Shown here one piece after another: positions 1-62,915 of a stretch of DNA of 62,915 nucleotides. Where the stretch lies: contig JAMPAC010000013.1 in assembly GCA_023667395.1 (NCBI GenBank), forward strand, positions 1-62,915, given 5' to 3'. Position 1 is the first letter of the stretch. Every line of letters starts with the position of its first letter. A program made the position numbers and the translations under genes. A model generated the notes under the pieces. The model saw nothing but the letters and a program-made list of their open reading frames with translations. It had not been told where the DNA came from and did no database searches. This stretch comes from Blautia sp. GTDB taxonomy: Bacteria > Bacillota > Clostridia > Lachnospirales > Lachnospiraceae.

Positions 1-2
1 GA

Positions 3-263
3 GAATTTGAAAAGGCCCGGCAATCTCTTTCTGACGCGGCAAGCCATGCCGTCAGCTACGATCATGCCGCACCGGGAGAAATAGCCGGAATGGAGTTTTT
101 TACCATGCTGGGCATGGAGCCACAACCCACATATGAGGAATATGGGAAAACCGCCATGGAGTGCTTACGCCGGAGGATCCGGAAAGAGAGCGATGGGGTT
201 CCGCAGCTTCGGCAGCTGTGGCGCGACACAATGATGGAGGTATTGCCAAATGAGGCAGTATAA
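3..263 (+). CDS. C-terminal end of an unrecognised protein (partial)
   Basis: An open frame enters from the left edge (frame of base 3) and ends at TAA 261-263, giving about 86 residues. Codon use looks like real coding DNA (for example EFEKARQSLSDAASHAV at the visible start and LRQLWRDTMMEVLPNEAV at the end). The visible part is charged and probably helical, with no transmembrane stretch. I do not recognise the family. The small genes and debris that follow would fit the edge of an accessory or mobile region, but that is inference only. Confidence 0.5.
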   Translation, partial: EFEKARQSLSDAASHAVSYDHAAPGEIAGMEFFTMLGMEPQPTYEEYGKTAMECLRRRIRKESDGVPQLRQLWRDTMMEVLPNEAV

Positions 264-363
264 ATTACTGGTCAGGAAGAATTTTGTCGGGATTGCGCTT
301 CATAAAAGTAAGTACGACAAAAGCAGGATAATATATATTGTGGATTTTTCTTTTTCTCTATGA
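250..363 (+). CDS. possible 37-aa ORF overlapping the preceding gene
   Basis: An ATG inside the last codons of the upstream gene opens a 37-codon frame ending TGA 361-363. The product is basic at first (MRQYKLLVRKNFVG) and ends in a hydrophobic tail. The ATG lies 11 bases before the upstream stop, which could permit translational coupling. There is no independent Shine-Dalgarno sequence and no recognisable family, so this may be chance. Confidence 0.2.
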   Translation: MRQYKLLVRKNFVGIALHKSKYDKSRIIYIVDFSFSL

Positions 364-417
364 TATACTTTAGGCAGCTGAAAACTTTCTTTTTTATGTG
401 AAAGGGGGTGAAACAGT

Positions 418-588
418 ATGCCTTCAAATGAAAAAGAAATAAACTGTTATCTGTTAGATCAGCTTGAATTGATTGAACGGCTTGAAATGATAGCAGATGA
501 CAGCGAGGCAGTAAAGAAACAACTTGCGCTCGAAAAGAAATTCATTGAGCGTAAATTGTATCAGAACCCGCCTCTTAAGAGCGAGTAG
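418..588 (+). CDS. small hypothetical protein, 56 aa
   Basis: ATG at 418 follows a strong ribosome-binding site (AAAGGGGGTG) and the frame runs 56 codons to TAG 586-588. A convincing terminator begins ten bases later, so this looks like a short monocistronic gene. The product is highly charged and probably a helical hairpin (LLDQLELIERLEMIADDSE, then KKQLALEKKFIERKLYQ). It has no cysteine pair, signal peptide or membrane segment. Small coiled-coil proteins of this kind occur in mobile elements, but I do not recognise this one. Confidence 0.5.
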   Translation: MPSNEKEINCYLLDQLELIERLEMIADDSEAVKKQLALEKKFIERKLYQNPPLKSE

Positions 589-597
589 TTTGTTAGG

Positions 598-628
598 GAG
601 TGTCAAGAAACTTTTGACACTCTCTTTA
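598..628 (+). terminator. Rho-independent terminator after the 56-aa gene
   Basis: A perfect 9-bp stem, GAGTGTCAA (598-606) with TTGACACTC (614-622), encloses a 7-base loop and is followed by a T-rich run. It lies just after the stop codon at 588. Confidence 0.75.
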
Positions 629-677
629 TTCCCGCGAGCAATGAGCCAAGTCAGCATAGCTGACTTTGTTAACATAG

Positions 678-863
678 TTGACTTTATGCCGATGCTTGCA
701 GCTAACCATGGTTGGCTTGGACAGCAGGACAAAAACAACAGGTGTAATATTGACAGAACATATGATGTGTCTGGATGTTATTAGTAGGAATATTCAGTTT
801 GTTGAGAAAATACCCGAAGATTTGTTAGAGAAAACATTAGCGTATGTAAAGGCGTTTTTCTGA
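678..863 (+). pseudogene. possible remnant of a small antitoxin-like gene
   Basis: The stretch 715-863 reads as a short protein ending IPEDLLEKTLAYVKAFF. That resembles the amphipathic IP-E-LL-E pattern of small antitoxin-like proteins. The frame stops at TGA 861-863 just after a T5 run at about 855-859. With one T fewer it would continue as SDETDEMIVSTG, a natural-looking acidic tail. There is no good start or ribosome-binding site and no toxin beside it. I read it as a decayed small gene at low confidence. Nearby, AGTCAGC/GCTGACT (around 647-663) forms a small palindrome. Otherwise 589-979 holds nothing I can support. Confidence 0.25.
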
Positions 864-979
864 TGAAACAGATGAAATGATAGTCTCAACAGGCGCGGAC
901 AGAATGTGGGGAAAGGTGGTAATCCCGCCGGAACGCGGGAGATCCTTTACATTGCCTGCGGGACAGAATGAGAGGAAAA

Positions 980-1690
980 ATGAAAGTAGCGATCTGTGAC
1001 GATGAAAAGAGCGAGCGGCGGCTCCTCTGTAAATATGTGGAGGAGTGGGCATCCGTCAGGGAGCAGCGGGCGGAAACGCACTGTTTTGAAAGTGCGGAAA
1101 GTTTTCTGTTTTCCTGGGAGGATGAGAAAGATTATAAGGTGTTGATCCTGGATATCGAGATGGGCAGCATGAACGGCATGGACCTGGCCAGGAAGATCAG
1201 GGAAACGGATCGGGGCATCCCTATTTTATCTGTCACCGGGTATGATGAGTATATGCAGTTCGGCTATGACGTGACGGCGCTGCATTACCTGATAAAGCCT
1301 GTGAACAGGGAGAAATTTTTCTCCGTGCTGGACAGGCTGCCCATGGAGAGAAAAGAGGCGGAGAAACTGTTCTTCCAGATGGAGGAGGGCAGCGTCAGCC
1401 TGTCCCAGGATGAGATCTGGTATGTGGAGGCGGACGGCCACAGGTGCGCGCTTCACACCCGGGACAGGGTTATGCAGTTGAAAGAAAGCATCAGCAGCGT
1501 GGAGAAGCGGCTGGCAGGGTTCGAGACGGTCATCAAATGCCATCGGTCTTATCTGGTGAACCTGCGGCATGTGTCGGTGGTGCTGAAAGAGGAGATGGTT
1601 CTGGACGATCATCAGAAAGTGCCTCTGAGCAGGAATCGCCGGAAAGCGGCAAATGACGCTTTTATCCGCTGTTATGCCCATGAACAGTGA
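980..1690 (+). CDS. LytTR-family response regulator (AgrA/LytR type)
   Basis: This 236-aa DNA-binding response regulator has an N-terminal receiver with the acidic pair D7-D8, the phospho-acceptor D58 (VLILDIEMGS) and the signalling lysine in HYLIKPVN. A C-terminal LytTR domain (about 130-235) includes ECHRSYLVN-type residues (KCHRSYLVNLRHV). I chose ATG 980 over 968 because AGAGGAAAA lies directly before 980, while 968 has no ribosome-binding site. It is followed 65 bases later by a GHKL kinase, the usual partner. LytTR regulators of this class control peptide signalling, bacteriocins or virulence. No AgrB/AgrD-type peptide system is visible here, so the targets are unknown. Confidence 0.9.
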   Translation: MKVAICDDEKSERRLLCKYVEEWASVREQRAETHCFESAESFLFSWEDEKDYKVLILDIEMGSMNGMDLARKIRETDRGIPILSVTGYDEYMQFGYDVTALHYLIKPVNREKFFSVLDRLPMERKEAEKLFFQMEEGSVSLSQDEIWYVEADGHRCALHTRDRVMQLKESISSVEKRLAGFETVIKCHRSYLVNLRHVSVVLKEEMVLDDHQKVPLSRNRRKAANDAFIRCYAHEQ

Positions 1691-1746
1691 AACGACGTAA
1701 CAGTTCAGTGACCTGTCTGGACTGTTACGAAACGACCGGCTGAGGG

Positions 1747-2481
1747 ATGAGAGAGATGTTAAAATATATTGTTGTCGCAGTGGTGGTGTTGGTGGTCAAT
1801 GCCGGGCTGTGGATTTTTTTCATGCCTTGGTATGTGAACCGCAGGCTGGGGCGGTTTCAGAATGAACTGGTGAACAAGCATTATGACGAGGTGGAGACGG
1901 TTTATCGCAAGATGCGGGGATGGCGCCATGATTACCACAATCATATCCAGGTGCTGAAAGCCCACATGGAGCTGGAGGAGTATGGGCAGGCCCGGAAGTA
2001 CCTGGATATGCTGGCGGAAGACTTGACATCAGTGGATACGGTGATCAAAACGGGAAATGTGATGGTGGACGCCATTTTGAACAGCAAGCTTACCCTGATG
2101 CGGGATCATGAGATCAGGGTGGACGTCACCGCCGCTGTGCCCCAGGAGGTGGAGATCCTGGGAGTGGATCTGTCGGTGTTGATCGGAAACCTGCTGGATA
2201 ACGCCATGGAGGCCTGTATGCGGGTGGAAAAAGCGGAAGACCGTTTTATCCGTATCTATATTGATATCATCAAGAAACAACTGTATATTTCCGTGGTCAA
2301 TTCCATGGAGGGGGATGTGCAGAGGAATGGGGCGCAGTATCTTTCCAGCAAGCAGGGGCTGCACGGTTTCGGCATCCTGCGGATCGACAGCATTGTATCC
2401 AAATATCACGGTTATATCAACAGACAGAGCGAGCAGGGGGTGTTTGCCACGGAGGTGACGCTTCCGCTGGCGGAAACCTGA
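1747..2481 (+). CDS. GHKL sensor histidine kinase (AgrC/HK10-like, short sensor)
   Basis: This 244-aa kinase is probably the cognate partner of the LytTR regulator just upstream. Residues about 6-28 form one hydrophobic N-terminal segment. The dimerisation/phospho-acceptor region follows at once (H61 in GWRHDYHNHIQ), then the ATPase with N-box NLLDNAMEAC and a G-box around LHGFGILRI. Usual AgrC proteins have a six- or seven-helix sensor, so this one has almost no extracellular sensing surface and may read a membrane or cytosolic cue. M4 at 1756 is an equally good start, with AGGG at 1743-1746 better spaced for it. The gene ends about 35 bp before a promoter for the next gene. Confidence 0.88.
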   Translation: MREMLKYIVVAVVVLVVNAGLWIFFMPWYVNRRLGRFQNELVNKHYDEVETVYRKMRGWRHDYHNHIQVLKAHMELEEYGQARKYLDMLAEDLTSVDTVIKTGNVMVDAILNSKLTLMRDHEIRVDVTAAVPQEVEILGVDLSVLIGNLLDNAMEACMRVEKAEDRFIRIYIDIIKKQLYISVVNSMEGDVQRNGAQYLSSKQGLHGFGILRIDSIVSKYHGYINRQSEQGVFATEVTLPLAET

Positions 2482-2515
2482 AGTGTTTTACAGGCAGAAA
2501 AAAGTTGTTTTTATA

Positions 2516-2544
2516 TTGTAAAGATTTACAAAATCATGTATAAT
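2516..2544 (+). promoter_or_regulatory. sigma-A-type promoter for the isomerase-like gene
   Basis: TTGTAA (2516-2521), a 17-bp spacer and a perfect TATAAT (2539-2544) lie 51 bp before the chosen start codon. The AT-rich leader that follows carries the ribosome-binding site AAGAAAGGA. Confidence 0.7.
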
Positions 2545-2594
2545 GAAATTCATGTATTTATACAAAAATACTAAAAGAAAGGATGGCTTATTTT

Positions 2595-4013
2595 ATGTTA
2601 GTTGAAACAAAAGCTAAGATAGGAGTATTTTCTATCGCATTGGGCGCGTATCTGCCTCAGTTCCCGTCATTGGTGCCCGAATTTGAAGCGCAGTATGACG
2701 CTTTCAAGAAGTCCCTTCCCGATACCGTGGAGATCATTGACGGAGGAATGGTAACGACGAAAGAGCAGTCCCAGGCTGCAGGCGATAAGTTCCGCGCCGC
2801 AGATGTGGATCTGGTATTCCTCCAGCTGCTTACCTACGCCACCTCATATAATATGCTTCCTGCGGTCAAGGACCTGGATGTCCCCGTAGTCCTTGTGAAT
2901 GTGCAGAAGCTGAAGGCTCTTGATTATGACCACACCGATATCGCTTCCTGGCTGGGCGAAGGTTATGCCTGCGGCGCCGTTGGCGAGATGGTTGCCGACC
3001 TGGAGAGATACGGCAAGAGACATGCCGTGATCACAGGCGTGGTGGAAGGCGGAGATCCCGGCGTCCAGGCGGAGATCGAGGACTGGTGCCGGGCGGCGCA
3101 GGTGAGAAGAAGATTCCGCGACACCAATATCGCGCAGATCGGCAGACCCTATCCCGGCATGATGGATCTTTACATAGACGAATCCAACCTGTACAGGAGA
3201 ATGCATCTTTACACCAAGCAGTTTGACTGGGAGAAGATGTGGGCTATCGCGGACGATATCACGGACGAAGAAGCCATCCGCGCGAAAGCGCAGGATATCC
3301 TGGACACCTTTGACATCGAGGGCGGCGGAAGCATCGAGGAAGTATGGGAGATGGCAAAATACGTTGTGGCGTTCGAGCAGTGGGTAAAGGACGAGAAGCT
3401 GGGACTGATCGCTTCCCATTATGACGGGTACGCGCAGGGCAAGGCGGGCGTACTGGACAGTATGTTGATTCCCGCGTTCTCCATGCTGATCAAGCAGGGA
3501 ACCGCCTGCGCCGTTGAGGGCGATATGAAAGTGGCCATGGCAATGAGCATGCTGAAGACCATTTCCGGTACGGGACAGCTGGCGGAGATGTACTCCATAG
3601 ATTTCAACGACGACATTGCCATCATCGGCCACAGCGGATCCGGCGATGCGGATATCTCCGACAGGAAGCCTACCATGAAGATCGTCAAGGTGTTCCATGG
3701 AAAGACAGGCGGCGGCTACCTGACGCAGTTCTATCCCTACACCGGCCCCATTACCTATCTGGCGATCACCCAGGACGGCGACGGATACTTTAAGTTTATC
3801 GTGGCCGAGGGTGTGAACGAGGAGGGCAAGATCCTTTCCTTTGGCGATACCAATATGAGGACACGCTTCACCTGCGGCGCCAGGGAGTTCGTGAACCGCT
3901 GGAGCGAGTGCGGCCCCACCCACCATTTCGCGGCTGCAACAGGCAGACATATCGATACGCTGCTGAAGGTGGCGAAGATCTTCAATGTGCCGGTTGATGT
4001 GGTGACACGGTAA
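2595..4013 (+). CDS. L-arabinose/L-fucose isomerase-like protein
   Basis: A 472-aa protein of the aldose-ketose isomerase superfamily, closest in layout to AraA, which interconverts L-arabinose and L-ribulose using Mn2+. Support comes from its length (AraA is about 500 aa), an N-terminal Rossmann-like half (KIGVFSIALGAYLPQFP), a central acidic site (AVEGDMKVAMAMSML), IIGHSGSGD and a C-terminal GPTHHFAAATGRH that matches the family's metal-binding His region. Substrate is not certain; many Lachnospiraceae paralogues are unassigned. ATG 2583 overlaps the ribosome-binding site AAGAAAGGA, so ATG 2595 is preferred. It is monocistronic between its own promoter and a strong terminator. GH27 and GH51 glycosidases in the same 15 kb fit pentose or galactoside use. 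Confidence 0.75.
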   Translation: MLVETKAKIGVFSIALGAYLPQFPSLVPEFEAQYDAFKKSLPDTVEIIDGGMVTTKEQSQAAGDKFRAADVDLVFLQLLTYATSYNMLPAVKDLDVPVVLVNVQKLKALDYDHTDIASWLGEGYACGAVGEMVADLERYGKRHAVITGVVEGGDPGVQAEIEDWCRAAQVRRRFRDTNIAQIGRPYPGMMDLYIDESNLYRRMHLYTKQFDWEKMWAIADDITDEEAIRAKAQDILDTFDIEGGGSIEEVWEMAKYVVAFEQWVKDEKLGLIASHYDGYAQGKAGVLDSMLIPAFSMLIKQGTACAVEGDMKVAMAMSMLKTISGTGQLAEMYSIDFNDDIAIIGHSGSGDADISDRKPTMKIVKVFHGKTGGGYLTQFYPYTGPITYLAITQDGDGYFKFIVAEGVNEEGKILSFGDTNMRTRFTCGAREFVNRWSECGPTHHFAAATGRHIDTLLKVAKIFNVPVDVVTR

Positions 4014-4060
4014 GCATATCGCGATAGGTTTTGACTAAAGATACAGAGATATGGATACGA

Positions 4061-4098
4061 TTCGTGCATGATGGAATACCATTCATGCACGAATTTTT
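4061..4098 (+). terminator. Rho-independent terminator after the isomerase-like gene
   Basis: An 11-bp stem, TTCGTGCATGA (4061-4071) with TCATGCACGAA (4083-4093), is followed by TTTTTT. Confidence 0.85.
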
Positions 4099-4159
4099 TA
4101 GCGGTTGCCTCGGGTTATGACGGTTCCGGATCTGATGCGGGGAACCTGTCAGAAATGGC

Positions 4160-4188
4160 TTGTGCTTTCAGCGGGAATCCTTTATAAT
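4160..4188 (+). promoter_or_regulatory. promoter abutting the K+ channel start
   Basis: TTGTGC (4160-4165), 17 bp and a perfect TATAAT (4183-4188) precede the channel gene. The predicted transcript would begin near 4195, at the ATG at 4196. That rules out the TTG at 4160 and suggests either a leaderless mRNA or initiation at the internal ATG 4253. Confidence 0.55.
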
Positions 4189-4195
4189 TGGTAAC

Positions 4196-5398
4196 ATGAA
4201 GACTTTAGGGAAGAATGTTTCACAAAAGACGCGTCCGCCTGACGGCCGTACCATGAAGAAGCGCATATTTGAGATCATACAGATTGGGAACAGGAATGAT
4301 GTTCCCAGTCTGTGTTTTGATATCTTCATTGTCTGTGTCATTTTGCTGAATATTTCCGTCACCTTTCTCCAGACCTTTGACGGGATGGCGGATCATACGG
4401 GCGTGATGGGGATCATTGAACTTGTTACCATGATCGCTTTCCTGGGGGAATATCTCCTCCGGATCTGGACGGCGGACTTTTTGTACCCGGGAAAATCTTA
4501 TCCGGCGGCAATATTCCGGTTCATGGTATCCTTTTACGGAGTGGTGGATCTGATGACGATCCTGCCCTATTTTCTGCCTTTTTTCATCCCCAGCGGGGCG
4601 ATCGCTTTCCGGATGCTGCGGGTGGTCAGGATCCTGCGGCTGTTCAAGATCAATTCCCGGTATGACGCGTTCAACGTGATCACGGAGGTGATCAAAGACA
4701 AGAAAAATGCCCTGGTGTCCTCCATCTTCATGGTGCTGGTGCTGATGCTGGCATCCTCGCTCTGTATGTACGGACTGGAACACGAGGCCCAGCCGGAGAA
4801 TTTTTCCAACGCATTTTCCGGTATCTGGTGGTCCGTGTCCACGCTGCTGACGGTGGGGTACGGTGACATTTACCCCGTCACCATCGGAGGGCGGATGATG
4901 GCCATTGTCATCGCCTTTCTGGGTGTGGGCATGGTGGCCATTCCGACGGGTATCATCTCTGCCGGTTTTGTGGAGTATTATACGCGGATCAAGGTGGGGA
5001 GTTATTCCCAGCATGACGCGGATTTCATTACCTTGAAAATCACGGAGGATCACCCCTTTGCGGGACGGCGGATCAAAGACCTGGAACTTCCCCGGGGGCT
5101 GTATCCGGCAGTGGTGTTAAGGGACGAGGATGTGTACACACCCTATGAGAGCCTGCGGCTTGCGGGCGGGGATAACCTGCTGCTTGGCACCACGGGAACC
5201 AGCCCCTTTGCGTGCCGGATCGAGGAGGTATGCCTGGAGACGGGACACCGCTGGATCGGCAGCAGGATCAAGGATCTGGATATTTCCCGCAGGACTTTTA
5301 TCGTGATGGTGAAGCGGGGGGATCAGAATATCAATCCCCAGGGTTCCACCGTGCTGAAAGAGCAGGATGTGGTGTTGATGCTGGAGAAAGGTGCATGA
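4196..5398 (+). CDS. voltage-gated-type potassium channel with C-terminal RCK/TrkA_C region
   Basis: This ion-channel subunit has six predicted membrane helices. S1-S4 lie in the first 170 residues and include an arginine-rich S4 (FRMLRVVRILRLFKI). The pore helix carries the K+ selectivity filter TVGYGD, followed by S6. The cytoplasmic tail (about residues 265-400) has two TrkA_C-like repeats (ITEDHPFAGRRIKDL and LETGHRWIGSRIKDL), which usually bind ligands that gate the pore. ATG 4196 is leaderless relative to the promoter. ATG 4253 (MKKRIFEIIQIG) is the alternative and looks like a natural family N-terminus, though neither has a clear ribosome-binding site. The stop lies just before the next gene's likely start, so the two may be co-transcribed. 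Confidence 0.9.
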   Translation: MKTLGKNVSQKTRPPDGRTMKKRIFEIIQIGNRNDVPSLCFDIFIVCVILLNISVTFLQTFDGMADHTGVMGIIELVTMIAFLGEYLLRIWTADFLYPGKSYPAAIFRFMVSFYGVVDLMTILPYFLPFFIPSGAIAFRMLRVVRILRLFKINSRYDAFNVITEVIKDKKNALVSSIFMVLVLMLASSLCMYGLEHEAQPENFSNAFSGIWWSVSTLLTVGYGDIYPVTIGGRMMAIVIAFLGVGMVAIPTGIISAGFVEYYTRIKVGSYSQHDADFITLKITEDHPFAGRRIKDLELPRGLYPAVVLRDEDVYTPYESLRLAGGDNLLLGTTGTSPFACRIEEVCLETGHRWIGSRIKDLDISRRTFIVMVKRGDQNINPQGSTVLKEQDVVLMLEKGA

Positions 5399-5408
5399 GA
5401 GAGTAGGA

Positions 5409-6727
5409 ATGAGGAAAATATTTGATTTATCAGATTTTGATTCTTACAGGGAAGACAAGCGCAGAGAAGTAAAAAAAGCTGAGAGTGGCCTGCCCAATAG
5501 TTTATGGGATACTTATTCAGCCTTTGCCAATTGTTATGGCGGAGTTATTGTCCTTGGAGTGAAAGAAGATAAGGATGGCAGTTGGCACACTACCGGATTA
5601 AAAAATGCGGCAAGATTGAAAAAAGACTTCTGGAATACCATTAATAATCGCAAAAAGGTGAGTATGAATCTTCTGAAGGATGATGATGTGGAAACCTTTT
5701 TGATGGATGAGACAGACGATGTGATCATGGTGATCTGGGTACCAGCTGCAAAGCGTGAACAAAAACCGATATACATCAATGATGATTTGTTTGGCGGAAC
5801 TTTCCGAAGAAACTGGGAAGGGGATTATCATTGTACCAAATTGCAGTTTAAGACAATGTTAAGAGACCAGGGCGAAGAAACTATGGATATGGAGGTGCTT
5901 GAGGAAGCACAGATAGACGAGTTGAATCAGGAGTCGATTCGAGCCTATCGTAATAGCCATAAATCTTTTAAACCGGGTCATCCGTTTGAAAGACTGGATT
6001 ACAGGGAGAACCCTGATCCTGTGCTCAGGTGGGCGGATCGATTCCAGTCTTCTTCCGGTGAGTGGTCAGGAAATTTATTTGATTTCTATTTTCGCGTATA
6101 TGGTAAGATGATAAGGGACATCAAAGTGCCGTTTAAAATGCAGGGTGGATTCCGGATTGACGATACACCGGTGCACAGAGCATTGAGGGAGGCCTTGGCT
6201 AATTGTATTATTAATACGGATTTTCACGGCAAATACGGCATTATCATTATAAAAAAGGATGATGAAATCGCATTGGAAAATCCAGGTTATATCAGACTTG
6301 GAAAAGAGCAGATGCGTAAAGGCGGAAAATCCGATCCCAGAAACAAGAGTTTGATGAAAATGTTTAATATGATAGATATAGGTGAACATGCGGGAAGCGG
6401 AGTTCCCAATATCTTTAATGTATGGGAAGATGAAGGGTGGGAAGAACCTGTAATAGAAGAAAGTTTTGACCCTGACAGAACGGTACTGACATTAAGGTTT
6501 ATACCAAAACAAGCGAAAAAAACAAGCGATAAAAAACAAGCGATAAAACAGGAAAAAATCAGGAAAAAATCAGAATATATCTGCAAAAGCACGATATGGC
6601 AAAAACAAGCGATATTGCGAAACTGCTTGGATTAAGTGCGGCGCGGGCGAGAGCGATACTGTCTGAAATGGATGAGATTGAGGCAGTGGGAACAAACAGG
6701 ACAAGGACATATCGGTTGAGAAAATAG
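5409..6727 (+). pseudogene. AlbA_2-domain transcriptional regulator, frameshifted by an 11-bp tandem duplication
   Basis: The N-terminus is an AlbA_2 (Schlafen-like) domain (REVKKAESGLPNSLWDTYSA, YGGVIVLGVKE). The middle is an ATPase-like dimer region (HRALREALANCIIN, GSGVPNIFNVWEDEGW). The frame ends at TAA 6633-6635 after 409 residues. The missing winged-helix continues in another frame up to TAG 6725-6727 (QKHDMAKTSDIAKLLGLS, then RARAILSEMDEIEAVG). The break is an exact 11-bp tandem repeat at 6550-6571; removing one copy restores one frame through both parts. A Lys/Gln-rich linker before it contains ACAAGCGA three times. The truncated product may still be made and could have lost its terminal domain. 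ATG 5409 is preferred; GTG 5391 with GGAGAAAGG is the alternative. Confidence 0.8.
6550..6571 (+). repeat. 11-bp tandem duplication causing a frameshift
   Basis: AGGAAAAAATC occurs at 6550-6560 and again at 6561-6571. Eleven bases is not a multiple of three, so the duplication ends the regulator gene early. ACAAGCGA repeats at 6509, 6522 and 6536, and again at 6605, show that the linker is prone to slippage. Confidence 0.9.
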
Positions 6728-6777
6728 AATGGGTATATAAAAATGTTGTACAGGAATTGTGCCAGGAGGAATCAGTC

Positions 6778-8028
6778 ATGATGACACTGAAAAGACCGCC
6801 CATGGGCTGGAACAGCTGGGACTGCTACGGCGCGGCTGTGAACGAGGCGCAGGTAAGGGCAAACGCCGAATATATGGCAAAAAATTTAAAGGCATTCGGT
6901 TGGGAATATATCGTGGTCGATATCCAATGGTATGAGCCAAACGCCGTAAGCCACGAATACAACAGGGGCGCGGAACTTGTGATGGACGACTTTGGGCGGC
7001 TGATGCCCGCCGTGAACCGTTTTCCGTCGGCGGAGGGAGGAAAAGGCTTCAGGCCCCTTGCGGACTATGTGCATTCCCTGGGGCTTAAGTTTGGCATCCA
7101 TATTTTAAGGGGGATTCCCAGGCAGGCCATACGGCGGAATACTCCGGTAATGGGGACGGATATCCGGGCGGCGCAGATCGCCGACTTTGGGAATGTCTGT
7201 TCCTGGAACGGCGACATGTGCGGCGTGGACATGAGCCGGAAAGGGGCGCAGGAATACTATGACTCGCTCTTTGGACTGTACGCCGGGTGGGGCGTGGATT
7301 ATGTGAAAGTGGATGATATTGCCCGCCCTTATCGCAGGGAGGAAGTGGAGGGAATCGCCGGGGCCATGGAACACAGCGGGAGAGCCATGGTCCTGTCCCT
7401 GTCGCCGGGGGCGGCGCCCATAGCACAGGCGGAGCATCTCGCCAAATGGGCGAACATGTGGCGCATGACGGATGATTTCTGGGACAGCTGGGAGCCCCTG
7501 AAAAAGATGTTCGACTATTGCCGGGAATGGTTCCCCTATGTGGGCGAGAATCATTTCCCCGACTGCGATATGCTTCCCCTGGGACGCATCCGGCTGTGTA
7601 ATACAAAAAAGGGTGAAAATACGAAATTTACGGAAGAGGAACAGAAACTTCTGATGACCTTATGGGCCATATTCCGTTCCCCGCTGATGTTTGGCGGAGA
7701 TATGACCATGAACGATCCGTTTACGCTGTCCCTGATGCAGAACCGCGAGATCATTGACATCAACCAGAATTCCCGGGGCGGACGCGAGGTTTACCGCAAA
7801 GGGAATGAGATCGTCTGGGCGGCCAACGGCGCGGATCATGGCGTTTATCTGGCGCATTTTAACGTGGGCGACGAGGAGATCGCCGCCGGGTTTGACACGG
7901 AATTTCTCGGGATCAGGGAAGAGGTCGATGCCCGCGAGATCTGGAGCGGGGAAGAGCAGAGAGGGGTTCGGAAAGTAAAGTCCGTGATCCCGCCTCATGG
8001 GGTCAGGCTGTATCTGTTGAGCAGGTAA
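6778..8028 (+). CDS. GH27-type alpha-galactosidase
   Basis: A 416-aa glycoside hydrolase of clan GH-D that releases terminal alpha-galactose (some relatives release beta-L-arabinopyranose). The N-terminus shows the family signature PPMGWNSWDCYG. The nucleophile region is VDYVKVDDIARP (D179) and the acid/base region is RMTDDFWDSW (D232/D233). A C-terminal beta-sandwich follows (EEVDAREIWSGEE). No signal peptide is seen, so it should act inside the cell on imported oligosaccharides. ATG 6778 follows AGGAGG with good spacing; the in-frame TTG 6757 lies upstream of that site and is rejected. No sugar transporter is adjacent. Confidence 0.92.
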   Translation: MMTLKRPPMGWNSWDCYGAAVNEAQVRANAEYMAKNLKAFGWEYIVVDIQWYEPNAVSHEYNRGAELVMDDFGRLMPAVNRFPSAEGGKGFRPLADYVHSLGLKFGIHILRGIPRQAIRRNTPVMGTDIRAAQIADFGNVCSWNGDMCGVDMSRKGAQEYYDSLFGLYAGWGVDYVKVDDIARPYRREEVEGIAGAMEHSGRAMVLSLSPGAAPIAQAEHLAKWANMWRMTDDFWDSWEPLKKMFDYCREWFPYVGENHFPDCDMLPLGRIRLCNTKKGENTKFTEEEQKLLMTLWAIFRSPLMFGGDMTMNDPFTLSLMQNREIIDINQNSRGGREVYRKGNEIVWAANGADHGVYLAHFNVGDEEIAAGFDTEFLGIREEVDAREIWSGEEQRGVRKVKSVIPPHGVRLYLLSR

Positions 8029-8173
8029 AGAAATATAAATCCATTATTTTCTTTCGCAATGAGAAAAACAGCCGCGCTTGCGGGGATATCCGGCGAATGC
8101 TGCGGGAGTCAGCGCCACTGCGTCCTGTGGGCAGATTGTGCCTGGGAGCGGGGAGCAAGGAAAGGAAACGAAG

Positions 8174-8590
8174 ATGTACATTTACAGGAGAAAAGCGCAA
8201 TATCATGAGACGGACCAGATGGGCATTATCCATCATTCCAACTATGTCAGGTGGATGGAGGAGGCCAGGGTGGCATTCCTGGACTATGTGGGGCTGGGAT
8301 ACGGCAAAGTGGAAAAGCTGGGCATCGTATCGCCGGTAGCGGGGCTTTCTGTGGAATATAAGAAGCAGGTGCAGTTTGGCGATGAGGTGGAAATCCGCGT
8401 GAAAGTGCAGAAATACAACAGCGTGGTCATGGAATTTCACTATGAGTTTTATAATCTGACCAGAGAGGAGGTCTGTACCATTGCCACCTCCCGCCACGGC
8501 TTTCTAAAAGATAATAAGATCGTTTCGTTAAAAAGGGAACTGCCGGAACTGGACAGGCTGATGGCGGAGTATATGCGGAGAGAGGAATGA
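8174..8590 (+). CDS. acyl-CoA thioesterase, YbgC/4HBT hot-dog family
   Basis: This 138-aa single hot-dog domain protein is the usual length for YbgC-type thioesterases, which hydrolyse acyl-CoA. The active-site motif is clear near the start: YHETDQMGIIHHSNYVRW, including the catalytic Asp and the HHSNY helix. ATG 8174 is preceded by AAGGAAAGGAAACGA; the long upstream in-frame extension has no ribosome-binding site and odd composition. The 145-bp spacer before it holds no feature I can name. The stop overlaps the region leading into the alkylation-repair gene, so the two are probably co-transcribed. The substrate is unknown. Confidence 0.88.
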   Translation: MYIYRRKAQYHETDQMGIIHHSNYVRWMEEARVAFLDYVGLGYGKVEKLGIVSPVAGLSVEYKKQVQFGDEVEIRVKVQKYNSVVMEFHYEFYNLTREEVCTIATSRHGFLKDNKIVSLKRELPELDRLMAEYMRREE

Positions 8591-8643
8591 AGGCATCCGT
8601 CAATACGCGGCACGAAGAAGAGGATTTTCGGGAGAACAAAAAA

Positions 8644-9342
8644 ATGTCTGATATATGCAGTGAGATAAGAGCAAAGCTTTTTGAGATACGGGATGAGGAA
8701 TATAAGGCGTTTCACGCCAAACTGATCCCTACGGTGCCGGAAGAGGCCATCATCGGGGTGCGCACGCCCGTGCTGCGCAAATATGCCAGGGAAATGGCAA
8801 AGGATCCCCGGATCGGGGAATTCCTTGGGGCGGTTCCCCACCAATATTATGATGAAAATAACCTGCACGGCTTTCTCATCGAGCAGGATAAGGATTATGA
8901 AAAGTGCCTGGCGGCGGTGGAAAGCTTCCTGCCCTACATAGACAACTGGGCTACCTGCGATATGCTGGCGCCCAAGGTGTTTGGCAGGCATACGGGTGAA
9001 CTGCTGGAGCCGGTCCGCAGATGGATCGCTTCGGAGGAGACCTACACCGTTCGCTTTGCCATGAACATGCTGATGCGCTTTTACCTGGACGAGAAGTTCA
9101 GGCAGGAGTATCTGGAAATGGTATCCGCCGTGAAAAGCGAAGAGTACTATGTGAACATGATGATCGCGTGGTATTTCGCCACGGCTCTGGCAAAACAGTA
9201 TGACGCGGCGCTGCCTTATCTGGAGCAGAGGAAACTGTCGCCCTGGACCCACAATAAGACGATCCAGAAAGCCTGTGAGAGTTACCGCATCACGGCGGAG
9301 CAGAAAGCATATCTGCGCGGCCTGAAAGAAAAAGTACGTTGA
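8644..9342 (+). CDS. AlkD-like DNA alkylation repair protein (HEAT-like repeats)
   Basis: The product is 232 aa and all-helical. It fits the DNA alkylation repair family, whose best-studied member AlkD excises bulky cationic alkylpurines such as 3- and 7-methyl lesions. Recognisable stretches are AFHAKLIPTVPEEAIIGV near the N-terminus, a central FLPYIDNWATCDMLAP containing the family Trp-Asp region, and TVRFAMNMLMRFYLD. ATG 8644 (MSDICSEIRAKL) follows GGGAGAA and gives a family-like N-terminus; ATG 8587, overlapping the thioesterase stop, would add 19 unusual residues. It probably sits in one transcript with the thioesterase. Confidence 0.85.
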   Translation: MSDICSEIRAKLFEIRDEEYKAFHAKLIPTVPEEAIIGVRTPVLRKYAREMAKDPRIGEFLGAVPHQYYDENNLHGFLIEQDKDYEKCLAAVESFLPYIDNWATCDMLAPKVFGRHTGELLEPVRRWIASEETYTVRFAMNMLMRFYLDEKFRQEYLEMVSAVKSEEYYVNMMIAWYFATALAKQYDAALPYLEQRKLSPWTHNKTIQKACESYRITAEQKAYLRGLKEKVR

Positions 9343-9365
9343 AAGGTTTATAGGGAAAGATACGG

Positions 9366-10655
9366 ATGAACTATCATTTTTATGAGATCACCATGCTGTT
9401 TTTCGCCTACTCGTTTCTGGCATGGATGGCGGAAACCACGGTGGCGGCAATAAAGAACAGGGATTTCCGCAACAGGGGTTTTGCATCGGGTCCTTTCTGT
9501 TTTATCTACGGTTTTACGGCGGTACTGTTGACGGTTTTCTTACAGGAACTGCGAAATGACACTTTTTTCCTGTTCCTGGGAAGCGCGGCGGTGGCCACCG
9601 CAGTGGAATGGTTTACCGGAAAAGCGCTGGAGGGCATGGATCGGAAGCGGTGGTGGGACTACTCCGGTAAAAGGTGGAACTTTGACGGATATATCTGCCT
9701 GCAGTATTCCGTCCTGTGGGGACTGGCGGGAATGCTGGCGGTCAAATATGGGAACGGTCTGCTCTTGAGCCTGTACCATATTTTTCCCGTGATGCTCGGG
9801 AAAGCGCTGATCTGGGGACTTGTGGCGGTGGGACTTCTGGATCTGGCGGGAACCCTGCTGTCGGTTTATCATCTGGAGGAGAAGCTTCCCCGGGTGCTTG
9901 GCTGGAACCGCAGGCTGCAGGAGTGGACGGTGGGGCTTGCCTCCAGGATCTCAGGCAGTGTGGAGAAGCGTATCAGGAAAGCCTATCCCTCCACTGTCCG
10001 GGAGGTGACGGCTGCGGAAAAGGCGGCGGACAGGTGCAGCCTGGCGCAGTTGTTCTGGCTGTTTGTCATAGGAGCTTTTCTGGGAGATGTGGTGGAAACC
10101 CTGTTCTGCAGGGTCACAACGGGTGTCTGGATGAGCAGGAGCAGCCTGGTATGGGGGGATTTCAGCGTGGTATGGGGGCTGGCAATAGCCCTTGTGACGG
10201 CGCTTCTCTACAGGAGCCGGGATAAGCAGGAGTATCACATTTTCTGGATCGGGACGTTTCTGGGCGGCGCGTATGAATATATCTGCAGCGTTTTTACAGA
10301 GATTGTGTTTGGCAAAGTGTTCTGGGATTACAGCGGCATGCCCTTTAACCTGGGAGGCAGGATCAACCTGCTGTACTGCTTCTTCTGGGGGATCGCCGCC
10401 GTGGTCTGGATGAAAGCGCTCTACCCAAAAGCGGCAAAGCTGATCCGTTTTATATTGAGGAAGACAGGACGCATCCTGACCATATTCCTGGCAGTCTTTA
10501 TGGCGGCGGATATCTGCGTGTCCATACTGGCGCTGATCCGGTATGACACCCGGGGTCATGGGCAGGAAGCGGCATACGGCTGGGAACAGGCAATGGACCG
10601 GTATTTTGACGACGGGAAGATGCAGCAGATCTACCCTAACGCGGTGGGGCAGTGA
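9366..10655 (+). CDS. putative ABC-transporter permease (CmpB type), duplicated domain
   Basis: This 429-aa polytopic membrane protein contains two copies of the CmpB/type-IV ABC permease domain. Copy one spans about residues 5-140 (AYSFLAWMAETTVAAIKN, RWWDYSGKRWNFDGYICL, SVLWGLAGM). Copy two spans about 225-360 (FVIGAFLGDVVETLFC, FWDYSGMPFNLGGRINLL, FFWGIAAVVW). The conserved pattern W-DYS-...-F-L-G-I-L occurs in both. Single-domain versions are common in Clostridia, and the substrate is unknown. No ATPase gene is adjacent. A repeat element follows immediately and could terminate transcription. Confidence 0.82.
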   Translation: MNYHFYEITMLFFAYSFLAWMAETTVAAIKNRDFRNRGFASGPFCFIYGFTAVLLTVFLQELRNDTFFLFLGSAAVATAVEWFTGKALEGMDRKRWWDYSGKRWNFDGYICLQYSVLWGLAGMLAVKYGNGLLLSLYHIFPVMLGKALIWGLVAVGLLDLAGTLLSVYHLEEKLPRVLGWNRRLQEWTVGLASRISGSVEKRIRKAYPSTVREVTAAEKAADRCSLAQLFWLFVIGAFLGDVVETLFCRVTTGVWMSRSSLVWGDFSVVWGLAIALVTALLYRSRDKQEYHIFWIGTFLGGAYEYICSVFTEIVFGKVFWDYSGMPFNLGGRINLLYCFFWGIAAVVWMKALYPKAAKLIRFILRKTGRILTIFLAVFMAADICVSILALIRYDTRGHGQEAAYGWEQAMDRYFDDGKMQQIYPNAVGQ

Positions 10656-10822
10656 AGTGTGCAAAGATTTTCTAAGTCAGTAAAGTACACTGACTAAGAA
10701 AATCTACGGTTTCGCTTTGCGGAACCTATGCACAAACTGCTAAAGCAGTTAGAAGAATGCCCAAAGTGCGGGCATTCTTCCAGACTTGCACCAATTGTTT
10801 GTGCCGCCGGAGGCGGCATGAC
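10656..10822 (+). repeat. dispersed hairpin element, family R1, copy a
   Basis: This spacer begins with a long hairpin (10665-10705, arms of 17 bases with one mismatch). A second hairpin, GAAGAATGCCC with GGGCATTCTTC, follows. Then comes a conserved tail containing GCAC...GTGC and TGCCGCC/GGCGGCA. Bases 10770-10806 are identical over 37 nt to 30555-30591. It lies between two same-strand genes and may act as a terminator or processed RNA. The remaining bases to 10890 hold only the ribosome-binding site of the next gene (AAAGGAGGAG). Confidence 0.75.
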
Positions 10823-10890
10823 GGGGAGCGTGGAGGTTTGCTGGGCATATTGAAGTATTTATAATATCAGAAAAAGGAGGAGAAACTGCC

Positions 10891-11433
10891 ATGAACCACA
10901 ATTTCCCCAGGCAGATCGGTAGAAAAACGATCTATGAAAGCGACTGGATCTGCCTGTATGCAGATCAGGTGGAGATGCCGGATGGGCGCATCATCAATAC
11001 ATATCATAAACTCCATTATCCCCACGAATCATCCTGTGCAGTCATTTTCAACAGGAAAGACGAGATACTGCTGATCCAGTCCAAACGATATACGACATCC
11101 AGGCTGGAATGGGAGATCCCGGCGGGACGGATCGAGGACGGCGAGACGCCGGAAGAAGCGGCAAGGCGGGAGTGCCTGGAAGAAACGGGATGCACCCTGA
11201 AAGACCTGACGTATTTATGCTGCCAGAATCCGGCAAACGGAATGTCTGACCTGAAGATGCATGTGTTTGGCGCCAGGGTGGAAAATGAGATATCCCTGTT
11301 TGATGAAAACGAAGTCCGGATGAAAAAGTGGGTTCCAAGGAGTGAAGTCATGGAGATGCTGCGGACCAATGAAATCCAATGCGGGGTTTCCATGCTGGCG
11401 TTATTGTATGCCGTGAATTTTTATATGAAATAG
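10891..11433 (+). CDS. Nudix hydrolase, ADP-ribose pyrophosphatase-like
   Basis: A 180-aa Nudix enzyme; relatives hydrolyse ADP-ribose or other nucleoside diphosphate sugars to AMP and sugar phosphate. The complete Nudix box is visible around residues 74-96, with GRIEDGETPEEAARRE followed by CLEETG. An N-terminal strand domain (TIYESDWICLYADQVEMP) is typical of the ADP-ribose pyrophosphatase subgroup. Start ATG 10891 has a strong ribosome-binding site. The stop is followed by a short inverted repeat (AACCG...CGGTT) and then ybaK. Confidence 0.88.
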   Translation: MNHNFPRQIGRKTIYESDWICLYADQVEMPDGRIINTYHKLHYPHESSCAVIFNRKDEILLIQSKRYTTSRLEWEIPAGRIEDGETPEEAARRECLEETGCTLKDLTYLCCQNPANGMSDLKMHVFGARVENEISLFDENEVRMKKWVPRSEVMEMLRTNEIQCGVSMLALLYAVNFYMK

Positions 11434-11473
11434 AACCGAAGATTCCGGTTTTGAAAAATACGGGAGGTAAACA

Positions 11474-11959
11474 ATGTCAATAGAAAGGGTAAAAGCATAT
11501 TTCAAACAATTTGATATGGAGGAGAGGATCCGGGAGTTTGACGTGTCCAGCGCAACAGTGGAACTGGCGGCGGCAGCGCTGCACTGCGAGCCTCAGCGGA
11601 TCGCAAAGACACTTTCCTTTCTGGCGGATGGTCATGCGGTTCTGGTGGTGGCGGCCGGGGACGCGAAGATCGATAACCACAAGTACAAGGGGCGGTTTAA
11701 TACCAAGGCGAAGATGCTTGCGCCGGATGAAGTGGAAGCCCTTGTGGGTCATGCTGTGGGCGGCGTGTGTCCCTTTGCGGTAAATGAGGGCGTGACGGTC
11801 TTCCTGGATGAATCGCTGAAGCGGTTCGAGACCGTGTTCCCTGCCTGTGGCAGCGCCAACAGCGCCATTGAACTGACCATCCCGGAACTGGAACGGTATT
11901 CGGGATATCGGGAGTGGGTGGATGTGTGCAAGCTTCCTGAGCAAAACGCGGATGCGTAA
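11474..11959 (+). CDS. YbaK/EbsC-family aminoacyl-tRNA deacylase
   Basis: The 161-aa product matches the YbaK/ProX-type editing domain, which clears mischarged tRNA such as Cys-tRNA(Pro). Visible features are the conserved lysine in RIAKTLSF, the strand LVVAAGDAKIDNHK, and the glycine-rich GHAVGGVCPFAV with the ELTIPEL segment near the end. The ribosome-binding site is GGGAGG before ATG 11474. The last six codons (EQNADA) and the stop lie inside a dispersed repeat that starts at 11939, so the native C-terminus seems to have been replaced when the element inserted. The catalytic core is unaffected. Confidence 0.88.
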   Translation: MSIERVKAYFKQFDMEERIREFDVSSATVELAAAALHCEPQRIAKTLSFLADGHAVLVVAAGDAKIDNHKYKGRFNTKAKMLAPDEVEALVGHAVGGVCPFAVNEGVTVFLDESLKRFETVFPACGSANSAIELTIPELERYSGYREWVDVCKLPEQNADA

Positions 11960-12061
11960 ACAGACGCAGGAGTGCGTAAGCGTAGGTCAAAGTCAGCAAG
12001 CTGGCTTGGTGAATGGGAAGTCAGATTGTATGCTTGTTGGAGCGTCCAATCGCACAGGTGG
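11939..12061 (+). repeat. dispersed element family R2, copy A (half element)
   Basis: Bases 11939-11959 and 12014-12061 match the reverse complement of 19542-19632. Shared blocks are GAGCAAAACGCGGATGCG, a GAATG-GAAGTCAG block and a CCAA-CGCACAGGT end. Compared with copy B, the left half with its terminal repeat is missing. The rest of the spacer to 12173 holds only degenerate similarity (GGCAATTTTGCG). Confidence 0.7.
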
Positions 12062-12173
12062 AATTGCAACAGTTCAGACAGCCCCTCCCGCGAAGTCAAA
12101 ATGGCGTCCCAGGGCGATTGTAATTGCCCGGCAATTTTGCGAGACTTGCAAGCACCAAAATGTGTCTCCTGTC

Positions 12174-12202
12174 TTGACATAGCGGTTATACAGGGGTATA
12201 AT
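12174..12202 (+). promoter_or_regulatory. consensus sigma-A promoter for the BlaI-like gene
   Basis: TTGACA (12174-12179), exactly 17 bp and TATAAT (12197-12202) form the best match to the housekeeping consensus in the window, 92 bp before the start codon. A short symmetric element around the -10 (TATAC...GTATA) might be an operator, but this is weak. Confidence 0.85.
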
Positions 12203-12294
12203 AATCTATACTGGCGTGTAATGGCAAGACAGAAATGCACACTGTCGATCCTGCCAGGGAGTCATGAAAACAGATGCAGAATGGGGGCACAATT

Positions 12295-12690
12295 ATGTTA
12301 AACAGTCAGAAAAAACTGGGCGAGGCGGAACTGGAGATCATGCAGGCAATCTGGAACAGCGAAAAGCCGGTGACATCGAATTATATTTTGAAGGAACTGC
12401 AGGGGCGGAGAAAGTGGCAGCTTTCCACCCTGATGACATCCCTTGCCAGGCTGGCGGACAAAGGATTTGTTTCCTGTGACCGTTCCACGGGAAGTAATCT
12501 TTATACGTCCATTGTGACCGAGAATGATTACAAGGCGAAGGAGGGCAAGAATTTCCTGGAACGGCTGTACAATAACTCCGTGCAGAACCTGGTGGCCACT
12601 CTGTATGGCAACCAGGTGATCAAAGACGCGGATATTGCGGAACTGCGCAGTTTTCTCGATCGGATAGAGGAAGAACAGTCCGGGCGGTGA
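12295..12690 (+). CDS. BlaI/MecI/CopY-family winged-helix repressor
   Basis: The product is 131 aa, the usual size for this family of dimeric repressors. Near the N-terminus KLGEAELEIMQAIWNSEK and a recognition-helix region (WQLSTLMTSLARLADKGF) match the BlaI winged helix. A C-terminal helical dimerisation part follows (FLERLYNNSVQNLVATLYG). ATG 12295 is favoured over 12274 because GGGGG lies 7 bases upstream. No BlaR1-type sensor protease or resistance gene is adjacent, so it looks like an orphan regulator, with the consensus promoter upstream as a possible self-target. Confidence 0.88.
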   Translation: MLNSQKKLGEAELEIMQAIWNSEKPVTSNYILKELQGRRKWQLSTLMTSLARLADKGFVSCDRSTGSNLYTSIVTENDYKAKEGKNFLERLYNNSVQNLVATLYGNQVIKDADIAELRSFLDRIEEEQSGR

Positions 12691-12745
12691 AAGGGGAATG
12701 TAATTTTACCGCTATGCCGGACGGCGGTTGGAAATCTGGAGTGGG

Positions 12746-12774
12746 TTGTATCGTGGCTGGATCTGGTATATAAT
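12746..12774 (+). promoter_or_regulatory. promoter for the Rpn-type nuclease gene
   Basis: TTGTAT (12746-12751), a 17-bp spacer and TATAAT (12769-12774) lie 50 bp before the start codon. Confidence 0.7.
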
Positions 12775-12824
12775 GGTTTGGCAGGGAGTGAAATATTCCT
12801 GACGTATTTACAAAAGAGGCGATT

Positions 12825-13817
12825 ATGAGGAGAGAAACGGAACTTGGCATAGCGGCTGCGGGAGTGGTCGGAAGTAAATATGATGAAGCATGCAAGGCAT
12901 TGTTCCAAAATAAGGAAATCATTGCTCCGGTGCTAAAAGAAGTAGTGCCGGAGTATAAGAATTTCACAGTGGAGGAGATCATCCGGTTCATAGATGGAGA
13001 TAGTATTAAAGATATTCCGGTGGATGATATTTCTGCGAGAGTGGATCAGCTTCCCACAGAGATGGAATCTGTCAGCGATAAGCTGATCCGGTATGATACC
13101 CACTTTAAGGCGGTCAATCCGCTGCTCAGCGATGAAAATCTTTGTATCCATCTGCATATCGATCTGGAAGTTCAGAACAATTACGAGCCTGCAAATCCGT
13201 CCTATCCTATAATCAAGAGGGGGATTTACTATGTGGCCAGAGAGATCAGTTATCAGCTTGGGGTATTGACGGAACTGACGGATTATGATGCAATTGAGAA
13301 GGCGTACAGTATCTGGATCTGTAATGACAGGATACCGAAAAGACTGCGGAATACAGTGACGATGTATTCCATCATGAAGTCGGATATCATAGGGGAGACG
13401 GACGAACCGGAGGAAGATTATGACCTGATGAATGTGATCATTATCCGCAGGGGAGAAAAAACGGATGAGCCGATATTTGACTATCTATCAGGAGTATTCC
13501 GGTGCGATAAGAAAAAAATTTCAGAATACGTGAATATAGAGTATAATGAAACCGTATCGAAAGGAGTAGATCATATGAGCGGATTGGGACAGGCAATCAT
13601 GACAGAGGCGATGCAGCAGGGAATGCAGCAGGGAATGCAGCAGGGAATGCAGCAGGGAATGCAGCAGGGAATACGACAGGGAATACGACAGGGAGAAAGT
13701 CTGCTTGCGTCCCTGATTGACTGCCTGAAACGGGACGGACGTTTAAATGAGTTGGACCGCATTTCTGACGAGGATGCCAGACGGCAGTTATACAGGGAGT
13801 ATCATCTGATCGATTAA
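12825..13817 (+). CDS. Rpn-family PD-(D/E)XK nuclease / putative transposase
   Basis: This 330-aa protein belongs to the recombination-promoting nuclease family common in Lachnospiraceae. The nuclease core shows LHIDLEVQNN (Asp-x-Glu-x-Gln) followed by RGIYYVAREI. The usual YSIWIC strand and EDYDLMNVIIIRRG come later. The C-terminal region contains seven tandem 4-residue units, five MQQG and two IRQG, encoded by a 12-bp repeat; such tracts are typical of this family and can vary in length. It has its own promoter and no terminal inverted repeats, so it is probably not a complete insertion sequence. Related proteins cut DNA and stimulate recombination. Confidence 0.85.
   Translation: MRRETELGIAAAGVVGSKYDEACKALFQNKEIIAPVLKEVVPEYKNFTVEEIIRFIDGDSIKDIPVDDISARVDQLPTEMESVSDKLIRYDTHFKAVNPLLSDENLCIHLHIDLEVQNNYEPANPSYPIIKRGIYYVAREISYQLGVLTELTDYDAIEKAYSIWICNDRIPKRLRNTVTMYSIMKSDIIGETDEPEEDYDLMNVIIIRRGEKTDEPIFDYLSGVFRCDKKKISEYVNIEYNETVSKGVDHMSGLGQAIMTEAMQQGMQQGMQQGMQQGMQQGIRQGIRQGESLLASLIDCLKRDGRLNELDRISDEDARRQLYREYHLID
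13611..13694 (+). repeat. 12-bp in-frame tandem repeat (7 units) in the Rpn gene
   Basis: Five identical ATGCAGCAGGGA units (13611-13670) are followed by two ATACGACAGGGA units (13671-13694). Unit length keeps the reading frame, so copy-number changes would alter only the length of the linker. Confidence 0.97.
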
Positions 13818-13865
13818 GCTAAGTGTTATGACCAGAATGTATGTGCACAAACAGGAAAGGATGGA

Positions 13866-14636
13866 ATGATGTACAAACTGTTGATCTGTTTTATCGCGGG
13901 GATCGGGGCCGGGCTTGGCACGGGGTTTGCGGGCATGAGCGCGGCGGCGGTGATCAGTCCCATGCTGATCACGTTTCTGGGGCTTCCGGCCTATGAAGCC
14001 GTGGGGATCGCCCTGGCAAGCGATGTGCTGGCCAGCGCCGTAAGCGCCTATACCTATGGGAAAAATAAGAATCTGGATATCAGAAACGGGTTGGTGATGA
14101 TGGTCACGGTGCTGCTGTTCACCCTGGTGGGAAGCTGGACGGCCAGCATGGTGCCCAATACCACAATGGGCAGCTTTTCCGTGTTCATGACGCTGCTTCT
14201 GGGGATCAAATTCATTGTAAAGCCCGTCATGACAACGAAAGAGGCAATGAATCAGGTGGACGGAAAGAAGCGTGTCATCCAGTCCGTGGTCAGCGGCATG
14301 GTGGTGGGCTTCATCTGCGGCTTTGTGGGAGCGGGCGGCGGAATGATGATGCTTCTGATCCTCACCAGCGTTCTGGGATACGAATTGAAGACGGCTGTGG
14401 GAACCAGCGTATTTATCATGTCGTTTACGGCATTCACGGGGGCGGCGGGTCATTTCGTCATCGGCGGGATGCCGGATCTGTGGTGCCTGCTTTTCTGCGT
14501 GGCCTCCACGCTGCTGTGGGCAAGGATTGCGGCCCGGTTTGCCAACAAGGCCAGCGCCATTACCCTGAACCGTGCCACGGGCGTGGTCCTGGCGGTTCTG
14601 GGAGCGGCGATCCTGATAGTAAATTATGTGAAATAA
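13866..14636 (+). CDS. TauE/SafE-family membrane transporter
   Basis: The 256-aa, strongly hydrophobic product has about eight predicted membrane helices and two internally similar halves. The signature GAGLGTGFAGMSAAAV near the N-terminus and GFICGFVGAGGGMMML near the middle match the sulfite/anion exporter family. Members move sulfur compounds or small organic anions, and the substrate here is unknown. AGGAAAGG precedes the double ATG 13866/13869. The next gene starts 20 bp downstream and may share the transcript. Confidence 0.88.
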   Translation: MMYKLLICFIAGIGAGLGTGFAGMSAAAVISPMLITFLGLPAYEAVGIALASDVLASAVSAYTYGKNKNLDIRNGLVMMVTVLLFTLVGSWTASMVPNTTMGSFSVFMTLLLGIKFIVKPVMTTKEAMNQVDGKKRVIQSVVSGMVVGFICGFVGAGGGMMMLLILTSVLGYELKTAVGTSVFIMSFTAFTGAAGHFVIGGMPDLWCLLFCVASTLLWARIAARFANKASAITLNRATGVVLAVLGAAILIVNYVK

Positions 14637-14655
14637 GGCGGTTGCAAAAGATAAA

Positions 14656-15696
14656 GTGGATAAGGTAAAACGATTCAGGGGCAGCCTGATGCTGTTGCTG
14701 GCGGCTTTCTTCTGGGGGACGACTTTTGCGGCGCAGTCGTCGGCGGCGGACAGCATTCCCACGTTTACGTTCAGCGCGGCCAGGTCGTTTGTGGGGGCGG
14801 CGTTTCTGGGACTTCTGATCCTGGTCCGTCAGGGAAGACGGGGAAAGGCAGACAGGAAACAGGGCAGCAGTGACCGCAGGCGGGATGGCTCCGGCGTTGC
14901 GGAAAGCAGATACGGAATCGGCTCGGGGAAATGGGAGCAAGGGGACAGTACGGTTTTCAAAGAACGGCAAAAAGGAGGCGCGGATGCTGTTGCAGGACGA
15001 AAAAAAGGTGTTGTGTTCGGCGGAACTGTCTGCGGTGTGATTCTGTTTGCCGCCATGAACTTCCAGCAGGGCGGTATCGCCGCATACCCGGAGGGAGCGG
15101 CGGCTTCCGGGCGTTCCGGATTCCTCACCGCGACCTATGTGGTGATGGTGGCGGTCTGCGCCCGTTTCCAGGGGAAAAAAATACATAAAAACGTTTACGC
15201 GGCGGCAGCGGTGTGCATTGTGGGCATGTATCTGCTGTGCATGGCGGGCGGAGTGGGCGAGGTTTATTTCGGGGATGTGCTGGGGCTTGCCTGCGCCGTG
15301 TTTTTTACCGCCCATATCATGGCGGTGGATCATTTTTCCTACTGCGAGAGCATCCGGCTGTGCTGCATGCAGTTCCTGGTCGGCGGTCTTCTTTCCATGG
15401 TGACAGCGATTCTGTTGGAACAGCCGGACATCCATATGCTGGCGGCGGCAGCGGGTCCCATCCTTTACGCAGGCATTTTGTCCAGCGGGATCGCCTATAC
15501 GCTGCAGATGGAGGGGCAGAAATATGCGGAGCCCTCCGTGGCGGCCGTGATCATGAGTTTGGAGTCGGTCTTTGCCGTCCTGGGAGGCTGGATCGTGCTG
15601 GATGAAAGGCTGTCCGCCAGGGAACTGGCGGGGTGCGCGCTGGTGTTCGCCGCCGTGATCCTGGCGCAGCTGCCAGAGAAGGAGCGCAATAAATGA
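14656..15696 (+). CDS. EamA/DMT-family transporter
   Basis: The 346-aa protein belongs to the drug/metabolite transporter superfamily with ten predicted helices. The first EamA repeat begins MLLLAAFFWGTTFAAQ; the second ends VIMSLESVFAVLGGWIVLDE, the typical family C-terminal signature. Residues about 58-115 form an unusually long, basic, low-complexity cytoplasmic loop between early helices, longer than in most relatives. The start is GTG 14656 with a weak ribosome-binding site. Substrate is unknown. Confidence 0.85.
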   Translation: MDKVKRFRGSLMLLLAAFFWGTTFAAQSSAADSIPTFTFSAARSFVGAAFLGLLILVRQGRRGKADRKQGSSDRRRDGSGVAESRYGIGSGKWEQGDSTVFKERQKGGADAVAGRKKGVVFGGTVCGVILFAAMNFQQGGIAAYPEGAAASGRSGFLTATYVVMVAVCARFQGKKIHKNVYAAAAVCIVGMYLLCMAGGVGEVYFGDVLGLACAVFFTAHIMAVDHFSYCESIRLCCMQFLVGGLLSMVTAILLEQPDIHMLAAAAGPILYAGILSSGIAYTLQMEGQKYAEPSVAAVIMSLESVFAVLGGWIVLDERLSARELAGCALVFAAVILAQLPEKERNK

Positions 15697-15788
15697 CATA
15701 GCCTGGAAAACTGCTTCTGGAAGACGGTAGGAAACGGGTGCAGGATTTCCGAGAAAATGTTTACCAAAAAGAAACATTGACGGTATGA

Positions 15789-17333
<1,545 letters not shown>

Positions 17334-17370
17334 GGGGCGGAGCAGGAAATCGGAACCGGGGAGGAAGCAC

Positions 17371-17784
17371 ATGCAGGGATATAACGTGATCGTGGTGTAT
17401 AGCCAGGAAGAGGACAGGCTGTTGCTCTGCAGAAGACGGCATGACCCCTATCAGGGGCTGTCCAATTTCGTGGGCGGCAAGATTGAGGCCGGGGAGGACG
17501 GGATGACGGCGGCCTACAGGGAACTGGAGGAGGAGACCAGCATTACCCCGGAGGACATCCGCCTGACACATTTTATGGATTTTACCTATTATGTGGAGGG
17601 CTGTTATGTGGAGATGTATGTGGGGAAGCTGAATAAGCCCGTGGAAGTGTCGGGTGAGGAAAACGAGTTGTATTGGTCGGGTACTGACTGCGATTTCTTT
17701 GATATGAAAAAATATGCCGGAGAGGGAAATATGGGGCATATGATCGAGTTGGTGCGCCAGTACAGGGATCAGGTTCTGGTGTGA
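17371..17784 (+). CDS. Nudix hydrolase, MutT-like
   Basis: A 137-aa Nudix protein. The box spans about residues 35-57 (GGKIEAGEDGMTAAYRE then LEEETS). The short N-terminal strand YNVIVVYSQEEDRLLLC and compact size fit 8-oxo-dGTP or nucleotide-pool sanitising relatives, although the true substrate is not predictable. The ribosome-binding site GGGGAGGAAG precedes ATG 17371, 37 bp after the arabinofuranosidase, so co-transcription is likely. The following 150 bp contain no supported gene. Confidence 0.88.
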   Translation: MQGYNVIVVYSQEEDRLLLCRRRHDPYQGLSNFVGGKIEAGEDGMTAAYRELEEETSITPEDIRLTHFMDFTYYVEGCYVEMYVGKLNKPVEVSGEENELYWSGTDCDFFDMKKYAGEGNMGHMIELVRQYRDQVLV

Positions 17785-17940
17785 TCTGTGCTGGCGGAGA
17801 CGGAGCGCTGTAACACATTGAGAAGGTATTTTCGTGAACGGTATTTCAAATCTGATCCAATGTGGAGCAGCATCTGTCGGAGGACACGGAGTATCTGCTG
17901 ATCGAACTTAAATTCATGAAATTGGTATAGGAGAGTCACG

Positions 17941-18780
17941 ATGGATTTACCTGACAGGATAAAAGATCTGGTGACAGATGAAGCATATCAAACGGATGAT
18001 ATGGGCATGTCCGGCTCGTCCATTCAGATTTATGCGGACAAGATTCTGAAAATCCAGGAACATAATGAGGAATCCGAGAACGAATATCGTATGATGCAGT
18101 ATCTGCGCGGAAAGCTTCCGGTCCCGGAAGTGTACGCCTATGAGACAGCAGATGGACTCTCTTACCTGCTGATGAGCAAATGTCCGGGACAGATGGCCTG
18201 CGCCCGGGAATATATGACTGACCCGCCGATGCAGTGCAGGATGCTTGCGGACGGGCTGAAAAGGCTGTGGGGCGTGGACATTTCAAGCTGTCCCTCCGAT
18301 CAGAGGCTGGCCCATAAGCTGGAACATGCCAGATACAATGTGGAAAACAATCTGGTGGATCTGGACAATGTGGAGCCGGATACATTCGGGGAAAAAGGCT
18401 TTCGGGATTCGGCTGCCCTGCTGCAATGGCTTTATGATAACCGGCCTGACGAGGAGCCTGTGCTGTCCCATGGGGATTACTGCCTGCCAAATATCTTCGG
18501 CATGGGGGAGAGGGTGAGCGGCTATATCGACCTGGGCAAAACGGGTATTGCCGATAAGTGGTGCGATATCGCCATCTGTTACCGGAGCCTGTCCCATAAT
18601 CACAGCGGAAAATATCATGTGGAAACAGTTCCCAATGTGGATATGGTTCCACATGGGGATATGGTTCCCCATTGGGAAGCCTGCGCCCACTATGACGAAA
18701 TGCTTTTGTTCCGTGAACTTGGGATTGAGCCGGACTGGGAGAAGATACGTTATTATCTTTTACTGGACGAACTGTTCTGA
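17941..18780 (+). CDS. APH(3')-like aminoglycoside phosphotransferase
   Basis: A 279-aa kinase-fold protein whose C-terminus closely resembles APH(3')-III (LGIEPDWEKIRYYLLLDELF is nearly the same as the known enzyme). The catalytic loop is LSHGDYCLPNIFG (HGD with the metal-binding Asn) and the second metal site YIDLGKTGIADKW. APH(3') enzymes phosphorylate the 3'-hydroxyl of kanamycin and neomycin. A short insertion before the last helices, about residues 222-244, contains a repeated MVPH motif that the classical enzyme lacks. GGAGAGTCACG precedes the ATG. No transposase or integron is adjacent. Overall similarity looks moderate, so resistance is possible but not proven. Confidence 0.85.
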   Translation: MDLPDRIKDLVTDEAYQTDDMGMSGSSIQIYADKILKIQEHNEESENEYRMMQYLRGKLPVPEVYAYETADGLSYLLMSKCPGQMACAREYMTDPPMQCRMLADGLKRLWGVDISSCPSDQRLAHKLEHARYNVENNLVDLDNVEPDTFGEKGFRDSAALLQWLYDNRPDEEPVLSHGDYCLPNIFGMGERVSGYIDLGKTGIADKWCDIAICYRSLSHNHSGKYHVETVPNVDMVPHGDMVPHWEACAHYDEMLLFRELGIEPDWEKIRYYLLLDELF

Positions 18781-18805
18781 ACCGAAATTCCAGAAAACGT
18801 TCGGG

Positions 18806-19444
18806 TTAATATGCAACATGTCCTTTGTGGTATTGGATGAAGTCATCCTTTGTAAAATCCGGCAAAACTCCATATTCCTCCAAAACCAGCCTGATCATGG
18901 CAGCAGTCCTTGCCTGGGTGTTGACGCTTTTGTCCGGATTGAATTCGATGTCCGTAAAATGGTCATATTTTAGGATCTCGTTGATCTCCTCCGCCGCAAG
19001 CGATTCTTTCACGGCGGTATAATAAATGTAGTCGTAAAACGCCGTCAGGGGAAACAAAGGAAAAGTCTCTCCCTGAAAACAGAACGATTTTAGCTGTCCG
19101 GAGTTTTTTAACCGCTCGTCACGTTTTGCTTCCCTGGGCGGCGCCTCAAGCAGATCAAGGTAGGGACCGCCCTTTTCAAACACTTTGGAACTCTGGAAAA
19201 TGTTTTCAAGGGTGTGCTGGCTCAGCGTCAGATGGAACGCGCTCAGTTTCTGCCCCAGGGGCTCCCTGCCCTTGGTGCTGATCTCCAGCGGCATAGCCTC
19301 CGCATCCGCTTTCCTGATGGCGTCATGCAGGCTCTCTATGGATCTTTGTTTCTGGGATACTGCAAAGCCGGGAAACCATTCGAACGTGTATAATTTGCCG
19401 GTTACTTTTCCCTGATGGATATAAAATGCAGGTCGTCTGGCCAT
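18806..19444 (-). CDS. NADAR-like protein (possible DarT-partner family)
   Basis: The 212-aa product is soluble. I recognise a pattern of a family related to NADAR/DarT1-associated proteins: GFAVSQKQRSIESLH, LEISTKGREPLGQKLSAF, FQSSKVFEKGGPYLDLL followed by AKRDERL, TAFYDYIYYTA and TDIEFNPDKSVNTQARTAA. NADAR domains remove ADP-ribose from guanine and act as antitoxins to DarT1. The assignment is from memory of the motif and is tentative. No DarT-like toxin is adjacent. The start has a good site (AGGAGGAATATC before the ATG at 19444). It converges with the APH(3') gene, with only 25 bp between stops. Confidence 0.6.
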   Translation of the reverse strand: MARRPAFYIHQGKVTGKLYTFEWFPGFAVSQKQRSIESLHDAIRKADAEAMPLEISTKGREPLGQKLSAFHLTLSQHTLENIFQSSKVFEKGGPYLDLLEAPPREAKRDERLKNSGQLKSFCFQGETFPLFPLTAFYDYIYYTAVKESLAAEEINEILKYDHFTDIEFNPDKSVNTQARTAAMIRLVLEEYGVLPDFTKDDFIQYHKGHVAY

Positions 19445-19482
19445 GATATTCCTCCTGGTTGTGTCTCTTGAATTGTGGATTC

Positions 19483-19512
19483 ATTATACACTATTGTCTG
19501 TTCCGTTAGCAA
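19483..19512 (-). promoter_or_regulatory. promoter for the minus-strand NADAR-like gene
   Basis: On the minus strand TTGCTA (19512-19507), an 18-bp spacer and TATAAT (19488-19483) lie 38 bp before the start codon. Confidence 0.6.
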
Positions 19513-19541
19513 TATTTTTCCCCTGTACGGCGCAGCCGGAT

Positions 19542-19716
19542 ACCTGTGCGGTTGGATGCTCCAAGGAGCCCCCAACCTGACTTCCACATTCACAAAACTT
19601 GCGCCTGCTTACGCATCCGCGTTTTGCTCATTTGGAAGTGAGTTGCGAATCCAATGGTCCGCCTGCATTGCAATAAATTGCATGCAGGCAAACCATCGGA
19701 TTGCAACCGCACAGGT
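19542..19716 (+). repeat. dispersed element family R2, copy B (complete, MITE-like)
   Basis: Perfect 13-bp terminal inverted repeats, ACCTGTGCGGTTG (19542-19554) and CAACCGCACAGGT (19704-19716), bound this 175-bp non-coding element. Its right half folds as a long hairpin (AATCCAATGGT...ACCATCGGATT around GCCTGCA/TGCAGGC). Parts recur at 11939-12061 (opposite orientation) and 43906-44001. It lies between a divergent gene pair. Confidence 0.8.
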
Positions 19717-19776
19717 GGAAAAATTTGCGATTCTGTGCTATGGTTAAGAAGCGGATTCTAAGGAGGGCATGCATAA

Positions 19777-21654
19777 ATGGAAAAATGGTACGTGGCGGCT
19801 AAGAAAGCCGATTTTGATAAATGGGCGGCGGAGTTTGGGATCAGCCCGGTGGTGGCGCGGATCCTGCGCAACCGCGACCTGACGGAGAGCGGCGATATCA
19901 GGAAATTTCTGTATGGCACGCTGGAGGACTGCTATTCCCCCTGGCTGTTGAAAGATATGGACAGGGCGGTGGAACTGCTGATCAAGGCGGTGTCGGAGCA
20001 GACCCCCATCCGCGTCATCGGGGATTATGACGTGGACGGCATCTGTTCTTCTTACATATTGACAAAGGGACTGCAGATCCTGGGGGCAAAGGTGGATACT
20101 GCCATTCCCCACCGCATTCACGATGGTTATGGCCTGAACGATCATCTGATCGAGGAGGCCAGGGAGGATGCCATCGGCATGATCCTGACCTGTGACAACG
20201 GCATTGCGGCGGCGCCCCAGATCGAACTGGCCAATTCCTACGGCATACAGGTCATTGTCACCGATCATCATGAAGTTCCTTTTACCAAAAGCGCGGACGG
20301 GGAGGGCAGGGAGAGCCGCAGGGAACTGCTGCCCCCGGCGCTGGCGGTCATCGATCCCAAGCGGGAGGACTGTACCTATCCCTTTCCCAATATCTGCGGC
20401 GGCGTGGTGGCATATAAACTGATGCAGGCCATGGCGGAGAAGATAGGGGAACTGAGCAGGCAGCAGGCAGCGGGAGAGAAAGCGCCGGAACAGGGCGGGA
20501 AAATGTTGGTGCAAGGCGGGAACAGGGCCATGCCGGGAGGAAGAGAGGCCCGGAACTTGCGGGAAGCCCTGGAGGAACTGCTGGAGTTCGCGGCCTTTGC
20601 CACGGTGTGCGACGTGATGGAATTAAGGGACGAGAACCGGATCCTTGTAAAGGAGGGGCTGAAACGCCTGAAAAACACCCGGAACCAGGGAATCAGGGCA
20701 CTGATGGAGGTAAACGGCATCGAGCCGGAAAAGCTGTCCGCCTATCATCTGGGCTTTGTGCTGGGTCCCTGCCTCAATGCCACGGGACGACTGGACACCG
20801 CGAAGCGCGCCCTGGAACTGCTGCAGAGCAGGACGAAAGTGGAAGCCATGAGCGCGGCACGGGAATTAAAGGAACTGAACGACAGCCGGAAGAACCTGAC
20901 CCTGCAGGGAGTGGAGCAGGCGGAAGACTATATCCGGGAACATCATCTGGAGCGGGATAAGGTCATGGTGGTCTTCCTGCCGGACGTCCACGAGAGCCTT
21001 GCGGGCATCATCGCCGGGCGCGTCAGGGAAAAATATAACCACCCGGTCTTTATCCTGACCAGGGGGGAGGACGGGGTAAAGGGATCCGGGCGTTCCATCG
21101 AAGGCTACCATATGTATGAGGCCATGACGGCGGTAAAACAGTATTTTACCAAATATGGGGGACATAAGCTGGCGGCGGGGCTTTCCATGAGGGAGGAGGA
21201 CATAGAGCCTCTCAGGAAAGACTTAAACGAACAGGCGGCGCTTGTGGAGGAGGATTTTATCCCTAGGGTACACATCGATGTGCCCATGCCCCTGGTCTAC
21301 GCCAATGAGAGGCTGGCGGGGGAACTGGAACTTCTGGAACCCTTCGGGGTGGGGAATCCCAGGCCCCTTTTTGCCCAGAAAGAACTGACATTCCAGTCGG
21401 GTTATAAGATGGGTGTAAATAAGACCTGCGCCCGGTTCCGGGTCAGCACGCCGGAGGGGGAGGGCAGGCAGCTGGTGTTTTTCGGGGATCTGAAGAGATT
21501 CGGAGCGTTCCTGGATGAGAAATTCGGGGCAGGCAGCGAGGAAGCGCTTTACGCGGGCAGGGGCAGTTTTCCGGTTTCCGTGGTCTACCAGCTGGGGCTG
21601 AACACCTATAAGGGGAAGACGGAGTTGCAGTACAATATGCAGTATTATTGTTGA
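19777..21654 (+). CDS. recJ: single-stranded-DNA-specific exonuclease RecJ
   Basis: The 625-aa protein is a DHH-superfamily 5'-3' ssDNA exonuclease used in recombination and mismatch or base-excision repair. The DHH domain shows VIGDYDVDGICSSYIL, LTCDNGIAAAPQ and VIVTDHHEVPF. The DHHA1 domain includes GSGRSIEGYHMYEA and TKYGGHKLAAGLSM, and an OB-like C-terminal domain follows. A glycine- and charge-rich insertion at about residues 225-265 is a lineage-specific loop. The start has GGAGGGCATGCATAA upstream of ATG 19777. Length is within the bacterial RecJ range. Confidence 0.95.
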   Translation: MEKWYVAAKKADFDKWAAEFGISPVVARILRNRDLTESGDIRKFLYGTLEDCYSPWLLKDMDRAVELLIKAVSEQTPIRVIGDYDVDGICSSYILTKGLQILGAKVDTAIPHRIHDGYGLNDHLIEEAREDAIGMILTCDNGIAAAPQIELANSYGIQVIVTDHHEVPFTKSADGEGRESRRELLPPALAVIDPKREDCTYPFPNICGGVVAYKLMQAMAEKIGELSRQQAAGEKAPEQGGKMLVQGGNRAMPGGREARNLREALEELLEFAAFATVCDVMELRDENRILVKEGLKRLKNTRNQGIRALMEVNGIEPEKLSAYHLGFVLGPCLNATGRLDTAKRALELLQSRTKVEAMSAARELKELNDSRKNLTLQGVEQAEDYIREHHLERDKVMVVFLPDVHESLAGIIAGRVREKYNHPVFILTRGEDGVKGSGRSIEGYHMYEAMTAVKQYFTKYGGHKLAAGLSMREEDIEPLRKDLNEQAALVEEDFIPRVHIDVPMPLVYANERLAGELELLEPFGVGNPRPLFAQKELTFQSGYKMGVNKTCARFRVSTPEGEGRQLVFFGDLKRFGAFLDEKFGAGSEEALYAGRGSFPVSVVYQLGLNTYKGKTELQYNMQYYC

Positions 21655-21797
21655 AAGAAATACGATATGTTTTTATTTCCCTTTCAGATTTATTTTATTT
21701 TTTTCTTAGAAATTGAACACACTTTGGACACATTTAACGGTTATTATGTATTTTAGATAGTTGATGAACTCACTATCTCCCCCCTCATAAGAAAATA

Positions 21798-21832
21798 GCG
21801 AAAGGCCTCGGCGCAAGCCGGGGTCTTTTCGC
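21798..21832 (+). terminator. strong hairpin after recJ, probable terminator
   Basis: GCGAAAGGCCTCGGC and GCCGGGGTCTTTTCGC form a 14-15 bp stem closed by GCAA, a GNRA tetraloop. No T-run follows outside the stem, so termination is likely but not textbook. The bases from 21655 to 21797 are AT-rich and show no gene. Confidence 0.5.
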
Positions 21833-21844
21833 ATGGGAAAGAAG

Positions 21845-21999
21845 CAGTTCAGCGCTGATGGTATCCGGCGGCTGGGTGATTTGTGGCTGATGGGATGGCG
21901 GCGTCATGCAGTCCCGTCCGCACAGAACAGGGCAGCATGCCTCCGCCGTCCCTTGATCTGCAAATCCCTAAGTTACCGGATACCATCAGGGCTGAACTG
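21845..21999 (+). repeat. 155-bp imperfect palindrome
   Basis: The left arm begins CAGTTCAGCGCTGATGG and continues through TATCCGG. The right arm is its imperfect complement, ending with CCATCAGGGCTGAACTG. Similarity continues inward for about 70 bases per arm (GGATTTG, GGGA-GGCGG, CATGC blocks), so nearly the whole segment could fold on itself. No coding content is visible. Confidence 0.75.
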
Positions 22000-22031
22000 T
22001 TACATGGGGAAAGGCGCACCCAAACTATAAA

Positions 22032-22060
22032 TTGCATGATTCGATCAACAATGTTACAAT
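22032..22060 (+). promoter_or_regulatory. promoter for the HD-domain gene
   Basis: TTGCAT (22032-22037), 17 bp and TACAAT (22055-22060). Transcription would start near 22067, which argues against the upstream in-frame start codons and in favour of TTG 22119. Confidence 0.55.
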
Positions 22061-22118
22061 GGATAATGGATTTACAGTAACATGCAAACCAATGAACAAC
22101 CGTTACAGGAGAACTGCC

Positions 22119-22829
22119 TTGAACAGGGAAACATATTGTCTGCTTGAAAATTACATGATCAGCTGCATGGAAGATACGGCTCATGATAAAGAGCACGTGT
22201 ATCGCGTGCTGTACAATGCACTGGTTATCGCGAAAACAGAAAACAATGTAAATTATGATGTCCTGACCGCCGCATGCCTGCTGCATGACATCGGGAGAAA
22301 AGAGCAGTTTGAGAACCCTGCCCTGTGTCATGCCGTTGTAGGGAGCGAAAAAGCGTATCAGTTTCTGCTGGCGCATGGCTTTGAAGTTTCCTGTGCGGAA
22401 CAGGTAAGGCAGTGTATCAGGACACACAGATACAGGAAAGATGCTCCGCCCCGGAGTTTGGAGGCAAAAATCTTATTTGACGCGGATAAATTAGATGCAG
22501 CGGGGGCAATGGGAATCGCAAGGACATTACTTTATAAGGGCATTGTGGCGGAGCCGTTGTATTCCCTGCAGTCGGACGGTTCTGTTTCCACCGGGGAAAA
22601 GGATGCCACGCCATCCTTTTTTCAGGAATATAAGTTTAAATTGGAAAAGTTGTATTCCCATTTTTATACGGAAAGAGCAGCAGCGATCGCCAGGGAGAGG
22701 CAGCACATTGCGGTTGCATTCTATAACAGCCTGTATCAGGAGGTAAATTCAGCGTACCGGAATGGAACGAGTGAGTTAAATGCTTTGTTAGAGGAAAAAA
22801 GGGTGGTAGAAATCCGCAAATTAGAGTAA
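22119..22829 (+). CDS. HD-domain phosphohydrolase family protein
   Basis: This 236-aa protein has the HD metal-binding pattern. HDKEHVYRVL is followed by the HD pair in ACLLHDIGRKEQF, by the second-site histidines (CIRTHRY) and by the Asp in LFDADKLDAAGA. Related single-domain proteins hydrolyse nucleotides or phosphate esters; the substrate is unknown. I chose TTG 22119 because AGGAG sits 7 bases upstream and the promoter lies at 22032-22060. The ATGs at 22059 and 22092 have no ribosome-binding site and the first overlaps the -10. It stands alone ahead of murE. Confidence 0.82.
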   Translation: MNRETYCLLENYMISCMEDTAHDKEHVYRVLYNALVIAKTENNVNYDVLTAACLLHDIGRKEQFENPALCHAVVGSEKAYQFLLAHGFEVSCAEQVRQCIRTHRYRKDAPPRSLEAKILFDADKLDAAGAMGIARTLLYKGIVAEPLYSLQSDGSVSTGEKDATPSFFQEYKFKLEKLYSHFYTERAAAIARERQHIAVAFYNSLYQEVNSAYRNGTSELNALLEEKRVVEIRKLE

Positions 22830-22890
22830 AATAGATTAGGTATGTTTTAAAGGCGGCGGATACACGCTGTGGAAGGGCATGGTGATCGGG

Positions 22891-24366
22891 ATGGTTTTAT
22901 CGGAATTGCTGGAAAGTCTGGAGTATGAATGCGTACAGGGGAGCGTGGACAGGGAGATCGCGGAAGTGGTGAACGATTCCCGCAGGGCATGTCCGGGCTG
23001 CCTGTTTTTGTGTATAGAGGGGGCGAAGTCGGACGGCCACAGCAGGGCGGCGGAGGCGGTCAGGCAGGGAGCCGTGGCGCTGGTCACATCCAAGCCCGTG
23101 GAGGGTGTGGAAGACTGTGACGTGACGGTGATCCGGGTAAAGAACACCCGTTACGCAATGGCATTTATCGCCGCCGCATGGTACGGACATCCTGCGGAAA
23201 AGTTGAAAGTCATAGGCATTACTGGCACCAAGGGCAAGACCACCACCACCTATCTGGTGAAATCCATCCTGGAGCACGCGGGCTTCAAGGTGGGGCTGGT
23301 GGGAACCATTGAGGCGATCATCGGCGAGGAACATATCGCGGCGGCAAATACCACGCCGGAATCCCTCCTGCTGCAGCAGGATTTTGCAAGGATGGTGGAG
23401 GAGGGACTGGATACCGTCGTCATGGAGGTGTCCTCCCAGGCGCTGAAGCTGTACCGCACCCAGGGATTTGTTTTTGATTACGGCATTTTCACCAATCTGG
23501 AGCCGGATCATATCGGCCCCAACGAACACGCCAGCTTTGAGGAATATCTGGAATGTAAGGGATTATTGTTCCGGCAGTGCAAGGTGGGCATTGTGAACGG
23601 CGACGATCCCCATACGGAGCAGGTGGTCAGGGGACACACCTGTAAGCTGGAGACCTACGGCATGGGCGAAAAATGTATGCTCCGCGCACGGCAGCTGGAG
23701 TTGGTCCATGCGCCCGGAAAACTGGGAGTGGATTTCCATGTGGCGGGACTGATGGATTTCGACGCGGAAGTGCCCATGCCGGGGCAGTTCAGCGTCTATA
23801 ACGCGCTGTGCGCCATTGCCATCTGTCGCCATTTCGGGGTGGAGATTCCCGCAATCCGCCAGGCTCTGCTGGAGGCCCATGTAAAAGGACGGATCGAAAA
23901 GGTCAGGGTCTCTGACAAGTTTACCCTGCTGATCGATTACGCCCACAACGCGATGGCTCTGGAGAGCCTTCTGACTACCCTCAGGGCATATCGTCCCAAC
24001 CGGCTGGTATGCCTGTTCGGCTGCGGGGGAAACCGCTCGAAGATTCGACGCTATGAGATGGGGGAGGTCAGCGGCAGGCTGGCGGATTTCACCATTATTA
24101 CCTCGGATAACCCCAGGGATGAGGAGCCCCGGGCCATCATAAATGATATCAGGGTGGGCATGGATAAGACGAAAGGGCGTTATGTGGAAATCTGCGACCG
24201 CAGGGAGGCCATTGCCTACGCCATTTCCCATGGGCAGGAGGGCGACATTATCGTCCTGGCGGGAAAGGGGCACGAGGATTATCAGGAGATCAAGGGGAAA
24301 AAATATCCCATGGATGAACGCGTGATCATAAAGGAACTTCTGGACGGGGGACTGGAGCATATCTGA
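22891..24366 (+). CDS. murE: UDP-MurNAc-L-Ala-D-Glu:meso-DAP ligase MurE
   Basis: The 491-aa cytoplasmic Mur ligase adds the third residue of the peptidoglycan stem peptide. Visible are the N-terminal UDP-binding domain (DSRRACPGCLFLCIEGAK), the ATP-binding loop GITGTKGKTTTTYLV, the central HIGPNEHASFEEY and the DNPR motif (TSDNPRDEEP). DNPR is associated with meso-diaminopimelate specificity and predicts mDAP-type peptidoglycan. ATG 22891 gives a family-like start (MVLSELLESL); ATG 22879 is an alternative directly after GGAAGGGC. It lies beside priA rather than in the dcw cluster. Confidence 0.93.
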   Translation: MVLSELLESLEYECVQGSVDREIAEVVNDSRRACPGCLFLCIEGAKSDGHSRAAEAVRQGAVALVTSKPVEGVEDCDVTVIRVKNTRYAMAFIAAAWYGHPAEKLKVIGITGTKGKTTTTYLVKSILEHAGFKVGLVGTIEAIIGEEHIAAANTTPESLLLQQDFARMVEEGLDTVVMEVSSQALKLYRTQGFVFDYGIFTNLEPDHIGPNEHASFEEYLECKGLLFRQCKVGIVNGDDPHTEQVVRGHTCKLETYGMGEKCMLRARQLELVHAPGKLGVDFHVAGLMDFDAEVPMPGQFSVYNALCAIAICRHFGVEIPAIRQALLEAHVKGRIEKVRVSDKFTLLIDYAHNAMALESLLTTLRAYRPNRLVCLFGCGGNRSKIRRYEMGEVSGRLADFTIITSDNPRDEEPRAIINDIRVGMDKTKGRYVEICDRREAIAYAISHGQEGDIIVLAGKGHEDYQEIKGKKYPMDERVIIKELLDGGLEHI

Positions 24367-24390
24367 TCATAAAAGTTACGGAGGAAAAGG

Positions 24391-26682
24391 GTGGCGGAAC
24401 TGTACGCGGATGTCATCGTGGACATCTCACATGAAAAACTGGATAAAAGCTTTCAGTACCGCGTGCCGGAGAAACTCCGGGTGGCTCTGGAGACGGGCAT
24501 GTGCGTCACTGTTCCTTTCGGGAACGGCAACAGGCTGATCAGGGGGTATGTGGTGGGCTTGAGTGAATTCTGTAAATTTGACCCTGCCAGAACGAAAGCC
24601 ATCCGCGACATTGCCCCGGACGGCGCGGAGGTGGAGGATAAGCTGATCGCCCTTGCGGCCTGGATCAGGCGCAATTACGGCTGCACCATGATACAGGCGC
24701 TGAAAACAGTGCTTCCGGCCAGGCAGTCGGTGAAAAAGCTGGAACATAAGACCATCCAGCGGCTCATGACCAGGGAGGAGATCATCTCCCTGCTGGGGGA
24801 GAGCGAGAGGAAGAAGCAGACCGCAAAGGCAAGGCTTTTGCGGGAACTGACGGAGCAGGCATCCATTCCTAGGGAATGGGTCACGGGCAAGCTGGGGGTT
24901 TCCGCCCAGACCATAAGCAGCCTGGAAAAAGCGGGCGCAATCCGGGTGGTTACCGCCCGGTCTTTCCGCAACCCGGTGAAGCTGGAGAAAGCGCAGGAGC
25001 ACAGAAATACCCTGAGCAAGAGCCAGCTAAGGATCGTCCGGGAAATCATGGCGGACTTTGACGGCGGGAAGCCGGGCGTCTACCTGATCCATGGGATCAC
25101 CGGCAGCGGCAAGACGGAAGTCTATATGCAGCTTATTGAAGAAACGCTGTCCCGGGGCAGGCAGGCGATCGTGCTGATTCCGGAGATCGCCCTGACCTAC
25201 CAGACCCTGCTGCGCTTTTACCGGCGTTTCGGGGATCGGGTCAGCGTCATGAACTCCACCCTTTCGCCGGGGGAGAAATATGACCAGTGCGAGCGGGCGA
25301 AGCGGGGCGAGATCGATATCATCATCGGCCCCCGGTCGGCGCTTTTTACCCCCTTTCCCCATATCGGCATGATCGTCATGGACGAGGAGCATGAGGGCAG
25401 CTATAAGAGCGAATCCACGCCCAAATACCACACCAGGGAGACCGCCCTGGAGGTGGCGAGGATGCACGGCGCCAGCGTGGTGCTGGGGTCGGCCACGCCC
25501 TCCCTGGAGGCCTATTACCGGGCGGAGGCAGGGGAATATAAACTGTTCACGCTGCAGGAGCGGCTTACCGGGGGACAGCTTCCCAGGGTGCATACCGTGG
25601 ACCTGCGGCAGGAGTTAAAAGCGGGAAACCGTTCCATTTTCAGTATAAAATTACAGGAGTTATTATATGACCGCCTGCAAAAAGGGGAACAGAGCATCCT
25701 GTTCCTGAACAGACGGGGGTATGCGGGATTTATTTCCTGCAGAGCCTGCGGCCATGTGATGAAATGTCCCCACTGCGACGTGTCGCTGTCGGAACATAAA
25801 AACGGTATGCTGATCTGCCATTACTGTGGTTACAGCGAACCGAAACCGGCGCGCTGCCCCAAGTGCGGTTCTAAATATATCAGCGGTTTCCGGGCGGGAA
25901 CGCAGCAAATTGAAGAGAAGCTGCAGGAAATGTTTCCAAACGTCCGCACCCTGCGGATGGACGCCGACACCACGAAGACGAAAGACAGCTATGAGAAAAT
26001 CCTGTCGGCCTTTTCCAACCAGGAGGCGGATGTGCTGATCGGCACCCAGATGATTGTGAAAGGCCATGATTTCCCCAAAGTGACGCTGGTGGGCGTGCTG
26101 GCGGCGGATCTTTCCTTAAGCGTGGGGGATTACCGGGCGGGGGAGAAAACGTTCCAGCTGCTGACCCAGGCAGTGGGCCGGGCAGGGCGGGGAACGCTGC
26201 CCGGTGAGGCGGTGATCCAGACCTATCAGCCGGATCATTACGCGGTCATTTACGCGGCAAAGCAGGATTACGAGGGCTTTTACAGCGAGGAGATCCTTTA
26301 CCGGGAGATGCTGGGATATCCGCCCGCGTCCCATATGCTGGCGGTGCAGATATTCGCCAGGGAGGAGGAACGTGGCAGGTTTCTGGCCGGGCAGCTGGCC
26401 GGGTTTGTGCCCGGCGGGAACAAAAGCAGTCCGGAAAGTGCTGAATTTCCCGGGCAGAACGGCATGGGCCGGCCGGGAAGCGGGGAACGCGTGTCCCTGA
26501 TCGGTCCCGCCCCTGCCTCCATTGGCAGAATTAATGATATTTTTAGATTTGTATTCTATGTGAAATGTGCAAAGTATGATACACTGATACACATAAAAGA
26601 TAGATTGGAACAGAAAATACAGGTGATGCAGTTGGTAAACGAACTGGTACAGTTTGATTTTGACCCGGTGAATACCATGTGA
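24391..26682 (+). CDS. priA: primosomal replication restart helicase PriA
   Basis: The 763-aa superfamily 2 helicase reloads the replisome at stalled forks. The N-terminal DNA-binding domain (VIVDISHEKLDKSFQYRVP) is followed by Walker A GITGSGKTEVYMQ, the DEEH box (VMDEEHEGSYKSE) and a Zn-binding insert with four Cys-x2-Cys pairs (CRACGHVMKCPHC...CHYCG...CPKCG). Helicase motifs V-VI follow (GTQMIVKGHDFPKV, QAVGRAGRG). GTG 24391 has GGAGGAAAAGG. A short hydrophilic insertion near residue 680 is not conserved in the family. It heads the translation-related operon that follows. Confidence 0.95.
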   Translation: MAELYADVIVDISHEKLDKSFQYRVPEKLRVALETGMCVTVPFGNGNRLIRGYVVGLSEFCKFDPARTKAIRDIAPDGAEVEDKLIALAAWIRRNYGCTMIQALKTVLPARQSVKKLEHKTIQRLMTREEIISLLGESERKKQTAKARLLRELTEQASIPREWVTGKLGVSAQTISSLEKAGAIRVVTARSFRNPVKLEKAQEHRNTLSKSQLRIVREIMADFDGGKPGVYLIHGITGSGKTEVYMQLIEETLSRGRQAIVLIPEIALTYQTLLRFYRRFGDRVSVMNSTLSPGEKYDQCERAKRGEIDIIIGPRSALFTPFPHIGMIVMDEEHEGSYKSESTPKYHTRETALEVARMHGASVVLGSATPSLEAYYRAEAGEYKLFTLQERLTGGQLPRVHTVDLRQELKAGNRSIFSIKLQELLYDRLQKGEQSILFLNRRGYAGFISCRACGHVMKCPHCDVSLSEHKNGMLICHYCGYSEPKPARCPKCGSKYISGFRAGTQQIEEKLQEMFPNVRTLRMDADTTKTKDSYEKILSAFSNQEADVLIGTQMIVKGHDFPKVTLVGVLAADLSLSVGDYRAGEKTFQLLTQAVGRAGRGTLPGEAVIQTYQPDHYAVIYAAKQDYEGFYSEEILYREMLGYPPASHMLAVQIFAREEERGRFLAGQLAGFVPGGNKSSPESAEFPGQNGMGRPGSGERVSLIGPAPASIGRINDIFRFVFYVKCAKYDTLIHIKDRLEQKIQVMQLVNELVQFDFDPVNTM

Positions 26683-26764
26683 TGAGGGGGCTCGGCGACG
26701 GAATGTTTCTGCGGAAGATTGAGATATCATCAAGTAAATGACTGCACGGAAAGGACAGGTTGAA

Positions 26765-27238
26765 ATGGCGATTCGTAATATTCGCGAGATGGGTGAGGAG
26801 GTACTTTACAAAAAGTGCAAAGAGGTGACGGAGATGACTCCCCGCATTAAGGAACTGATAGAGGATATGCTGGAAACCATGTATGAGTCCAACGGCGTGG
26901 GGCTTGCGGCTCCTCAGGTGGGGATCCTAAAACGTATTGTGGTGATCGACGTTACAGGCGACGACCCTCATATCCTGATCAATCCCAGGATCGTGGAAAG
27001 CAGCGGGGAGCAGACCGGAAACGAGGGATGCTTAAGCGTGCCGGGCAAATGCGGCGTGGTGAAGCGTCCCAATTACGTCAAGGCCGTGGCGCTGGATGTG
27101 AATATGAAAGCGTTTGAACTGGAGGCCACGGAACTTTTGGCCCGGGCCATCTGTCATGAAGTGGATCACCTGGAGGGGCATCTCTACGTGGAGAGAGTGA
27201 TAGGCCCCCTGAAGGATGTGGAACCCGAGGACGAATAG
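26765..27238 (+). CDS. def: peptide deformylase
   Basis: The 157-aa metalloenzyme removes the N-formyl group from nascent proteins. All three family motifs are present: GVGLAAPQVG, EGCLSVPG (metal-binding Cys) and HEVDHLEG (catalytic Glu with two His ligands). ATG 26765 gives the usual N-terminus (MAIRNIREMGEEVL); the nine-residue upstream extension from 26738 is unlikely. It is followed 11 bp later by fmt, the enzyme that adds the formyl group to initiator tRNA, a classical pairing. Confidence 0.96.
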   Translation: MAIRNIREMGEEVLYKKCKEVTEMTPRIKELIEDMLETMYESNGVGLAAPQVGILKRIVVIDVTGDDPHILINPRIVESSGEQTGNEGCLSVPGKCGVVKRPNYVKAVALDVNMKAFELEATELLARAICHEVDHLEGHLYVERVIGPLKDVEPEDE

Positions 27239-27249
27239 GAGGCAGGCAT

Positions 27250-28242
27250 ATGAAGATCGTTTTTATGGGAACGCCGGACTTTGCGGTGGGCGCGCTGGTG
27301 GCGCTGATTGGCGCGGGGCATGAGATCCTGGCGGTGGTGACACAGCCGGATAAGCCCAAAGGGAGGAGCAAGGAACTGCTTCCCCCGCCGGTGAAGCAGT
27401 GCGCCCTGAAATATCAGATTCCCGTGATGCAGCCCCGGCGGATCAAGACGCCGGAGGCGGTGGCGGAATTGAAGCGGTACCCAGCGGATATTTATGTGGT
27501 GGTGGCATTTGGCCAGATCCTGTCCCAGGAGATCCTGGACATTCCTCCTTATGGCAGCCTGAACATCCATGCGTCCCTCCTGCCGGAATACAGGGGGGCT
27601 TCTCCCATCCAGCATGTGCTGATCGCGGGGGAAAAGAAAACGGGTGTTACCATTCAGCAGATGGATGCGGGGATAGATACGGGGGACATACTGTATCAAA
27701 GGGAGATTCCCATTGCGGATACGGATGACTACGAGACGCTGCATGACAGGCTGATGGCGCTGGGCGGGGAATCCATTGTGGAAACCCTGGCGCTTTTGGA
27801 GCAGGGAAAGCTGACCCCCGAAAAGCAGGATGATTCCCGCAGCAGTTACGCCCCCCTGATCGATAAAGGAATGGGGAAGCTGGATTTTCACAAAAGCGCA
27901 GCGGAACTTCACAGGCTGATCCGGGGACTGACGCCTTGGCCCGGCACATTTACCGTTTTCCGGGGGAAGCAGCTGAAGATCTGGAAAGCGGAGGTGGTGA
28001 CGCCGGAGGATGCAGCTGCCGATGCCGGAAGCGGTACGATATCGGAAAGCGGTGCAGCGGCATCCGGAGAGGGGATTGTCCCTGGAGAGATCCTGAAAGT
28101 GGACAAGGACTCCATCACCGTGGCGGCGGGAGATGGAGCGTTGAGGATATATGAATTGCAGCTGGAAGGAAAGAAGCGCATGACAACCCGCGATTTCCTG
28201 CTGGGTGTGAAACTGCAGGCAGGCGGGAAACTGGGAGAGTGA
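27250..28242 (+). CDS. fmt: methionyl-tRNA formyltransferase
   Basis: This 330-aa enzyme formylates Met-tRNA(fMet) using 10-formyltetrahydrofolate. The N-terminal Rossmann domain begins KIVFMGTPDFAVGAL, and the catalytic region shows NIHASLLPEYRGASPIQ with the conserved Asn-x-His followed by the Asp in MDAGIDTGDIL. The C-terminal OB-like domain carries a serine/alanine/glycine-rich insertion at about residues 255-278 that is lineage-specific. AGGAGGCAGGC precedes ATG 27250. The stop lies 17 bp before the first copy of the conserved 101-nt RNA-like element. Confidence 0.96.
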   Translation: MKIVFMGTPDFAVGALVALIGAGHEILAVVTQPDKPKGRSKELLPPPVKQCALKYQIPVMQPRRIKTPEAVAELKRYPADIYVVVAFGQILSQEILDIPPYGSLNIHASLLPEYRGASPIQHVLIAGEKKTGVTIQQMDAGIDTGDILYQREIPIADTDDYETLHDRLMALGGESIVETLALLEQGKLTPEKQDDSRSSYAPLIDKGMGKLDFHKSAAELHRLIRGLTPWPGTFTVFRGKQLKIWKAEVVTPEDAAADAGSGTISESGAAASGEGIVPGEILKVDKDSITVAAGDGALRIYELQLEGKKRMTTRDFLLGVKLQAGGKLGE

Positions 28243-28259
28243 TTGAAACAGTTCTGGAA

Positions 28260-28360
28260 GAAATTTGCGGCTGCGGTTTATGCAGACGGAAATTCTTTCC
28301 CCGCCAAGGGTGTTGAAGTGAAGAGAGCGGAACAAGTTCCTGTAAACAGGAACTGGAATA
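28260..28360 (+). ncRNA. conserved 101-nt structured element, copy A (upstream of Zn-peptidase)
   Basis: This segment aligns without gaps to 51699-51799. It folds as a long first hairpin around CTGC...GCAG, a small CGCC-AAG-GGTG hairpin and a terminal TTCCTG/CAGGAA hairpin that ends 14 bases before the start codon. The stretches TTCCCCGCCAAGGG and TGAAGTGAAGAGA are invariant between copies. Differences fall mostly in pairing positions and keep the pairs. It lies between fmt and the peptidase gene, ending where AGGAGG begins. I recognise no Rfam class; a cis-regulatory leader or a dispersed repeat are both possible. Confidence 0.6.
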
Positions 28361-28374
28361 GGAGGTTATGATAT

Positions 28375-29091
28375 ATGGGACATTACGGGTATTACGGATA
28401 TTATTGGGATCCCACTTATATGCTGGTGATCATCGGCATGGTACTCTGCCTGGGGGCCAGCGCCCTGGTCAACAGCACCATGAATAAGTACAGCAGGGTC
28501 CGCAACATGAACGGAATGACGGGTGCGGAGGCGGCGAGACGCATTCTGAACAACGAAGGATTATATAATGTACAGATAGAGTGTTTAGCGTCCAGCCAGG
28601 GGGATCACTACGATCCCCGCACAAACACTGTGAGACTGTCGCAGCAGAATTTTAACGGAGCCTCCGTCACGGCGGTGGGCGTGGCGGCCCACGAGTGCGG
28701 GCACGCCATCCAGCACGCCAGGGGGTACGCGCCCCTGAACATCAGAAGCGCCATGGTTCCGGTGGTGAATATTGCGGGAAACCTGGGGATGCCCCTTATC
28801 CTGATCGGCGTATTTTTAAGCTGGAATCAGGTGCTGATCCAGATCGGTATCTGGGCGTTTGCGCTGGCAGTGCTGTTTCAGCTGGTGACGCTGCCGGTGG
28901 AATTCAACGCCTCCACCCGTGCGGTGGGCAAGATCGAGCAGTACGGGCTTCTGACCGCCCAGGAGAACACTGGCTGTAAGAAAGTCCTGACGGCTGCGGC
29001 GCTGACCTATGTGGCGTCTGCGGCATCCTCCATCCTGCAGCTGTTAAGGCTGGTCATGCTGTTTGGCGGCGGCCGCAGGAGAGACGATTAA
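28375..29091 (+). CDS. YugP-family membrane zinc metallopeptidase
   Basis: This 238-aa membrane protein has the zincin motif HECGH in VAAHECGHAIQHARG (the metal His pair and catalytic Glu) and matches the neutral Zn-peptidase family typified by YugP. An N-terminal helix (YMLVIIGMVLCLGASAL) and two or three central and C-terminal helices (VNIAGNLGMPLILIGVFL, IWAFALAVLFQL) anchor it. The Tyr-rich N-terminus is a common family feature. Substrates are unknown; relatives may process membrane proteins. AGGAGG precedes ATG 28375, and the rsmB start overlaps its stop (TAATG). Confidence 0.9.
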   Translation: MGHYGYYGYYWDPTYMLVIIGMVLCLGASALVNSTMNKYSRVRNMNGMTGAEAARRILNNEGLYNVQIECLASSQGDHYDPRTNTVRLSQQNFNGASVTAVGVAAHECGHAIQHARGYAPLNIRSAMVPVVNIAGNLGMPLILIGVFLSWNQVLIQIGIWAFALAVLFQLVTLPVEFNASTRAVGKIEQYGLLTAQENTGCKKVLTAAALTYVASAASSILQLLRLVMLFGGGRRRDD

Positions 29092-30494
29092 TGGCGGACA
29101 ATATCAGGGAAATCGTTCTGGATACGCTGCTGGAACTGGAAAAAGGCGGGGAATTTTCCCACCGGCTGATCCGTGCGGTACTGGACAAATATGATTATCT
29201 TGACAGCAGGGATAAATCCTTTATCAAGCGGCTGGCGGAGGGAACTATTGAGAGGCAGATCGAACTGGACTATGACCTGGATCATATCTCCAGCCTGCCG
29301 GTCAGGAAGATGAAGCCCCTGATCCGCTGCCTCCTCCGCATGAGCGCCTATCAGATGCTGTATATGGACACAGTGCCGGACAGCGCGGTGTGCAACGAGG
29401 CGGTGAAGCTGGCAGGAAAAAGGGGATTTCGCAGCCTGCAGGGATTTGTCAACGGTGTGCTCAGGAATCTGTCCAGGCAAAAGGGATCGATTCCCCTGCC
29501 CGATGCGCGGAAAGAACCTGAGAAATATCTTTCCGTGAAATATTCCATGCCGGTCTGGCTGGTGGAACTCTGGCTTTCCGAATATGGGCGGGAAACGGTG
29601 GAAAAGATGCTGGCCGGGCTCCTGCGGGTTCATCCGGTGTCCATTCGTTTTTCCTCCAAATTGTCAGAACGGGAGCGGCAAGACCGGGTGGCACAGCTGA
29701 CGCAGGCGGGAGTGAAAGTAACGCGGAGTCCTTACCTGCCCTGTGTTTATTCCATGGAGCACGGAGAGAATGTGGGTATGCTTCCCGGCTTCGCGGAGGG
29801 CGTTTTCACGGTTCAGGATGTCAGTTCCGCGCTGGCGGTGGAAGCGGCCCAGATTCAGGATACGGATTTTGTCATGGATCTCTGCGCGGCGCCGGGGGGA
29901 AAGAGCATCCTGGCTGCGGAAAAGGCAGACAAGGTGCTTGCCAGGGATGTGTCCATTGACAAAACAGATGTTATTGAAGAAAATATCCGGCGTATGGGCG
30001 TGAAAAACATAGAGGTACAGGTCTTTGACGCCACGGAGTTTGACGGCGGATACGAGGAGAAAGCGGATGTGGTGCTCATGGATGTGCCCTGTTCCGGCCT
30101 GGGCGTCATGGGCAGGAAGCGGGATATCAAGTACCGCGTGACACCGGAGGGACTGGAGAGCCTGGCCAAACTGCAGAGACATATCGTGGACAGCAGCTGG
30201 CGATACGTGAAGCCGGGCGGGACGCTGATTTACAGCACCTGCACCATTCATTCCGAAGAAAATGAGGCCATGGTACGATATATTTCCGAAAATCTTCCTT
30301 TTGAACCGGTTTCCCTGGAAAACGTGCTGCCTTCAGCGCTTTGGAAGCAGAAGACGGAACTGGAAGCCGGGATATGGCAGGAAGTACGGGAACAGCTGAC
30401 AGAGCAGCAGCAGGCATCCTGCATCCAGCTTCTGCCGGGATACATGGAATGCGACGGCTTTTTCTTTGCCAGATTCCGCCGCAAAACGGAATGA
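29091..30494 (+). CDS. rsmB: 16S rRNA m5C967 methyltransferase RsmB
   Basis: The 467-aa protein has an N-terminal NusB-like RNA-binding domain (about 1-140, LRMSAYQMLYMDTVPDSAV). The C-terminal SAM-dependent methyltransferase shows CAAPGGKSILAAEKA, the catalytic PCSGLGVMGRKRD and YSTCTIHSEENE, where two cysteines (TC and PC) carry out C5 methylation. TAATG overlap with the peptidase stop indicates translational coupling. A dispersed R1 element follows the stop, before rlmN. Confidence 0.95.
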   Translation: MADNIREIVLDTLLELEKGGEFSHRLIRAVLDKYDYLDSRDKSFIKRLAEGTIERQIELDYDLDHISSLPVRKMKPLIRCLLRMSAYQMLYMDTVPDSAVCNEAVKLAGKRGFRSLQGFVNGVLRNLSRQKGSIPLPDARKEPEKYLSVKYSMPVWLVELWLSEYGRETVEKMLAGLLRVHPVSIRFSSKLSERERQDRVAQLTQAGVKVTRSPYLPCVYSMEHGENVGMLPGFAEGVFTVQDVSSALAVEAAQIQDTDFVMDLCAAPGGKSILAAEKADKVLARDVSIDKTDVIEENIRRMGVKNIEVQVFDATEFDGGYEEKADVVLMDVPCSGLGVMGRKRDIKYRVTPEGLESLAKLQRHIVDSSWRYVKPGGTLIYSTCTIHSEENEAMVRYISENLPFEPVSLENVLPSALWKQKTELEAGIWQEVREQLTEQQQASCIQLLPGYMECDGFFFARFRRKTE

Positions 30495-30605
30495 AGATTT
30501 TCTAAGCCATTCCGGGAAGAATCCAAAGAGGGGGCGTAGCCCACCTTTTTGTGTGGGCATTCTTCCAGACTTGCACCAATTGTTTGTGCCGGGCGAATCG
30601 GCATC
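30492..30605 (+). repeat. dispersed hairpin element, family R1, copy b
   Basis: This spacer starts with AAGATTTTCTAAG, as in copy a, then forms GGAAGAATCC...GGGCATTCTTCC with a GGGGGCG/CCCACC inner stem. Bases 30555-30591 are identical over 37 nt to 10770-10806. It ends in a TGCCG...CGGCA hairpin. The apical parts differ between copies while the stems persist. Confidence 0.75.
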
Positions 30606-30614
30606 TCAGGAATC

Positions 30615-31706
30615 ATGAAAGGAACGGATGAAGATACAGTGACAGCAAAAAAAGACATCAAATCGATGACCTTGGCGGAACTGCAGGAGGACCTGACAGC
30701 CAGGGGCGAGAAAGCGTTCCGGGCGAAACAGATGTATGAATGGATGCATGTGAAGCTGGCGGAAAGTTTTGACGGGATGACGAATCTCTCAAAGGTATTG
30801 CGGGAAAACTGTAAGTTGTGGTATACTTATACGTCGCTTGAGGTCGTGCAGGTCCAGGAATCCCGGATCGACGGTACGAAGAAATTCCTTTTCGGGCTCT
30901 CCGACGGGAATGTGGTGGAGAGCGTCTGGATGAAATATAAGCATGGGAACAGCGTGTGCATCTCCTCCCAGGTGGGGTGCCGCATGGGATGCCGGTTCTG
31001 CGCCTCCGCCCTGGACGGATGGGAGCGGAATCTTCTTCCCTCCGAGATGCTGGACCAGGTTTACGCCATCACAAGGCTGACAGGCGAGCGGGTGTCCAAC
31101 GTGGTGGTCATGGGAACGGGGGAACCCCTGGACAATTACGATAACCTGCTGCGTTTTATCCGTCTGCTGACCGACGAAAACGGCCTGAACATCAGCCAGC
31201 GGAATGTGACGGTGTCCACCTGCGGCATGGTGCCGGAGATGAGGCGGCTGGCGGAGGAACATCTGCAGATCACCCTGGCGCTGTCGCTCCATGCAGTTAC
31301 GGACGGGAAACGCAGGCAGCTGATGCCGATAGCGGAACGCTATTCCATAAAGGAATTGATGAAAGCATGCAGGTATTATTTTGAACAGACCGGCAGGCGC
31401 ATTACTTTGGAATACAGCCTGGTGGGCGGCGTCAACGACACGGAAGAGGACGCGGAGCGGCTTGCGGCGCTGGCGAAACCGTTGAACTGCCATATCAACC
31501 TGATCCCGGTGAACCCCGTAAAGGAGCGGGATTATGTGCAGTCTGAGGCTGCCAGGGTGCGCGCTTTTCAAAATAAGCTTGAAAAAAACAGAATTAATGG
31601 TACTATTAGAAGGGAAATGGGCAGGGATATCGATGGCGCCTGCGGACAGCTGCGGCGCAGGCATATCGGGTCAATGACAGATTTGGAGGGAAAGGAACGT
31701 GCTTAA
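30615..31706 (+). CDS. rlmN: 23S rRNA (adenine-2503 C2) / tRNA methyltransferase RlmN
   Basis: The 363-aa radical-SAM enzyme methylates C2 of A2503 in 23S rRNA and of A37 in some tRNAs. The [4Fe-4S] ligands are in SQVGCRMGCRFCAS (Cys-x3-Cys-x2-Cys). GTGEPLDNYDNLLRFI, SLHAVTDGKRRQLMP and the C-terminal GRDIDGACGQLRR, which holds the catalytic Cys, are also visible. ATG 30615 lies after CAGGAATC; GTG 30639 is an alternative. The long extension from 30549 runs through the repeat and is rejected. Its end overlaps the phosphatase start by 8 bases. Confidence 0.94.
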   Translation: MKGTDEDTVTAKKDIKSMTLAELQEDLTARGEKAFRAKQMYEWMHVKLAESFDGMTNLSKVLRENCKLWYTYTSLEVVQVQESRIDGTKKFLFGLSDGNVVESVWMKYKHGNSVCISSQVGCRMGCRFCASALDGWERNLLPSEMLDQVYAITRLTGERVSNVVVMGTGEPLDNYDNLLRFIRLLTDENGLNISQRNVTVSTCGMVPEMRRLAEEHLQITLALSLHAVTDGKRRQLMPIAERYSIKELMKACRYYFEQTGRRITLEYSLVGGVNDTEEDAERLAALAKPLNCHINLIPVNPVKERDYVQSEAARVRAFQNKLEKNRINGTIRREMGRDIDGACGQLRRRHIGSMTDLEGKERA

Positions 31707-32433
31707 GACGTTTTCCATAACCAATATTGGTAAAAAGAGAAAATTGAACCAGGACTTTATTTATACTTCCGAACAGCCCGTGGGCAGGCTGCCCAATGTC
31801 TTCATTGTGGCTGACGGCATGGGAGGACATAAGGCAGGAGATTATGCCTCCAAGGTCACGGTGGAGACCATAGTGGCGGAGATCCTGAAGTCGGAGGAAA
31901 CGGAGACCGTTTCTATCCTGGAACATGCCATCCGGGCCGCCAATACGCTGATACGCAGGCGCGCGGAGGAATCCCCCGATCTGGAGGGGATGGGTACCAC
32001 CGTGGTGGCGGCGACCTGCGACGGCGATCTCCTGCAGGTGGCCAATGTGGGGGACAGCAGGCTTTATATTGTAAATCATAAAGAGATCCGGCAGATCACC
32101 AGGGATCATTCGCTGGTGGAAGAGATGGTGCGTATGGGCGGGATTGCCAGGGAGGAAGCCCGCAATCATCCCGATAAGAATATCATCACCCGGGCGGTGG
32201 GTGCGGATGATACCGTAAGGCCGGATTTTTTTGCGGTAAAACTTGACCACGGCGATATTGTTTTGATGTGCACGGACGGGCTGACCAATATGCTGGAGGA
32301 CGAGGAGATCCGCATGATCCTGGAGGAGTCCAGGGATATGGTGGAGAAAGCGGAAGAACTGGTAAAGGCGGCCAATGAAAAAGGCGGCAGGGACAATATC
32401 AGCGTAATATTGATAGACCCGTTATCTGCATAA
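31699..32433 (+). CDS. prpC: PP2C-type Ser/Thr protein phosphatase (Stp/PrpC)
   Basis: A 244-aa metal-dependent phosphatase that reverses phosphorylation by the PASTA kinase encoded next. All PPM signatures are visible: VADGMGGHKAGDYAS (metal Asp), GMGTTVVAATC, VGDSRLYIV, TRDHSLVEEMV and CTDGLTNML, with the final metal Asp in GGRDNISVILID. GTG 31699 has GGAGGGAAAGGA and overlaps the rlmN stop. The order rlmN-prpC-prkC-rsgA is conserved across Bacillota. Confidence 0.95.
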   Translation: MLKTFSITNIGKKRKLNQDFIYTSEQPVGRLPNVFIVADGMGGHKAGDYASKVTVETIVAEILKSEETETVSILEHAIRAANTLIRRRAEESPDLEGMGTTVVAATCDGDLLQVANVGDSRLYIVNHKEIRQITRDHSLVEEMVRMGGIAREEARNHPDKNIITRAVGADDTVRPDFFAVKLDHGDIVLMCTDGLTNMLEDEEIRMILEESRDMVEKAEELVKAANEKGGRDNISVILIDPLSA

Positions 32434-32478
32434 TGGTAATTATGTCAGGATACGTTTTATATAGAATGGAGAACATGT

Positions 32479-34590
32479 ATGATCAAAATTGGAATGATGA
32501 TAGGCGATCGGTATGAGATACTGGAAAAGATCGGAACCGGCGGTATGTCAGACGTATATAAAGCAAAAGACCATAAGCTGAATCGTTTTGTGGCTGTTAA
32601 GGTTCTGAAACAGGAATTCAGCGAGAACGCCAACTTTGTGTCCAAATTCCGCATTGAGGCGCAGGCGGCTGCAGGGCTGATGCATCCTAATATCGTCAAT
32701 GTCTATGATGTGGGCGAGGAAAATAATATTTATTACATTGTCATGGAACTGGTGGAAGGGATCACCCTGAAAAAATATATTGAAAAGAAGGCAAGGCTCT
32801 CCTATAAGGAAGCGGTGAGCATTGCCATTCAGGTGAGCATGGGCATAGAAGCCGCCCATAACAACCATATCATCCACAGGGATATCAAGCCCCAGAATAT
32901 CATCATATCCAGGGACGGCAAGGTGAAGGTGACGGATTTCGGCATAGCCAAGGCGGCTACCAGCAATACCATCACTTCCAATGTCATGGGATCGGTACAT
33001 TATACATCGCCGGAGCAGGCCAGGGGCGGCTACAGTGATGAGAAGAGCGATATTTACTCCCTGGGCATCACCATGTTCGAGATGCTTACCGGGCGGGTGC
33101 CCTTTAACGGGGAGACCACGGTGGCTATAGCCATCAAACATATCCAGGAGGAAATGCCCTCCCCGGCGGAATTTGTGCCGGAGATTCCCGGCAGCGTGGA
33201 GGGCATTGTCCTGAAATGCTGTCAGAAATCGCCGGATCGCCGTTATCAGAATGTACAGGAACTGCTTGCCGACCTGAAGCAGTCCCTGCTCAATCCGGAT
33301 GAGGATTTTGTGACCCAGAACGATCCTGATATGGACGGAGGGACCCGTATGATCTCCGACAATGATATGGTACAGATTAAGCGGAGAACCATATATCAGG
33401 AGCCTTCGGAGGACAGTATGCGGCTTCTGTCGGATACGGAGGCAATGTATGAGGGGGATGAACTGGAGGAAGAGGATGAGGAAGAGTATGATTATAATCC
33501 CCGGGTGGAGAGGGTAACCACGGTGCTGGCTATCCTGGCGGGTATTGTGATCTGTATTATTATCATTGTCCTGGCGGTCAGGGTTTTTGGCGGCGAAGGT
33601 GACGATAAGGATCCCAGCAGCCCCATTATCACCGACGAGCCATCCTCGTCGGAAGATTCTTCCATAGAATATGTGCCCATGCCTGACGTTAAGGGCATGA
33701 ATGTGGAGGATGCCAGGGATACCTTGGAAAATCTGGGGATCCAACTGGAAATAGGGTATGAGGAGTCAGATACCATTGACAAGGATGTGGTAATCAGCGC
33801 CAATGTGGAAGCCGGGGAGAGTGTGGTGCCGGGAAGCACGGTAAAACTGACCGTGAGCGCAGGAACTACCGGACTGGTGGAGGTGCCCGGAGTGGTGGAC
33901 AGCACCTATGAGGAAGGCGAGAACGGTCTCACCGCGCTTGGGTTTGCGGTGACGAAGATGGAGGCGTATTCCGATACGGTGGAAAAGGGCATGATCGTGT
34001 CCCAGTCCCCGCTGGCGGGGACAAAAGCGCCCCAGGGCAGCAATATTACAGTAACTGTCAGTCTTGGCAAGGAGGAGGTTAAACTCAATGTGCCGAATCT
34101 GATCGGAAAGTCGGAGCAGGATGGGACGATCATGGCGATAGAGGCCGGGCTGGAGATCAGCGACGTCTCCTATGTATTCAGTTCGGAGTATCCGGAGGGG
34201 CAGATCTGTTATCAGAGTTATTCCCACGGTTCCTATGTGGATCCGGGAACCACTCTGGAAATCAGGGTAAGCAAGGGGCCGGAGCCCCATACCTATAAAT
34301 ATGAAACAAGCATTGCTGCGCCTACCAGGGAAGAAGCGCCTGATTATGATCCGGGAACCGCTGTGGTGGTGACGCTGATCGGGGATAATGAGCAGGTTCT
34401 GTTGGAGGAGACCACCAACAGTTTTCCCCTGGCGACCAGGATTTATGGTATCAAATGTTCAGGAGGAACGATAACGCTGGTCTATACCGTGAAAGGAGAT
34501 CCTACCACCGATCCCGAAACAGGCACGACGATCCCCGGGGATGAGCAGGAGAAAGTAGTGCACAGGAGAGTGGAATTTACGGTGGAATAG
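32479..34590 (+). CDS. prkC: PASTA-domain Ser/Thr protein kinase (Stk1/PrkC)
   Basis: This 703-aa membrane kinase has the kinase domain at about 10-275 (GTGGMSDVYKAKD, VAVKVLK, HRD at 133-135 in IIHRDIKPQNI, DFGIAK). The juxtamembrane segment is acidic (about 300-345) and one transmembrane helix follows (about 348-368). Three extracellular PASTA repeats (about 385-590) bind muropeptides or lipid II. A C-terminal Thr/Pro-rich stretch of about 110 residues follows and is not a PASTA repeat. It monitors cell-wall state and germination signals; PrpC is encoded immediately upstream. Confidence 0.95.
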   Translation: MIKIGMMIGDRYEILEKIGTGGMSDVYKAKDHKLNRFVAVKVLKQEFSENANFVSKFRIEAQAAAGLMHPNIVNVYDVGEENNIYYIVMELVEGITLKKYIEKKARLSYKEAVSIAIQVSMGIEAAHNNHIIHRDIKPQNIIISRDGKVKVTDFGIAKAATSNTITSNVMGSVHYTSPEQARGGYSDEKSDIYSLGITMFEMLTGRVPFNGETTVAIAIKHIQEEMPSPAEFVPEIPGSVEGIVLKCCQKSPDRRYQNVQELLADLKQSLLNPDEDFVTQNDPDMDGGTRMISDNDMVQIKRRTIYQEPSEDSMRLLSDTEAMYEGDELEEEDEEEYDYNPRVERVTTVLAILAGIVICIIIIVLAVRVFGGEGDDKDPSSPIITDEPSSSEDSSIEYVPMPDVKGMNVEDARDTLENLGIQLEIGYEESDTIDKDVVISANVEAGESVVPGSTVKLTVSAGTTGLVEVPGVVDSTYEEGENGLTALGFAVTKMEAYSDTVEKGMIVSQSPLAGTKAPQGSNITVTVSLGKEEVKLNVPNLIGKSEQDGTIMAIEAGLEISDVSYVFSSEYPEGQICYQSYSHGSYVDPGTTLEIRVSKGPEPHTYKYETSIAAPTREEAPDYDPGTAVVVTLIGDNEQVLLEETTNSFPLATRIYGIKCSGGTITLVYTVKGDPTTDPETGTTIPGDEQEKVVHRRVEFTVE

Positions 34591-34593
34591 CAG

Positions 34594-35487
34594 ATGCGTG
34601 GGAAAATCATCCGTGGGATAGCAGGCTTTTACTATGTCCATGTTTTTGAAGAAAATGCCGGGGATGCGGGAGTCTACGAATGTAAGGCAAAGGGCGTCTT
34701 CCGCAAAGATAACCGGAAACCGCTGGTGGGCGATGATGTGGAAATGGATATACTGGACGGGGAGCAGTACCTTGGAAATATCAGGGAACTGCTCCCCAGA
34801 CACAGCGAACTGATCCGTCCCGCGGTGGCAAACATCGATCAGGCGCTGGTGATCTTTGCCATTGTCAGCCCCAGACCCAATTTTAACCTGCTGGATCGTT
34901 TCCTGATCATGATGCAGCAGCAGGGGATTCCCTGTATCATCTGTTTTAACAAGCAGGATCTGGACAAGGAGGGGGACGGACGGCGGTATCAGGATATTTA
35001 CGAATCCTGCGGCTTCAGGACCATTTCCGTCAGCGCCAGCGAGCAGAAAGGCATCGGTGAGTTAAAAGAACTGCTGCGGGGGAAGACCACCACCGTGGCG
35101 GGTCCCAGCGGCGTGGGGAAGTCCTCCATCGTCAACTGCCTGCAGTCGGGCGTTATTATGGAGACAGGGCAGATCAGCAGGAAGATCGAGAGGGGGAAAC
35201 ATACCACCAGGCATACCGAACTGATCGCCGCTGGTGCGGATACTTATATACTGGATACCCCCGGCTTCAGTGCCCTGGGGCTGTTTGACCTGGAGAAAGA
35301 GCAGCTGGGCGGTTTTTACCCTGAATTTGCGGAATATGGACAGTACTGTCGCTTCAGGGGATGCGCCCATATCAACGAACCGGAATGCGGCGTCAAGGAC
35401 GCGGTGGCGGAGGGCAGGATCAGCAGGATGCGGTATGAAAATTACCGCCTGTTGTATGAGGAGTTAAAAAACAGGAAGAAATTTTAA
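34594..35487 (+). CDS. rsgA: ribosome small-subunit-dependent GTPase RsgA
   Basis: The 297-aa circularly permuted GTPase assists late 30S maturation. An N-terminal OB domain (GIAGFYYVHVFEENAG) is followed by the permuted G-motifs NKQD (G4), then GPSGVGKSSIVN (G1), TTRH (G2) and DTPGF (G3). A C-terminal zinc knuckle includes CRFRGCAHINEPECGV. It starts 3 bp after the kinase stop, as in the standard operon. The usual downstream rpe and thiN genes are absent; an aminotransferase follows instead. Confidence 0.95.
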   Translation: MRGKIIRGIAGFYYVHVFEENAGDAGVYECKAKGVFRKDNRKPLVGDDVEMDILDGEQYLGNIRELLPRHSELIRPAVANIDQALVIFAIVSPRPNFNLLDRFLIMMQQQGIPCIICFNKQDLDKEGDGRRYQDIYESCGFRTISVSASEQKGIGELKELLRGKTTTVAGPSGVGKSSIVNCLQSGVIMETGQISRKIERGKHTTRHTELIAAGADTYILDTPGFSALGLFDLEKEQLGGFYPEFAEYGQYCRFRGCAHINEPECGVKDAVAEGRISRMRYENYRLLYEELKNRKKF

Positions 35488-35545
35488 ACCGGAAACTAAT
35501 GCGGGATAAAATATAAAATATAACGGGAAGAAGGAAAGAGGTATT

Positions 35546-36829
35546 ATGAAAGCGTACAAGGATATGAGCAGGGAAGAACTGCTGGCACTGAAATCCAGTC
35601 TGGAGGAAGCGGTAAAAACAGAGGAGGCAAAAGGGCTTTCCCTTAACATGGCAAGGGGGAAGCCGGGGGCTTCCCAGCTGGAACTGGCCATGCCCATGCT
35701 GGATGTGATCAACAGTCGGTCGGATATGCATACCATGCTGGGCAACGATACCAGGACTTACGGCGACTGGGACGGGATCGGCGAATGCAGACGCCTGATG
35801 GCGGATATGATAGGGGTTCCCAAGGACAATGTGATCGTGTGCGGCAATTCCAGCCTGAACATCATGTACGACACGGTGGCGCGTTCCATGATCAAGGGAG
35901 TGAACGGCTCCACGCCCTGGTGCAAACTGGATAAAGTGAAGTTTTTATGCCCCGTTCCGGGATATGACAGGCATTTCAAGATCACGGAACTGTTCGGGAT
36001 TGAGATGATCAACATCCCGCTGGGCGAAGACGGGCCGGATATGGACCTGGTGGAGGAGTATGTGAATACGGACGCGGCGGTAAAGGGAATCTGGTGCGTG
36101 CCCAAATATTCCAATCCCACGGGCATCTCCTATTCGGACGAAGTGGTGCGGCGGTTCGCGAACCTGAAGCCGAAGGCGGAGGACTTCCGGATCTATTGGG
36201 ACAACGCGTACTGCATCCATCATATTTACGAGGATATCCAGGATGAGATCCTGAATATCCTGGAGGAGTGTGAAAAGGCGGGAAATCCCGATATGGTCTA
36301 TATCTTCGCCTCTACCTCCAAGGTAAGCTTTCCCGGTTCCGGCGTGTCATGCATCGCCACCTCCAAGGCAAACATGGAGTATATCCATAAGTTCATGAAC
36401 GTGCAGATCATCGGCCACGATAAGATCAACCAGCTGCGCCATGCCCGGTTTTTCAAGGATATAGACGGACTGAACGCCCATATGAAGAAGCATGCACAAC
36501 TTCTGCGTCCCAAGTTCGAGGCGGTGCTTGACACCCTGGATGCGGAACTGACAGGCACGGGGATCGGAAGCTGGATCAAACCCAGGGGCGGATATTTCAT
36601 ATCCTTCAACTCCATGCCGGGCTGCGCCAAGGCCATTGTGGCAAAGTGCAAGTCCCTGGGCGTGGTGCTGACGGGCGCGGGCGCGACTTATCCATATGGG
36701 CTCGATCCTGAGGATTCCAATATCCGTATCGCGCCTACTTTCCCCACAACGGAGGAAATGGCGGACGCCACGAAGATATTCGTGCTCTGTGTGAAGCTTG
36801 TTTCCGTGGAAAAGCTGCTGGCGGAGTAA
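35546..36829 (+). CDS. class Ic aspartate aminotransferase-like PLP enzyme
   Basis: The 427-aa PLP-dependent aminotransferase is of the MocR-like/class Ic type, where characterised members transaminate aspartate and 2-oxoglutarate. Visible signatures are LNMARGKPGASQLELAM, YGDWDGIGECRRL, CVPKYSNPTGISYS, IYWDNAYCIHH (PLP Asp and Tyr), ASTSKVSFPGSGVS with the Schiff-base lysine, and SNIRIAPTFPT with the substrate arginine. GAAGGAAAGAGG precedes ATG 35546. It lies between the rsgA operon and the sensor kinase, possibly in one transcript. Confidence 0.9.
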   Translation: MKAYKDMSREELLALKSSLEEAVKTEEAKGLSLNMARGKPGASQLELAMPMLDVINSRSDMHTMLGNDTRTYGDWDGIGECRRLMADMIGVPKDNVIVCGNSSLNIMYDTVARSMIKGVNGSTPWCKLDKVKFLCPVPGYDRHFKITELFGIEMINIPLGEDGPDMDLVEEYVNTDAAVKGIWCVPKYSNPTGISYSDEVVRRFANLKPKAEDFRIYWDNAYCIHHIYEDIQDEILNILEECEKAGNPDMVYIFASTSKVSFPGSGVSCIATSKANMEYIHKFMNVQIIGHDKINQLRHARFFKDIDGLNAHMKKHAQLLRPKFEAVLDTLDAELTGTGIGSWIKPRGGYFISFNSMPGCAKAIVAKCKSLGVVLTGAGATYPYGLDPEDSNIRIAPTFPTTEEMADATKIFVLCVKLVSVEKLLAE

Positions 36830-36851
36830 TCCCCATGAAACGGAGAACGCC

Positions 36852-38777
36852 ATGAATACATATGAGGAGTTGGACTTCCTGTTCGGGAAGAGTCAGCAGG
36901 CATATCTTATTATGAGCCTGCCTTTTTCTGAAGAAGCTGTTGTCCTGTATACAAACGATGCCGCGGCACGGCTGCTCGGCATGGAAAAAAGCGCGCTGCC
37001 CGGACGGACGGCAGGAGAACTGGCACTTGCGGGAGGTGCGGAAAGCATAAAATCGGCGGATGGCGCCGCAGAATGCGCCAGCAGCGGAAAATACCGGATA
37101 TACCGCTCGGACTTTGGCGGCGATATGTGTCTCTGTATGCTTTTATGCTGCGGGGAAGAAGAGGAGCGCACGCAGGAGGAATATGAGGAATACCGCCATA
37201 AGATGGAGGACGCCCTGGAGGCGGCGAAGGAGGTCAGCACGGCGAAGACGAAATTCCTGTCGGAGATGTCCCATGATATCCGCACGCCCATGAACGCCAT
37301 CGTGGGCATGACGGATATCGCCCTGAACCATGCGGATGACAGGGCCAGGGTGGAGGACTGCCTGAAAAAGATCCAGACAGCATCGGGGCATCTTCTCTCC
37401 CTGATCAACGAGGTGCTGGATATGTCCCGCATTGAGAGCGGTAAGGTGACCATCATGACGGAGGAACTGCAGCTGGCGGATCTGATCCACTCCATCCTGA
37501 TCGTCATCAAGCCCCAGGCGGAGAAAAAGAGCCTGCATTTTCACCTGGAACTGGAAAACGTACAGTATGAGAACCTGGTGGGGGATACCCTGCATCTGCG
37601 GCAGGTGTATATTAACATCCTTTCCAACGCCGTGAAATTCACGCCGGAGGGCGGGGATGTGTGGATGTATGTGGCGCAGGAAGCGCAGGAGGACGGAAAG
37701 GTGCTGTTGTTCGTCCGGATACGGGACAACGGCATAGGCATGTCGCCGGAGTTTGTGGAGAAGATCTTTGAGCCATTTGAGCGGGAGCAGGACAGCACCA
37801 CCAGCAAGATCGAGGGGACGGGGCTTGGAATGAGCATCGTAGGGAAGATCGTGGAGATGATGCAGGGTGAGATCCGGGTGGAAAGCGAGAAAGGCGTGGG
37901 CAGTACTTTCACGGTCAGGGTTCCACTGGAAATTTCCGGGAAAGAGGATAGTTTCCAGAGGGAGGTCTTCGAGGGAAAGCGGGCGCTGGTACTGCAGGGC
38001 GCGGAGGAGAAGCTGGAGCAGCTGCCCTCCATGCTGGAGCGGCTGGGCATTGCTGCAGACGTGGCGGCAAGCGGCATGGAGGCGATCGGACTGATCAACG
38101 AGGCTGGCATCGAGGGGACGGATTATTTTGCGCTGCTGACCGGCGATAAGCTGGAGGATGTGGAGATATCGCTCTTTCTTCCGGAAATCCGTGAAAGGAT
38201 GGGCAGCGGATTCCCGATCCTGCTTATTTCGGAGAGCGACTGGTCGGCGGTGGAATATCTGCTGAAACAGGCGGGCGTCAATTCCTTTGTGCCCCTTCCG
38301 CTGTTTGAGAGCCGCCTGGCGCAGGCGCTTTTCCCCTATACGGAAGCAGGCAGGAAAACTGCGGACGAAAGCGAGAAAACGGCGGCAAATTATGAGAACT
38401 GCCATATCCTCCTGGCGGAGGACAATGAGTTGAACAGGGAGATTGCCACAGAGATCCTGCGCGACACGGGAGCCCTGATCGACACGGCTGAGAATGGGAA
38501 AGAGGCGGTGGATGCCTTTGCCGCCAGGCCGGAATTTTATTACGACCTGATACTGATGGATGTCCAGATGCCCCTGATGGACGGTCTGGAAGCCACCAGG
38601 CAGATCCGGAAGATGGAACGGCGGGACGCTTCGGAAATACACATTGTGGCGATGACGGCGAATGCATTTGTGGAGGACAGAAAGCGTTCCCTGGAGGCAG
38701 GCATGAACGAGCACATCACGAAGCCCCTGGACGTACATCAGGTGTTGGACTGCCTTGACAGGTGGGCGGGGAGGTAA
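36852..38777 (+). CDS. hybrid sensor histidine kinase with receiver domains
   Basis: A 641-aa soluble signalling protein. An N-terminal PAS-like region occupies about residues 5-95. HisKA follows with phospho-acceptor H141 (FLSEMSHDIRTPMNAIVG). The ATPase has N-box YINILSNAVKF and G-boxes DNGIGMS and GTGLGMSIV. A degenerate receiver-like segment (about 375-500) lacks the phospho-acceptor Asp (ALLTGDKL). A C-terminal true receiver (about 515-635) has HILLAEDNELNREI and the acceptor Asp in LILMDVQMP. No transmembrane helix is present. An HD-GYP-like gene begins 3 bp after its stop and is its probable output partner. Confidence 0.92.
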   Translation: MNTYEELDFLFGKSQQAYLIMSLPFSEEAVVLYTNDAAARLLGMEKSALPGRTAGELALAGGAESIKSADGAAECASSGKYRIYRSDFGGDMCLCMLLCCGEEEERTQEEYEEYRHKMEDALEAAKEVSTAKTKFLSEMSHDIRTPMNAIVGMTDIALNHADDRARVEDCLKKIQTASGHLLSLINEVLDMSRIESGKVTIMTEELQLADLIHSILIVIKPQAEKKSLHFHLELENVQYENLVGDTLHLRQVYINILSNAVKFTPEGGDVWMYVAQEAQEDGKVLLFVRIRDNGIGMSPEFVEKIFEPFEREQDSTTSKIEGTGLGMSIVGKIVEMMQGEIRVESEKGVGSTFTVRVPLEISGKEDSFQREVFEGKRALVLQGAEEKLEQLPSMLERLGIAADVAASGMEAIGLINEAGIEGTDYFALLTGDKLEDVEISLFLPEIRERMGSGFPILLISESDWSAVEYLLKQAGVNSFVPLPLFESRLAQALFPYTEAGRKTADESEKTAANYENCHILLAEDNELNREIATEILRDTGALIDTAENGKEAVDAFAARPEFYYDLILMDVQMPLMDGLEATRQIRKMERRDASEIHIVAMTANAFVEDRKRSLEAGMNEHITKPLDVHQVLDCLDRWAGR

Positions 38778-38780
38778 GCT

Positions 38781-40607
38781 ATGCGGCAGTATCAGGAGAA
38801 CTATTGTGAGAACACGAGAAAAGTGGGCACGCTGCTGGGCAGTCGCGCGGCGATGGAGGATCGGCCTGGGGATATTTACTGGCAGAAGATGGCAGACCAT
38901 GTGGAGATCGGACGGCTGCGGGAGGAGAACATGGGTATCCTCAGGGAGCGGCTGATACCGCTGATGGATAACATTTTGAACGCGTCGCCGGAGGACATAG
39001 AGGCGTTGGAGGAGTTTGCGGATACGCTGATGAAAGAACAGCTGGATACCGGACTGCAATATCAGGTGTGCAGCGCGCTGGCGGCATATGCCAGACGGAA
39101 GAAAGACAGGGAACTGCTGATCAAGGAACTGTATATGGCGGCAATGGCGGCGTATAGTTTTCAGAGGATGGAAGGAAGGGACATAGCCGATAAATTCCGG
39201 CGGAAGATGTCCCTGTTCTTTGGGGAGGCGGCGGGATATTTCAGATATTATGACGAGATAGGGAGTGCGGAAGTCAGGGGATACATTCACCGCGCCATGG
39301 GGAACCTAGCGCTTGGCTATACGGGGAATGAATCGGGAACTGTCAGGAAGAAGATGGATGTGCTCCGGCGTTCCCTGCAGGTGCTGAACGATCCCGTGTA
39401 TCAGGAAAAGACGCCGGACCTGCCCTGGGATCTGTATATCTACAAGTCCCATCAGGAACGGACGACCCTGCTCAGTTTCCTGCGCAGCGGGGAGGCCACC
39501 ATACAGGACGTCAGGGAGGTCATGGAGTCGGCACAGTTTGTCTACGACAGACAGGTCAGGAATGCCAGGGAAAAGGGGATTCCCCTGCAGCCGCAGTGGG
39601 AATATGCCTATTATGCCGCTTCTTACCACGGAGGCATACACACCTTGGAAGAATTCCTGCAGAATATGGAAAAGGTATATGCGGCCATCTCCGCCGCCGA
39701 TTACAGCCAGCAGGGAATGTACGGCAATGTGTTCATCCCGGCGCTGTATTCGGTGTATGTGAAAAAGGATGAGGAGATGGTTGGGAAAAAAAAGCCCGTG
39801 GTTCTCATGATGTATCGGAGAATGGTGCAGTATGTGAAAAAGGTTCCCCACAGCATGTTCAACGATGCGCTTTTTTATTACATCCGGGGCAGCCTGGAGG
39901 CTTACATCGAGTATCCGGGAGAGTACAGTTTCCGGGATTTCATTGAAGAGATGGTGGCGTGCAGGCAGCCGGAGACCTATGTGCATTCCCGGATGGTGGC
40001 CAGGATTTCGCAGGCGATACTGTACAGGGTGCTGGAGCGGGAGCCCGGGCTGCTCCTTGGTGTGAGGGGATATGACTCCGTGGAGGCGCTCCTGGCGCAC
40101 CGGGAGGAACTGGGCAGTTTTCTCCATGAGTGCGGGATGCTGCATGATATCGGGAAGATGAAGCTTCTGAACCTGTATGAGATCCAGAACCGCAGCTGGA
40201 CGGAGGAAGAGGAGAAAATGCACCGCCTGCACACGGTGTTGGGATATGAGATTTTGCAGCGCTGGCCCTCCACCAGGGAGTATGCCATCGCGGCGCTGGG
40301 GCATCACGTCGGCTGCGGCGGACAGGGCGGCTACCCGGAGGAGTATCACAGGGAGGAGACGGCGGACGCGGCGCTGGTGGATATTCTGTGCGTTGCGAAT
40401 TATATTGACAGGAACAGCGATATCATAGGAAATTACCAGGGGAAAGCGTGTTCCCCGGCGGAGGTTCTTGCAAACCTGAAAGGGGAGTGCGGCATCAGGC
40501 TGGAGCCCTGCTTTGTGGACGCGGCGCTGGATATAGGGCAGGAGATCTGCCACATCCTGGAGCAGGACAGGGAAGAAGCGTACAGGGAGGCGTATGGGGC
40601 GTCATAG
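38781..40607 (+). CDS. HD-GYP-like output protein paired with the hybrid kinase
   Basis: This 608-aa protein starts 3 bp after the kinase stop, with GGGGAGG. Residues 1-400 are helical and probably TPR-like, with no family I can name. The C-terminal domain (about 400-605) resembles HD-GYP c-di-GMP phosphodiesterases: MLHDIGKMKLLN (H455-D456), HRLHTVLGYEIL and HHVGCGGQGGYP (H508-P519). The classical motif has HHE and DG before GYP; here the Glu is Val and the Asp is missing, so activity or metal use may differ. The helical part probably senses or docks to the kinase receiver. Confidence 0.82.
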   Translation: MRQYQENYCENTRKVGTLLGSRAAMEDRPGDIYWQKMADHVEIGRLREENMGILRERLIPLMDNILNASPEDIEALEEFADTLMKEQLDTGLQYQVCSALAAYARRKKDRELLIKELYMAAMAAYSFQRMEGRDIADKFRRKMSLFFGEAAGYFRYYDEIGSAEVRGYIHRAMGNLALGYTGNESGTVRKKMDVLRRSLQVLNDPVYQEKTPDLPWDLYIYKSHQERTTLLSFLRSGEATIQDVREVMESAQFVYDRQVRNAREKGIPLQPQWEYAYYAASYHGGIHTLEEFLQNMEKVYAAISAADYSQQGMYGNVFIPALYSVYVKKDEEMVGKKKPVVLMMYRRMVQYVKKVPHSMFNDALFYYIRGSLEAYIEYPGEYSFRDFIEEMVACRQPETYVHSRMVARISQAILYRVLEREPGLLLGVRGYDSVEALLAHREELGSFLHECGMLHDIGKMKLLNLYEIQNRSWTEEEEKMHRLHTVLGYEILQRWPSTREYAIAALGHHVGCGGQGGYPEEYHREETADAALVDILCVANYIDRNSDIIGNYQGKACSPAEVLANLKGECGIRLEPCFVDAALDIGQEICHILEQDREEAYREAYGAS

Positions 40608-40636
40608 GATAACGCTCCTGCAGTGGGACAAACGGC

Positions 40637-40664
40637 TTGAAAATGGCATGTAATCTGGTATAAT
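40637..40664 (+). promoter_or_regulatory. promoter for the 61-aa gene
   Basis: TTGAAA (40637-40642), 16 bp and TATAAT (40659-40664) lie 31 bp upstream of the ATG. Confidence 0.65.
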
Positions 40665-40695
40665 AAAAGTATCTGGTAAATGGAGGTATGGCAGG

Positions 40696-40881
40696 ATGAC
40701 AGAAAAGGAAATGATGCAAAGAAATGTTGAAGAGTTTGCAAGACTTCAAAAGTATATGGTTTTGACAGCGGATAAGGAATCAGCAGTATATAAAGAAATG
40801 AAAGGGCGTTATATAGAATTAAAAGTAATACTTTCTGCGTCTGGCATTAATCTTACAGAATTAGATATTGTTAAGGAATAA
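40696..40881 (+). CDS. small hypothetical protein, 61 aa
   Basis: The 61-residue product is charged and helical (MQRNVEEFARLQKYMVL, then VYKEMKGRYIELKVILSA). There is no membrane segment or metal motif. Good signals support it: its own promoter, GGAGGTATGGCAGG before the ATG, and AT-rich coding unlike its GC-rich neighbours, which may point to separate origin. I do not recognise the family. Confidence 0.6.
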   Translation: MTEKEMMQRNVEEFARLQKYMVLTADKESAVYKEMKGRYIELKVILSASGINLTELDIVKE

Positions 40882-40987
40882 GAACATGATCGGTTATCAT
40901 CTCTGCTGCGTCGGTCATAACAGGTATTTGGCAAAGAAAGGCGGAACTCCTTTAAATATAAGGCTTTCCGGATAGGTATGATAAATT

Positions 40988-42085
40988 ATGAAACTGGGCA
41001 TCATCGGTCTGCCCAACGTGGGCAAGAGCACATTATTTAATTCCCTCACAAAGGCGGGGGCGGAATCGGCAAACTATCCGTTCTGCACCATTGACCCCAA
41101 TATCGGCGTGGTGGCAGTGCCGGATATGAGGCTGAAGGCGCTGGGAGACATGTATCAGTCAAAAAAGGTCACCCCTGCGGTGATCGAATTTGTGGATATC
41201 GCTGGTCTGGTGAAAGGCGCTTCCAAGGGGGAGGGGCTGGGGAACCAGTTTTTGAGCAATATCAGGGAAGTGGATGCCATCGTCCATGTGGTGAGGTGTT
41301 TTGAGGACGCCAATGTGATCCATGTGGACGGCAGCGTGAATCCTCTGCGGGACATAGAGACCATCAATCTGGAACTGATCTTCGCCGATCTGGAGGTGCT
41401 GGAAAGACGTTATGCAAAAGTGTCAAAGGCTGCTCGGATGGACAAGGCTTACGCGAAGGAACTGGCGCTGCTGGAGCGCATCAAGGCTCACCTGGAAAGC
41501 GGAAAGCTGGCAAAAACGCTGGAAGCGGAGGACGAGGACGAACTGGCGCTGTTGAAGGAATATAACTTATTGACATATAAGCCTGTGATCTACGCGGCAA
41601 ACGTTGCGGAGGACGATCTGGCTGACGATGGCGCGTCCAATGCCTTTGTCTCAGAGGTGAGGAAGTTTGCGGAGGGCGAGAAGAGCGAGGCATTTGTCAT
41701 CTGCGCCCAGATCGAGCAGGAGATATCGGAACTGGACGAGGACGAGAAAGCCATGTTCCTGGAGGAACTGGGACTGGCGGAGTCCGGTCTGGAAAAGCTG
41801 ATCCGGGCAAGCTATTCCCTGCTGGGGCTGATGAGTTTCCTGACGGCGGGAGAGGACGAGACCAGGGCATGGACCATCAAAATCGGAACCAAAGCGCCAC
41901 AGGCCGCAGGCAAGATACACTCCGACTTTGAGAGAGGATTCATCAAGGCGGAAGTGGTCAACTACAAAGACCTGCTGGAGCAGGGCTCCCTGGCCGCCGC
42001 CCGTGAAAAAGGCCTGGTGGGCATGGAAGGCAAGGACTATGTGGTGCAGGACGGAGACGTCATATTGTTCAGATTCAATGTGTGA
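40988..42085 (+). CDS. ychF: OBG-family ATPase YchF
   Basis: The 365-aa protein is a ribosome-associated P-loop NTPase that binds ATP in preference to GTP. It has [18 protein letters not shown] (G1), the G3 region [17 protein letters not shown] and the family-specific NVAED (in place of the GTPase NKxD). A C-terminal TGS domain ends in [13 protein letters not shown]. Length is standard. Upstream is the 61-aa gene and downstream are unusual repeats before lgt. Confidence 0.95.
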
Positions 42086-42097
42086 AAACAGTGAGGA

Positions 42098-42150
42098 AAG
42101 CTGACAGCCAAAACTTCCATGCTTGCATGAGAAGTTTTGACTGTCAGCTT
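42098..42150 (+). terminator. long hairpin after ychF, possible terminator
   Basis: AAGCTGACAG (42098-42107) pairs with CTGTCAGCTT (42141-42150), and CAAAACTT with AAGTTTTG inside it. ATG...CAT closes the loop. There is no T-run after it, so it may be a terminator or an RNA end-protecting structure. Confidence 0.55.
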
Positions 42151-42156
42151 GACGAA

Positions 42157-42298
42157 CGTCCATCATGAGCGAAAGCGAAGCTGTAGCGAATGAGGGCCGC
42201 ACGGAGTGCGGGTTTTCACATGTGCGGCGTCCATCATGAGCGAAAGAGAAGCTGTAGCGAATGAGGGTCGCACAGGGTGCGGGTTTTCACATGTGCGG
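42157..42298 (+). repeat. 71-bp tandem duplication
   Basis: Two 71-bp units (42157-42227 and 42228-42298) start CGTCCATCATGAGCGAAAG and end CACATGTGCGG, differing at only a few positions. Each contains a CCGCAC...GTGCGG hairpin. Part of a third copy (GGGTTTTCACGCGGACG) follows. The spacer from 42086 to 42348 contains no gene. Confidence 0.92.
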
Positions 42299-42348
42299 GT
42301 TTTCACGCGGACGAACGTCCGGGCATTTGAAATAGAAAAGGAGCATAC

Positions 42349-43224
42349 ATGAACGCAGGAGACATTGCATTTCCGAATCTGGGAATCTATCTGGAGAATG
42401 TACCCAGGTACTTTACTGTTTTTGGTTTTGAGATAGCTTTTTACGGCCTGATCATAGGAATTGGCATGATTGCGGGGATCCTGGCGGCGACCCGTCTGGC
42501 GAAGCGGACGGGGCTGGATCCGGAGGTAATATGGGACTTTGTGGTCTATGCGATCATTTTCTCCATCATTGGCGCAAGGATCTATTATGTGATTTTCGCG
42601 TGGGATTTTTACAAAGACAATCTTCTGGGCATCTTCAATATCCGAAAAGGCGGACTGGCCATATACGGCGGCGTCATTGCGGCGTTCATCACACTTTTCG
42701 TGTATTCAAAGCTTAAGAAAAAGGATCCGTTTCGCATCGGGGATGTATGCGTGCCGGGGCTGATCCTGGGACAGGCCATCGGCCGCTGGGGCAATTTTAT
42801 GAACCGGGAAGTATTCGGCGAATATTATGACGGCCTGTTTTCCATGCAGCTTCCCGTGGAAGCGGTGCGTGCAAGGGACATTTCCGAGAACATTGCCGCC
42901 CACATGCCGGAGGGCGCCAATTACATTCAGGTGCATCCCACGTTTCTCTACGAAAGCGCCTGGTGCCTCGCCATATTCGCGCTGATGCTGCTGTACACGA
43001 AACACAAAAAATTCAACGGCGAAATATGCCTCCTTTACTTTGCGGGTTATGGACTAGGCAGATTCATCATCGAGGGAATCCGCACCGACACCCTCTTCAT
43101 CCCCGGAACCACCATCGCGGTATCACAGGTGTTATCCTTGTTGATGGTATTGTTTGCAGTGATAACAGATGTTATAGTCCGCATGCGGATGAAGCAAAAG
43201 GAAAGTGAAGCGAAAAAGCAATGA
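42349..43224 (+). CDS. lgt: prolipoprotein diacylglyceryl transferase Lgt
   Basis: The 291-aa integral membrane enzyme transfers diacylglycerol from phosphatidylglycerol to lipobox cysteines. Seven predicted helices and the signature GRWGNFMNREVFGEYY are visible, with FYGLIIGIGMIAGILAA near the N-terminus and GYGLGRFIIEGIRTD near the end. AAAAGGAGCATAC precedes ATG 42349. The next gene overlaps its stop (ATGA). Confidence 0.95.
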   Translation: MNAGDIAFPNLGIYLENVPRYFTVFGFEIAFYGLIIGIGMIAGILAATRLAKRTGLDPEVIWDFVVYAIIFSIIGARIYYVIFAWDFYKDNLLGIFNIRKGGLAIYGGVIAAFITLFVYSKLKKKDPFRIGDVCVPGLILGQAIGRWGNFMNREVFGEYYDGLFSMQLPVEAVRARDISENIAAHMPEGANYIQVHPTFLYESAWCLAIFALMLLYTKHKKFNGEICLLYFAGYGLGRFIIEGIRTDTLFIPGTTIAVSQVLSLLMVLFAVITDVIVRMRMKQKESEAKKQ

Positions 43225-43820
43225 GAGGACAATCTGCAGAGGAAAACACCAACATGCAAACATCCGGAAAAGAACACAGCGGCGCATGGCTTGAACTCAT
43301 GACTGTCTACCAGGAGTTCCGGGCTAAAATATTCAACTGGGCACACGAAAGCGACGCCATAAAATATAACGATCTTTCCATAGAACTGGGCGCTCCCGTC
43401 AACAGCAGGGAACGCGACCTGTACAGGCGTCTGCTGGTGACCAGCCTGCTGAAAAACACCGATATGTGGGACGAAAAAGCAATCCTGCTTGCCAGCCGTG
43501 AACTGACAGAGATCGCTCTATATGAGCAGCTGGAAGTCGCCGGCAACGCAAGGGTAACCCTGCAAAAAATCAAGTCCCAACCGGCGCGCCAGGCCATAGC
43601 AGACCACACCCTGACATTAATCGAAGCGGAATATAGAAAAGCCATCCCAGATACTGACGCATTCCATAACGCCTGTATGCTATTATACGATTTGGAATGC
43701 CCCAACCACTTCTCGAAATTCATCCAACAATACAGCCATCAGATATACCTCTCCAGCGGCCTCGACCAAAACGACCTGGAACACATGAAAAATATCTTAA
43801 TCCTAAAAACCGCCGACTGA
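43221..43820 (+). CDS. hypothetical protein, 199 aa, coupled to lgt
   Basis: The start overlaps the lgt stop by ATGA, suggesting translational coupling; ATG 43254 is an alternative. The product is soluble and mostly helical. Recognisable stretches are YQEFRAKIFNWAHESDA, LELMTV and KAIPDTDAFHNACMLLYDLE; no catalytic motif or named domain is evident. Its lysine- and asparagine-rich end is followed at once by the repeat-filled spacer. I do not recognise the family. Confidence 0.65.
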   Translation: MRGQSAEENTNMQTSGKEHSGAWLELMTVYQEFRAKIFNWAHESDAIKYNDLSIELGAPVNSRERDLYRRLLVTSLLKNTDMWDEKAILLASRELTEIALYEQLEVAGNARVTLQKIKSQPARQAIADHTLTLIEAEYRKAIPDTDAFHNACMLLYDLECPNHFSKFIQQYSHQIYLSSGLDQNDLEHMKNILILKTAD

Positions 43821-43905
43821 CCCCAATTTTCCTGGCCGAGTTGACGAACCGCTTCCCCGATCACTTCCCTAACCTGAACGAACTGGAACCAAAATTTTCC
43901 GTCCG

Positions 43906-44001
43906 TACGGTTGCAATCCACTTCCAAATAAGCAAATAGTGTATATGTAAACACAGATTATGAGAATGTGTGAGCCAATTGGATGCATCCAACCGCACAT
44001 G
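43906..44001 (+). repeat. dispersed element family R2, copy C (degenerate)
   Basis: The left end, TACGGTTGCAATCC, and right end, GGATGCATCCAACCGCACAT, are inverted and match the termini of copy B. CACTTCCAAAT-AGCAAA also matches copy B's reverse complement. The interior differs, so this is an older or partial copy. It lies 85 bp after the 199-aa gene. Confidence 0.6.
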
Positions 44002-44122
44002 CAGCAATTTTACCATTTTGCGCAAGATTTCACTGCCATAAATGCTTGAAAGAAATCATAAAATAACGCACATTATCATACTTTCCCGCCCTTCCTACCC
44101 ACAGCCCACAGGATACAGGCGC

Positions 44123-44268
44123 CGGGGTGGCAGGGTTATTTTCTGCGGACGTGAGCGAGATGTGGAGAGGAGACTCAGGCAAGGCGAGCCGGCTGGCGAG
44201 CATTGCCACGTATTGAGGCTCCTCGCAACGTCCATCGAGCCGCCGCAGAAAATAACCCTGCCACCCCG
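44123..44268 (+). repeat. 146-bp element with perfect 26-bp inverted repeats
   Basis: Bases 44123-44148 (CGGGGTGGCAGGG..., ending TTTTCTGCGG) are exactly complementary to 44243-44268. The interior continues to pair (GAGGAG-CTCA with TGAG-CTCCTC; GGCA with TGCC), so the whole segment can fold into one long hairpin. No coding content is plausible. This 776-bp gene-free spacer (43821-44596) otherwise contains R2 copy C, an AT-rich tract at 44295-44340, a terminator and the mraZ promoter. Confidence 0.9.
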
Positions 44269-44390
44269 ATGCCGTCCCCCTGCCCCTCCCCCCCTTAACA
44301 AAATTTTAAAAATTTCGCAAAAAAATTTTAAAAATATATATGGAAACCAACGCCTCCACCCACCCCCATATCTTGTGGTTTTTCCACCCC

Positions 44391-44425
44391 AAAGCGTTCC
44401 GCAGCCTCCTCGCAGAACGCTTTTT
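44391..44425 (+). terminator. terminator hairpin upstream of the mraZ promoter
   Basis: AAAGCGTTC (44391-44399) and GAACGCTTT (44415-44423) form a 9-bp stem with TTTTT. It isolates the dcw operon from upstream transcription. The A-run on the other side could make it work in both directions. Confidence 0.7.
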
Positions 44426-44450
44426 GCATGCCCCGCTCCAAAAATAAGGG

Positions 44451-44528
44451 TTGTAAAAACCCAAATAATAGTATAAAATCAATCATAAAGTGGGATGGAG
44501 ATGGCATTTAACCCCATAAAGTGGGATG
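44451..44528 (+). promoter_or_regulatory. mraZ promoter with MraZ-type operator repeats
   Basis: TTGTAA (44451-44456), 17 bp and TAAAAT (44474-44479) form the dcw promoter. Identical AAAGTGGGATG boxes at 44487-44497 and 44518-44528 lie at and after the start of transcription, 31 bp apart, about three helical turns. MraZ is known to bind AAAGTG(G/T) or TGGG direct repeats in its own promoter. A weak third box (GAGATGGCAT) lies between them. Confidence 0.7.
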
Positions 44529-44596
44529 AAAGACCAAAATCGAACAACCAAATGCCTCCTCCATGACAGACCCGCTTGCGACTGGTGGTGATTGCG

Positions 44597-45028
44597 ATGT
44601 TCATGGGCAGATACAATCATACGATCGATCCGAAAGGCAGGTTGAGCATTCCTTCAAAATACCGTGAGATATTGGGAGACGAATTCGTGGTTTCCAAGGG
44701 AATGGACGGCTGTCTGTTTGTGTACGCGAATGATGATTGGAAAGTCTTTGAAGAAAAGCTGGTATCACTGCCGTTGATCAACCAGGAGGCAAGACAGTTT
44801 GCCAGGTTCTTCCTGTCAGGCGCCCAGTATGTCACCGTGGACAAGCAGGGGCGTATCCTGATGCCCCAGGATCTGAGGGATTTCGCAGGACTGGAAAAAG
44901 ATGTGGTACTGGCTGGAATGGGCGGGCGAATCGAAATCTGGAGCCTGGAGAAATGGAATGACAACAGTGAGCAGGTGGATATCAATAAGATATCCGAGGG
45001 CATGATCAGCCTGGGACTGACAATCTGA
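44597..45028 (+). CDS. mraZ: transcriptional regulator MraZ
   Basis: The 143-aa protein has two SpoVT/AbrB-like half-sites that assemble as a DNA-binding ring, repressing the dcw operon. The duplicated motif is visible as YNHTIDPKGRLSIPSKYRE in the first half and YVTVDKQGRILMPQDLR in the second. ATG 44597 follows GGTGGTGA; ATG 44603 is an alternative, and the earlier TTG is rejected. Operator-like AAAGTGG repeats lie upstream. It is the first gene of the division cluster. Confidence 0.95.
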   Translation: MFMGRYNHTIDPKGRLSIPSKYREILGDEFVVSKGMDGCLFVYANDDWKVFEEKLVSLPLINQEARQFARFFLSGAQYVTVDKQGRILMPQDLRDFAGLEKDVVLAGMGGRIEIWSLEKWNDNSEQVDINKISEGMISLGLTI

Positions 45029-45111
45029 GAGACAGTTCAGGGAAAAGTGCAGCGCCGTTGAGGCCGGTTTTGAGCCATCCCTGACTGACAGGACAAAAAA
45101 GAGGAATCCCT

Positions 45112-46041
45112 ATGGAATTCAGTCATTACTCCGTGCTCCTTGCGGAAACCATGGAACAACTGCATGTAAAGCCGGAAGGCATCTATGTGGATGGCACGCT
45201 GGGAGGAGGCGGACATGCCTGTGAGGTATGCAGGCAGCTTACCACCGGACACTTATACGGAATTGACCAGGATGACGCCGCCGTGGAGGCGGCGGGAAAA
45301 AGGCTGGAACCCCATGGGGAAAAAGTTACCATTTTGAGAAATAACTACTGTAATGCAAAAGCTGCTCTTGCAGAGCGGGGAGTTACAAAGGTGGATGGGA
45401 TCGTCCTTGACCTTGGGGTATCCTCCTACCAGCTGGACGAATCGGAGAGGGGATTTTCCTACCGCTTCGACGCCCCGCTGGACATGCGGATGGACCGCAG
45501 GCAGGGGATGACGGCGAAAGATATCGTCAACGGCTATTCCGAGAGCGATCTGTTCCGCATCATCAGGGATTACGGCGAAGACCGGTTTGCCAGGAACATT
45601 GCGAAACACATCGTGGCAGCCAGGGCGGACAGGCCTGTTGAGACTACCTTTGAACTGAACGAGATCATTAAGGCGGCCATACCCGCCAAAATGAGAAAGG
45701 ACGGACATCCTTCCAAACAGACCTTTCAGGCCATCAGGATCGAGTGTAACAGGGAACTGGAAGTGTTGCGGGACTCGCTGGACGATCTGATCGGAATGCT
45801 GAACCCGGGGGGAAGGCTCTGTATCATCACCTTTCATTCCTTGGAAGACAGGATCGTTAAAACTACTTTTAAGAAAAATGAAAATCCCTGCACCTGCCCG
45901 CCGGAATTCCCGGTATGCGTATGCGGGAAAGTACCGAGGGGAAGAGTGGTAACAAAAAAACCGATTTTACCGGGAGAGAAAGAACTGGCGGAAAATAACC
46001 GCTCCAAAAGTGCAAAGCTTCGAGTATTTGAGGCGATATAA
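45112..46041 (+). CDS. rsmH: 16S rRNA m4C1402 methyltransferase RsmH (MraW)
   Basis: The 309-aa SAM enzyme has the N-terminal [13 protein letters not shown], the SAM-binding [15 protein letters not shown] and DFAL-type catalytic segment [18 protein letters not shown], then the [12 protein letters not shown] signature. Length is standard. AAGAGGAATCCCT precedes ATG 45112. It follows mraZ in the canonical order, 83 bp later. Confidence 0.95.
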
Positions 46042-46045
46042 AAAT

Positions 46046-46609
46046 ATGCCGGAGACTGTGAATGATATGGTCCGGGAGCAACTAAGCAGAAAGCAGGAAA
46101 GCAGCATGGGTCAGACAGGAAACCGCAGAAGAAGTTCATACGGACAGAGGACGAACGTGCCCGCCAAGGGAAACCGCAGCGGATATGTATATGGAAATAC
46201 TGTGCGCAAAACAGAGATTCAGCGCCAGCTTCAGGAAGTACCAAGGAAACCGGTACAGAATGAGGTGCGCAAAAACCGCGACAAGGCCCATCACATGAGC
46301 ATGGGATATGTGCTGTTTTTGTCTGCAGCGCTGGTGGCTGCAGGCCTGATCCTGGTGAATTATGTACAGCTGCAGGCGGAACTGACTAACCTGACGAAAC
46401 TGAACGCCACCAGGGTCAGCGAACTGAGCAGCCTGCGTCTTTCCAACGATGAGGCCTATAACCGTGTCCTGAGCAGCATCGACCTGGAGGAAGTAAAGCG
46501 GATTGCCATCGGGGAGCTGGGGATGGTGTATGCCGAGGAGGGTCAGATTTATAATTATACCAGCGAAGGCGACGACTACATGCGCAAGGTGATGGAAAGT
46601 TCCAATTAG
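46046..46609 (+). CDS. ftsL: FtsL-like cell division protein
   Basis: This 187-aa bitopic protein has a basic, disordered cytoplasmic part (about 1-80), one transmembrane helix (about 84-103, YVLFLSAALVAAGLILV) and an extracellular coiled coil with Leu heptads (VQLQAELTNLTKLNATRV). Sequence conservation in FtsL is low, so the call rests on topology, size and position between rsmH and the PBPs. The cytoplasmic part is longer than usual. ATG 46046 is 4 bp after the rsmH stop. Confidence 0.8.
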   Translation: MPETVNDMVREQLSRKQESSMGQTGNRRRSSYGQRTNVPAKGNRSGYVYGNTVRKTEIQRQLQEVPRKPVQNEVRKNRDKAHHMSMGYVLFLSAALVAAGLILVNYVQLQAELTNLTKLNATRVSELSSLRLSNDEAYNRVLSSIDLEEVKRIAIGELGMVYAEEGQIYNYTSEGDDYMRKVMESSN

Positions 46610-46618
46610 AGGTGCGGA

Positions 46619-48886
46619 GTGAAAAAAAAGGACAAGACAAAATTTTCAATTAAAATGCAAAAGAAGCTGGTGGTACTGTTTGTTCTCGTACTGCTGGCTT
46701 TTGCCTGTTTAAGTGCGCGGCTGGTGCTGATAGCCAAGGAGAATGGAACCCAGTATCAGAAGCAGATCCTGTCCCAGCAGAGATATGACTCCACCACGAT
46801 CCCCTACAGGCGGGGTGACATCGTGGATTCCAGGGGCACCATCCTTGCCACCAGCGAGAAAGTCTACAACCTGGTCATCGACGCGAAAGTGATGAACACG
46901 GAACTGGGCGGCAAGAAACCTTATCTGGAACCCACGCTGGCGGCGCTGGGACAGTATTTTGACCTGAATATGCAGGAGATCAGGTCCTACGTGACCACCA
47001 ATACGAGTTCTTCCTGGTATGTGCCCTTAAGGCGGCTGACTTATGAGCAGATCAGCGGTTTTGTGGAGGCAAGGATCGTAAGGGAGGGCGACAGCGACGA
47101 AGTCAAGACGAACAAGGGAAATATCCAGGGCGTCTGGTTCGAGGAGGAGTACAAAAGGGAGTATCCCTACGCTTCCCTGGCGGCAGACATGATCGGGTTT
47201 ACCACCACCGACGGCCAGGGCAAATATGGGTTGGAGGAATTCTATAACGCCACGCTGAGCGGCGTGAACGGCAGGGAGTACGGCTATCTCAATGACGACT
47301 TGAACCTGGAGCGCACGGTTCAGTCGCCTTTGGACGGGAATACCATACATCTCACCGTGGACGCCAACCTGCAGATGATCGTGGAAAAATATCTGCAGAA
47401 GTTCAACGATGAGCACAAGGATGAATTTGTACAGGGCGCCAACGGCGCGCAGAATATCGGCTGCATCATGATGCGGGTGAACACGGGGGAGATCCTTGCC
47501 ATGGCAAGCTATCCCACCTACGACCTGAACGATACCAGGAATACCTCCAACCTGATCGGCTCCATGGAGGTGGAACAGATTACTAATGCCAACGGCTATT
47601 ATGAGATCCACAAGACGGGAAATTATATCAGCGAGGCCAGGCTGGCGGAGATGGACGAGAACCAGATCTACCTGAACCTGAACAATCTCTGGAAAAATTT
47701 CTGCATCACGGGCACCTACGAGCCCGGTTCCACGGCAAAGCCCTTTACCGTGGCGGCTGCCCTGGAGAGCGGCGTGATCTCCCCCACCACCACGTTCGAG
47801 TGTACCGGAAAGATGGATATAGGCGGTTACGAGATCAGATGCCACAACAAATATGACGGCACGCTGACGCTGGAGGAAGCGGTGGCAAAGTCCTGCAACG
47901 TATCCATGATGAAGATCGCCCAGGTGCTGGGCAGGGAAGCGTTCACGAAATACCAGCAGATGTTTAATTTTGGATTAAAGACCAATATCGACCTCGCGGG
48001 GGAGGCCCGCACCGCAAGCCTGATTTACACGGCGGATCAGATGGGTCCCACGGATCTGGCTACCAATTCTTTTGGACAGAATTTTAACGCCACCATGATC
48101 CAGATGATCACCGGATTCTGCGCCCTGATCAACGGCGGGTATTATTATGAGCCCCATGTGGTGGACAAGATCACCAATTCCAGCGGCGCCACGGTGGCCA
48201 ACATCGAGCCCAGGGTGCTGAAGCAGGTGATCTCCGATTCCACTTCTGAACTGATCAGGCAGTACTGCGTGGCAGTGGTGGACTATGGTACGGGTCATAC
48301 CGCCCGGCCTGCAGGATATATGATCGGCGGAAAGACGGGAACCGCGGAGACCATCGATGAGAATACCCATAAGCGTTCCGAAACGGAACATGTGGTTTCC
48401 TTTATCGGATTTGCTCCTGCGGATGATCCCCAGGTGGCCATCTATGTGGTGGTGGACAGACCCAATGTGTCCCATCAGGGCGACGCCAAGTATGCCACGG
48501 GCATTGTCCGCAATATCCTGACGGAAGCGCTGCCCTATCTGAACATTTTCATGACGGAGGAACTGTCCGAGACAGAGATCACGGAACTGGAAGCGCTGCA
48601 CCTGGAGATCACCAACCAGTATACGCAGAGGCCGGAGGATGACGCCCTGGAGGGGACGGATGCAGAGGAAAATCAGGAGGATGAGACCCGGTTCCTGAAT
48701 CCCGACGGCAGTCGGCCGGCGTGGATGGATTTTCCCATTGATCCCCTGACGGGATACAGGGTGGATCCTGCCACAGGAGATAAGTACGATGCCAGGGCAG
48801 GGTTCCTGGTGGAGGGTGGAAGTACACCTGTTATTGATCCCAATATGCCGGTGAACGGCAACCTGATTAATCCTCCTCAGGAATAG
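46619..48886 (+). CDS. class B penicillin-binding protein (FtsI/SpoVD type), first of a tandem pair
   Basis: The 755-aa septal transpeptidase has one N-terminal membrane helix (VVLFVLVLLAFACLSARL) and a dimerisation/pedestal domain. The catalytic motifs are STAK (in PGSTAKPF), SCN (KSCNVSMM) and KTG (GGKTGTAE). The last 90 residues form an acidic tail with DPLTGYRVDPATGDKYD, not a PASTA domain. GTG 46619 follows GAGGTGCGGA. It lies between FtsL-like and a second PBP, so it is either FtsI or the sporulation-specific SpoVD; sequence alone does not decide. Confidence 0.93.
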   Translation: MKKKDKTKFSIKMQKKLVVLFVLVLLAFACLSARLVLIAKENGTQYQKQILSQQRYDSTTIPYRRGDIVDSRGTILATSEKVYNLVIDAKVMNTELGGKKPYLEPTLAALGQYFDLNMQEIRSYVTTNTSSSWYVPLRRLTYEQISGFVEARIVREGDSDEVKTNKGNIQGVWFEEEYKREYPYASLAADMIGFTTTDGQGKYGLEEFYNATLSGVNGREYGYLNDDLNLERTVQSPLDGNTIHLTVDANLQMIVEKYLQKFNDEHKDEFVQGANGAQNIGCIMMRVNTGEILAMASYPTYDLNDTRNTSNLIGSMEVEQITNANGYYEIHKTGNYISEARLAEMDENQIYLNLNNLWKNFCITGTYEPGSTAKPFTVAAALESGVISPTTTFECTGKMDIGGYEIRCHNKYDGTLTLEEAVAKSCNVSMMKIAQVLGREAFTKYQQMFNFGLKTNIDLAGEARTASLIYTADQMGPTDLATNSFGQNFNATMIQMITGFCALINGGYYYEPHVVDKITNSSGATVANIEPRVLKQVISDSTSELIRQYCVAVVDYGTGHTARPAGYMIGGKTGTAETIDENTHKRSETEHVVSFIGFAPADDPQVAIYVVVDRPNVSHQGDAKYATGIVRNILTEALPYLNIFMTEELSETEITELEALHLEITNQYTQRPEDDALEGTDAEENQEDETRFLNPDGSRPAWMDFPIDPLTGYRVDPATGDKYDARAGFLVEGGSTPVIDPNMPVNGNLINPPQE

Positions 48887-48958
48887 ATCGGCCTGTCAAA
48901 AGTCATAACCTGATAAAAAGCGGAATAGAGTATAGTGATCCTTTTTATGAGGTTTGGC

Positions 48959-50695
48959 ATGTTATCTGATAACAATAAAATATTTCACAGGAAGAAAGTG
49001 CTGGTGGTCTTTCTGGGATGCGCTGCGCTGCTGCTGCTTCTGTTCGGCAGGCTGGTCTATCTGATGGTCTGGCGGGCGGAACACTATTCTCGGCTGGCCA
49101 CGGACCTGCATGAAAGGGAGAGGAGCATCAAGGCCGCCAGGGGACGGATACTGGACTGCAACGGCACGGTGCTGGCGGACAACAAGACGGTCTGCACCAT
49201 CTCCGTCATACATAATCAGATCGAAGACCCGGAGGAAATCATCAGGATCCTGTGCCAGGAACTGGATCTGTCCGAGGAATACGTCAGGCAGCGGGTGGAG
49301 AAATATTCCTCCATGGAGCGCATCAAAAGCAATGTGGATAAATCCATCGGCGACCGCATCAGGGAATACGACCTGGCGGGCGTCAAGGTGGATGAGGATT
49401 ACAAGCGTTATTATCCTTATGAGGAACTGGCCAGCAAGGTTCTGGGCTTTACCGGGGGAGACAACCAGGGAATCATCGGTCTGGAAGTGATCTATGAAGA
49501 TTACCTCCAGGGAGAGCCGGGAACCATCCTTACGGTGACGGATGCCAGGGGCATTGAGGTGGAAGCCGCAGGAGAGAGGCGGATAGAGCCCATAAACGGC
49601 AATGACCTGTGCATCAGCATGGATCTGAACATCCAGACCTACGCCACCCAGCTGGCTGCCCAGGCCTGTGCCGCGAAAGAGGCGGACAGCGTGTCCATCA
49701 TTGTGATGAACCCGCAGAATGGCGAGATCCTTGCCATGGTGAATGTACCGGAATTCAATTTAAACGACCCTTACGCATTGCCGGAGGGCACGCCGGAGAC
49801 TGTCAGCGCGGAGGAGAAGCAGGATCTCTTGAACGGCATTTGGCGGAACGGCTGTATCAACGACACTTATGAGCCCGGTTCCACCTTTAAGATCGTCACT
49901 GCGGCGGCGGGGCTGGAGGCAGGCGCGGTGACTACCGAGAGTACGTTCAACTGTCCCGGATTTATCGTGGTGGACGACAGAAAGATCCGCTGCCATAAGG
50001 TGGCGGGGCATGGAACCCAGGATTTTACCCATGCCATGATGAATTCCTGCAATCCGGCGTTGATCACCCTGGGACTGAGGCTGGGGCTGGATTCCTATTA
50101 TGAATACTTTGAAAGATTCGGTTTAAAGACAAAGACGGGCATCGACCTCCCCGGGGAGGCGGGCACGATTATGCACCAGAAAGAGAATATGGGAAATGTG
50201 GAACTGGCCACGGTGGCTTTCGGGCAGTCCTTTCAGATCACCCCCATACAGCTGCTCACCACGGCATCCTCCATCATAAACGGCGGGAACCGCATCACGC
50301 CCCATTTTGGGGTAAAGGCTGTGGATGCCGATGGAAACGTGGTGGAGACCTTTGAATACCCGGTAAAACAGGGTATTGTGTCGGAGCAGACCAGCCAGAC
50401 CATGCGGGAGATTTTGGAGATGGTGGTGGCGGAGGGATCCGGGAAAAATGGGAAAGTGGAAGGCTTTCGGATCGGCGGCAAGACCGCCACAAGCCAGACG
50501 CTTCCCAGGGGGAGCGGGCGCTATATCGCCTCCTTTGTGGCCTTTGCGCCGGCGGATGACCCGCAGGTCATAGCCATAGCCATAGTCAACAATCCCCAGG
50601 GAACTTATTATGGGGGACAGGTGGCGGCGCCCATCCTGCGCCAGTTATTTGAAAATATTCTTCCTTATATGGGAATCATGGAGTATAATCAATGA
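48959..50695 (+). CDS. class B penicillin-binding protein, second of the pair, with KTA in place of KTG
   Basis: The 578-aa protein has an N-terminal helix (VLVVFLGCAALLLLLFG), a pedestal domain and a transpeptidase with STFK (PGSTFKIV) and SCN (NSCNPALI). The third motif reads GGKTATSQT, Lys-Thr-Ala, where almost all PBPs have Lys-Thr-Gly. No PASTA tail is present. GAGG lies 6 bases before ATG 48959. Its stop overlaps mraY by ATGA. One of the two tandem PBPs presumably serves vegetative division and the other spore cortex; which is which is unclear. Confidence 0.92.
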   Translation: MLSDNNKIFHRKKVLVVFLGCAALLLLLFGRLVYLMVWRAEHYSRLATDLHERERSIKAARGRILDCNGTVLADNKTVCTISVIHNQIEDPEEIIRILCQELDLSEEYVRQRVEKYSSMERIKSNVDKSIGDRIREYDLAGVKVDEDYKRYYPYEELASKVLGFTGGDNQGIIGLEVIYEDYLQGEPGTILTVTDARGIEVEAAGERRIEPINGNDLCISMDLNIQTYATQLAAQACAAKEADSVSIIVMNPQNGEILAMVNVPEFNLNDPYALPEGTPETVSAEEKQDLLNGIWRNGCINDTYEPGSTFKIVTAAAGLEAGAVTTESTFNCPGFIVVDDRKIRCHKVAGHGTQDFTHAMMNSCNPALITLGLRLGLDSYYEYFERFGLKTKTGIDLPGEAGTIMHQKENMGNVELATVAFGQSFQITPIQLLTTASSIINGGNRITPHFGVKAVDADGNVVETFEYPVKQGIVSEQTSQTMREILEMVVAEGSGKNGKVEGFRIGGKTATSQTLPRGSGRYIASFVAFAPADDPQVIAIAIVNNPQGTYYGGQVAAPILRQLFENILPYMGIMEYNQ

Positions 50696-51654
50696 GGAAT
50701 GTGAGTGTTTTGGCGGCGGTGATATCCTTTGCCTTAAGCGCGGTGTTTGGTCCGGTGCTGATCCCTTTCTTAAGAACCCTGAAATGCGGGCAGACAGTGA
50801 GGGATGACGGCCCGGCCACCCATCTGGGGAAAACGGGGACGCCCACCATGGGCGGGATCCTGATCCTGGCCAGCGTGGTGATCACCACCCTGCTGTTCAT
50901 AAAAGAGTATCCCCGCACGGCGCCCATCCTGTTTCTCACGGTGGGCTTCGGACTGATCGGTTTTCTGGATGATTACATAAAAGTGGTGTGTATGCGGTCC
51001 CTGGGACTGCGGGCGTGGCAGAAGCTGCTGGGGCAGCTGGCGGTGACGGCGGGTTTCGCCTGGTTCCTGCTGCGTTACACGGATGTGAGCCTTGCCATGA
51101 AGATTCCTTTCCTGCCGGGGCAGTATCTGGACTTCGGGGCATGGAACCTGCCCATCCTGTTCTTTATCGTGCTGGGAACGGCAAACGGCACCAACTTCAC
51201 CGACGGCCTGGACGGCCTGGCGGGAAGCGTGACGGTGATGGTGGCGGTCTTTTTCACCGTGGTGGCGGTGGGAAGCAGGAGCGGTATCGAGCCGGTGACC
51301 TGCGCCGTGGCAGGCGCCCTGCTGGGCTTCCTGCTGTTCAATGCGCATCCGGCGGCTGTATTCATGGGCGACACCGGTTCCCTGGCCCTGGGCGGTTTTG
51401 TGGCGGCCTGCGCGTATATGATGCAGATGCCTTTGTATATAGCCATTGTGGGCATCGTCTACCTGGCGGAAGTGGTCTCGGTGATCCTCCAGGTGGGATA
51501 TTTCAAGCTAAGCGGCGGAAAAAGGCTTTTCCGCATGGCTCCCCTGCATCACCACTTTGAACTGGGGGGCTGGCCGGAAACAAAGATCACGACGCTGTTC
51601 ACCATCGCCACGGCGGTGATGTGCCTGGTGGGGCTGCTGGGACTTGGTAACTAA
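50692..51654 (+). CDS. mraY: phospho-MurNAc-pentapeptide transferase MraY
   Basis: The 320-aa membrane enzyme makes lipid I from UDP-MurNAc-pentapeptide and undecaprenyl phosphate. Ten helices are predicted. Family signatures visible are GTPTMGGILILASVVI, FLDDYIKV (catalytic Asp pair), GTANGTNFTDGLDGLAG, FMGDTGSLALGG and PLHHHFELGGWPE. The start overlaps the PBP stop by ATGA. A conserved RNA-like element follows it before murD. Confidence 0.97.
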   Translation: MRNVSVLAAVISFALSAVFGPVLIPFLRTLKCGQTVRDDGPATHLGKTGTPTMGGILILASVVITTLLFIKEYPRTAPILFLTVGFGLIGFLDDYIKVVCMRSLGLRAWQKLLGQLAVTAGFAWFLLRYTDVSLAMKIPFLPGQYLDFGAWNLPILFFIVLGTANGTNFTDGLDGLAGSVTVMVAVFFTVVAVGSRSGIEPVTCAVAGALLGFLLFNAHPAAVFMGDTGSLALGGFVAACAYMMQMPLYIAIVGIVYLAEVVSVILQVGYFKLSGGKRLFRMAPLHHHFELGGWPETKITTLFTIATAVMCLVGLLGLGN

Positions 51655-51698
51655 TAACAGTCTCGGAACGGAAGCGCAATGTGCCAAGGCACATGAAA

Positions 51699-51799
51699 GG
51701 AATTTTCAGCTGCGGTTTGGGCAGATGAAAATTTCTTCCCCGCCAAGGGCGCTGAAGTGAAGAGACCGGAATAAGTTCCTGCTTGCAGGAACTGGAATA
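51699..51799 (+). ncRNA. conserved 101-nt structured element, copy B (upstream of murD)
   Basis: Gap-free match to 28260-28360. The first stem is nearly perfect here: GGAATTTTCA-CTGC pairs with GCAG-TGAAAATTTC around a G-A mismatch, for about 14 pairs. A CGCC-AAG-GGCG hairpin and a TTCCTG-CTTG-CAGGAA hairpin follow. It ends 18 bases before the murD ATG. An extra palindrome (ATGTGCC/GGCACAT) lies just upstream at 51679-51694. It may control murD separately from mraY. Confidence 0.6.
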
Positions 51800-51817
51800 A
51801 GAATAGGAATACATATT

Positions 51818-53182
51818 ATGTTAAAACCAAAAAACTGTCTTGTAATCGGCTCCGGCATTAGCGGAGTGGGCTCCGTGGGGCTTCTGGAGCATATGGGCGC
51901 GCAGGTCACCCTTTATGACAGCAACGCGGAACTGACCGGGGAAGCGTTAAGGGCAAAGCTGCCAAAGGAGAGCAGGGCCTCCTGCATCGCGGGAGAACTG
52001 CCGGAAGAGATCTTAACAAAAGTGGATACGGTAGTGCTGAGCCCGGGAGTGCCCACGGATATTCCCCTGGTGAACGCGCTGCGGGACAACGGGGCAGCCA
52101 TCATCGGCGAGATCGAACTGGGTTATCAGGAGGAAAAGGGCAGGGTAGCCGCCATCACCGGCACCAACGGCAAGACCACCACCACCACCCTGGTGGGGCA
52201 GATCATGAAAGCCCACGGGGGGGAGGATAAGACCTTTGTGGTGGGAAATATCGGGAATCCCTATACCTCGGAGTGCCTGAGGACCGCGCCCGACACGGTG
52301 ACGGTAGGCGAGATCAGTTCCTTTCAGCTGGAGACGATCCGGGACTTCCATCCGGCGGTATCCGCCATTTTGAATATCACGCCGGATCATCTGAACCGCC
52401 ATCACACCATGGAGGCCTATGTGGCGGCAAAGGAGAATATTACCCGGAACCAGACGAAAGACGATGTATGCGTGCTGAATTATGAAAATGAATATACAAA
52501 AGCTTTCGGGGAGCGATGTCCCGCCAGGGTGGTCTGGTTTTCCTCCGTCCGGGAACTGGAGGAGGGCTATTACCTGAAAGGGGATAAGATCGTAAGGAGC
52601 GCCGGGGGCAGGAGGGAGGAACTGCTGGACATCCACAGTGATATGAACCTGGTGGGAACCTGCAACGTGGAGAATGTGATGGCGGCCATTGCCATAGGAG
52701 AGGGCATGGGCGTCCCCATGGAGACGATCTTTCCGGTGATCCGGGAATTCCATGCGGTGGAGCATCGGATCGAGTTTGTGGCCACAAAGGGCGGCGTGGA
52801 TTATTACAACGATTCCAAGGGCACCAATCCCGACGCAGCCATCCAGGGCATCCGCGCCATGCAGAAGCCTACCGTGCTGATCGGTGGCGGTTATGATAAA
52901 CAGAGCGGGTATGACGAATGGATCGAAAGCTTTGAGGGCAAGGTGAAATGGCTGGTGCTGATCGGCCAGACCAGGGAGAAGATCGCGCAGTGCGCCAGGG
53001 AGCACGGTTTCCACAGGATCCGTTTCGCGGATACCTTTGAGGAGTGCCTGGCGCTCTGCACGGAACTGGCGGAGAGCGGGGACGCGGTGCTGCTTTCCCC
53101 GGCCTGCGCAAGCTGGGGGATGTTCCCCAACTATGAGGTGCGGGGACAGATGTTCAAGGAATATGTGAGGGGGCTGGCATAA
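51818..53182 (+). CDS. murD: UDP-MurNAc-L-alanine:D-glutamate ligase MurD
   Basis: The 454-aa cytoplasmic Mur ligase adds D-Glu. It has the N-terminal Rossmann-like domain (CLVIGSGISGVGSVGLLE), the ATP-binding loop AITGTNGKTTTTTLVG, NITPDHLNRHHTMEAY, the HRIE motif (AVEHRIEFV), and YYNDSKGTNPDA followed by GGYDKQ. Translation begins at ATG 51818, with AGGA 9 bases upstream, beyond the conserved 101-nt element. Confidence 0.97.
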   Translation: MLKPKNCLVIGSGISGVGSVGLLEHMGAQVTLYDSNAELTGEALRAKLPKESRASCIAGELPEEILTKVDTVVLSPGVPTDIPLVNALRDNGAAIIGEIELGYQEEKGRVAAITGTNGKTTTTTLVGQIMKAHGGEDKTFVVGNIGNPYTSECLRTAPDTVTVGEISSFQLETIRDFHPAVSAILNITPDHLNRHHTMEAYVAAKENITRNQTKDDVCVLNYENEYTKAFGERCPARVVWFSSVRELEEGYYLKGDKIVRSAGGRREELLDIHSDMNLVGTCNVENVMAAIAIGEGMGVPMETIFPVIREFHAVEHRIEFVATKGGVDYYNDSKGTNPDAAIQGIRAMQKPTVLIGGGYDKQSGYDEWIESFEGKVKWLVLIGQTREKIAQCAREHGFHRIRFADTFEECLALCTELAESGDAVLLSPACASWGMFPNYEVRGQMFKEYVRGLA

Positions 53183-53208
53183 AGGATACAACGGGGTAAG
53201 GAGAGTTT

Positions 53209-54378
53209 ATGGCAGCAGAAAAAGCCGTAAGGCGCAAAAGAAAGGAACAAACTGAATATTTTTTTGATTACAGCCTGCTGTTTATAGTGCTCTTCCTGCT
53301 GGGCTTCGGGCTTGTCATGATCTACTCGGCAAGTTCCTACGAGGCGTTCCAGGATTTCAAGGACGCCGCCTATTATCTGAAAAAGCAGCTGGTGGCCATT
53401 ATCATCGGCCTGGTATTGATGATCTTGGTGGCAAACATTCCCTATCACTTCTGGGAACGGTTTGCCATGCTGGGATATGTGATCTCCATGGCGCTGGTTC
53501 CCTTGGTGCTGACTCCCCTGGGGGTGGCGTCCAGGGGCGCCAGGCGCTGGATCAGGATTCCCGGCATCGGCCTGAACCTGCAGCCTGCAGAGGTGGCGAA
53601 GCTTGGTATGGTGCTGTTTCTGGCGGTCATGGTCTGTAAGATGGGAAAGAGCGTCCGCACCATGAAAGGATTCCTGATCATGCTGGTAATGCCGCTTCCC
53701 GTTGTGGCTGAGATCTATTTCATCACCAACAACCTGAGTTCCGCCATCATCATCATGGGTATCTCCATGCTGATGGTATTCGTGGCAAGTCCGGATTATA
53801 AAAAGTTCGTGATCATGGGATTGTCCGCCGTGGCAGCCGTGGCGATACTGGTCTTTGCCATCGCTTCCACCTCGGCGGAGGGCGGAGGCTTCCGGAGTGA
53901 ACGTATCCTGGCATGGCTGGATCCGGAGGCGCATGCCCAGGGAAAGGGCTTCCAGACATTACAGGCGTTATATGCCATCGGCAGCGGCGGCATCTGGGGA
54001 AAAGGGCTGGGTCAGAGCATGCAGAAGCTGAGTTTTGTGCCCGAGGCACAGAATGATATGATCTTTTCCATCATCTGCGAGGAACTGGGATTATTCGGGG
54101 CCATTGCCGTGATATTGATGTTTGTCATGCTGCTCTGGAGGATGATGATCATTGCCAACAACGCGCCGGATCTGTTCGGGGCCATGCTGGTGGTGGGTGT
54201 CATGGGGCATATTGCCATCCAGGCGGTGCTGAATATCGCGGTGGTGACCAACACCATTCCCAACACGGGAATTTCACTCCCCTTTATCAGCTACGGAGGT
54301 TCCTCCGTCATGTTTCTGCTGATAGAGATCGGGCTGGTCTTAAGTGTGGCGAGGCGGATACAGCTGAAAGAACTGTAA
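53209..54378 (+). CDS. ftsW: SEDS lipid II polymerase FtsW/SpoVE
   Basis: The 389-aa protein has about ten membrane helices and belongs to the SEDS glycosyltransferase family that polymerises lipid II with a class B PBP. Signatures include GLVMIYSASSYEAF, RGARRWIRIPGIGLNLQPAE, GSGGIWGKGLGQS, FVPEAQNDMIFSIICEELG and LPFISYGGSSVMF. AAGGAGAG precedes ATG 53209. Position next to murD fits FtsW or the spore-specific SpoVE. The next gene is murA, where murG would often be. Confidence 0.95.
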   Translation: MAAEKAVRRKRKEQTEYFFDYSLLFIVLFLLGFGLVMIYSASSYEAFQDFKDAAYYLKKQLVAIIIGLVLMILVANIPYHFWERFAMLGYVISMALVPLVLTPLGVASRGARRWIRIPGIGLNLQPAEVAKLGMVLFLAVMVCKMGKSVRTMKGFLIMLVMPLPVVAEIYFITNNLSSAIIIMGISMLMVFVASPDYKKFVIMGLSAVAAVAILVFAIASTSAEGGGFRSERILAWLDPEAHAQGKGFQTLQALYAIGSGGIWGKGLGQSMQKLSFVPEAQNDMIFSIICEELGLFGAIAVILMFVMLLWRMMIIANNAPDLFGAMLVVGVMGHIAIQAVLNIAVVTNTIPNTGISLPFISYGGSSVMFLLIEIGLVLSVARRIQLKEL

Positions 54379-54520
54379 GCCGGCTCCCGGGAAGGGAAAT
54401 AAGTTCGACGCCCTGCAGAATATCCGGGCGGAATGCTGCGCTTTTTCAGGGACAAGGTACAGAAGCGGCGGATTTACATAGGATAGAATAGGTCTTTAAT
54501 TTGAAACCGGATGGTGTTAT

Positions 54521-55774
54521 ATGGACTCTATTCATATTCAGGGTGGGATTGCGCTTCAGGGACAAGTGCGCATTCAGGGTTCGAAAAACGCGGCGCTGCC
54601 CGTTCTGGCGGCAACGCTGCTTACGGCGCAGCAATCGTATATCAGGAATTGCCCAAGGATCGCCGATGTACATGCGATGGTCAGTCTGTTGAGAAGCCTG
54701 GGTTGTCTGGTAACATGGCGGGAGGACGGCCTGCAGGTGGACAGTTCCCGGGTCGGCCGGGGAACCATGCAGGGCGAAGCAGTGAAAGGCATGCGGTCTT
54801 CCATCTGTCTGCTGGGGGCGCTGCTGGGCAGATGCGGGGAGGCCGTGCTGGAACATCCCGGCGGCTGCGTCATCGGGGAACGCCCCATTGACCTGCACCT
54901 GCAGGCGCTGGAGCAGATGGGGGTCAGTTTTTCACAGGAAGAGGGCATGATACATGCCGTGGCGGAAAGGCTCTGCGGCGCCCGGATCGCGCTGCCCATG
55001 CCCAGCGTGGGCGCTACCGAGAATATCATCCTGGCGGGGGTCCTGGCGGAGGGAGATACCCAGGTCACGGGAGCCGCAAGGGAACCGGAGATCACGGCGC
55101 TCTGCCGGTATCTGCAAAGCTGCGGGGCCGAAATAGAGGGTGTGGGCACGGACAGCCTGCTGATCCATGGCGGAAGTAAGCTTTCCGGCGCGGAATATAC
55201 AGTGCCATCAGACCGTATTGTGGCGGGCACTTATCTTATGGCCTGCATCGGCGTCGGCGGCTGCGTCCTTCTGGAGGGAGCCCCTGCGGAGGAGATGGGA
55301 GCCGTCCTGAAAGCTGCATCGCGGATGGGAGCCTTTTTCTGGGTCACGGAGGAGGGGATATGCGTTCAGGCTTCGGGACATCCTAAAGCGCTGGAGCGGC
55401 TTGTCACACTGCCATACCCGGGATTCCCCACGGATCTTCAGTCTGCGGCGCTGGCTGTGCTGGCGGCCTCAGAGGGTCGGAGCGTGGTGGAGGAGAGGAT
55501 CTTCGAGAACCGCTTCCGGGTGGTGGAAGAACTGAACCGGATGGGAGCCCGTATCCAGCAGGCGGATGCCCGCACGGTCGTGGTGTACGGCGCGGGATGC
55601 CTGCATGGGGCGGAAGTGGAGGCAAGGGAACTGCGCGGCGGCGCGGCGCTGGTGATAGCAGGGCTGATGGCACAGGGAGAGACACGGATTACCGGGTGTC
55701 CGTATATATACCGCGGATACGAAAATATCTGCAGGGATTTCAGAGAGTTAGGAGCACGGATCGTAAGTGTATAG
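54521..55774 (+). CDS. murA: UDP-GlcNAc 1-carboxyvinyltransferase MurA
   Basis: The 417-aa enzyme performs the first committed step of peptidoglycan synthesis. The N-terminal GGIALQGQVRIQGSKNAALP, the catalytic loop with the PEP-binding Cys in HPGGCVIGERPIDLH, and a C-terminal NRFRVVEELNRMGARI match the family. The Cys indicates sensitivity to fosfomycin-type inhibition. No clear ribosome-binding site is visible before ATG 54521. The 142-bp spacer before it contains no gene. Its stop overlaps divIB by 8 bases. Confidence 0.95.
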   Translation: MDSIHIQGGIALQGQVRIQGSKNAALPVLAATLLTAQQSYIRNCPRIADVHAMVSLLRSLGCLVTWREDGLQVDSSRVGRGTMQGEAVKGMRSSICLLGALLGRCGEAVLEHPGGCVIGERPIDLHLQALEQMGVSFSQEEGMIHAVAERLCGARIALPMPSVGATENIILAGVLAEGDTQVTGAAREPEITALCRYLQSCGAEIEGVGTDSLLIHGGSKLSGAEYTVPSDRIVAGTYLMACIGVGGCVLLEGAPAEEMGAVLKAASRMGAFFWVTEEGICVQASGHPKALERLVTLPYPGFPTDLQSAALAVLAASEGRSVVEERIFENRFRVVEELNRMGARIQQADARTVVVYGAGCLHGAEVEARELRGGAALVIAGLMAQGETRITGCPYIYRGYENICRDFRELGARIVSV

Positions 55775-56498
55775 GAGCAGGAAGAGGATCATTATCATCA
55801 TGGCGGCGGCTGTCGTGCTGCTGACCGCACTGGCCGGCGCGGCATATTATATCAGGGAGAATTATACCATCCATACAGTTTATGTGGAAGGCAATGTCCA
55901 TTATACGGAGGATGAGATAAAATCCATTGTCATGGATGGACCTTTGGGGGATAATTCCCTGTATCTGTCCATGAAATATGAGAACCGCGCCATCGAGGGG
56001 GTTCCTTTTGTGGATGTGATGGATGTGTCCATCCTGTCTCCCGACACCATTAAGATCACGGTCTATGAAAAGGCGGTCATCGGGTATATCCAGTATCTGG
56101 ATGCCTGCATGTATTTTGACAAGGACGGGTATGTGGTGGAAAGTTCCAGCGTCAGGACGGCGGGCATCCCCCAGATCACGGGTCTGGCATTTGACTATCT
56201 GGTGGTGGGGGAGGCGCTGCCGGTGGAGGATCCCGGGGTGTTCGGAAACATTCTGAATGTGACAAAACTTCTGAATAAGTACGAACTGACCTCGGATAAG
56301 ATTTATTTTCATGCCTCCGGGGAGATCACACTGTATTTCGGCGATGTGAAAGTGGCGCTGGGCAACGAGCCGTCGTACCTGGAGGACAAGCTGATGCTGC
56401 TCCCGGAATTCCTGCCCAATCTGGAAGGGAAAAACGGCACGCTTCGGATGGAGAAGTATGATGAGGATACGGGAAAATATACTTTTAAGCCCGAATAG
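55767..56498 (+). CDS. divIB: cell division protein DivIB/FtsQ
   Basis: The 243-aa bitopic protein has a short basic cytoplasmic start (YRSRKR), one membrane helix (IIIIMAAAVVLLTALAGAA) and an extracellular POTRA domain opening with TIHTVYVEGNVHYTEDEI, followed by a beta domain. It links FtsL-FtsB with the divisome. GTG 55767 overlaps the murA stop, giving coupling. Length is typical for clostridial DivIB. It precedes ftsZ, separated by a promoter. Confidence 0.9.
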   Translation: MYRSRKRIIIIMAAAVVLLTALAGAAYYIRENYTIHTVYVEGNVHYTEDEIKSIVMDGPLGDNSLYLSMKYENRAIEGVPFVDVMDVSILSPDTIKITVYEKAVIGYIQYLDACMYFDKDGYVVESSSVRTAGIPQITGLAFDYLVVGEALPVEDPGVFGNILNVTKLLNKYELTSDKIYFHASGEITLYFGDVKVALGNEPSYLEDKLMLLPEFLPNLEGKNGTLRMEKYDEDTGKYTFKPE

Positions 56499-56543
56499 CG
56501 TGAGAAGAACTTATACGGGGAATAACATTTGTATAAAAAACAG

Positions 56544-56572
56544 TTGCTAAATTTGTAAAATAATTATATGAT
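56544..56572 (+). promoter_or_regulatory. ftsZ promoter
   Basis: TTGCTA (56544-56549), 17 bp and TATGAT (56567-56572) lie in the 107-bp AT-rich gap between divIB and ftsZ, so ftsZ can be expressed apart from the dcw operon. Confidence 0.65.
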
Positions 56573-56605
56573 AGTCTATATGGAGTAAAAAAGGAGGGTA
56601 TACCT

Positions 56606-57790
56606 TTGCTTGAGATTAAGACAAACGATGCTGAATCTGCAGCCAAGATCATTGTGGTAGGTGTGGGCGGCGCAGGTAATAATGCTGTAAATAGAATGAT
56701 TGACGAACAGATCAGTGGTGTGGATTTTATTGGTGTGAATACGGACAAGCAGGCGCTGCAGCTTTGCAAGGCTCCCAAGCTTTTGCAGATCGGCGAGAAG
56801 CTGACGAAAGGTCTTGGCGCAGGCGCCAAGCCTGAGGTTGGCGAGAAAGCCGCGGAGGAGAGCCTGGAGGAGATCAGCAATGCGCTGGAGGGCGCGGATA
56901 TGGTATTCGTTACCTGCGGCATGGGCGGCGGTACCGGTACCGGCGCGGCTCCCGTGGTGGCAAGGGTGGCAAAACAGCAGGGAATCCTTACCGTTGGCGT
57001 TGTGACCAAGCCTTTCCGCTTTGAGGCAAAGGCGAGGATGGTGAACGCACTGAGCGGTATCGAGCGGATCAAGGAGAACGTGGATACCCTGATCGTGATT
57101 CCCAACGACAAGCTTCTGGAGATCGTGGACAGGCGTACTACCATGCCGGAGGCGCTTAAGAAAGCGGATGAAGTGCTGCAGCAGTCGGTTCAGGGAATCA
57201 CCGACCTGATCAATGTGCCCGCAGTCATCAACCTGGACTTTGCGGATGTACAGACAGTCATGAGGGATAAAGGCATTGCCCATATCGGCATCGGCGAGGG
57301 CAAAGGCGACGAGAAAGCGCTGGACGCGGTGAAGATGGCGGTGGAATCCCCGCTGCTTGAGACCACGATCACGGGGGCGTCCCATGTGATCATCAATGTG
57401 TCCGGTGATATCACCCTGGCGGATGCCAGCGACGCGGCAAGTTATGTGCAGAATATGGCGGGGGATGAGGTCAATATCATCTTCGGCGCAATGTATGACG
57501 CTTCCAAGTCTGACAGCTGTACCATCACGGTGATTGCCACAGGGCTGGAGGATGTATCCGGAAGCGCGCCGGTTCCGTCCAGGATAGGCGCGGGACAGGC
57601 ATACAGACAGCCCGGGACGCATATGGCCCCCAATAATTTCAGGGGTAATGTGGTACAGCCCGGCGTTCCCCAGGGGAATCCCATGCAGACTGACCCCAGG
57701 ACCGTACAGGGGATCCAGAAGCCCGTGGACATCAGGAGCAATGTGGTGGAGAAGAGCCTGAAGATCCCTGATTTCCTGCAGCGAAAGTAA
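56606..57790 (+). CDS. ftsZ: tubulin-like division protein FtsZ
   Basis: The 394-aa GTPase forms the Z-ring. It has the nucleotide fold starting [17 protein letters not shown], the tubulin signature [12 protein letters not shown], the T7-loop region [11 protein letters not shown] and a C-terminal tail ending [12 protein letters not shown], which binds FtsA/SepF-type anchors. TTG 56606 lies 8 bases after AAGGAGG. Length is typical. It is followed by a strong terminator. Confidence 0.98.
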
Positions 57791-57855
57791 GGCAGTGTCC
57801 GCCCGAAAACGCGAATTACATATTGATATGTGCTTAATATAGAAGAAAATCAGAC

Positions 57856-57900
57856 GCTCAGCTGAGAGGATATGAAATATCTTTTCAGCTGGGCTTTTTT
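57856..57900 (+). terminator. Rho-independent terminator after ftsZ
   Basis: The arms GCTCAGCTGA and TTCAGCTGGGC, with inner GATAT/ATATC pairing, form a long stem followed by TTTTTT. It closes the dcw/ftsZ transcript. Confidence 0.85.
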
Positions 57901-57910
57901 CATTTCCCCT

Positions 57911-57976
57911 TGTCGAAAAAAAACGTGCATTCCGGTATCGTTTTTGACAAATTCCATGAGGTATTCCCCTTATAAT
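57911..57976 (+). promoter_or_regulatory. spoIIG-type promoter with Spo0A boxes
   Basis: A consensus Spo0A box TGTCGAA lies at 57911-57917. TTGACA (57944-57949) and TATAAT (57971-57976) are separated by 21 bp, too far for ordinary sigma-A use but like the Bacillus spoIIG promoter, which needs Spo0A~P. TTTGACA (57943-57949), a one-mismatch reverse 0A box, overlaps the -35. Transcription would start just after ATG 57981. Confidence 0.7.
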
Positions 57977-57998
57977 CATTATGAAAAGGATGATGCCA

Positions 57999-58883
57999 AT
58001 GCGTTATGAACTGTATGCAGACAGTTTACTGCTGCTCAATTTTGTCATGGATCTTTACCTGCTGATCCTGGTGGACAGGAGCGCTTTCCGCACCGCCACG
58101 GGAAGAAGAATCCTGTTGGGTGCAGCGTTCGGGGCTGTCTGCTATTTCCTGCCCTTTCTATGGAACGGGCCGCCGGTTCTGAAATTATCCGCCGGTTTTT
58201 TCATTGGTACGGTGGGAATGCTGCTGCTGGCCTTTCCGGTGAAAGGGTTCAGAATGTTTCTGAAGCTGTTAGAATACCTGATCCTGTACTCTGTGGGAAT
58301 GGGCGGCGGAATGGCACTCCTGCTCAGGATGCTGGGACGGGTGGGGATTCCCGCCGATGGAATCCTTGCGCTGATGGGAGCAGGCGGTATTTTATTCCTG
58401 TTTCTGGGATATTTTTCCCCGGGGAGCAGACGGGAGCACGGCATTTGCCGCGCCACCCTTATCTGTGCCGGGAACAGCCTGACGGTAAACGCGCTGATCG
58501 ATTCCGGCAACAGTCTCGTGGAGCCTGTCAGCGGAAAACCGGTTTCCGTGGTGGATGAAAAGGTATTCCAGGGATTATGGCGGGAACAGCCGCCCGGATT
58601 CCGCGCCATCCCGTACCACAGCATCGGAAGGAAGCATGGGATCCTGCAGGGATACCTGCTGCCCGTACTGAGGCTGGAGATCGACGGCGTGACCAGGGAA
58701 TTCCATGAGATATATGTGGCGGTGGGCAGGGAACAGATATCAGACGACGCAGGGACGGATCCCGTAAAAATGATAATAAATCCCCTCCTCCTTACGGCAA
58801 AGGGGAAGAGGAGGCCGGAAAAACGGCAGAATGCGAGGAAATATGATACTGAAGGTGGCAATACCGGGAAAGATGCAGTTTAA
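57999..58883 (+). CDS. spoIIGA: sigma-E processing peptidase SpoIIGA
   Basis: The 294-aa membrane aspartic protease activates pro-sigma-E in the mother cell. The N-terminal half has five membrane helices ([18 protein letters not shown]), and the C-terminal protease domain has the catalytic D168 in [16 protein letters not shown] 57999 ([10 protein letters not shown]) follows AAAGGATGATG; ATG 57981 lies too close to the -10 to be used. Its end overlaps sigE by 41 bases, so the two are translated together. Confidence 0.93.
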
Positions 58884-59580
58884 AATGATCCACAGGGAGA
58901 ACCTGTTCCTGGGAAGAACGGGGGAGATCCATTATATCGGCGGGGCGGAAGTGTTGCCGCCGCCACTGGAACTGGAGAGGGAGAACCAGGTCATCTCAGA
59001 CCTTGGAACGGAATATGAGGACGAGGCGAAAGCCATCCTGATCGAGCACAACCTGCGGCTGGTGGTATACATAGCAAAGAAATTCGACAATACCGGTGTG
59101 GGCGTGGAAGACCTGATATCCATCGGCACCATAGGGTTGATCAAGTCCATCAACACTTTCAAGCCGGATAAGAATATCAAGCTGGCGACGTATGCCTCCA
59201 GATGCATTGAAAACGAGATCCTGATGTATCTGCGCAGGAACAACAAGACCAGACTGGAAGTGTCCATAGACGAGCCGCTGAATGTGGACTGGGACGGCAA
59301 CGAACTTCTCCTGTCGGATATCCTGGGCACGGACGAGGACGTGATCTACCGTGACCTGGAGAGCGAGGTGGAGCGCAAGCTTCTGATGCGTGCCATCAAT
59401 AAGCTGTCGGACCGGGAGAAGACGATCATCAGGCTGCGCTTCGGGTTGGGCGCCCGGGACGGACAGGAGATGACCCAGAAAGAGGTGGCCTCCCTGTTGG
59501 GCATATCGCAGTCCTATATTTCCCGGCTGGAGAAAAAGATCATGCGCCAGCTGAAAAAGGAAATCAGCAACGAGATTTAA
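58843..59580 (+). CDS. sigE: sporulation sigma factor SigE (pro-sigma-E)
   Basis: The 245-aa sigma-70-family factor is expressed in the mother cell. A hydrophobic/basic pro-sequence of about 30 residues precedes [13 protein letters not shown], where SpoIIGA cleavage is expected. Region 2 contains [29 protein letters not shown] and [20 protein letters not shown]. Region 4 contains [18 protein letters not shown] and [16 protein letters not shown] 58843 follows GAGGAAAT; ATG 58831 would add four residues. sigG, often next in related genomes, is not here. Confidence 0.96.
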
Positions 59581-59673
59581 AGATATATTTTGCTTTCCAA
59601 AGCCGTCGTAATAGTATATACTGTTTTATGGGAATACTATGTTTTTGTAATTTACAACGTGGAGTTTGCAAAA

Positions 59674-59979
59674 ATGATTCAACGTGATGATATACTGTCC
59701 ATGGAATATTTGAAAAAGACGGAATTTACCGGGTGTCATAAGGGAATGAGGTATCGTTTGGAGAAAATGGAGGGCGAAGGCGGTGAAAAGAAACTGAAAT
59801 GCACCGTCTGGCCGGAGCCCTTTAATTTTTTTAAGACGCCTGAGGACAGGAAAGAGAGCGAACTCTTTTTCTTTGGCGAGGACGGTATTGCGGATGCTGT
59901 CGCTTGGATGAACGACAGGCTGTTTCAGGAGAAGGAAAAGTGGGAGAACGCTTCCGGTAACTGGGACAGCTATGAATGA
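59674..59979 (+). CDS. hypothetical protein, 101 aa
   Basis: The short soluble product is not recognised. It contains TGCHKGMRYRLEKME, an internal WPEPFNFFKTPED and an acidic, aromatic C-terminus (VAWMNDRLFQEKEKWEN). ATG 59674 lies 9 bases after GTGGAG; the hydrophobic upstream extension from 59590 is rejected. Located between sigE and a VanZ-like gene. Confidence 0.6.
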   Translation: MIQRDDILSMEYLKKTEFTGCHKGMRYRLEKMEGEGGEKKLKCTVWPEPFNFFKTPEDRKESELFFFGEDGIADAVAWMNDRLFQEKEKWENASGNWDSYE

Positions 59980-60064
59980 CGGAAGTTTCGGCCGGAGCCG
60001 TTTGTGGGAGGTTCTGGCGGTTTGATGTACGCGCCGCTTTGGCGGTTTTGGAGGAATCACAATT

Positions 60065-60610
60065 ATGTTTCATCATATATGCAGGGACATGGCGGATGTC
60101 CTGAAGTATCTGCCTTTTGCCGTGGGCGCTGGAGCCCTTTGTTTTTGTGCGCTTACAATCCGGAATGCCCAGCGGAGAAAGAGACAAAAAGCGAGTATTC
60201 CGGTAGTGCCGGAAACCCTGTTTTTTACGTACCTGACAGTGCTCATGATCATAACTCTTTTTTCTAGGGAGAGCGGGAGCCGCCAGGGGATTGACCTTGA
60301 AATCTTTTCCACATGGGGGATCAATGACAGGAATAATGCTTTCGTGGTGGAAAACATCCTGCTGTTTGTGCCTTATGGGATAGTCTGCCCCCTGGCTTTC
60401 CGGCGCTTCCGGTCGTTTTGGGGCAGCCTTGCCATGGGGGCGCTGACCAGTTTCCTGGTGGAACTGATCCAGCTGCTCACCGGAAGGGGCTATTTCCAGA
60501 TCGATGACATCCTGACCAATATCCTGGGGACAGTGGCGGGATATCTGCTGTACTTCCTGTTCTGGGGCATACGCCGCAGGAGGACGGAGAAAGAGAAAGG
60601 GAGACGTTAA
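60065..60610 (+). CDS. VanZ-like family membrane protein
   Basis: The 181-aa product has four or five predicted helices and the VanZ-like pattern: a conserved N-x-LLFVPYG region (VVENILLFVPYGIVCPL), SFLVELIQLLTGRGYFQIDD and ILTNILGTVAGYLLY. VanZ confers low-level teicoplanin tolerance in enterococci, but most family members have no known role. GGAGG lies 11 bases before the ATG. It converges with nrdR, with an AGGGAG/CTCCCT hairpin at 60598-60621 between them. Confidence 0.85.
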   Translation: MFHHICRDMADVLKYLPFAVGAGALCFCALTIRNAQRRKRQKASIPVVPETLFFTYLTVLMIITLFSRESGSRQGIDLEIFSTWGINDRNNAFVVENILLFVPYGIVCPLAFRRFRSFWGSLAMGALTSFLVELIQLLTGRGYFQIDDILTNILGTVAGYLLYFLFWGIRRRRTEKEKGRR

Positions 60611-60626
60611 CGCGCCTCCCTGTTTT
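60598..60626. terminator. weak bidirectional hairpin between VanZ-like gene and nrdR
   Basis: AGGGAG (60598-60603) pairs with CTCCCT (60616-60621), followed by GTTTT. It lies between two convergent stops, where a shared terminator would be expected. Confidence 0.45.
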
Positions 60627-60639
60627 ATCCTGTATGGTT

Positions 60640-61089
60640 CTATTCCAGCATTTTCTTCAGTTCTTCCATAAAAGTATTAACGTCCTTAAATTCCCTGTAC
60701 ACAGAAGCGAAACGCACATATGCCACGGGATCCAGGGCCATCAGCTTGTTCATCAGCATCTCGCCGATGACCTGGCTGGAAATCTCTTTTTCCTCCCGGT
60801 TGGTGATGTCATTCTCCACTTCGTCCACAAGGCATGTGATCTGCTGCGCGCTGACGGGGCGCTTGTGGCAGGCGCGGAGCACGCCGGCCTCTATCTTGGA
60901 ACGGTCGTAGGTCTCCCTGTTATTGTCTTTCTTGATGATGATCAGGGGAATGGTCTCGATCTTCTCATACGTGGTGAACCGCTTGCCGCAATCGTCACAC
61001 ACACGGCGGCGGCGGATGGAATTGTTATCGTCTGCCGGCCTGGAGTCTATGACCCTGGTATTTTCGTGACTGCAAAAAGGACATTTCAT
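60640..61089 (-). CDS. nrdR: ribonucleotide reductase repressor NrdR
   Basis: The 149-aa regulator has an N-terminal zinc ribbon (MKCPFCSHENTRVIDSRP and RRRVCDDCGKRFTTYE) and a C-terminal ATP-cone domain (about 47-137, sensing ATP/dATP). It represses ribonucleotide reductase genes. The start at 61089 has GGAGGAAAAGTAC; the upstream extension to 61122 is rejected. The promoter overlaps the end of the preceding ylmC gene. Length is standard. Confidence 0.96.
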   Translation of the reverse strand: MKCPFCSHENTRVIDSRPADDNNSIRRRRVCDDCGKRFTTYEKIETIPLIIIKKDNNRETYDRSKIEAGVLRACHKRPVSAQQITCLVDEVENDITNREEKEISSQVIGEMLMNKLMALDPVAYVRFASVYREFKDVNTFMEELKKMLE

Positions 61090-61120
61090 GTACTTTTCCT
61101 CCATCGGATCTCTTTTTATC

Positions 61121-61149
61121 AATGTAACATTTTTAACATTTTATGTCAA
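61121..61149 (-). promoter_or_regulatory. nrdR promoter
   Basis: On the minus strand TTGACA (61149-61144), 17 bp and TACATT (61126-61121), partly inside the 3' end of ylmC. It lies about 30 bp before the nrdR start. Confidence 0.7.
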
Positions 61150-61366
61150 CCAAAATGATATCCGGCCCGATCTGGCAGATGTCCTTGAACGGGATCACGA
61201 TATCCGGCTCACAGTTCAGGAATCCCAGGATCCGGTTGCTGCCGGGTACGATGATCTTCTTGATGCAGCCCGTGCACTGGTCGAACTCCAGGTCGGAGAC
61301 TTTCCCCAGTTTCTTACAGTCCTTTGTGTTGATGACATCCTTGCATTTTAACTCTGAAAACAGCAT
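61133..61366 (-). CDS. YlmC/YmxH-family PRC-barrel protein
   Basis: This 77-aa PRC-barrel domain protein belongs to a small family found in spore formers. FSELKCKDVINTKDCKKLG and KIIVPGSNRILGF match the typical pattern. GAGGAAGATC precedes its start at 61366. Its exact role in sporulation is unresolved. It is followed closely by nrdR. Confidence 0.9.
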   Translation of the reverse strand: MLFSELKCKDVINTKDCKKLGKVSDLEFDQCTGCIKKIIVPGSNRILGFLNCEPDIVIPFKDICQIGPDIILVDIKC

Positions 61367-61431
61367 GATCTTCCTCTTTTTTGCCGTTGTTCCCAGTATA
61401 TGCCCGGTTCGGATCCCTTAGTACATTTTTC

Positions 61432-62600
61432 TCACTGCGGCATCCTGCGGAAATAGTAATTCCAATACTTTCCCTCTATCACATATTCCGGCTGATACTC
61501 ATTTTCCAGCCAGGATGACAGCCATTGGTCGGTGACAAGCTCGAAGGATAACTCTCCCAGATATGCCTCCGCCACAACGACGTCGGGGTATTTGTCCGGA
61601 TTCAGCCTCCAGTACTCCAGAACCGCTTCATTATAGGAGGGGGTTGACATTGTGGAGGGTCCCGCCACTTCCACATCTTTATAGAGATATCCCAGGGTGT
61701 CCACGATTCTGCCCACAATCCATACCCGACTTCCGGACGGGATGAATTCCTGCCATTCAGGATAGCTGTCCCGCTGGATACATACGCCTTCTTCATCCGA
61801 GATGAGCCCCATTGCAGAGCCGCTGCGGACGATGGACATTTTGGAAAGGATGGAGCAGATCTGTCCCCTTCCTGTCAGCGGGATCCTGATATATACGCAG
61901 CGGAAAGCAAGAAGAAACATAAAGCACAGGAAGCAGTAACGGAATCCTTTCCGAATGGGGGGTATAAGAAATCATCCCATCCGCCTGCTTCGCGAGGGGG
62001 ATCAGCGCCGCAACGGCGGCGAGAAGTCCGTAGGGTATCGATACCAGGATCCACAGATCCGTTAAGAGTAAAGTGGCAATAAAACCGGACACTCCTATCA
62101 CGCTTCCACAGACATATATTTGTTTTTCCATCCCTGACAGGACGTGTCTGTTCCGGAATCCCGCGCCGACCAGAGCCAGAAAGATGATCCCGTATGCGCC
62201 GCGGTTTTCCGCGCTTATGATATTCAGGAGAAAGCCCGCCAGCAATATGACGGTGCAGTACAGCAGCCATATTGCGGACCGGGACGCATTTTTACCCCGG
62301 CCGGTGCGGAAAGGCAGCAGGCTGGCCAGGAAGCCCATAACGCCTACTACTGCAAGGATGAGGATCAGTTCAACTGTTTCCCCGAGATAGCTTAGGAGCC
62401 TGGAGAGGCCGCCTGCCGTGTGGGTCGGTTCCAGAGCCAGCATCCCGGCGATGCATTCCATGAAAGTATCCGTCCCCATGGTAAACAGGAGATACCCTGT
62501 GAACATCATATCCCAGATTCGTGCACGCCCAGATCAGACCGCAAAAAGCAGCCGTCAGCGTAAGTATGATGTACAGGTATCTGTTTTTGCCTGAAGCCAT
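61432..62600 (-). pseudogene. integral membrane protein gene with two frameshifts
   Basis: Three overlapping minus-strand frames read as one protein of about 385 residues. The first part, from ATG 62600, gives a signal-like helix (YLYIILTLTAAFCGLIWAC). It loses frame near 62515-62530, before RIWDMMFTGYLLFTMG, and continues through five or six helices to LIPLAKQADGM. It loses frame again at the G6 run 61957-61962. The third part, IRKGFRYCFLCFMFLLAF then a soluble tail, ends at 61432 (YWNYYFRRMPQ). Removing one base in the run restores the second join. No family is recognised; it may be inactive, phase-variable or a sequencing artefact. Confidence 0.75.
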
Positions 62601-62638
62601 AAACCGGTTCCTCCGTTTTCCTGTTTTGTCCTGTATTA

Positions 62639-62668
62639 TTTATATCATACATCATCATACCGTGTAAA
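62639..62668 (-). promoter_or_regulatory. promoter for the frameshifted membrane-protein gene
   Basis: On the minus strand TTTACA (62668-62663), 18 bp and TATAAA (62644-62639), 39 bp before ATG 62600. Confidence 0.5.
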
Positions 62669-62816
62669 GCCATGAAAAAGAGTGTTTTATAATTTTTACC
62701 AGGAATAAAAGAGGGAATCTGGAGAAAGAATTACAAAAGTTACTTGCATAACATAATAAATCTAAGGGGCAGGAATTACACAACAGTAAAGGAGCCGGGG
62801 CGCACGGGCCGCGCGG

Positions 62817-62844
62817 CGAGCAGGGAGAAGGTCTTACCTGCTCG
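62817..62844 (+). terminator. hairpin near the right edge
   Basis: CGAGCAGG (62817-62824) pairs with CCTGCTCG (62837-62844), followed by ATTT. The 62670-62915 region is otherwise AT-rich, repeats AAAGTTACTT at about 62733 and 62861, and has a TATAAT at 62890-62895 that may belong to a gene beyond the window. Confidence 0.45.
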
Positions 62845-62915
62845 ATTTGGAAATTGATATAAAGTTACTTTTCACGGGGTGGGGAAAGTTATAATAGTTG
62901 ATTGTTAAAAACGCT

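Follow-up and report, generated by a model that had tools for sequence, protein, structure and literature searches.

The two similar elements in the window (the whole 62,915-nt stretch of Blautia sp. DNA that was analysed) are probably members of a recently mobile, structured small interspersed repeat, seen in one genus, which lands beside ribosome-binding sites. This reading builds on the placement, fold, covariation and copy number of the unit and on its differences between close relatives, all of which were observed directly. The unit is an RNA rod of about 99 nt, in which two GGA/GAA 3x3 loops between the helices P1 and P2 are followed by a long hairpin, P4; the hairpins P3 and P5 are optional. 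Ending in TGGAAT directly before the Shine-Dalgarno sequence, the unit would insert in sense and then multiply in tandem, presumably moved by some machinery. The fold would be kept because an insert that folds on itself does not block the Shine-Dalgarno and would thus be tolerated even ahead of essential genes. A regulatory effect of the unit is possible but superfluous for explaining the data.

The two copies in the window

An ungapped alignment of the two segments first noticed (copy A, 28260-28360; copy B, 51699-51799) shows 84 identical bases out of 101, and the next-best ungapped match to copy A on both strands of the window is 46/101. The motifs quoted in the initial annotation occur in both segments. 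As it stated, these stop close to a start codon, copy A 14 bases short of the one at 28375 and copy B 18 bases short of the one at 51818. The element is longer than the 101 nt originally proposed, with copy B running from ACAGTCTCGG at 51657 to a TGGAAT ending at 51798. A search with the covariance model and a few typed patterns recovered only these two copies in the window.

Copy B is full length. Its core, of the long type (P1-P2-P3-P4), occupies 51657-51766 on the forward strand, like all features given here, and was matched by model R1 at 51657-51770 (66.3 bits); the fold of 51657-51818 has -56.8 kcal/mol and a z of -4.37. The 5' strand of P1, GTCTC (51660-51664), pairs with GAGAC (51762-51766), and the helix appears across the family as GCCTC/GAGGC, GCTTC/GAAGC or GTTTC/GAAAC. 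Next, GGA-AC-GGA (51665-51672) faces GAA-GT-GAA (51754-51761), giving two GGA/GAA loops separated by a 2-bp AC/GT helix (AT/AT or GT/AC in other members). P2, which covaries strongly, is formed by AGCGC (51673-51677) and GCGCT (51749-51753), and encloses the P3 hairpin ATGTGCC/GGCACAT (51679-51694), present in long-type copies only, and P4 (51697-51737), recognised from the fold and the alignments, with its G.A mismatch (51709 with 51725). The optional 3' hairpin P5, AGTTCCTG/CAGGAACT (51774-51793; sequence and fold), leads into the tail TGGAAT (51793-51798), assigned from the sequence and from the tail consensus of the family, CTGGAATAGGAGG, and the Shine-Dalgarno TAGGA (51804-51808) of murD (51818-53182; TIGR01087, 394.7 bits). 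The preceding gene (50692-51654; PF00953), whose stop lies 2 nt before the element, encodes a family 4 glycosyl transferase and is, by its position, presumably mraY.

Copy A is an internally deleted member. By eye, a head remnant ACAGTTC (28248-28254), 5 nt past the upstream stop codon, is fused to P4, the 5' strands of P1 and P2 being absent; in its core (28256-28332) P4 is retained, while P2 and P1 are represented by their 3' strands alone (R1 match 28236-28332, 52.6 bits; fold z -1.67). The P5 hairpin and the tail CTGGAATAGGAGG with the Shine-Dalgarno follow at 28335-28365, as located from sequence and typed patterns. Copy A lies between an fmt-like formyltransferase gene (27250-28242; PF00551 and PF02911) and a gene for a putative neutral zinc metallopeptidase (28375-29091; PF04298, 306.3 bits).

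Copy number, placement and neighbouring genes

Covariance model searches recovered 134 sense-strand copies in 100 arrays in the genome holding the window (G000) and 117 in 83 arrays in a close relative (G062), and these copy numbers are lower bounds because only the best first-look candidates were scored (150 in G000; 67 per genome, with stricter filters, in the search of other genomes). An antisense self-match (C188:839) was excluded from the G000 counts, as were eight antisense matches among the 125 of G062. The G000 arrays comprise 74 single, 20 double, 4 triple and 2 quadruple ones; array analyses cover 99 of them, array C9 being left out. Matches were found in eight of 37 genomes of the genus, G000 counted in, and in none of 24 genomes from other families of the order.

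Under a strict rule, 89 of the 99 arrays are in sense with a Shine-Dalgarno and a start codon immediately downstream, compared with 0/99 on the opposite strand and 228 of 4000 random positions (5.7%). A looser rule places 97/99 in this way, the two exceptions being at a contig end and at an ATG followed by Ns, as well as 80/83 arrays in G062 and 71/78 pattern matches in other public records. Most units stand after the stop codon of one gene and before the start codon of the next, where they have multiplied in tandem. In 87/99 arrays, the upstream reading frame with the best score shares the strand of the array, and 67 of these frames end within 140 nt. This, together with P4 stems of about 20 bp, would suit an mRNA processing or stability element, in which RNase III cuts P4, or P4 blocks exonucleases, and the cistrons of an operon are separated. 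Processing of other repeats is known. The explanation is nevertheless quite improbable, as copies without P4 (C22:54873, C144:9596 and C126:13534) still stand before start codons, and the best upstream frame is on the other strand in 5/99 arrays and missing in 7/99.

The downstream genes, scanned for 43 of the 99 arrays, are unrelated and share no common pathway. They include obgE, trkA, bile salt hydrolase, purA, proS, radA, carB, greA, pyrD, cmk, rnfB, rnfD, glyS, rsmD, alr and truB, among others. Of the 92 downstream proteins listed, 40 were compared with NCBIfam. A family match with an E value of 1e-15 or lower was obtained for 27 of them, some of these matches falling under the curated cut-off (spoIIIAG, and pcrA and clpB, which are truncated at the end of their loci). 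Pfam was applied to six downstream genes, three of them outside these 40, and to two upstream genes. As the genes of these 43 arrays are unrelated, the suggestion that the element is a leader controlling two envelope-linked genes was abandoned. Its alternative, a dispersed repeat, agrees with the copy number, the tandem arrays and the sites that differ in the close relative, but not with the strict placement and strong covariation; the random positions, convergent gaps and absent covariation expected of a mere repeat were not what was found. Both readings are thus partly true, the element being dispersed and yet strictly placed and covarying.

Covariation and the openness of the ribosome-binding site

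Four alignments were compared: A3, A4 (long type), A6 (116 own copies, model-fitted) and A7 (45 copies of other genomes, from the 93 matches of the A5 search, whose input was 61 of the 84 loci L116-L199, JAMPFQ loci and a few duplicates being omitted). Paired cells amount to 97.0%, 97.1%, 93.5% and 94.3% respectively, and both sides change in 11/33, 10/37, 29/33 and 19/33 pairs, the A6 pair count including three antisense rows that its wobble count omits. The compensatory changes and the position next to a ribosome-binding site that were first claimed for this structured RNA are borne out. The small AAG-loop hairpin (CGCC/GGCG) proposed at the outset is not the conserved pairing; in the family as a whole, GGGCGC pairs and covaries with a strand upstream of it (for example GTCCCC with GGGGAC). 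The diversity of pair types does not exceed that of shuffled alignments, 444 of 500 shuffles reaching the A3 value and 463 of 500 the A4 value. Wobble pairs on the sense strand outnumber their antisense equivalents by 41 to 2 in A7 and by 120 to 65 in the model-fitted A6, with none in excess in A3 (2 to 2) or A4 (5 to 5), and are therefore weak support.

Conserved features of the unit include its GGA/GAA loops and the G.A mismatch in P4. A cis-regulatory RNA, in which the rod with its tandem loops is bound by a protein or ligand that governs the translation of about 100 genes, and the cassette has spread by wiring genes into one regulon, draws on these conserved non-Watson-Crick loops, on the strong covariation, on the constant closeness to the Shine-Dalgarno and on the wobble excess in A6 and A7. 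It seems unlikely in view of the lack of a shared pathway among the downstream genes of 43/99 arrays, the variation of sites between close relatives, the missing wobble excess in A3 and A4 and one relative's locus, L122, in which continuous pairs replace the outer GGA/GAA loop (by eye). CsrA is a GGA binder. It was found in 33/38 genomes, carriers and non-carriers alike, and was not found in carrier G020 (34 copies, 80% complete); although G000 has 6 matches, its presence is unrelated to carriage and it was rejected as the binder. The case also warns against taking an RNA for a riboswitch on no more than covariation and its position in a leader. If the unit is regulatory, a regulon of about 100 genes has been rewired within a genus; if selfish, parasitic DNA hides before essential genes by folding itself away.

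At the orthologous sites C55:22608 and C188:814 the P4 arms are almost wholly different yet still complementary (by eye). Such a pattern would be expected if the palindromes mattered only as DNA, with template switching keeping their arms alike and the RNA having no role, as would the lack of a sense-strand wobble excess in A3 and A4. This account is extremely improbable: a process that corrects the arms would be expected to remove the GGA/GAA loops and the mismatch in P4, both of which are conserved, and sense placement before start codons is left unexplained.

Folding computations bear on the tolerance that the mobile-repeat reading would require. The mean unpaired probability of the Shine-Dalgarno was 0.628 in the native context, 0.519 with the core shuffled and 0.645 with the core removed, and the site was more open in the native than in the shuffled-core context in 55 of 69 cases. 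The fold is best read as leaving the Shine-Dalgarno open, as predicted by these computations.

Probable mobility and likeness to known families

Among 82 syntenic arrays compared between G000 and G062, 50 have a model match (27 with equal copy number) and 32 have none; only this split was used from the site comparison, the scar flag being a rough pattern to which coding sequence can respond as well. Many of the differences consist of scars, shortened forms or units that have been lost, and gain is then often indistinguishable from loss. In the gap before rnfD, the unit of G000 is bordered by a 10-bp repeat, AATAGGAGAA, and is absent from G062 as well as from five of a further nine relatives; since short remnants lie there in G001 and G014, it may be an older insertion cleanly lost in G062. 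With its filled and unfilled sites, the G000/G062 pair renders the question testable.

No general target-site duplication was found, a flanking-repeat score of at least 8 occurring in 7/89 arrays against a mean of 6.5 for re-paired flanks; exact flanking repeats of at least 10 bp border 2/89 arrays. A flank similarity at C123:11445 was not upheld by G062, in which a tail scar adjoins the 5' flank. As for terminal inverted repeats like those of MITEs, by eye the unit ends have about GTCTC alone in common. No enzyme that would mobilise the unit was found. Mobility through a Y1 (RAYT) transposase was set aside, with no match in G000 (94% complete) and four other carriers and matches in three of the eight. 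Four of the eight carriers (G000, G014, G019 and G026) have a match to the RVT_1 reverse transcriptase, as do 20 of the 30 other genomes, and the enzyme was discarded as a carrier marker; it was not found in carriers G001, G020, G021 and G025 (93%, 80%, 97% and 63% complete).

With regard to a retroelement that moves by target-primed reverse transcription, some copies are shortened with the tail intact (by eye), but internal deletions also occur and duplications of the target site are not general. A bacterial analogue of SINEs, in which an RNA-templated unit lands on the Shine-Dalgarno through base pairing between its 3' end (GGAATAGGAGG) and an antisense strand nicked at that place, is very unlikely. 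If true, it would provide one mechanism for sense orientation, fixed position, truncation that spares the 3' end, growth in tandem and covariation, and the reverse transcriptase would have to be of a type unrecognised here in four of the eight carriers.

Riboswitches and protein-binding leaders resemble the unit in having a conserved RNA fold adjoining a ribosome-binding site. They differ in that here the genes of 43/99 arrays show no common pathway, sites vary between relatives and the element has no Rfam match above the gathering cut-off (in the window and 20 of 30 loci), in line with the initial annotation, which recognised no known riboswitch in it; a known Rfam class was accordingly set aside. 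One chance match below the cut-off overlaps a copy in L016 (PART1_3, E 8.4).

REP/BIME palindromes, which are moved by RAYT transposases, are likewise multicopy, palindromic, intergenic and clustered. The Blautia unit differs from them in lying 5' of genes and in the lack of a Y1 match in G000 and four other carriers; with flanking repeats in no excess over re-paired flanks, it also lacks, as a general feature, the target-site duplication of MITEs.

The pneumococcal BOX, RUP and SPRITE elements are short structured interspersed repeats, patchy among related species, thought to be parasitic and with no clear functional bias of their neighbours, BOX being modular and of variable length (PMC3049150). 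The Blautia repeat is comparable in these respects, and also in its copy number (134) and its variable presence between relatives. The pneumococcal repeats are described as loosely placed and enriched between convergent genes (PMC3049150), whereas the Blautia arrays are found not in convergent gaps but in sense, with a start codon tens of bases downstream; this strict sense placement, unlike that of BOX and RUP, could also mean function.

Similar in placement are the TAACTGA heptamers with a patchy distribution among Beggiatoaceae genomes, tandem repeats that mostly run forward and directly precede the start codons of genes with no relation to one another (PMC4679880). There, the 7-bp repeat overlaps the expected ribosome-binding site, mostly without a Shine-Dalgarno (PMC4679880), in contrast to the 99-nt covarying fold of Blautia, which ends just before one. 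Judged by their descriptions, the repeat families compared differ from a sense-only mobile element that sits at the side of a ribosome-binding site and carries a covarying RNA fold.

Anatomy and abundance of the unit

The two copies in the window, copy A before a Zn-peptidase gene and copy B (from 51657) before murD, are as alike as the initial annotation had claimed, with 84 of 101 positions identical in the ungapped alignment of 28260-28360 and 51699-51799; the shared motifs that it quoted and the spacing to both start codons are also correct. The next best ungapped match to 28260-28360 inside the window is of 46 bases. Copy B is a complete long-type copy and folds better than its shuffles (z -4.37; 0 of 200 as good or better). 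In copy A an internal deletion has removed the 5' strands of helices P1 and P2, and the fold of this copy is modestly better than that of shuffled sequence (z -1.67; 14 of 200 equal or better).

The unit opens with P1 (ACAGTCTC..GAGAC), followed by a GGA/GAA 3x3 loop, a 2-bp AC/GT helix, a second GGA/GAA loop, P2 and P4, a long hairpin in which a G.A mismatch is conserved. P3 (ATGTGCC/GGCACAT) is confined to long-type copies, and a 3' palindrome (P5) is found in many copies. On the 3' side a CTGGAAT tail leads to an AGGAGG-like sequence and then a start codon. Units also occur in tandem with a period of about 105-150 bp, the junctions consisting of TGGAAT and a few bases, mainly A.

Used as a DNA query, copy B gave 84 matches in its own genome (4.43 Mb, 206 contigs). 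A covariance model built on 12 short copies gave 135 matches at E <=1, from which one antisense self-match was removed, and 128 with E <0.001, among the best 150 candidates scored; on the same basis at least 134 places fall into 100 arrays (74 single, 20 double, four triple and two quadruple). At locus L255 (C147, about 2318-2580), a run of Ns separates a unit with its gene start from a second occurrence of that unit end and gene start, probably an assembly gap spanning a repeat. At L259 (C162:57217) another sequence stands before the tail, with two occurrences of GCAGAGTCAGAAACG around palindromes, and may belong to a second repeat family.

Placement before start codons

Under a strict rule (an ATG with a Shine-Dalgarno-like motif and at least 80 codons, 8-70 nt after the P1-P4 core), 89 of 99 arrays precede such a frame, compared with none of 99 outward on the opposite strand and 228 of 4000 positions drawn at random from the same loci. 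A looser rule holds for 97 of the 99, the other two ending at a contig end and in an ATG followed by Ns. In the close relative G062 a loose rule holds for 80 of 83 arrays, the remainder leading to a further unit, a contig end and a TTG start, the last of a gene we take to be prfB. Pattern searches of other public records gave 100 matches in 78 arrays, 20 of the loci coming from G062 itself (JAMPFQ); the loose rule holds for 71, one of them (L155) through a chance frame within the following unit. Of the seven exceptions, two (L135 and L197) show an ATG just where the locus stops and three (L126, L159 and L164) run into the locus end or a further unit; L145 is the TTG case, and L147 has no visible start.

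For 87 of the 99 arrays the upstream frame with the best score lies on the same strand, and in 67 of these cases it stops no more than 140 nt away; five arrays have it on the opposite strand and seven have no such frame. At L086 two units stand back to back (C140:132418 (-) and C140:132980 (+)), each preceding its own member of a divergent gene pair. At G062 C43 near 74779 (before alr) and at L241 in the window's genome, the tail ACGGAACTGGAATAG supplies, in a frame read by eye, the final codons of the gene upstream, stop codon included.

The genes downstream of 43 of the 99 arrays were scanned with NCBIfam and Pfam. Those above cut-off were obgE, trkA, murD, bile salt hydrolase, rmlA, rmlC, ybaB, purA, proS, radA, carB, greA, pyrD, cmk, rnfB, rnfD, glyS, yggS, rsmD, alanine racemase, ketoacyl synthase and truB, with pcrA, clpB and spoIIIAG below it. 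No common pathway unites the genes of these 43 arrays, and the proposal of a leader controlling two envelope-linked genes falls with this result.

Folding of 69 single-copy leaders gave the Shine-Dalgarno sequence a mean unpaired probability of 0.628 in native form, 0.519 with the core shuffled and 0.645 with it omitted, native exceeding shuffled in 55 of 69. The predicted fold thus seems to behave as a closed package that leaves the ribosome-binding site untouched, as would fit an insert selected for harmlessness. Alternatively, a regulator may act in trans. CsrA showed no link with carriage among the 38 genomes searched. The window's genome has the most CsrA matches of the 38, six, comprising the canonical protein and five divergent CsrA-domain frames (C130:17806, 22018 and 30489; C40:5003; C143:206).

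Conservation of pairing and differences between relatives

Three MAFFT alignments with structures taken from single folds were examined. Paired cells made up 97.0% in A3 (12 copies), 97.1% in A4 (13 long copies) and 94.3% in A7 (45 copies from other genomes), and both sides had changed in 11 of 33, 10 of 37 and 19 of 33 pairs, respectively. As many doubly changed pairs were reached in 0 of 500 shuffles, and sliding the structures along the alignments reduced pairing to 28-55% of cells. Counting against covariation, the observed number of further pair types was reached by 444 (A3), 463 (A4) and nine (A7) of 500 shuffles. In A6, an alignment fitted to the model and made of 116 distinct copies from the window's genome, 93.5% of cells were paired and 29 of 33 pairs doubly changed, with 381 doubly changed cells against 88 in shuffles and 34-63 with a slid structure. 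P1 occurs as GTCTC/GAGAC, GCCTC/GAGGC, GCTTC/GAAGC and GTTTC/GAAAC, and the 2-bp helix as AC/GT, AT/AT and GT/AC. Selection on the sense RNA was assessed by wobble pairs against A-C mismatches, with pairs that are commonly G-U omitted; the ratio was 41 to 2 in A7 and 120 to 65 in A6, with no excess in A3 (2 to 2) or A4 (5 to 5). Because the alignment rows are related, these counts lend weak support to such selection.

G062 was treated as a close relative because the gene downstream of 10 among its 20 pattern arrays also follows an array of the window's genome, G000, at 92-100% protein identity. Both flanks of 82 of the 99 arrays are present in the 2.31 Mb of G062 compared. Model matches occur at 50 of these sites (copy number the same at 27, fewer at eight, more at 15) and are missing at 32, many of which hold a scar or a shortened form (ACAGTTTGGGAACTGGAATAGGAGG is an example). 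A few appear clean by eye (before rnfD; C99:48882; C22:54873; C140:113848). Before rnfD the gap is short and free of a unit in G062, G005, G013, G016, G035 and G036, short remnants occur in G001 and G014, and the gaps in G020 and G026 are longer, with no unit seen; G000 has a full unit flanked by two copies of AATAGGAGAA. Insertion in G000 is the simplest reading, and the unit may otherwise have been cleanly lost in G062. Before murD, G001 has a 28-nt gap without a unit and G026 a tail remnant, and by eye the full unit was seen in G000 only (30 loci, G000 and 29 relatives, three starts guessed by script). In the reverse case, G062 carries units (C43:34762, C43:9773) where G000 has a plain gap.

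Distribution, machinery and relation to known repeats

With strict filters, model matches occur in eight of 37 genomes of the genus, the window's own included, and in none of 24 from other families of the order. The tail CGGAACTGGAATARGAG (at most one mismatch) occurs in nine of the 38 genomes, namely all eight carriers plus, as a single hit, G015. A gapped exact pattern, which reaches close sequence types only, found 76 stretches in the species-genome collection, titled Lachnospiraceae, uncultured bacterium, one uncultured Clostridiaceae, or bacterium D16-50.

The eight carriers among the 38 genomes share no one mobilizing enzyme of those sought. A Y1 transposase was matched in three of the eight and not in G000, G001, G019, G021 or G025; a reverse transcriptase was matched in four and not in G001, G020, G021 (97% complete) or G025. 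The arrays show no general signal of flanking duplications.

In agreement with the initial failure to recognise a known riboswitch class, no Rfam family reached its gathering score in the window. Across 20 of a set of 30 loci, only a T-box and part of a group II intron scored above cut-off, both off the element. The T-box leader (L020:1648-1874 (-), 105.3 bits) lies directly upstream of the tandem array preceding proS, so that two kinds of leader stand in one transcript; the intron fragment is D1-D4-3 (L013:56-152 (+), 67.3 bits).

Among the titles and abstracts returned by queries of an open-access library, which covers few subscription papers and no supplementary files, none describes the element; the tables of PMC8040213 may list this RNA under a number. 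The family is real and unusual, and is best read as a variant form of small interspersed repeat. The nearest systems in the literature searched are the pneumococcal repeats (PMC3049150) and the TAACTGA repeats (PMC4679880).
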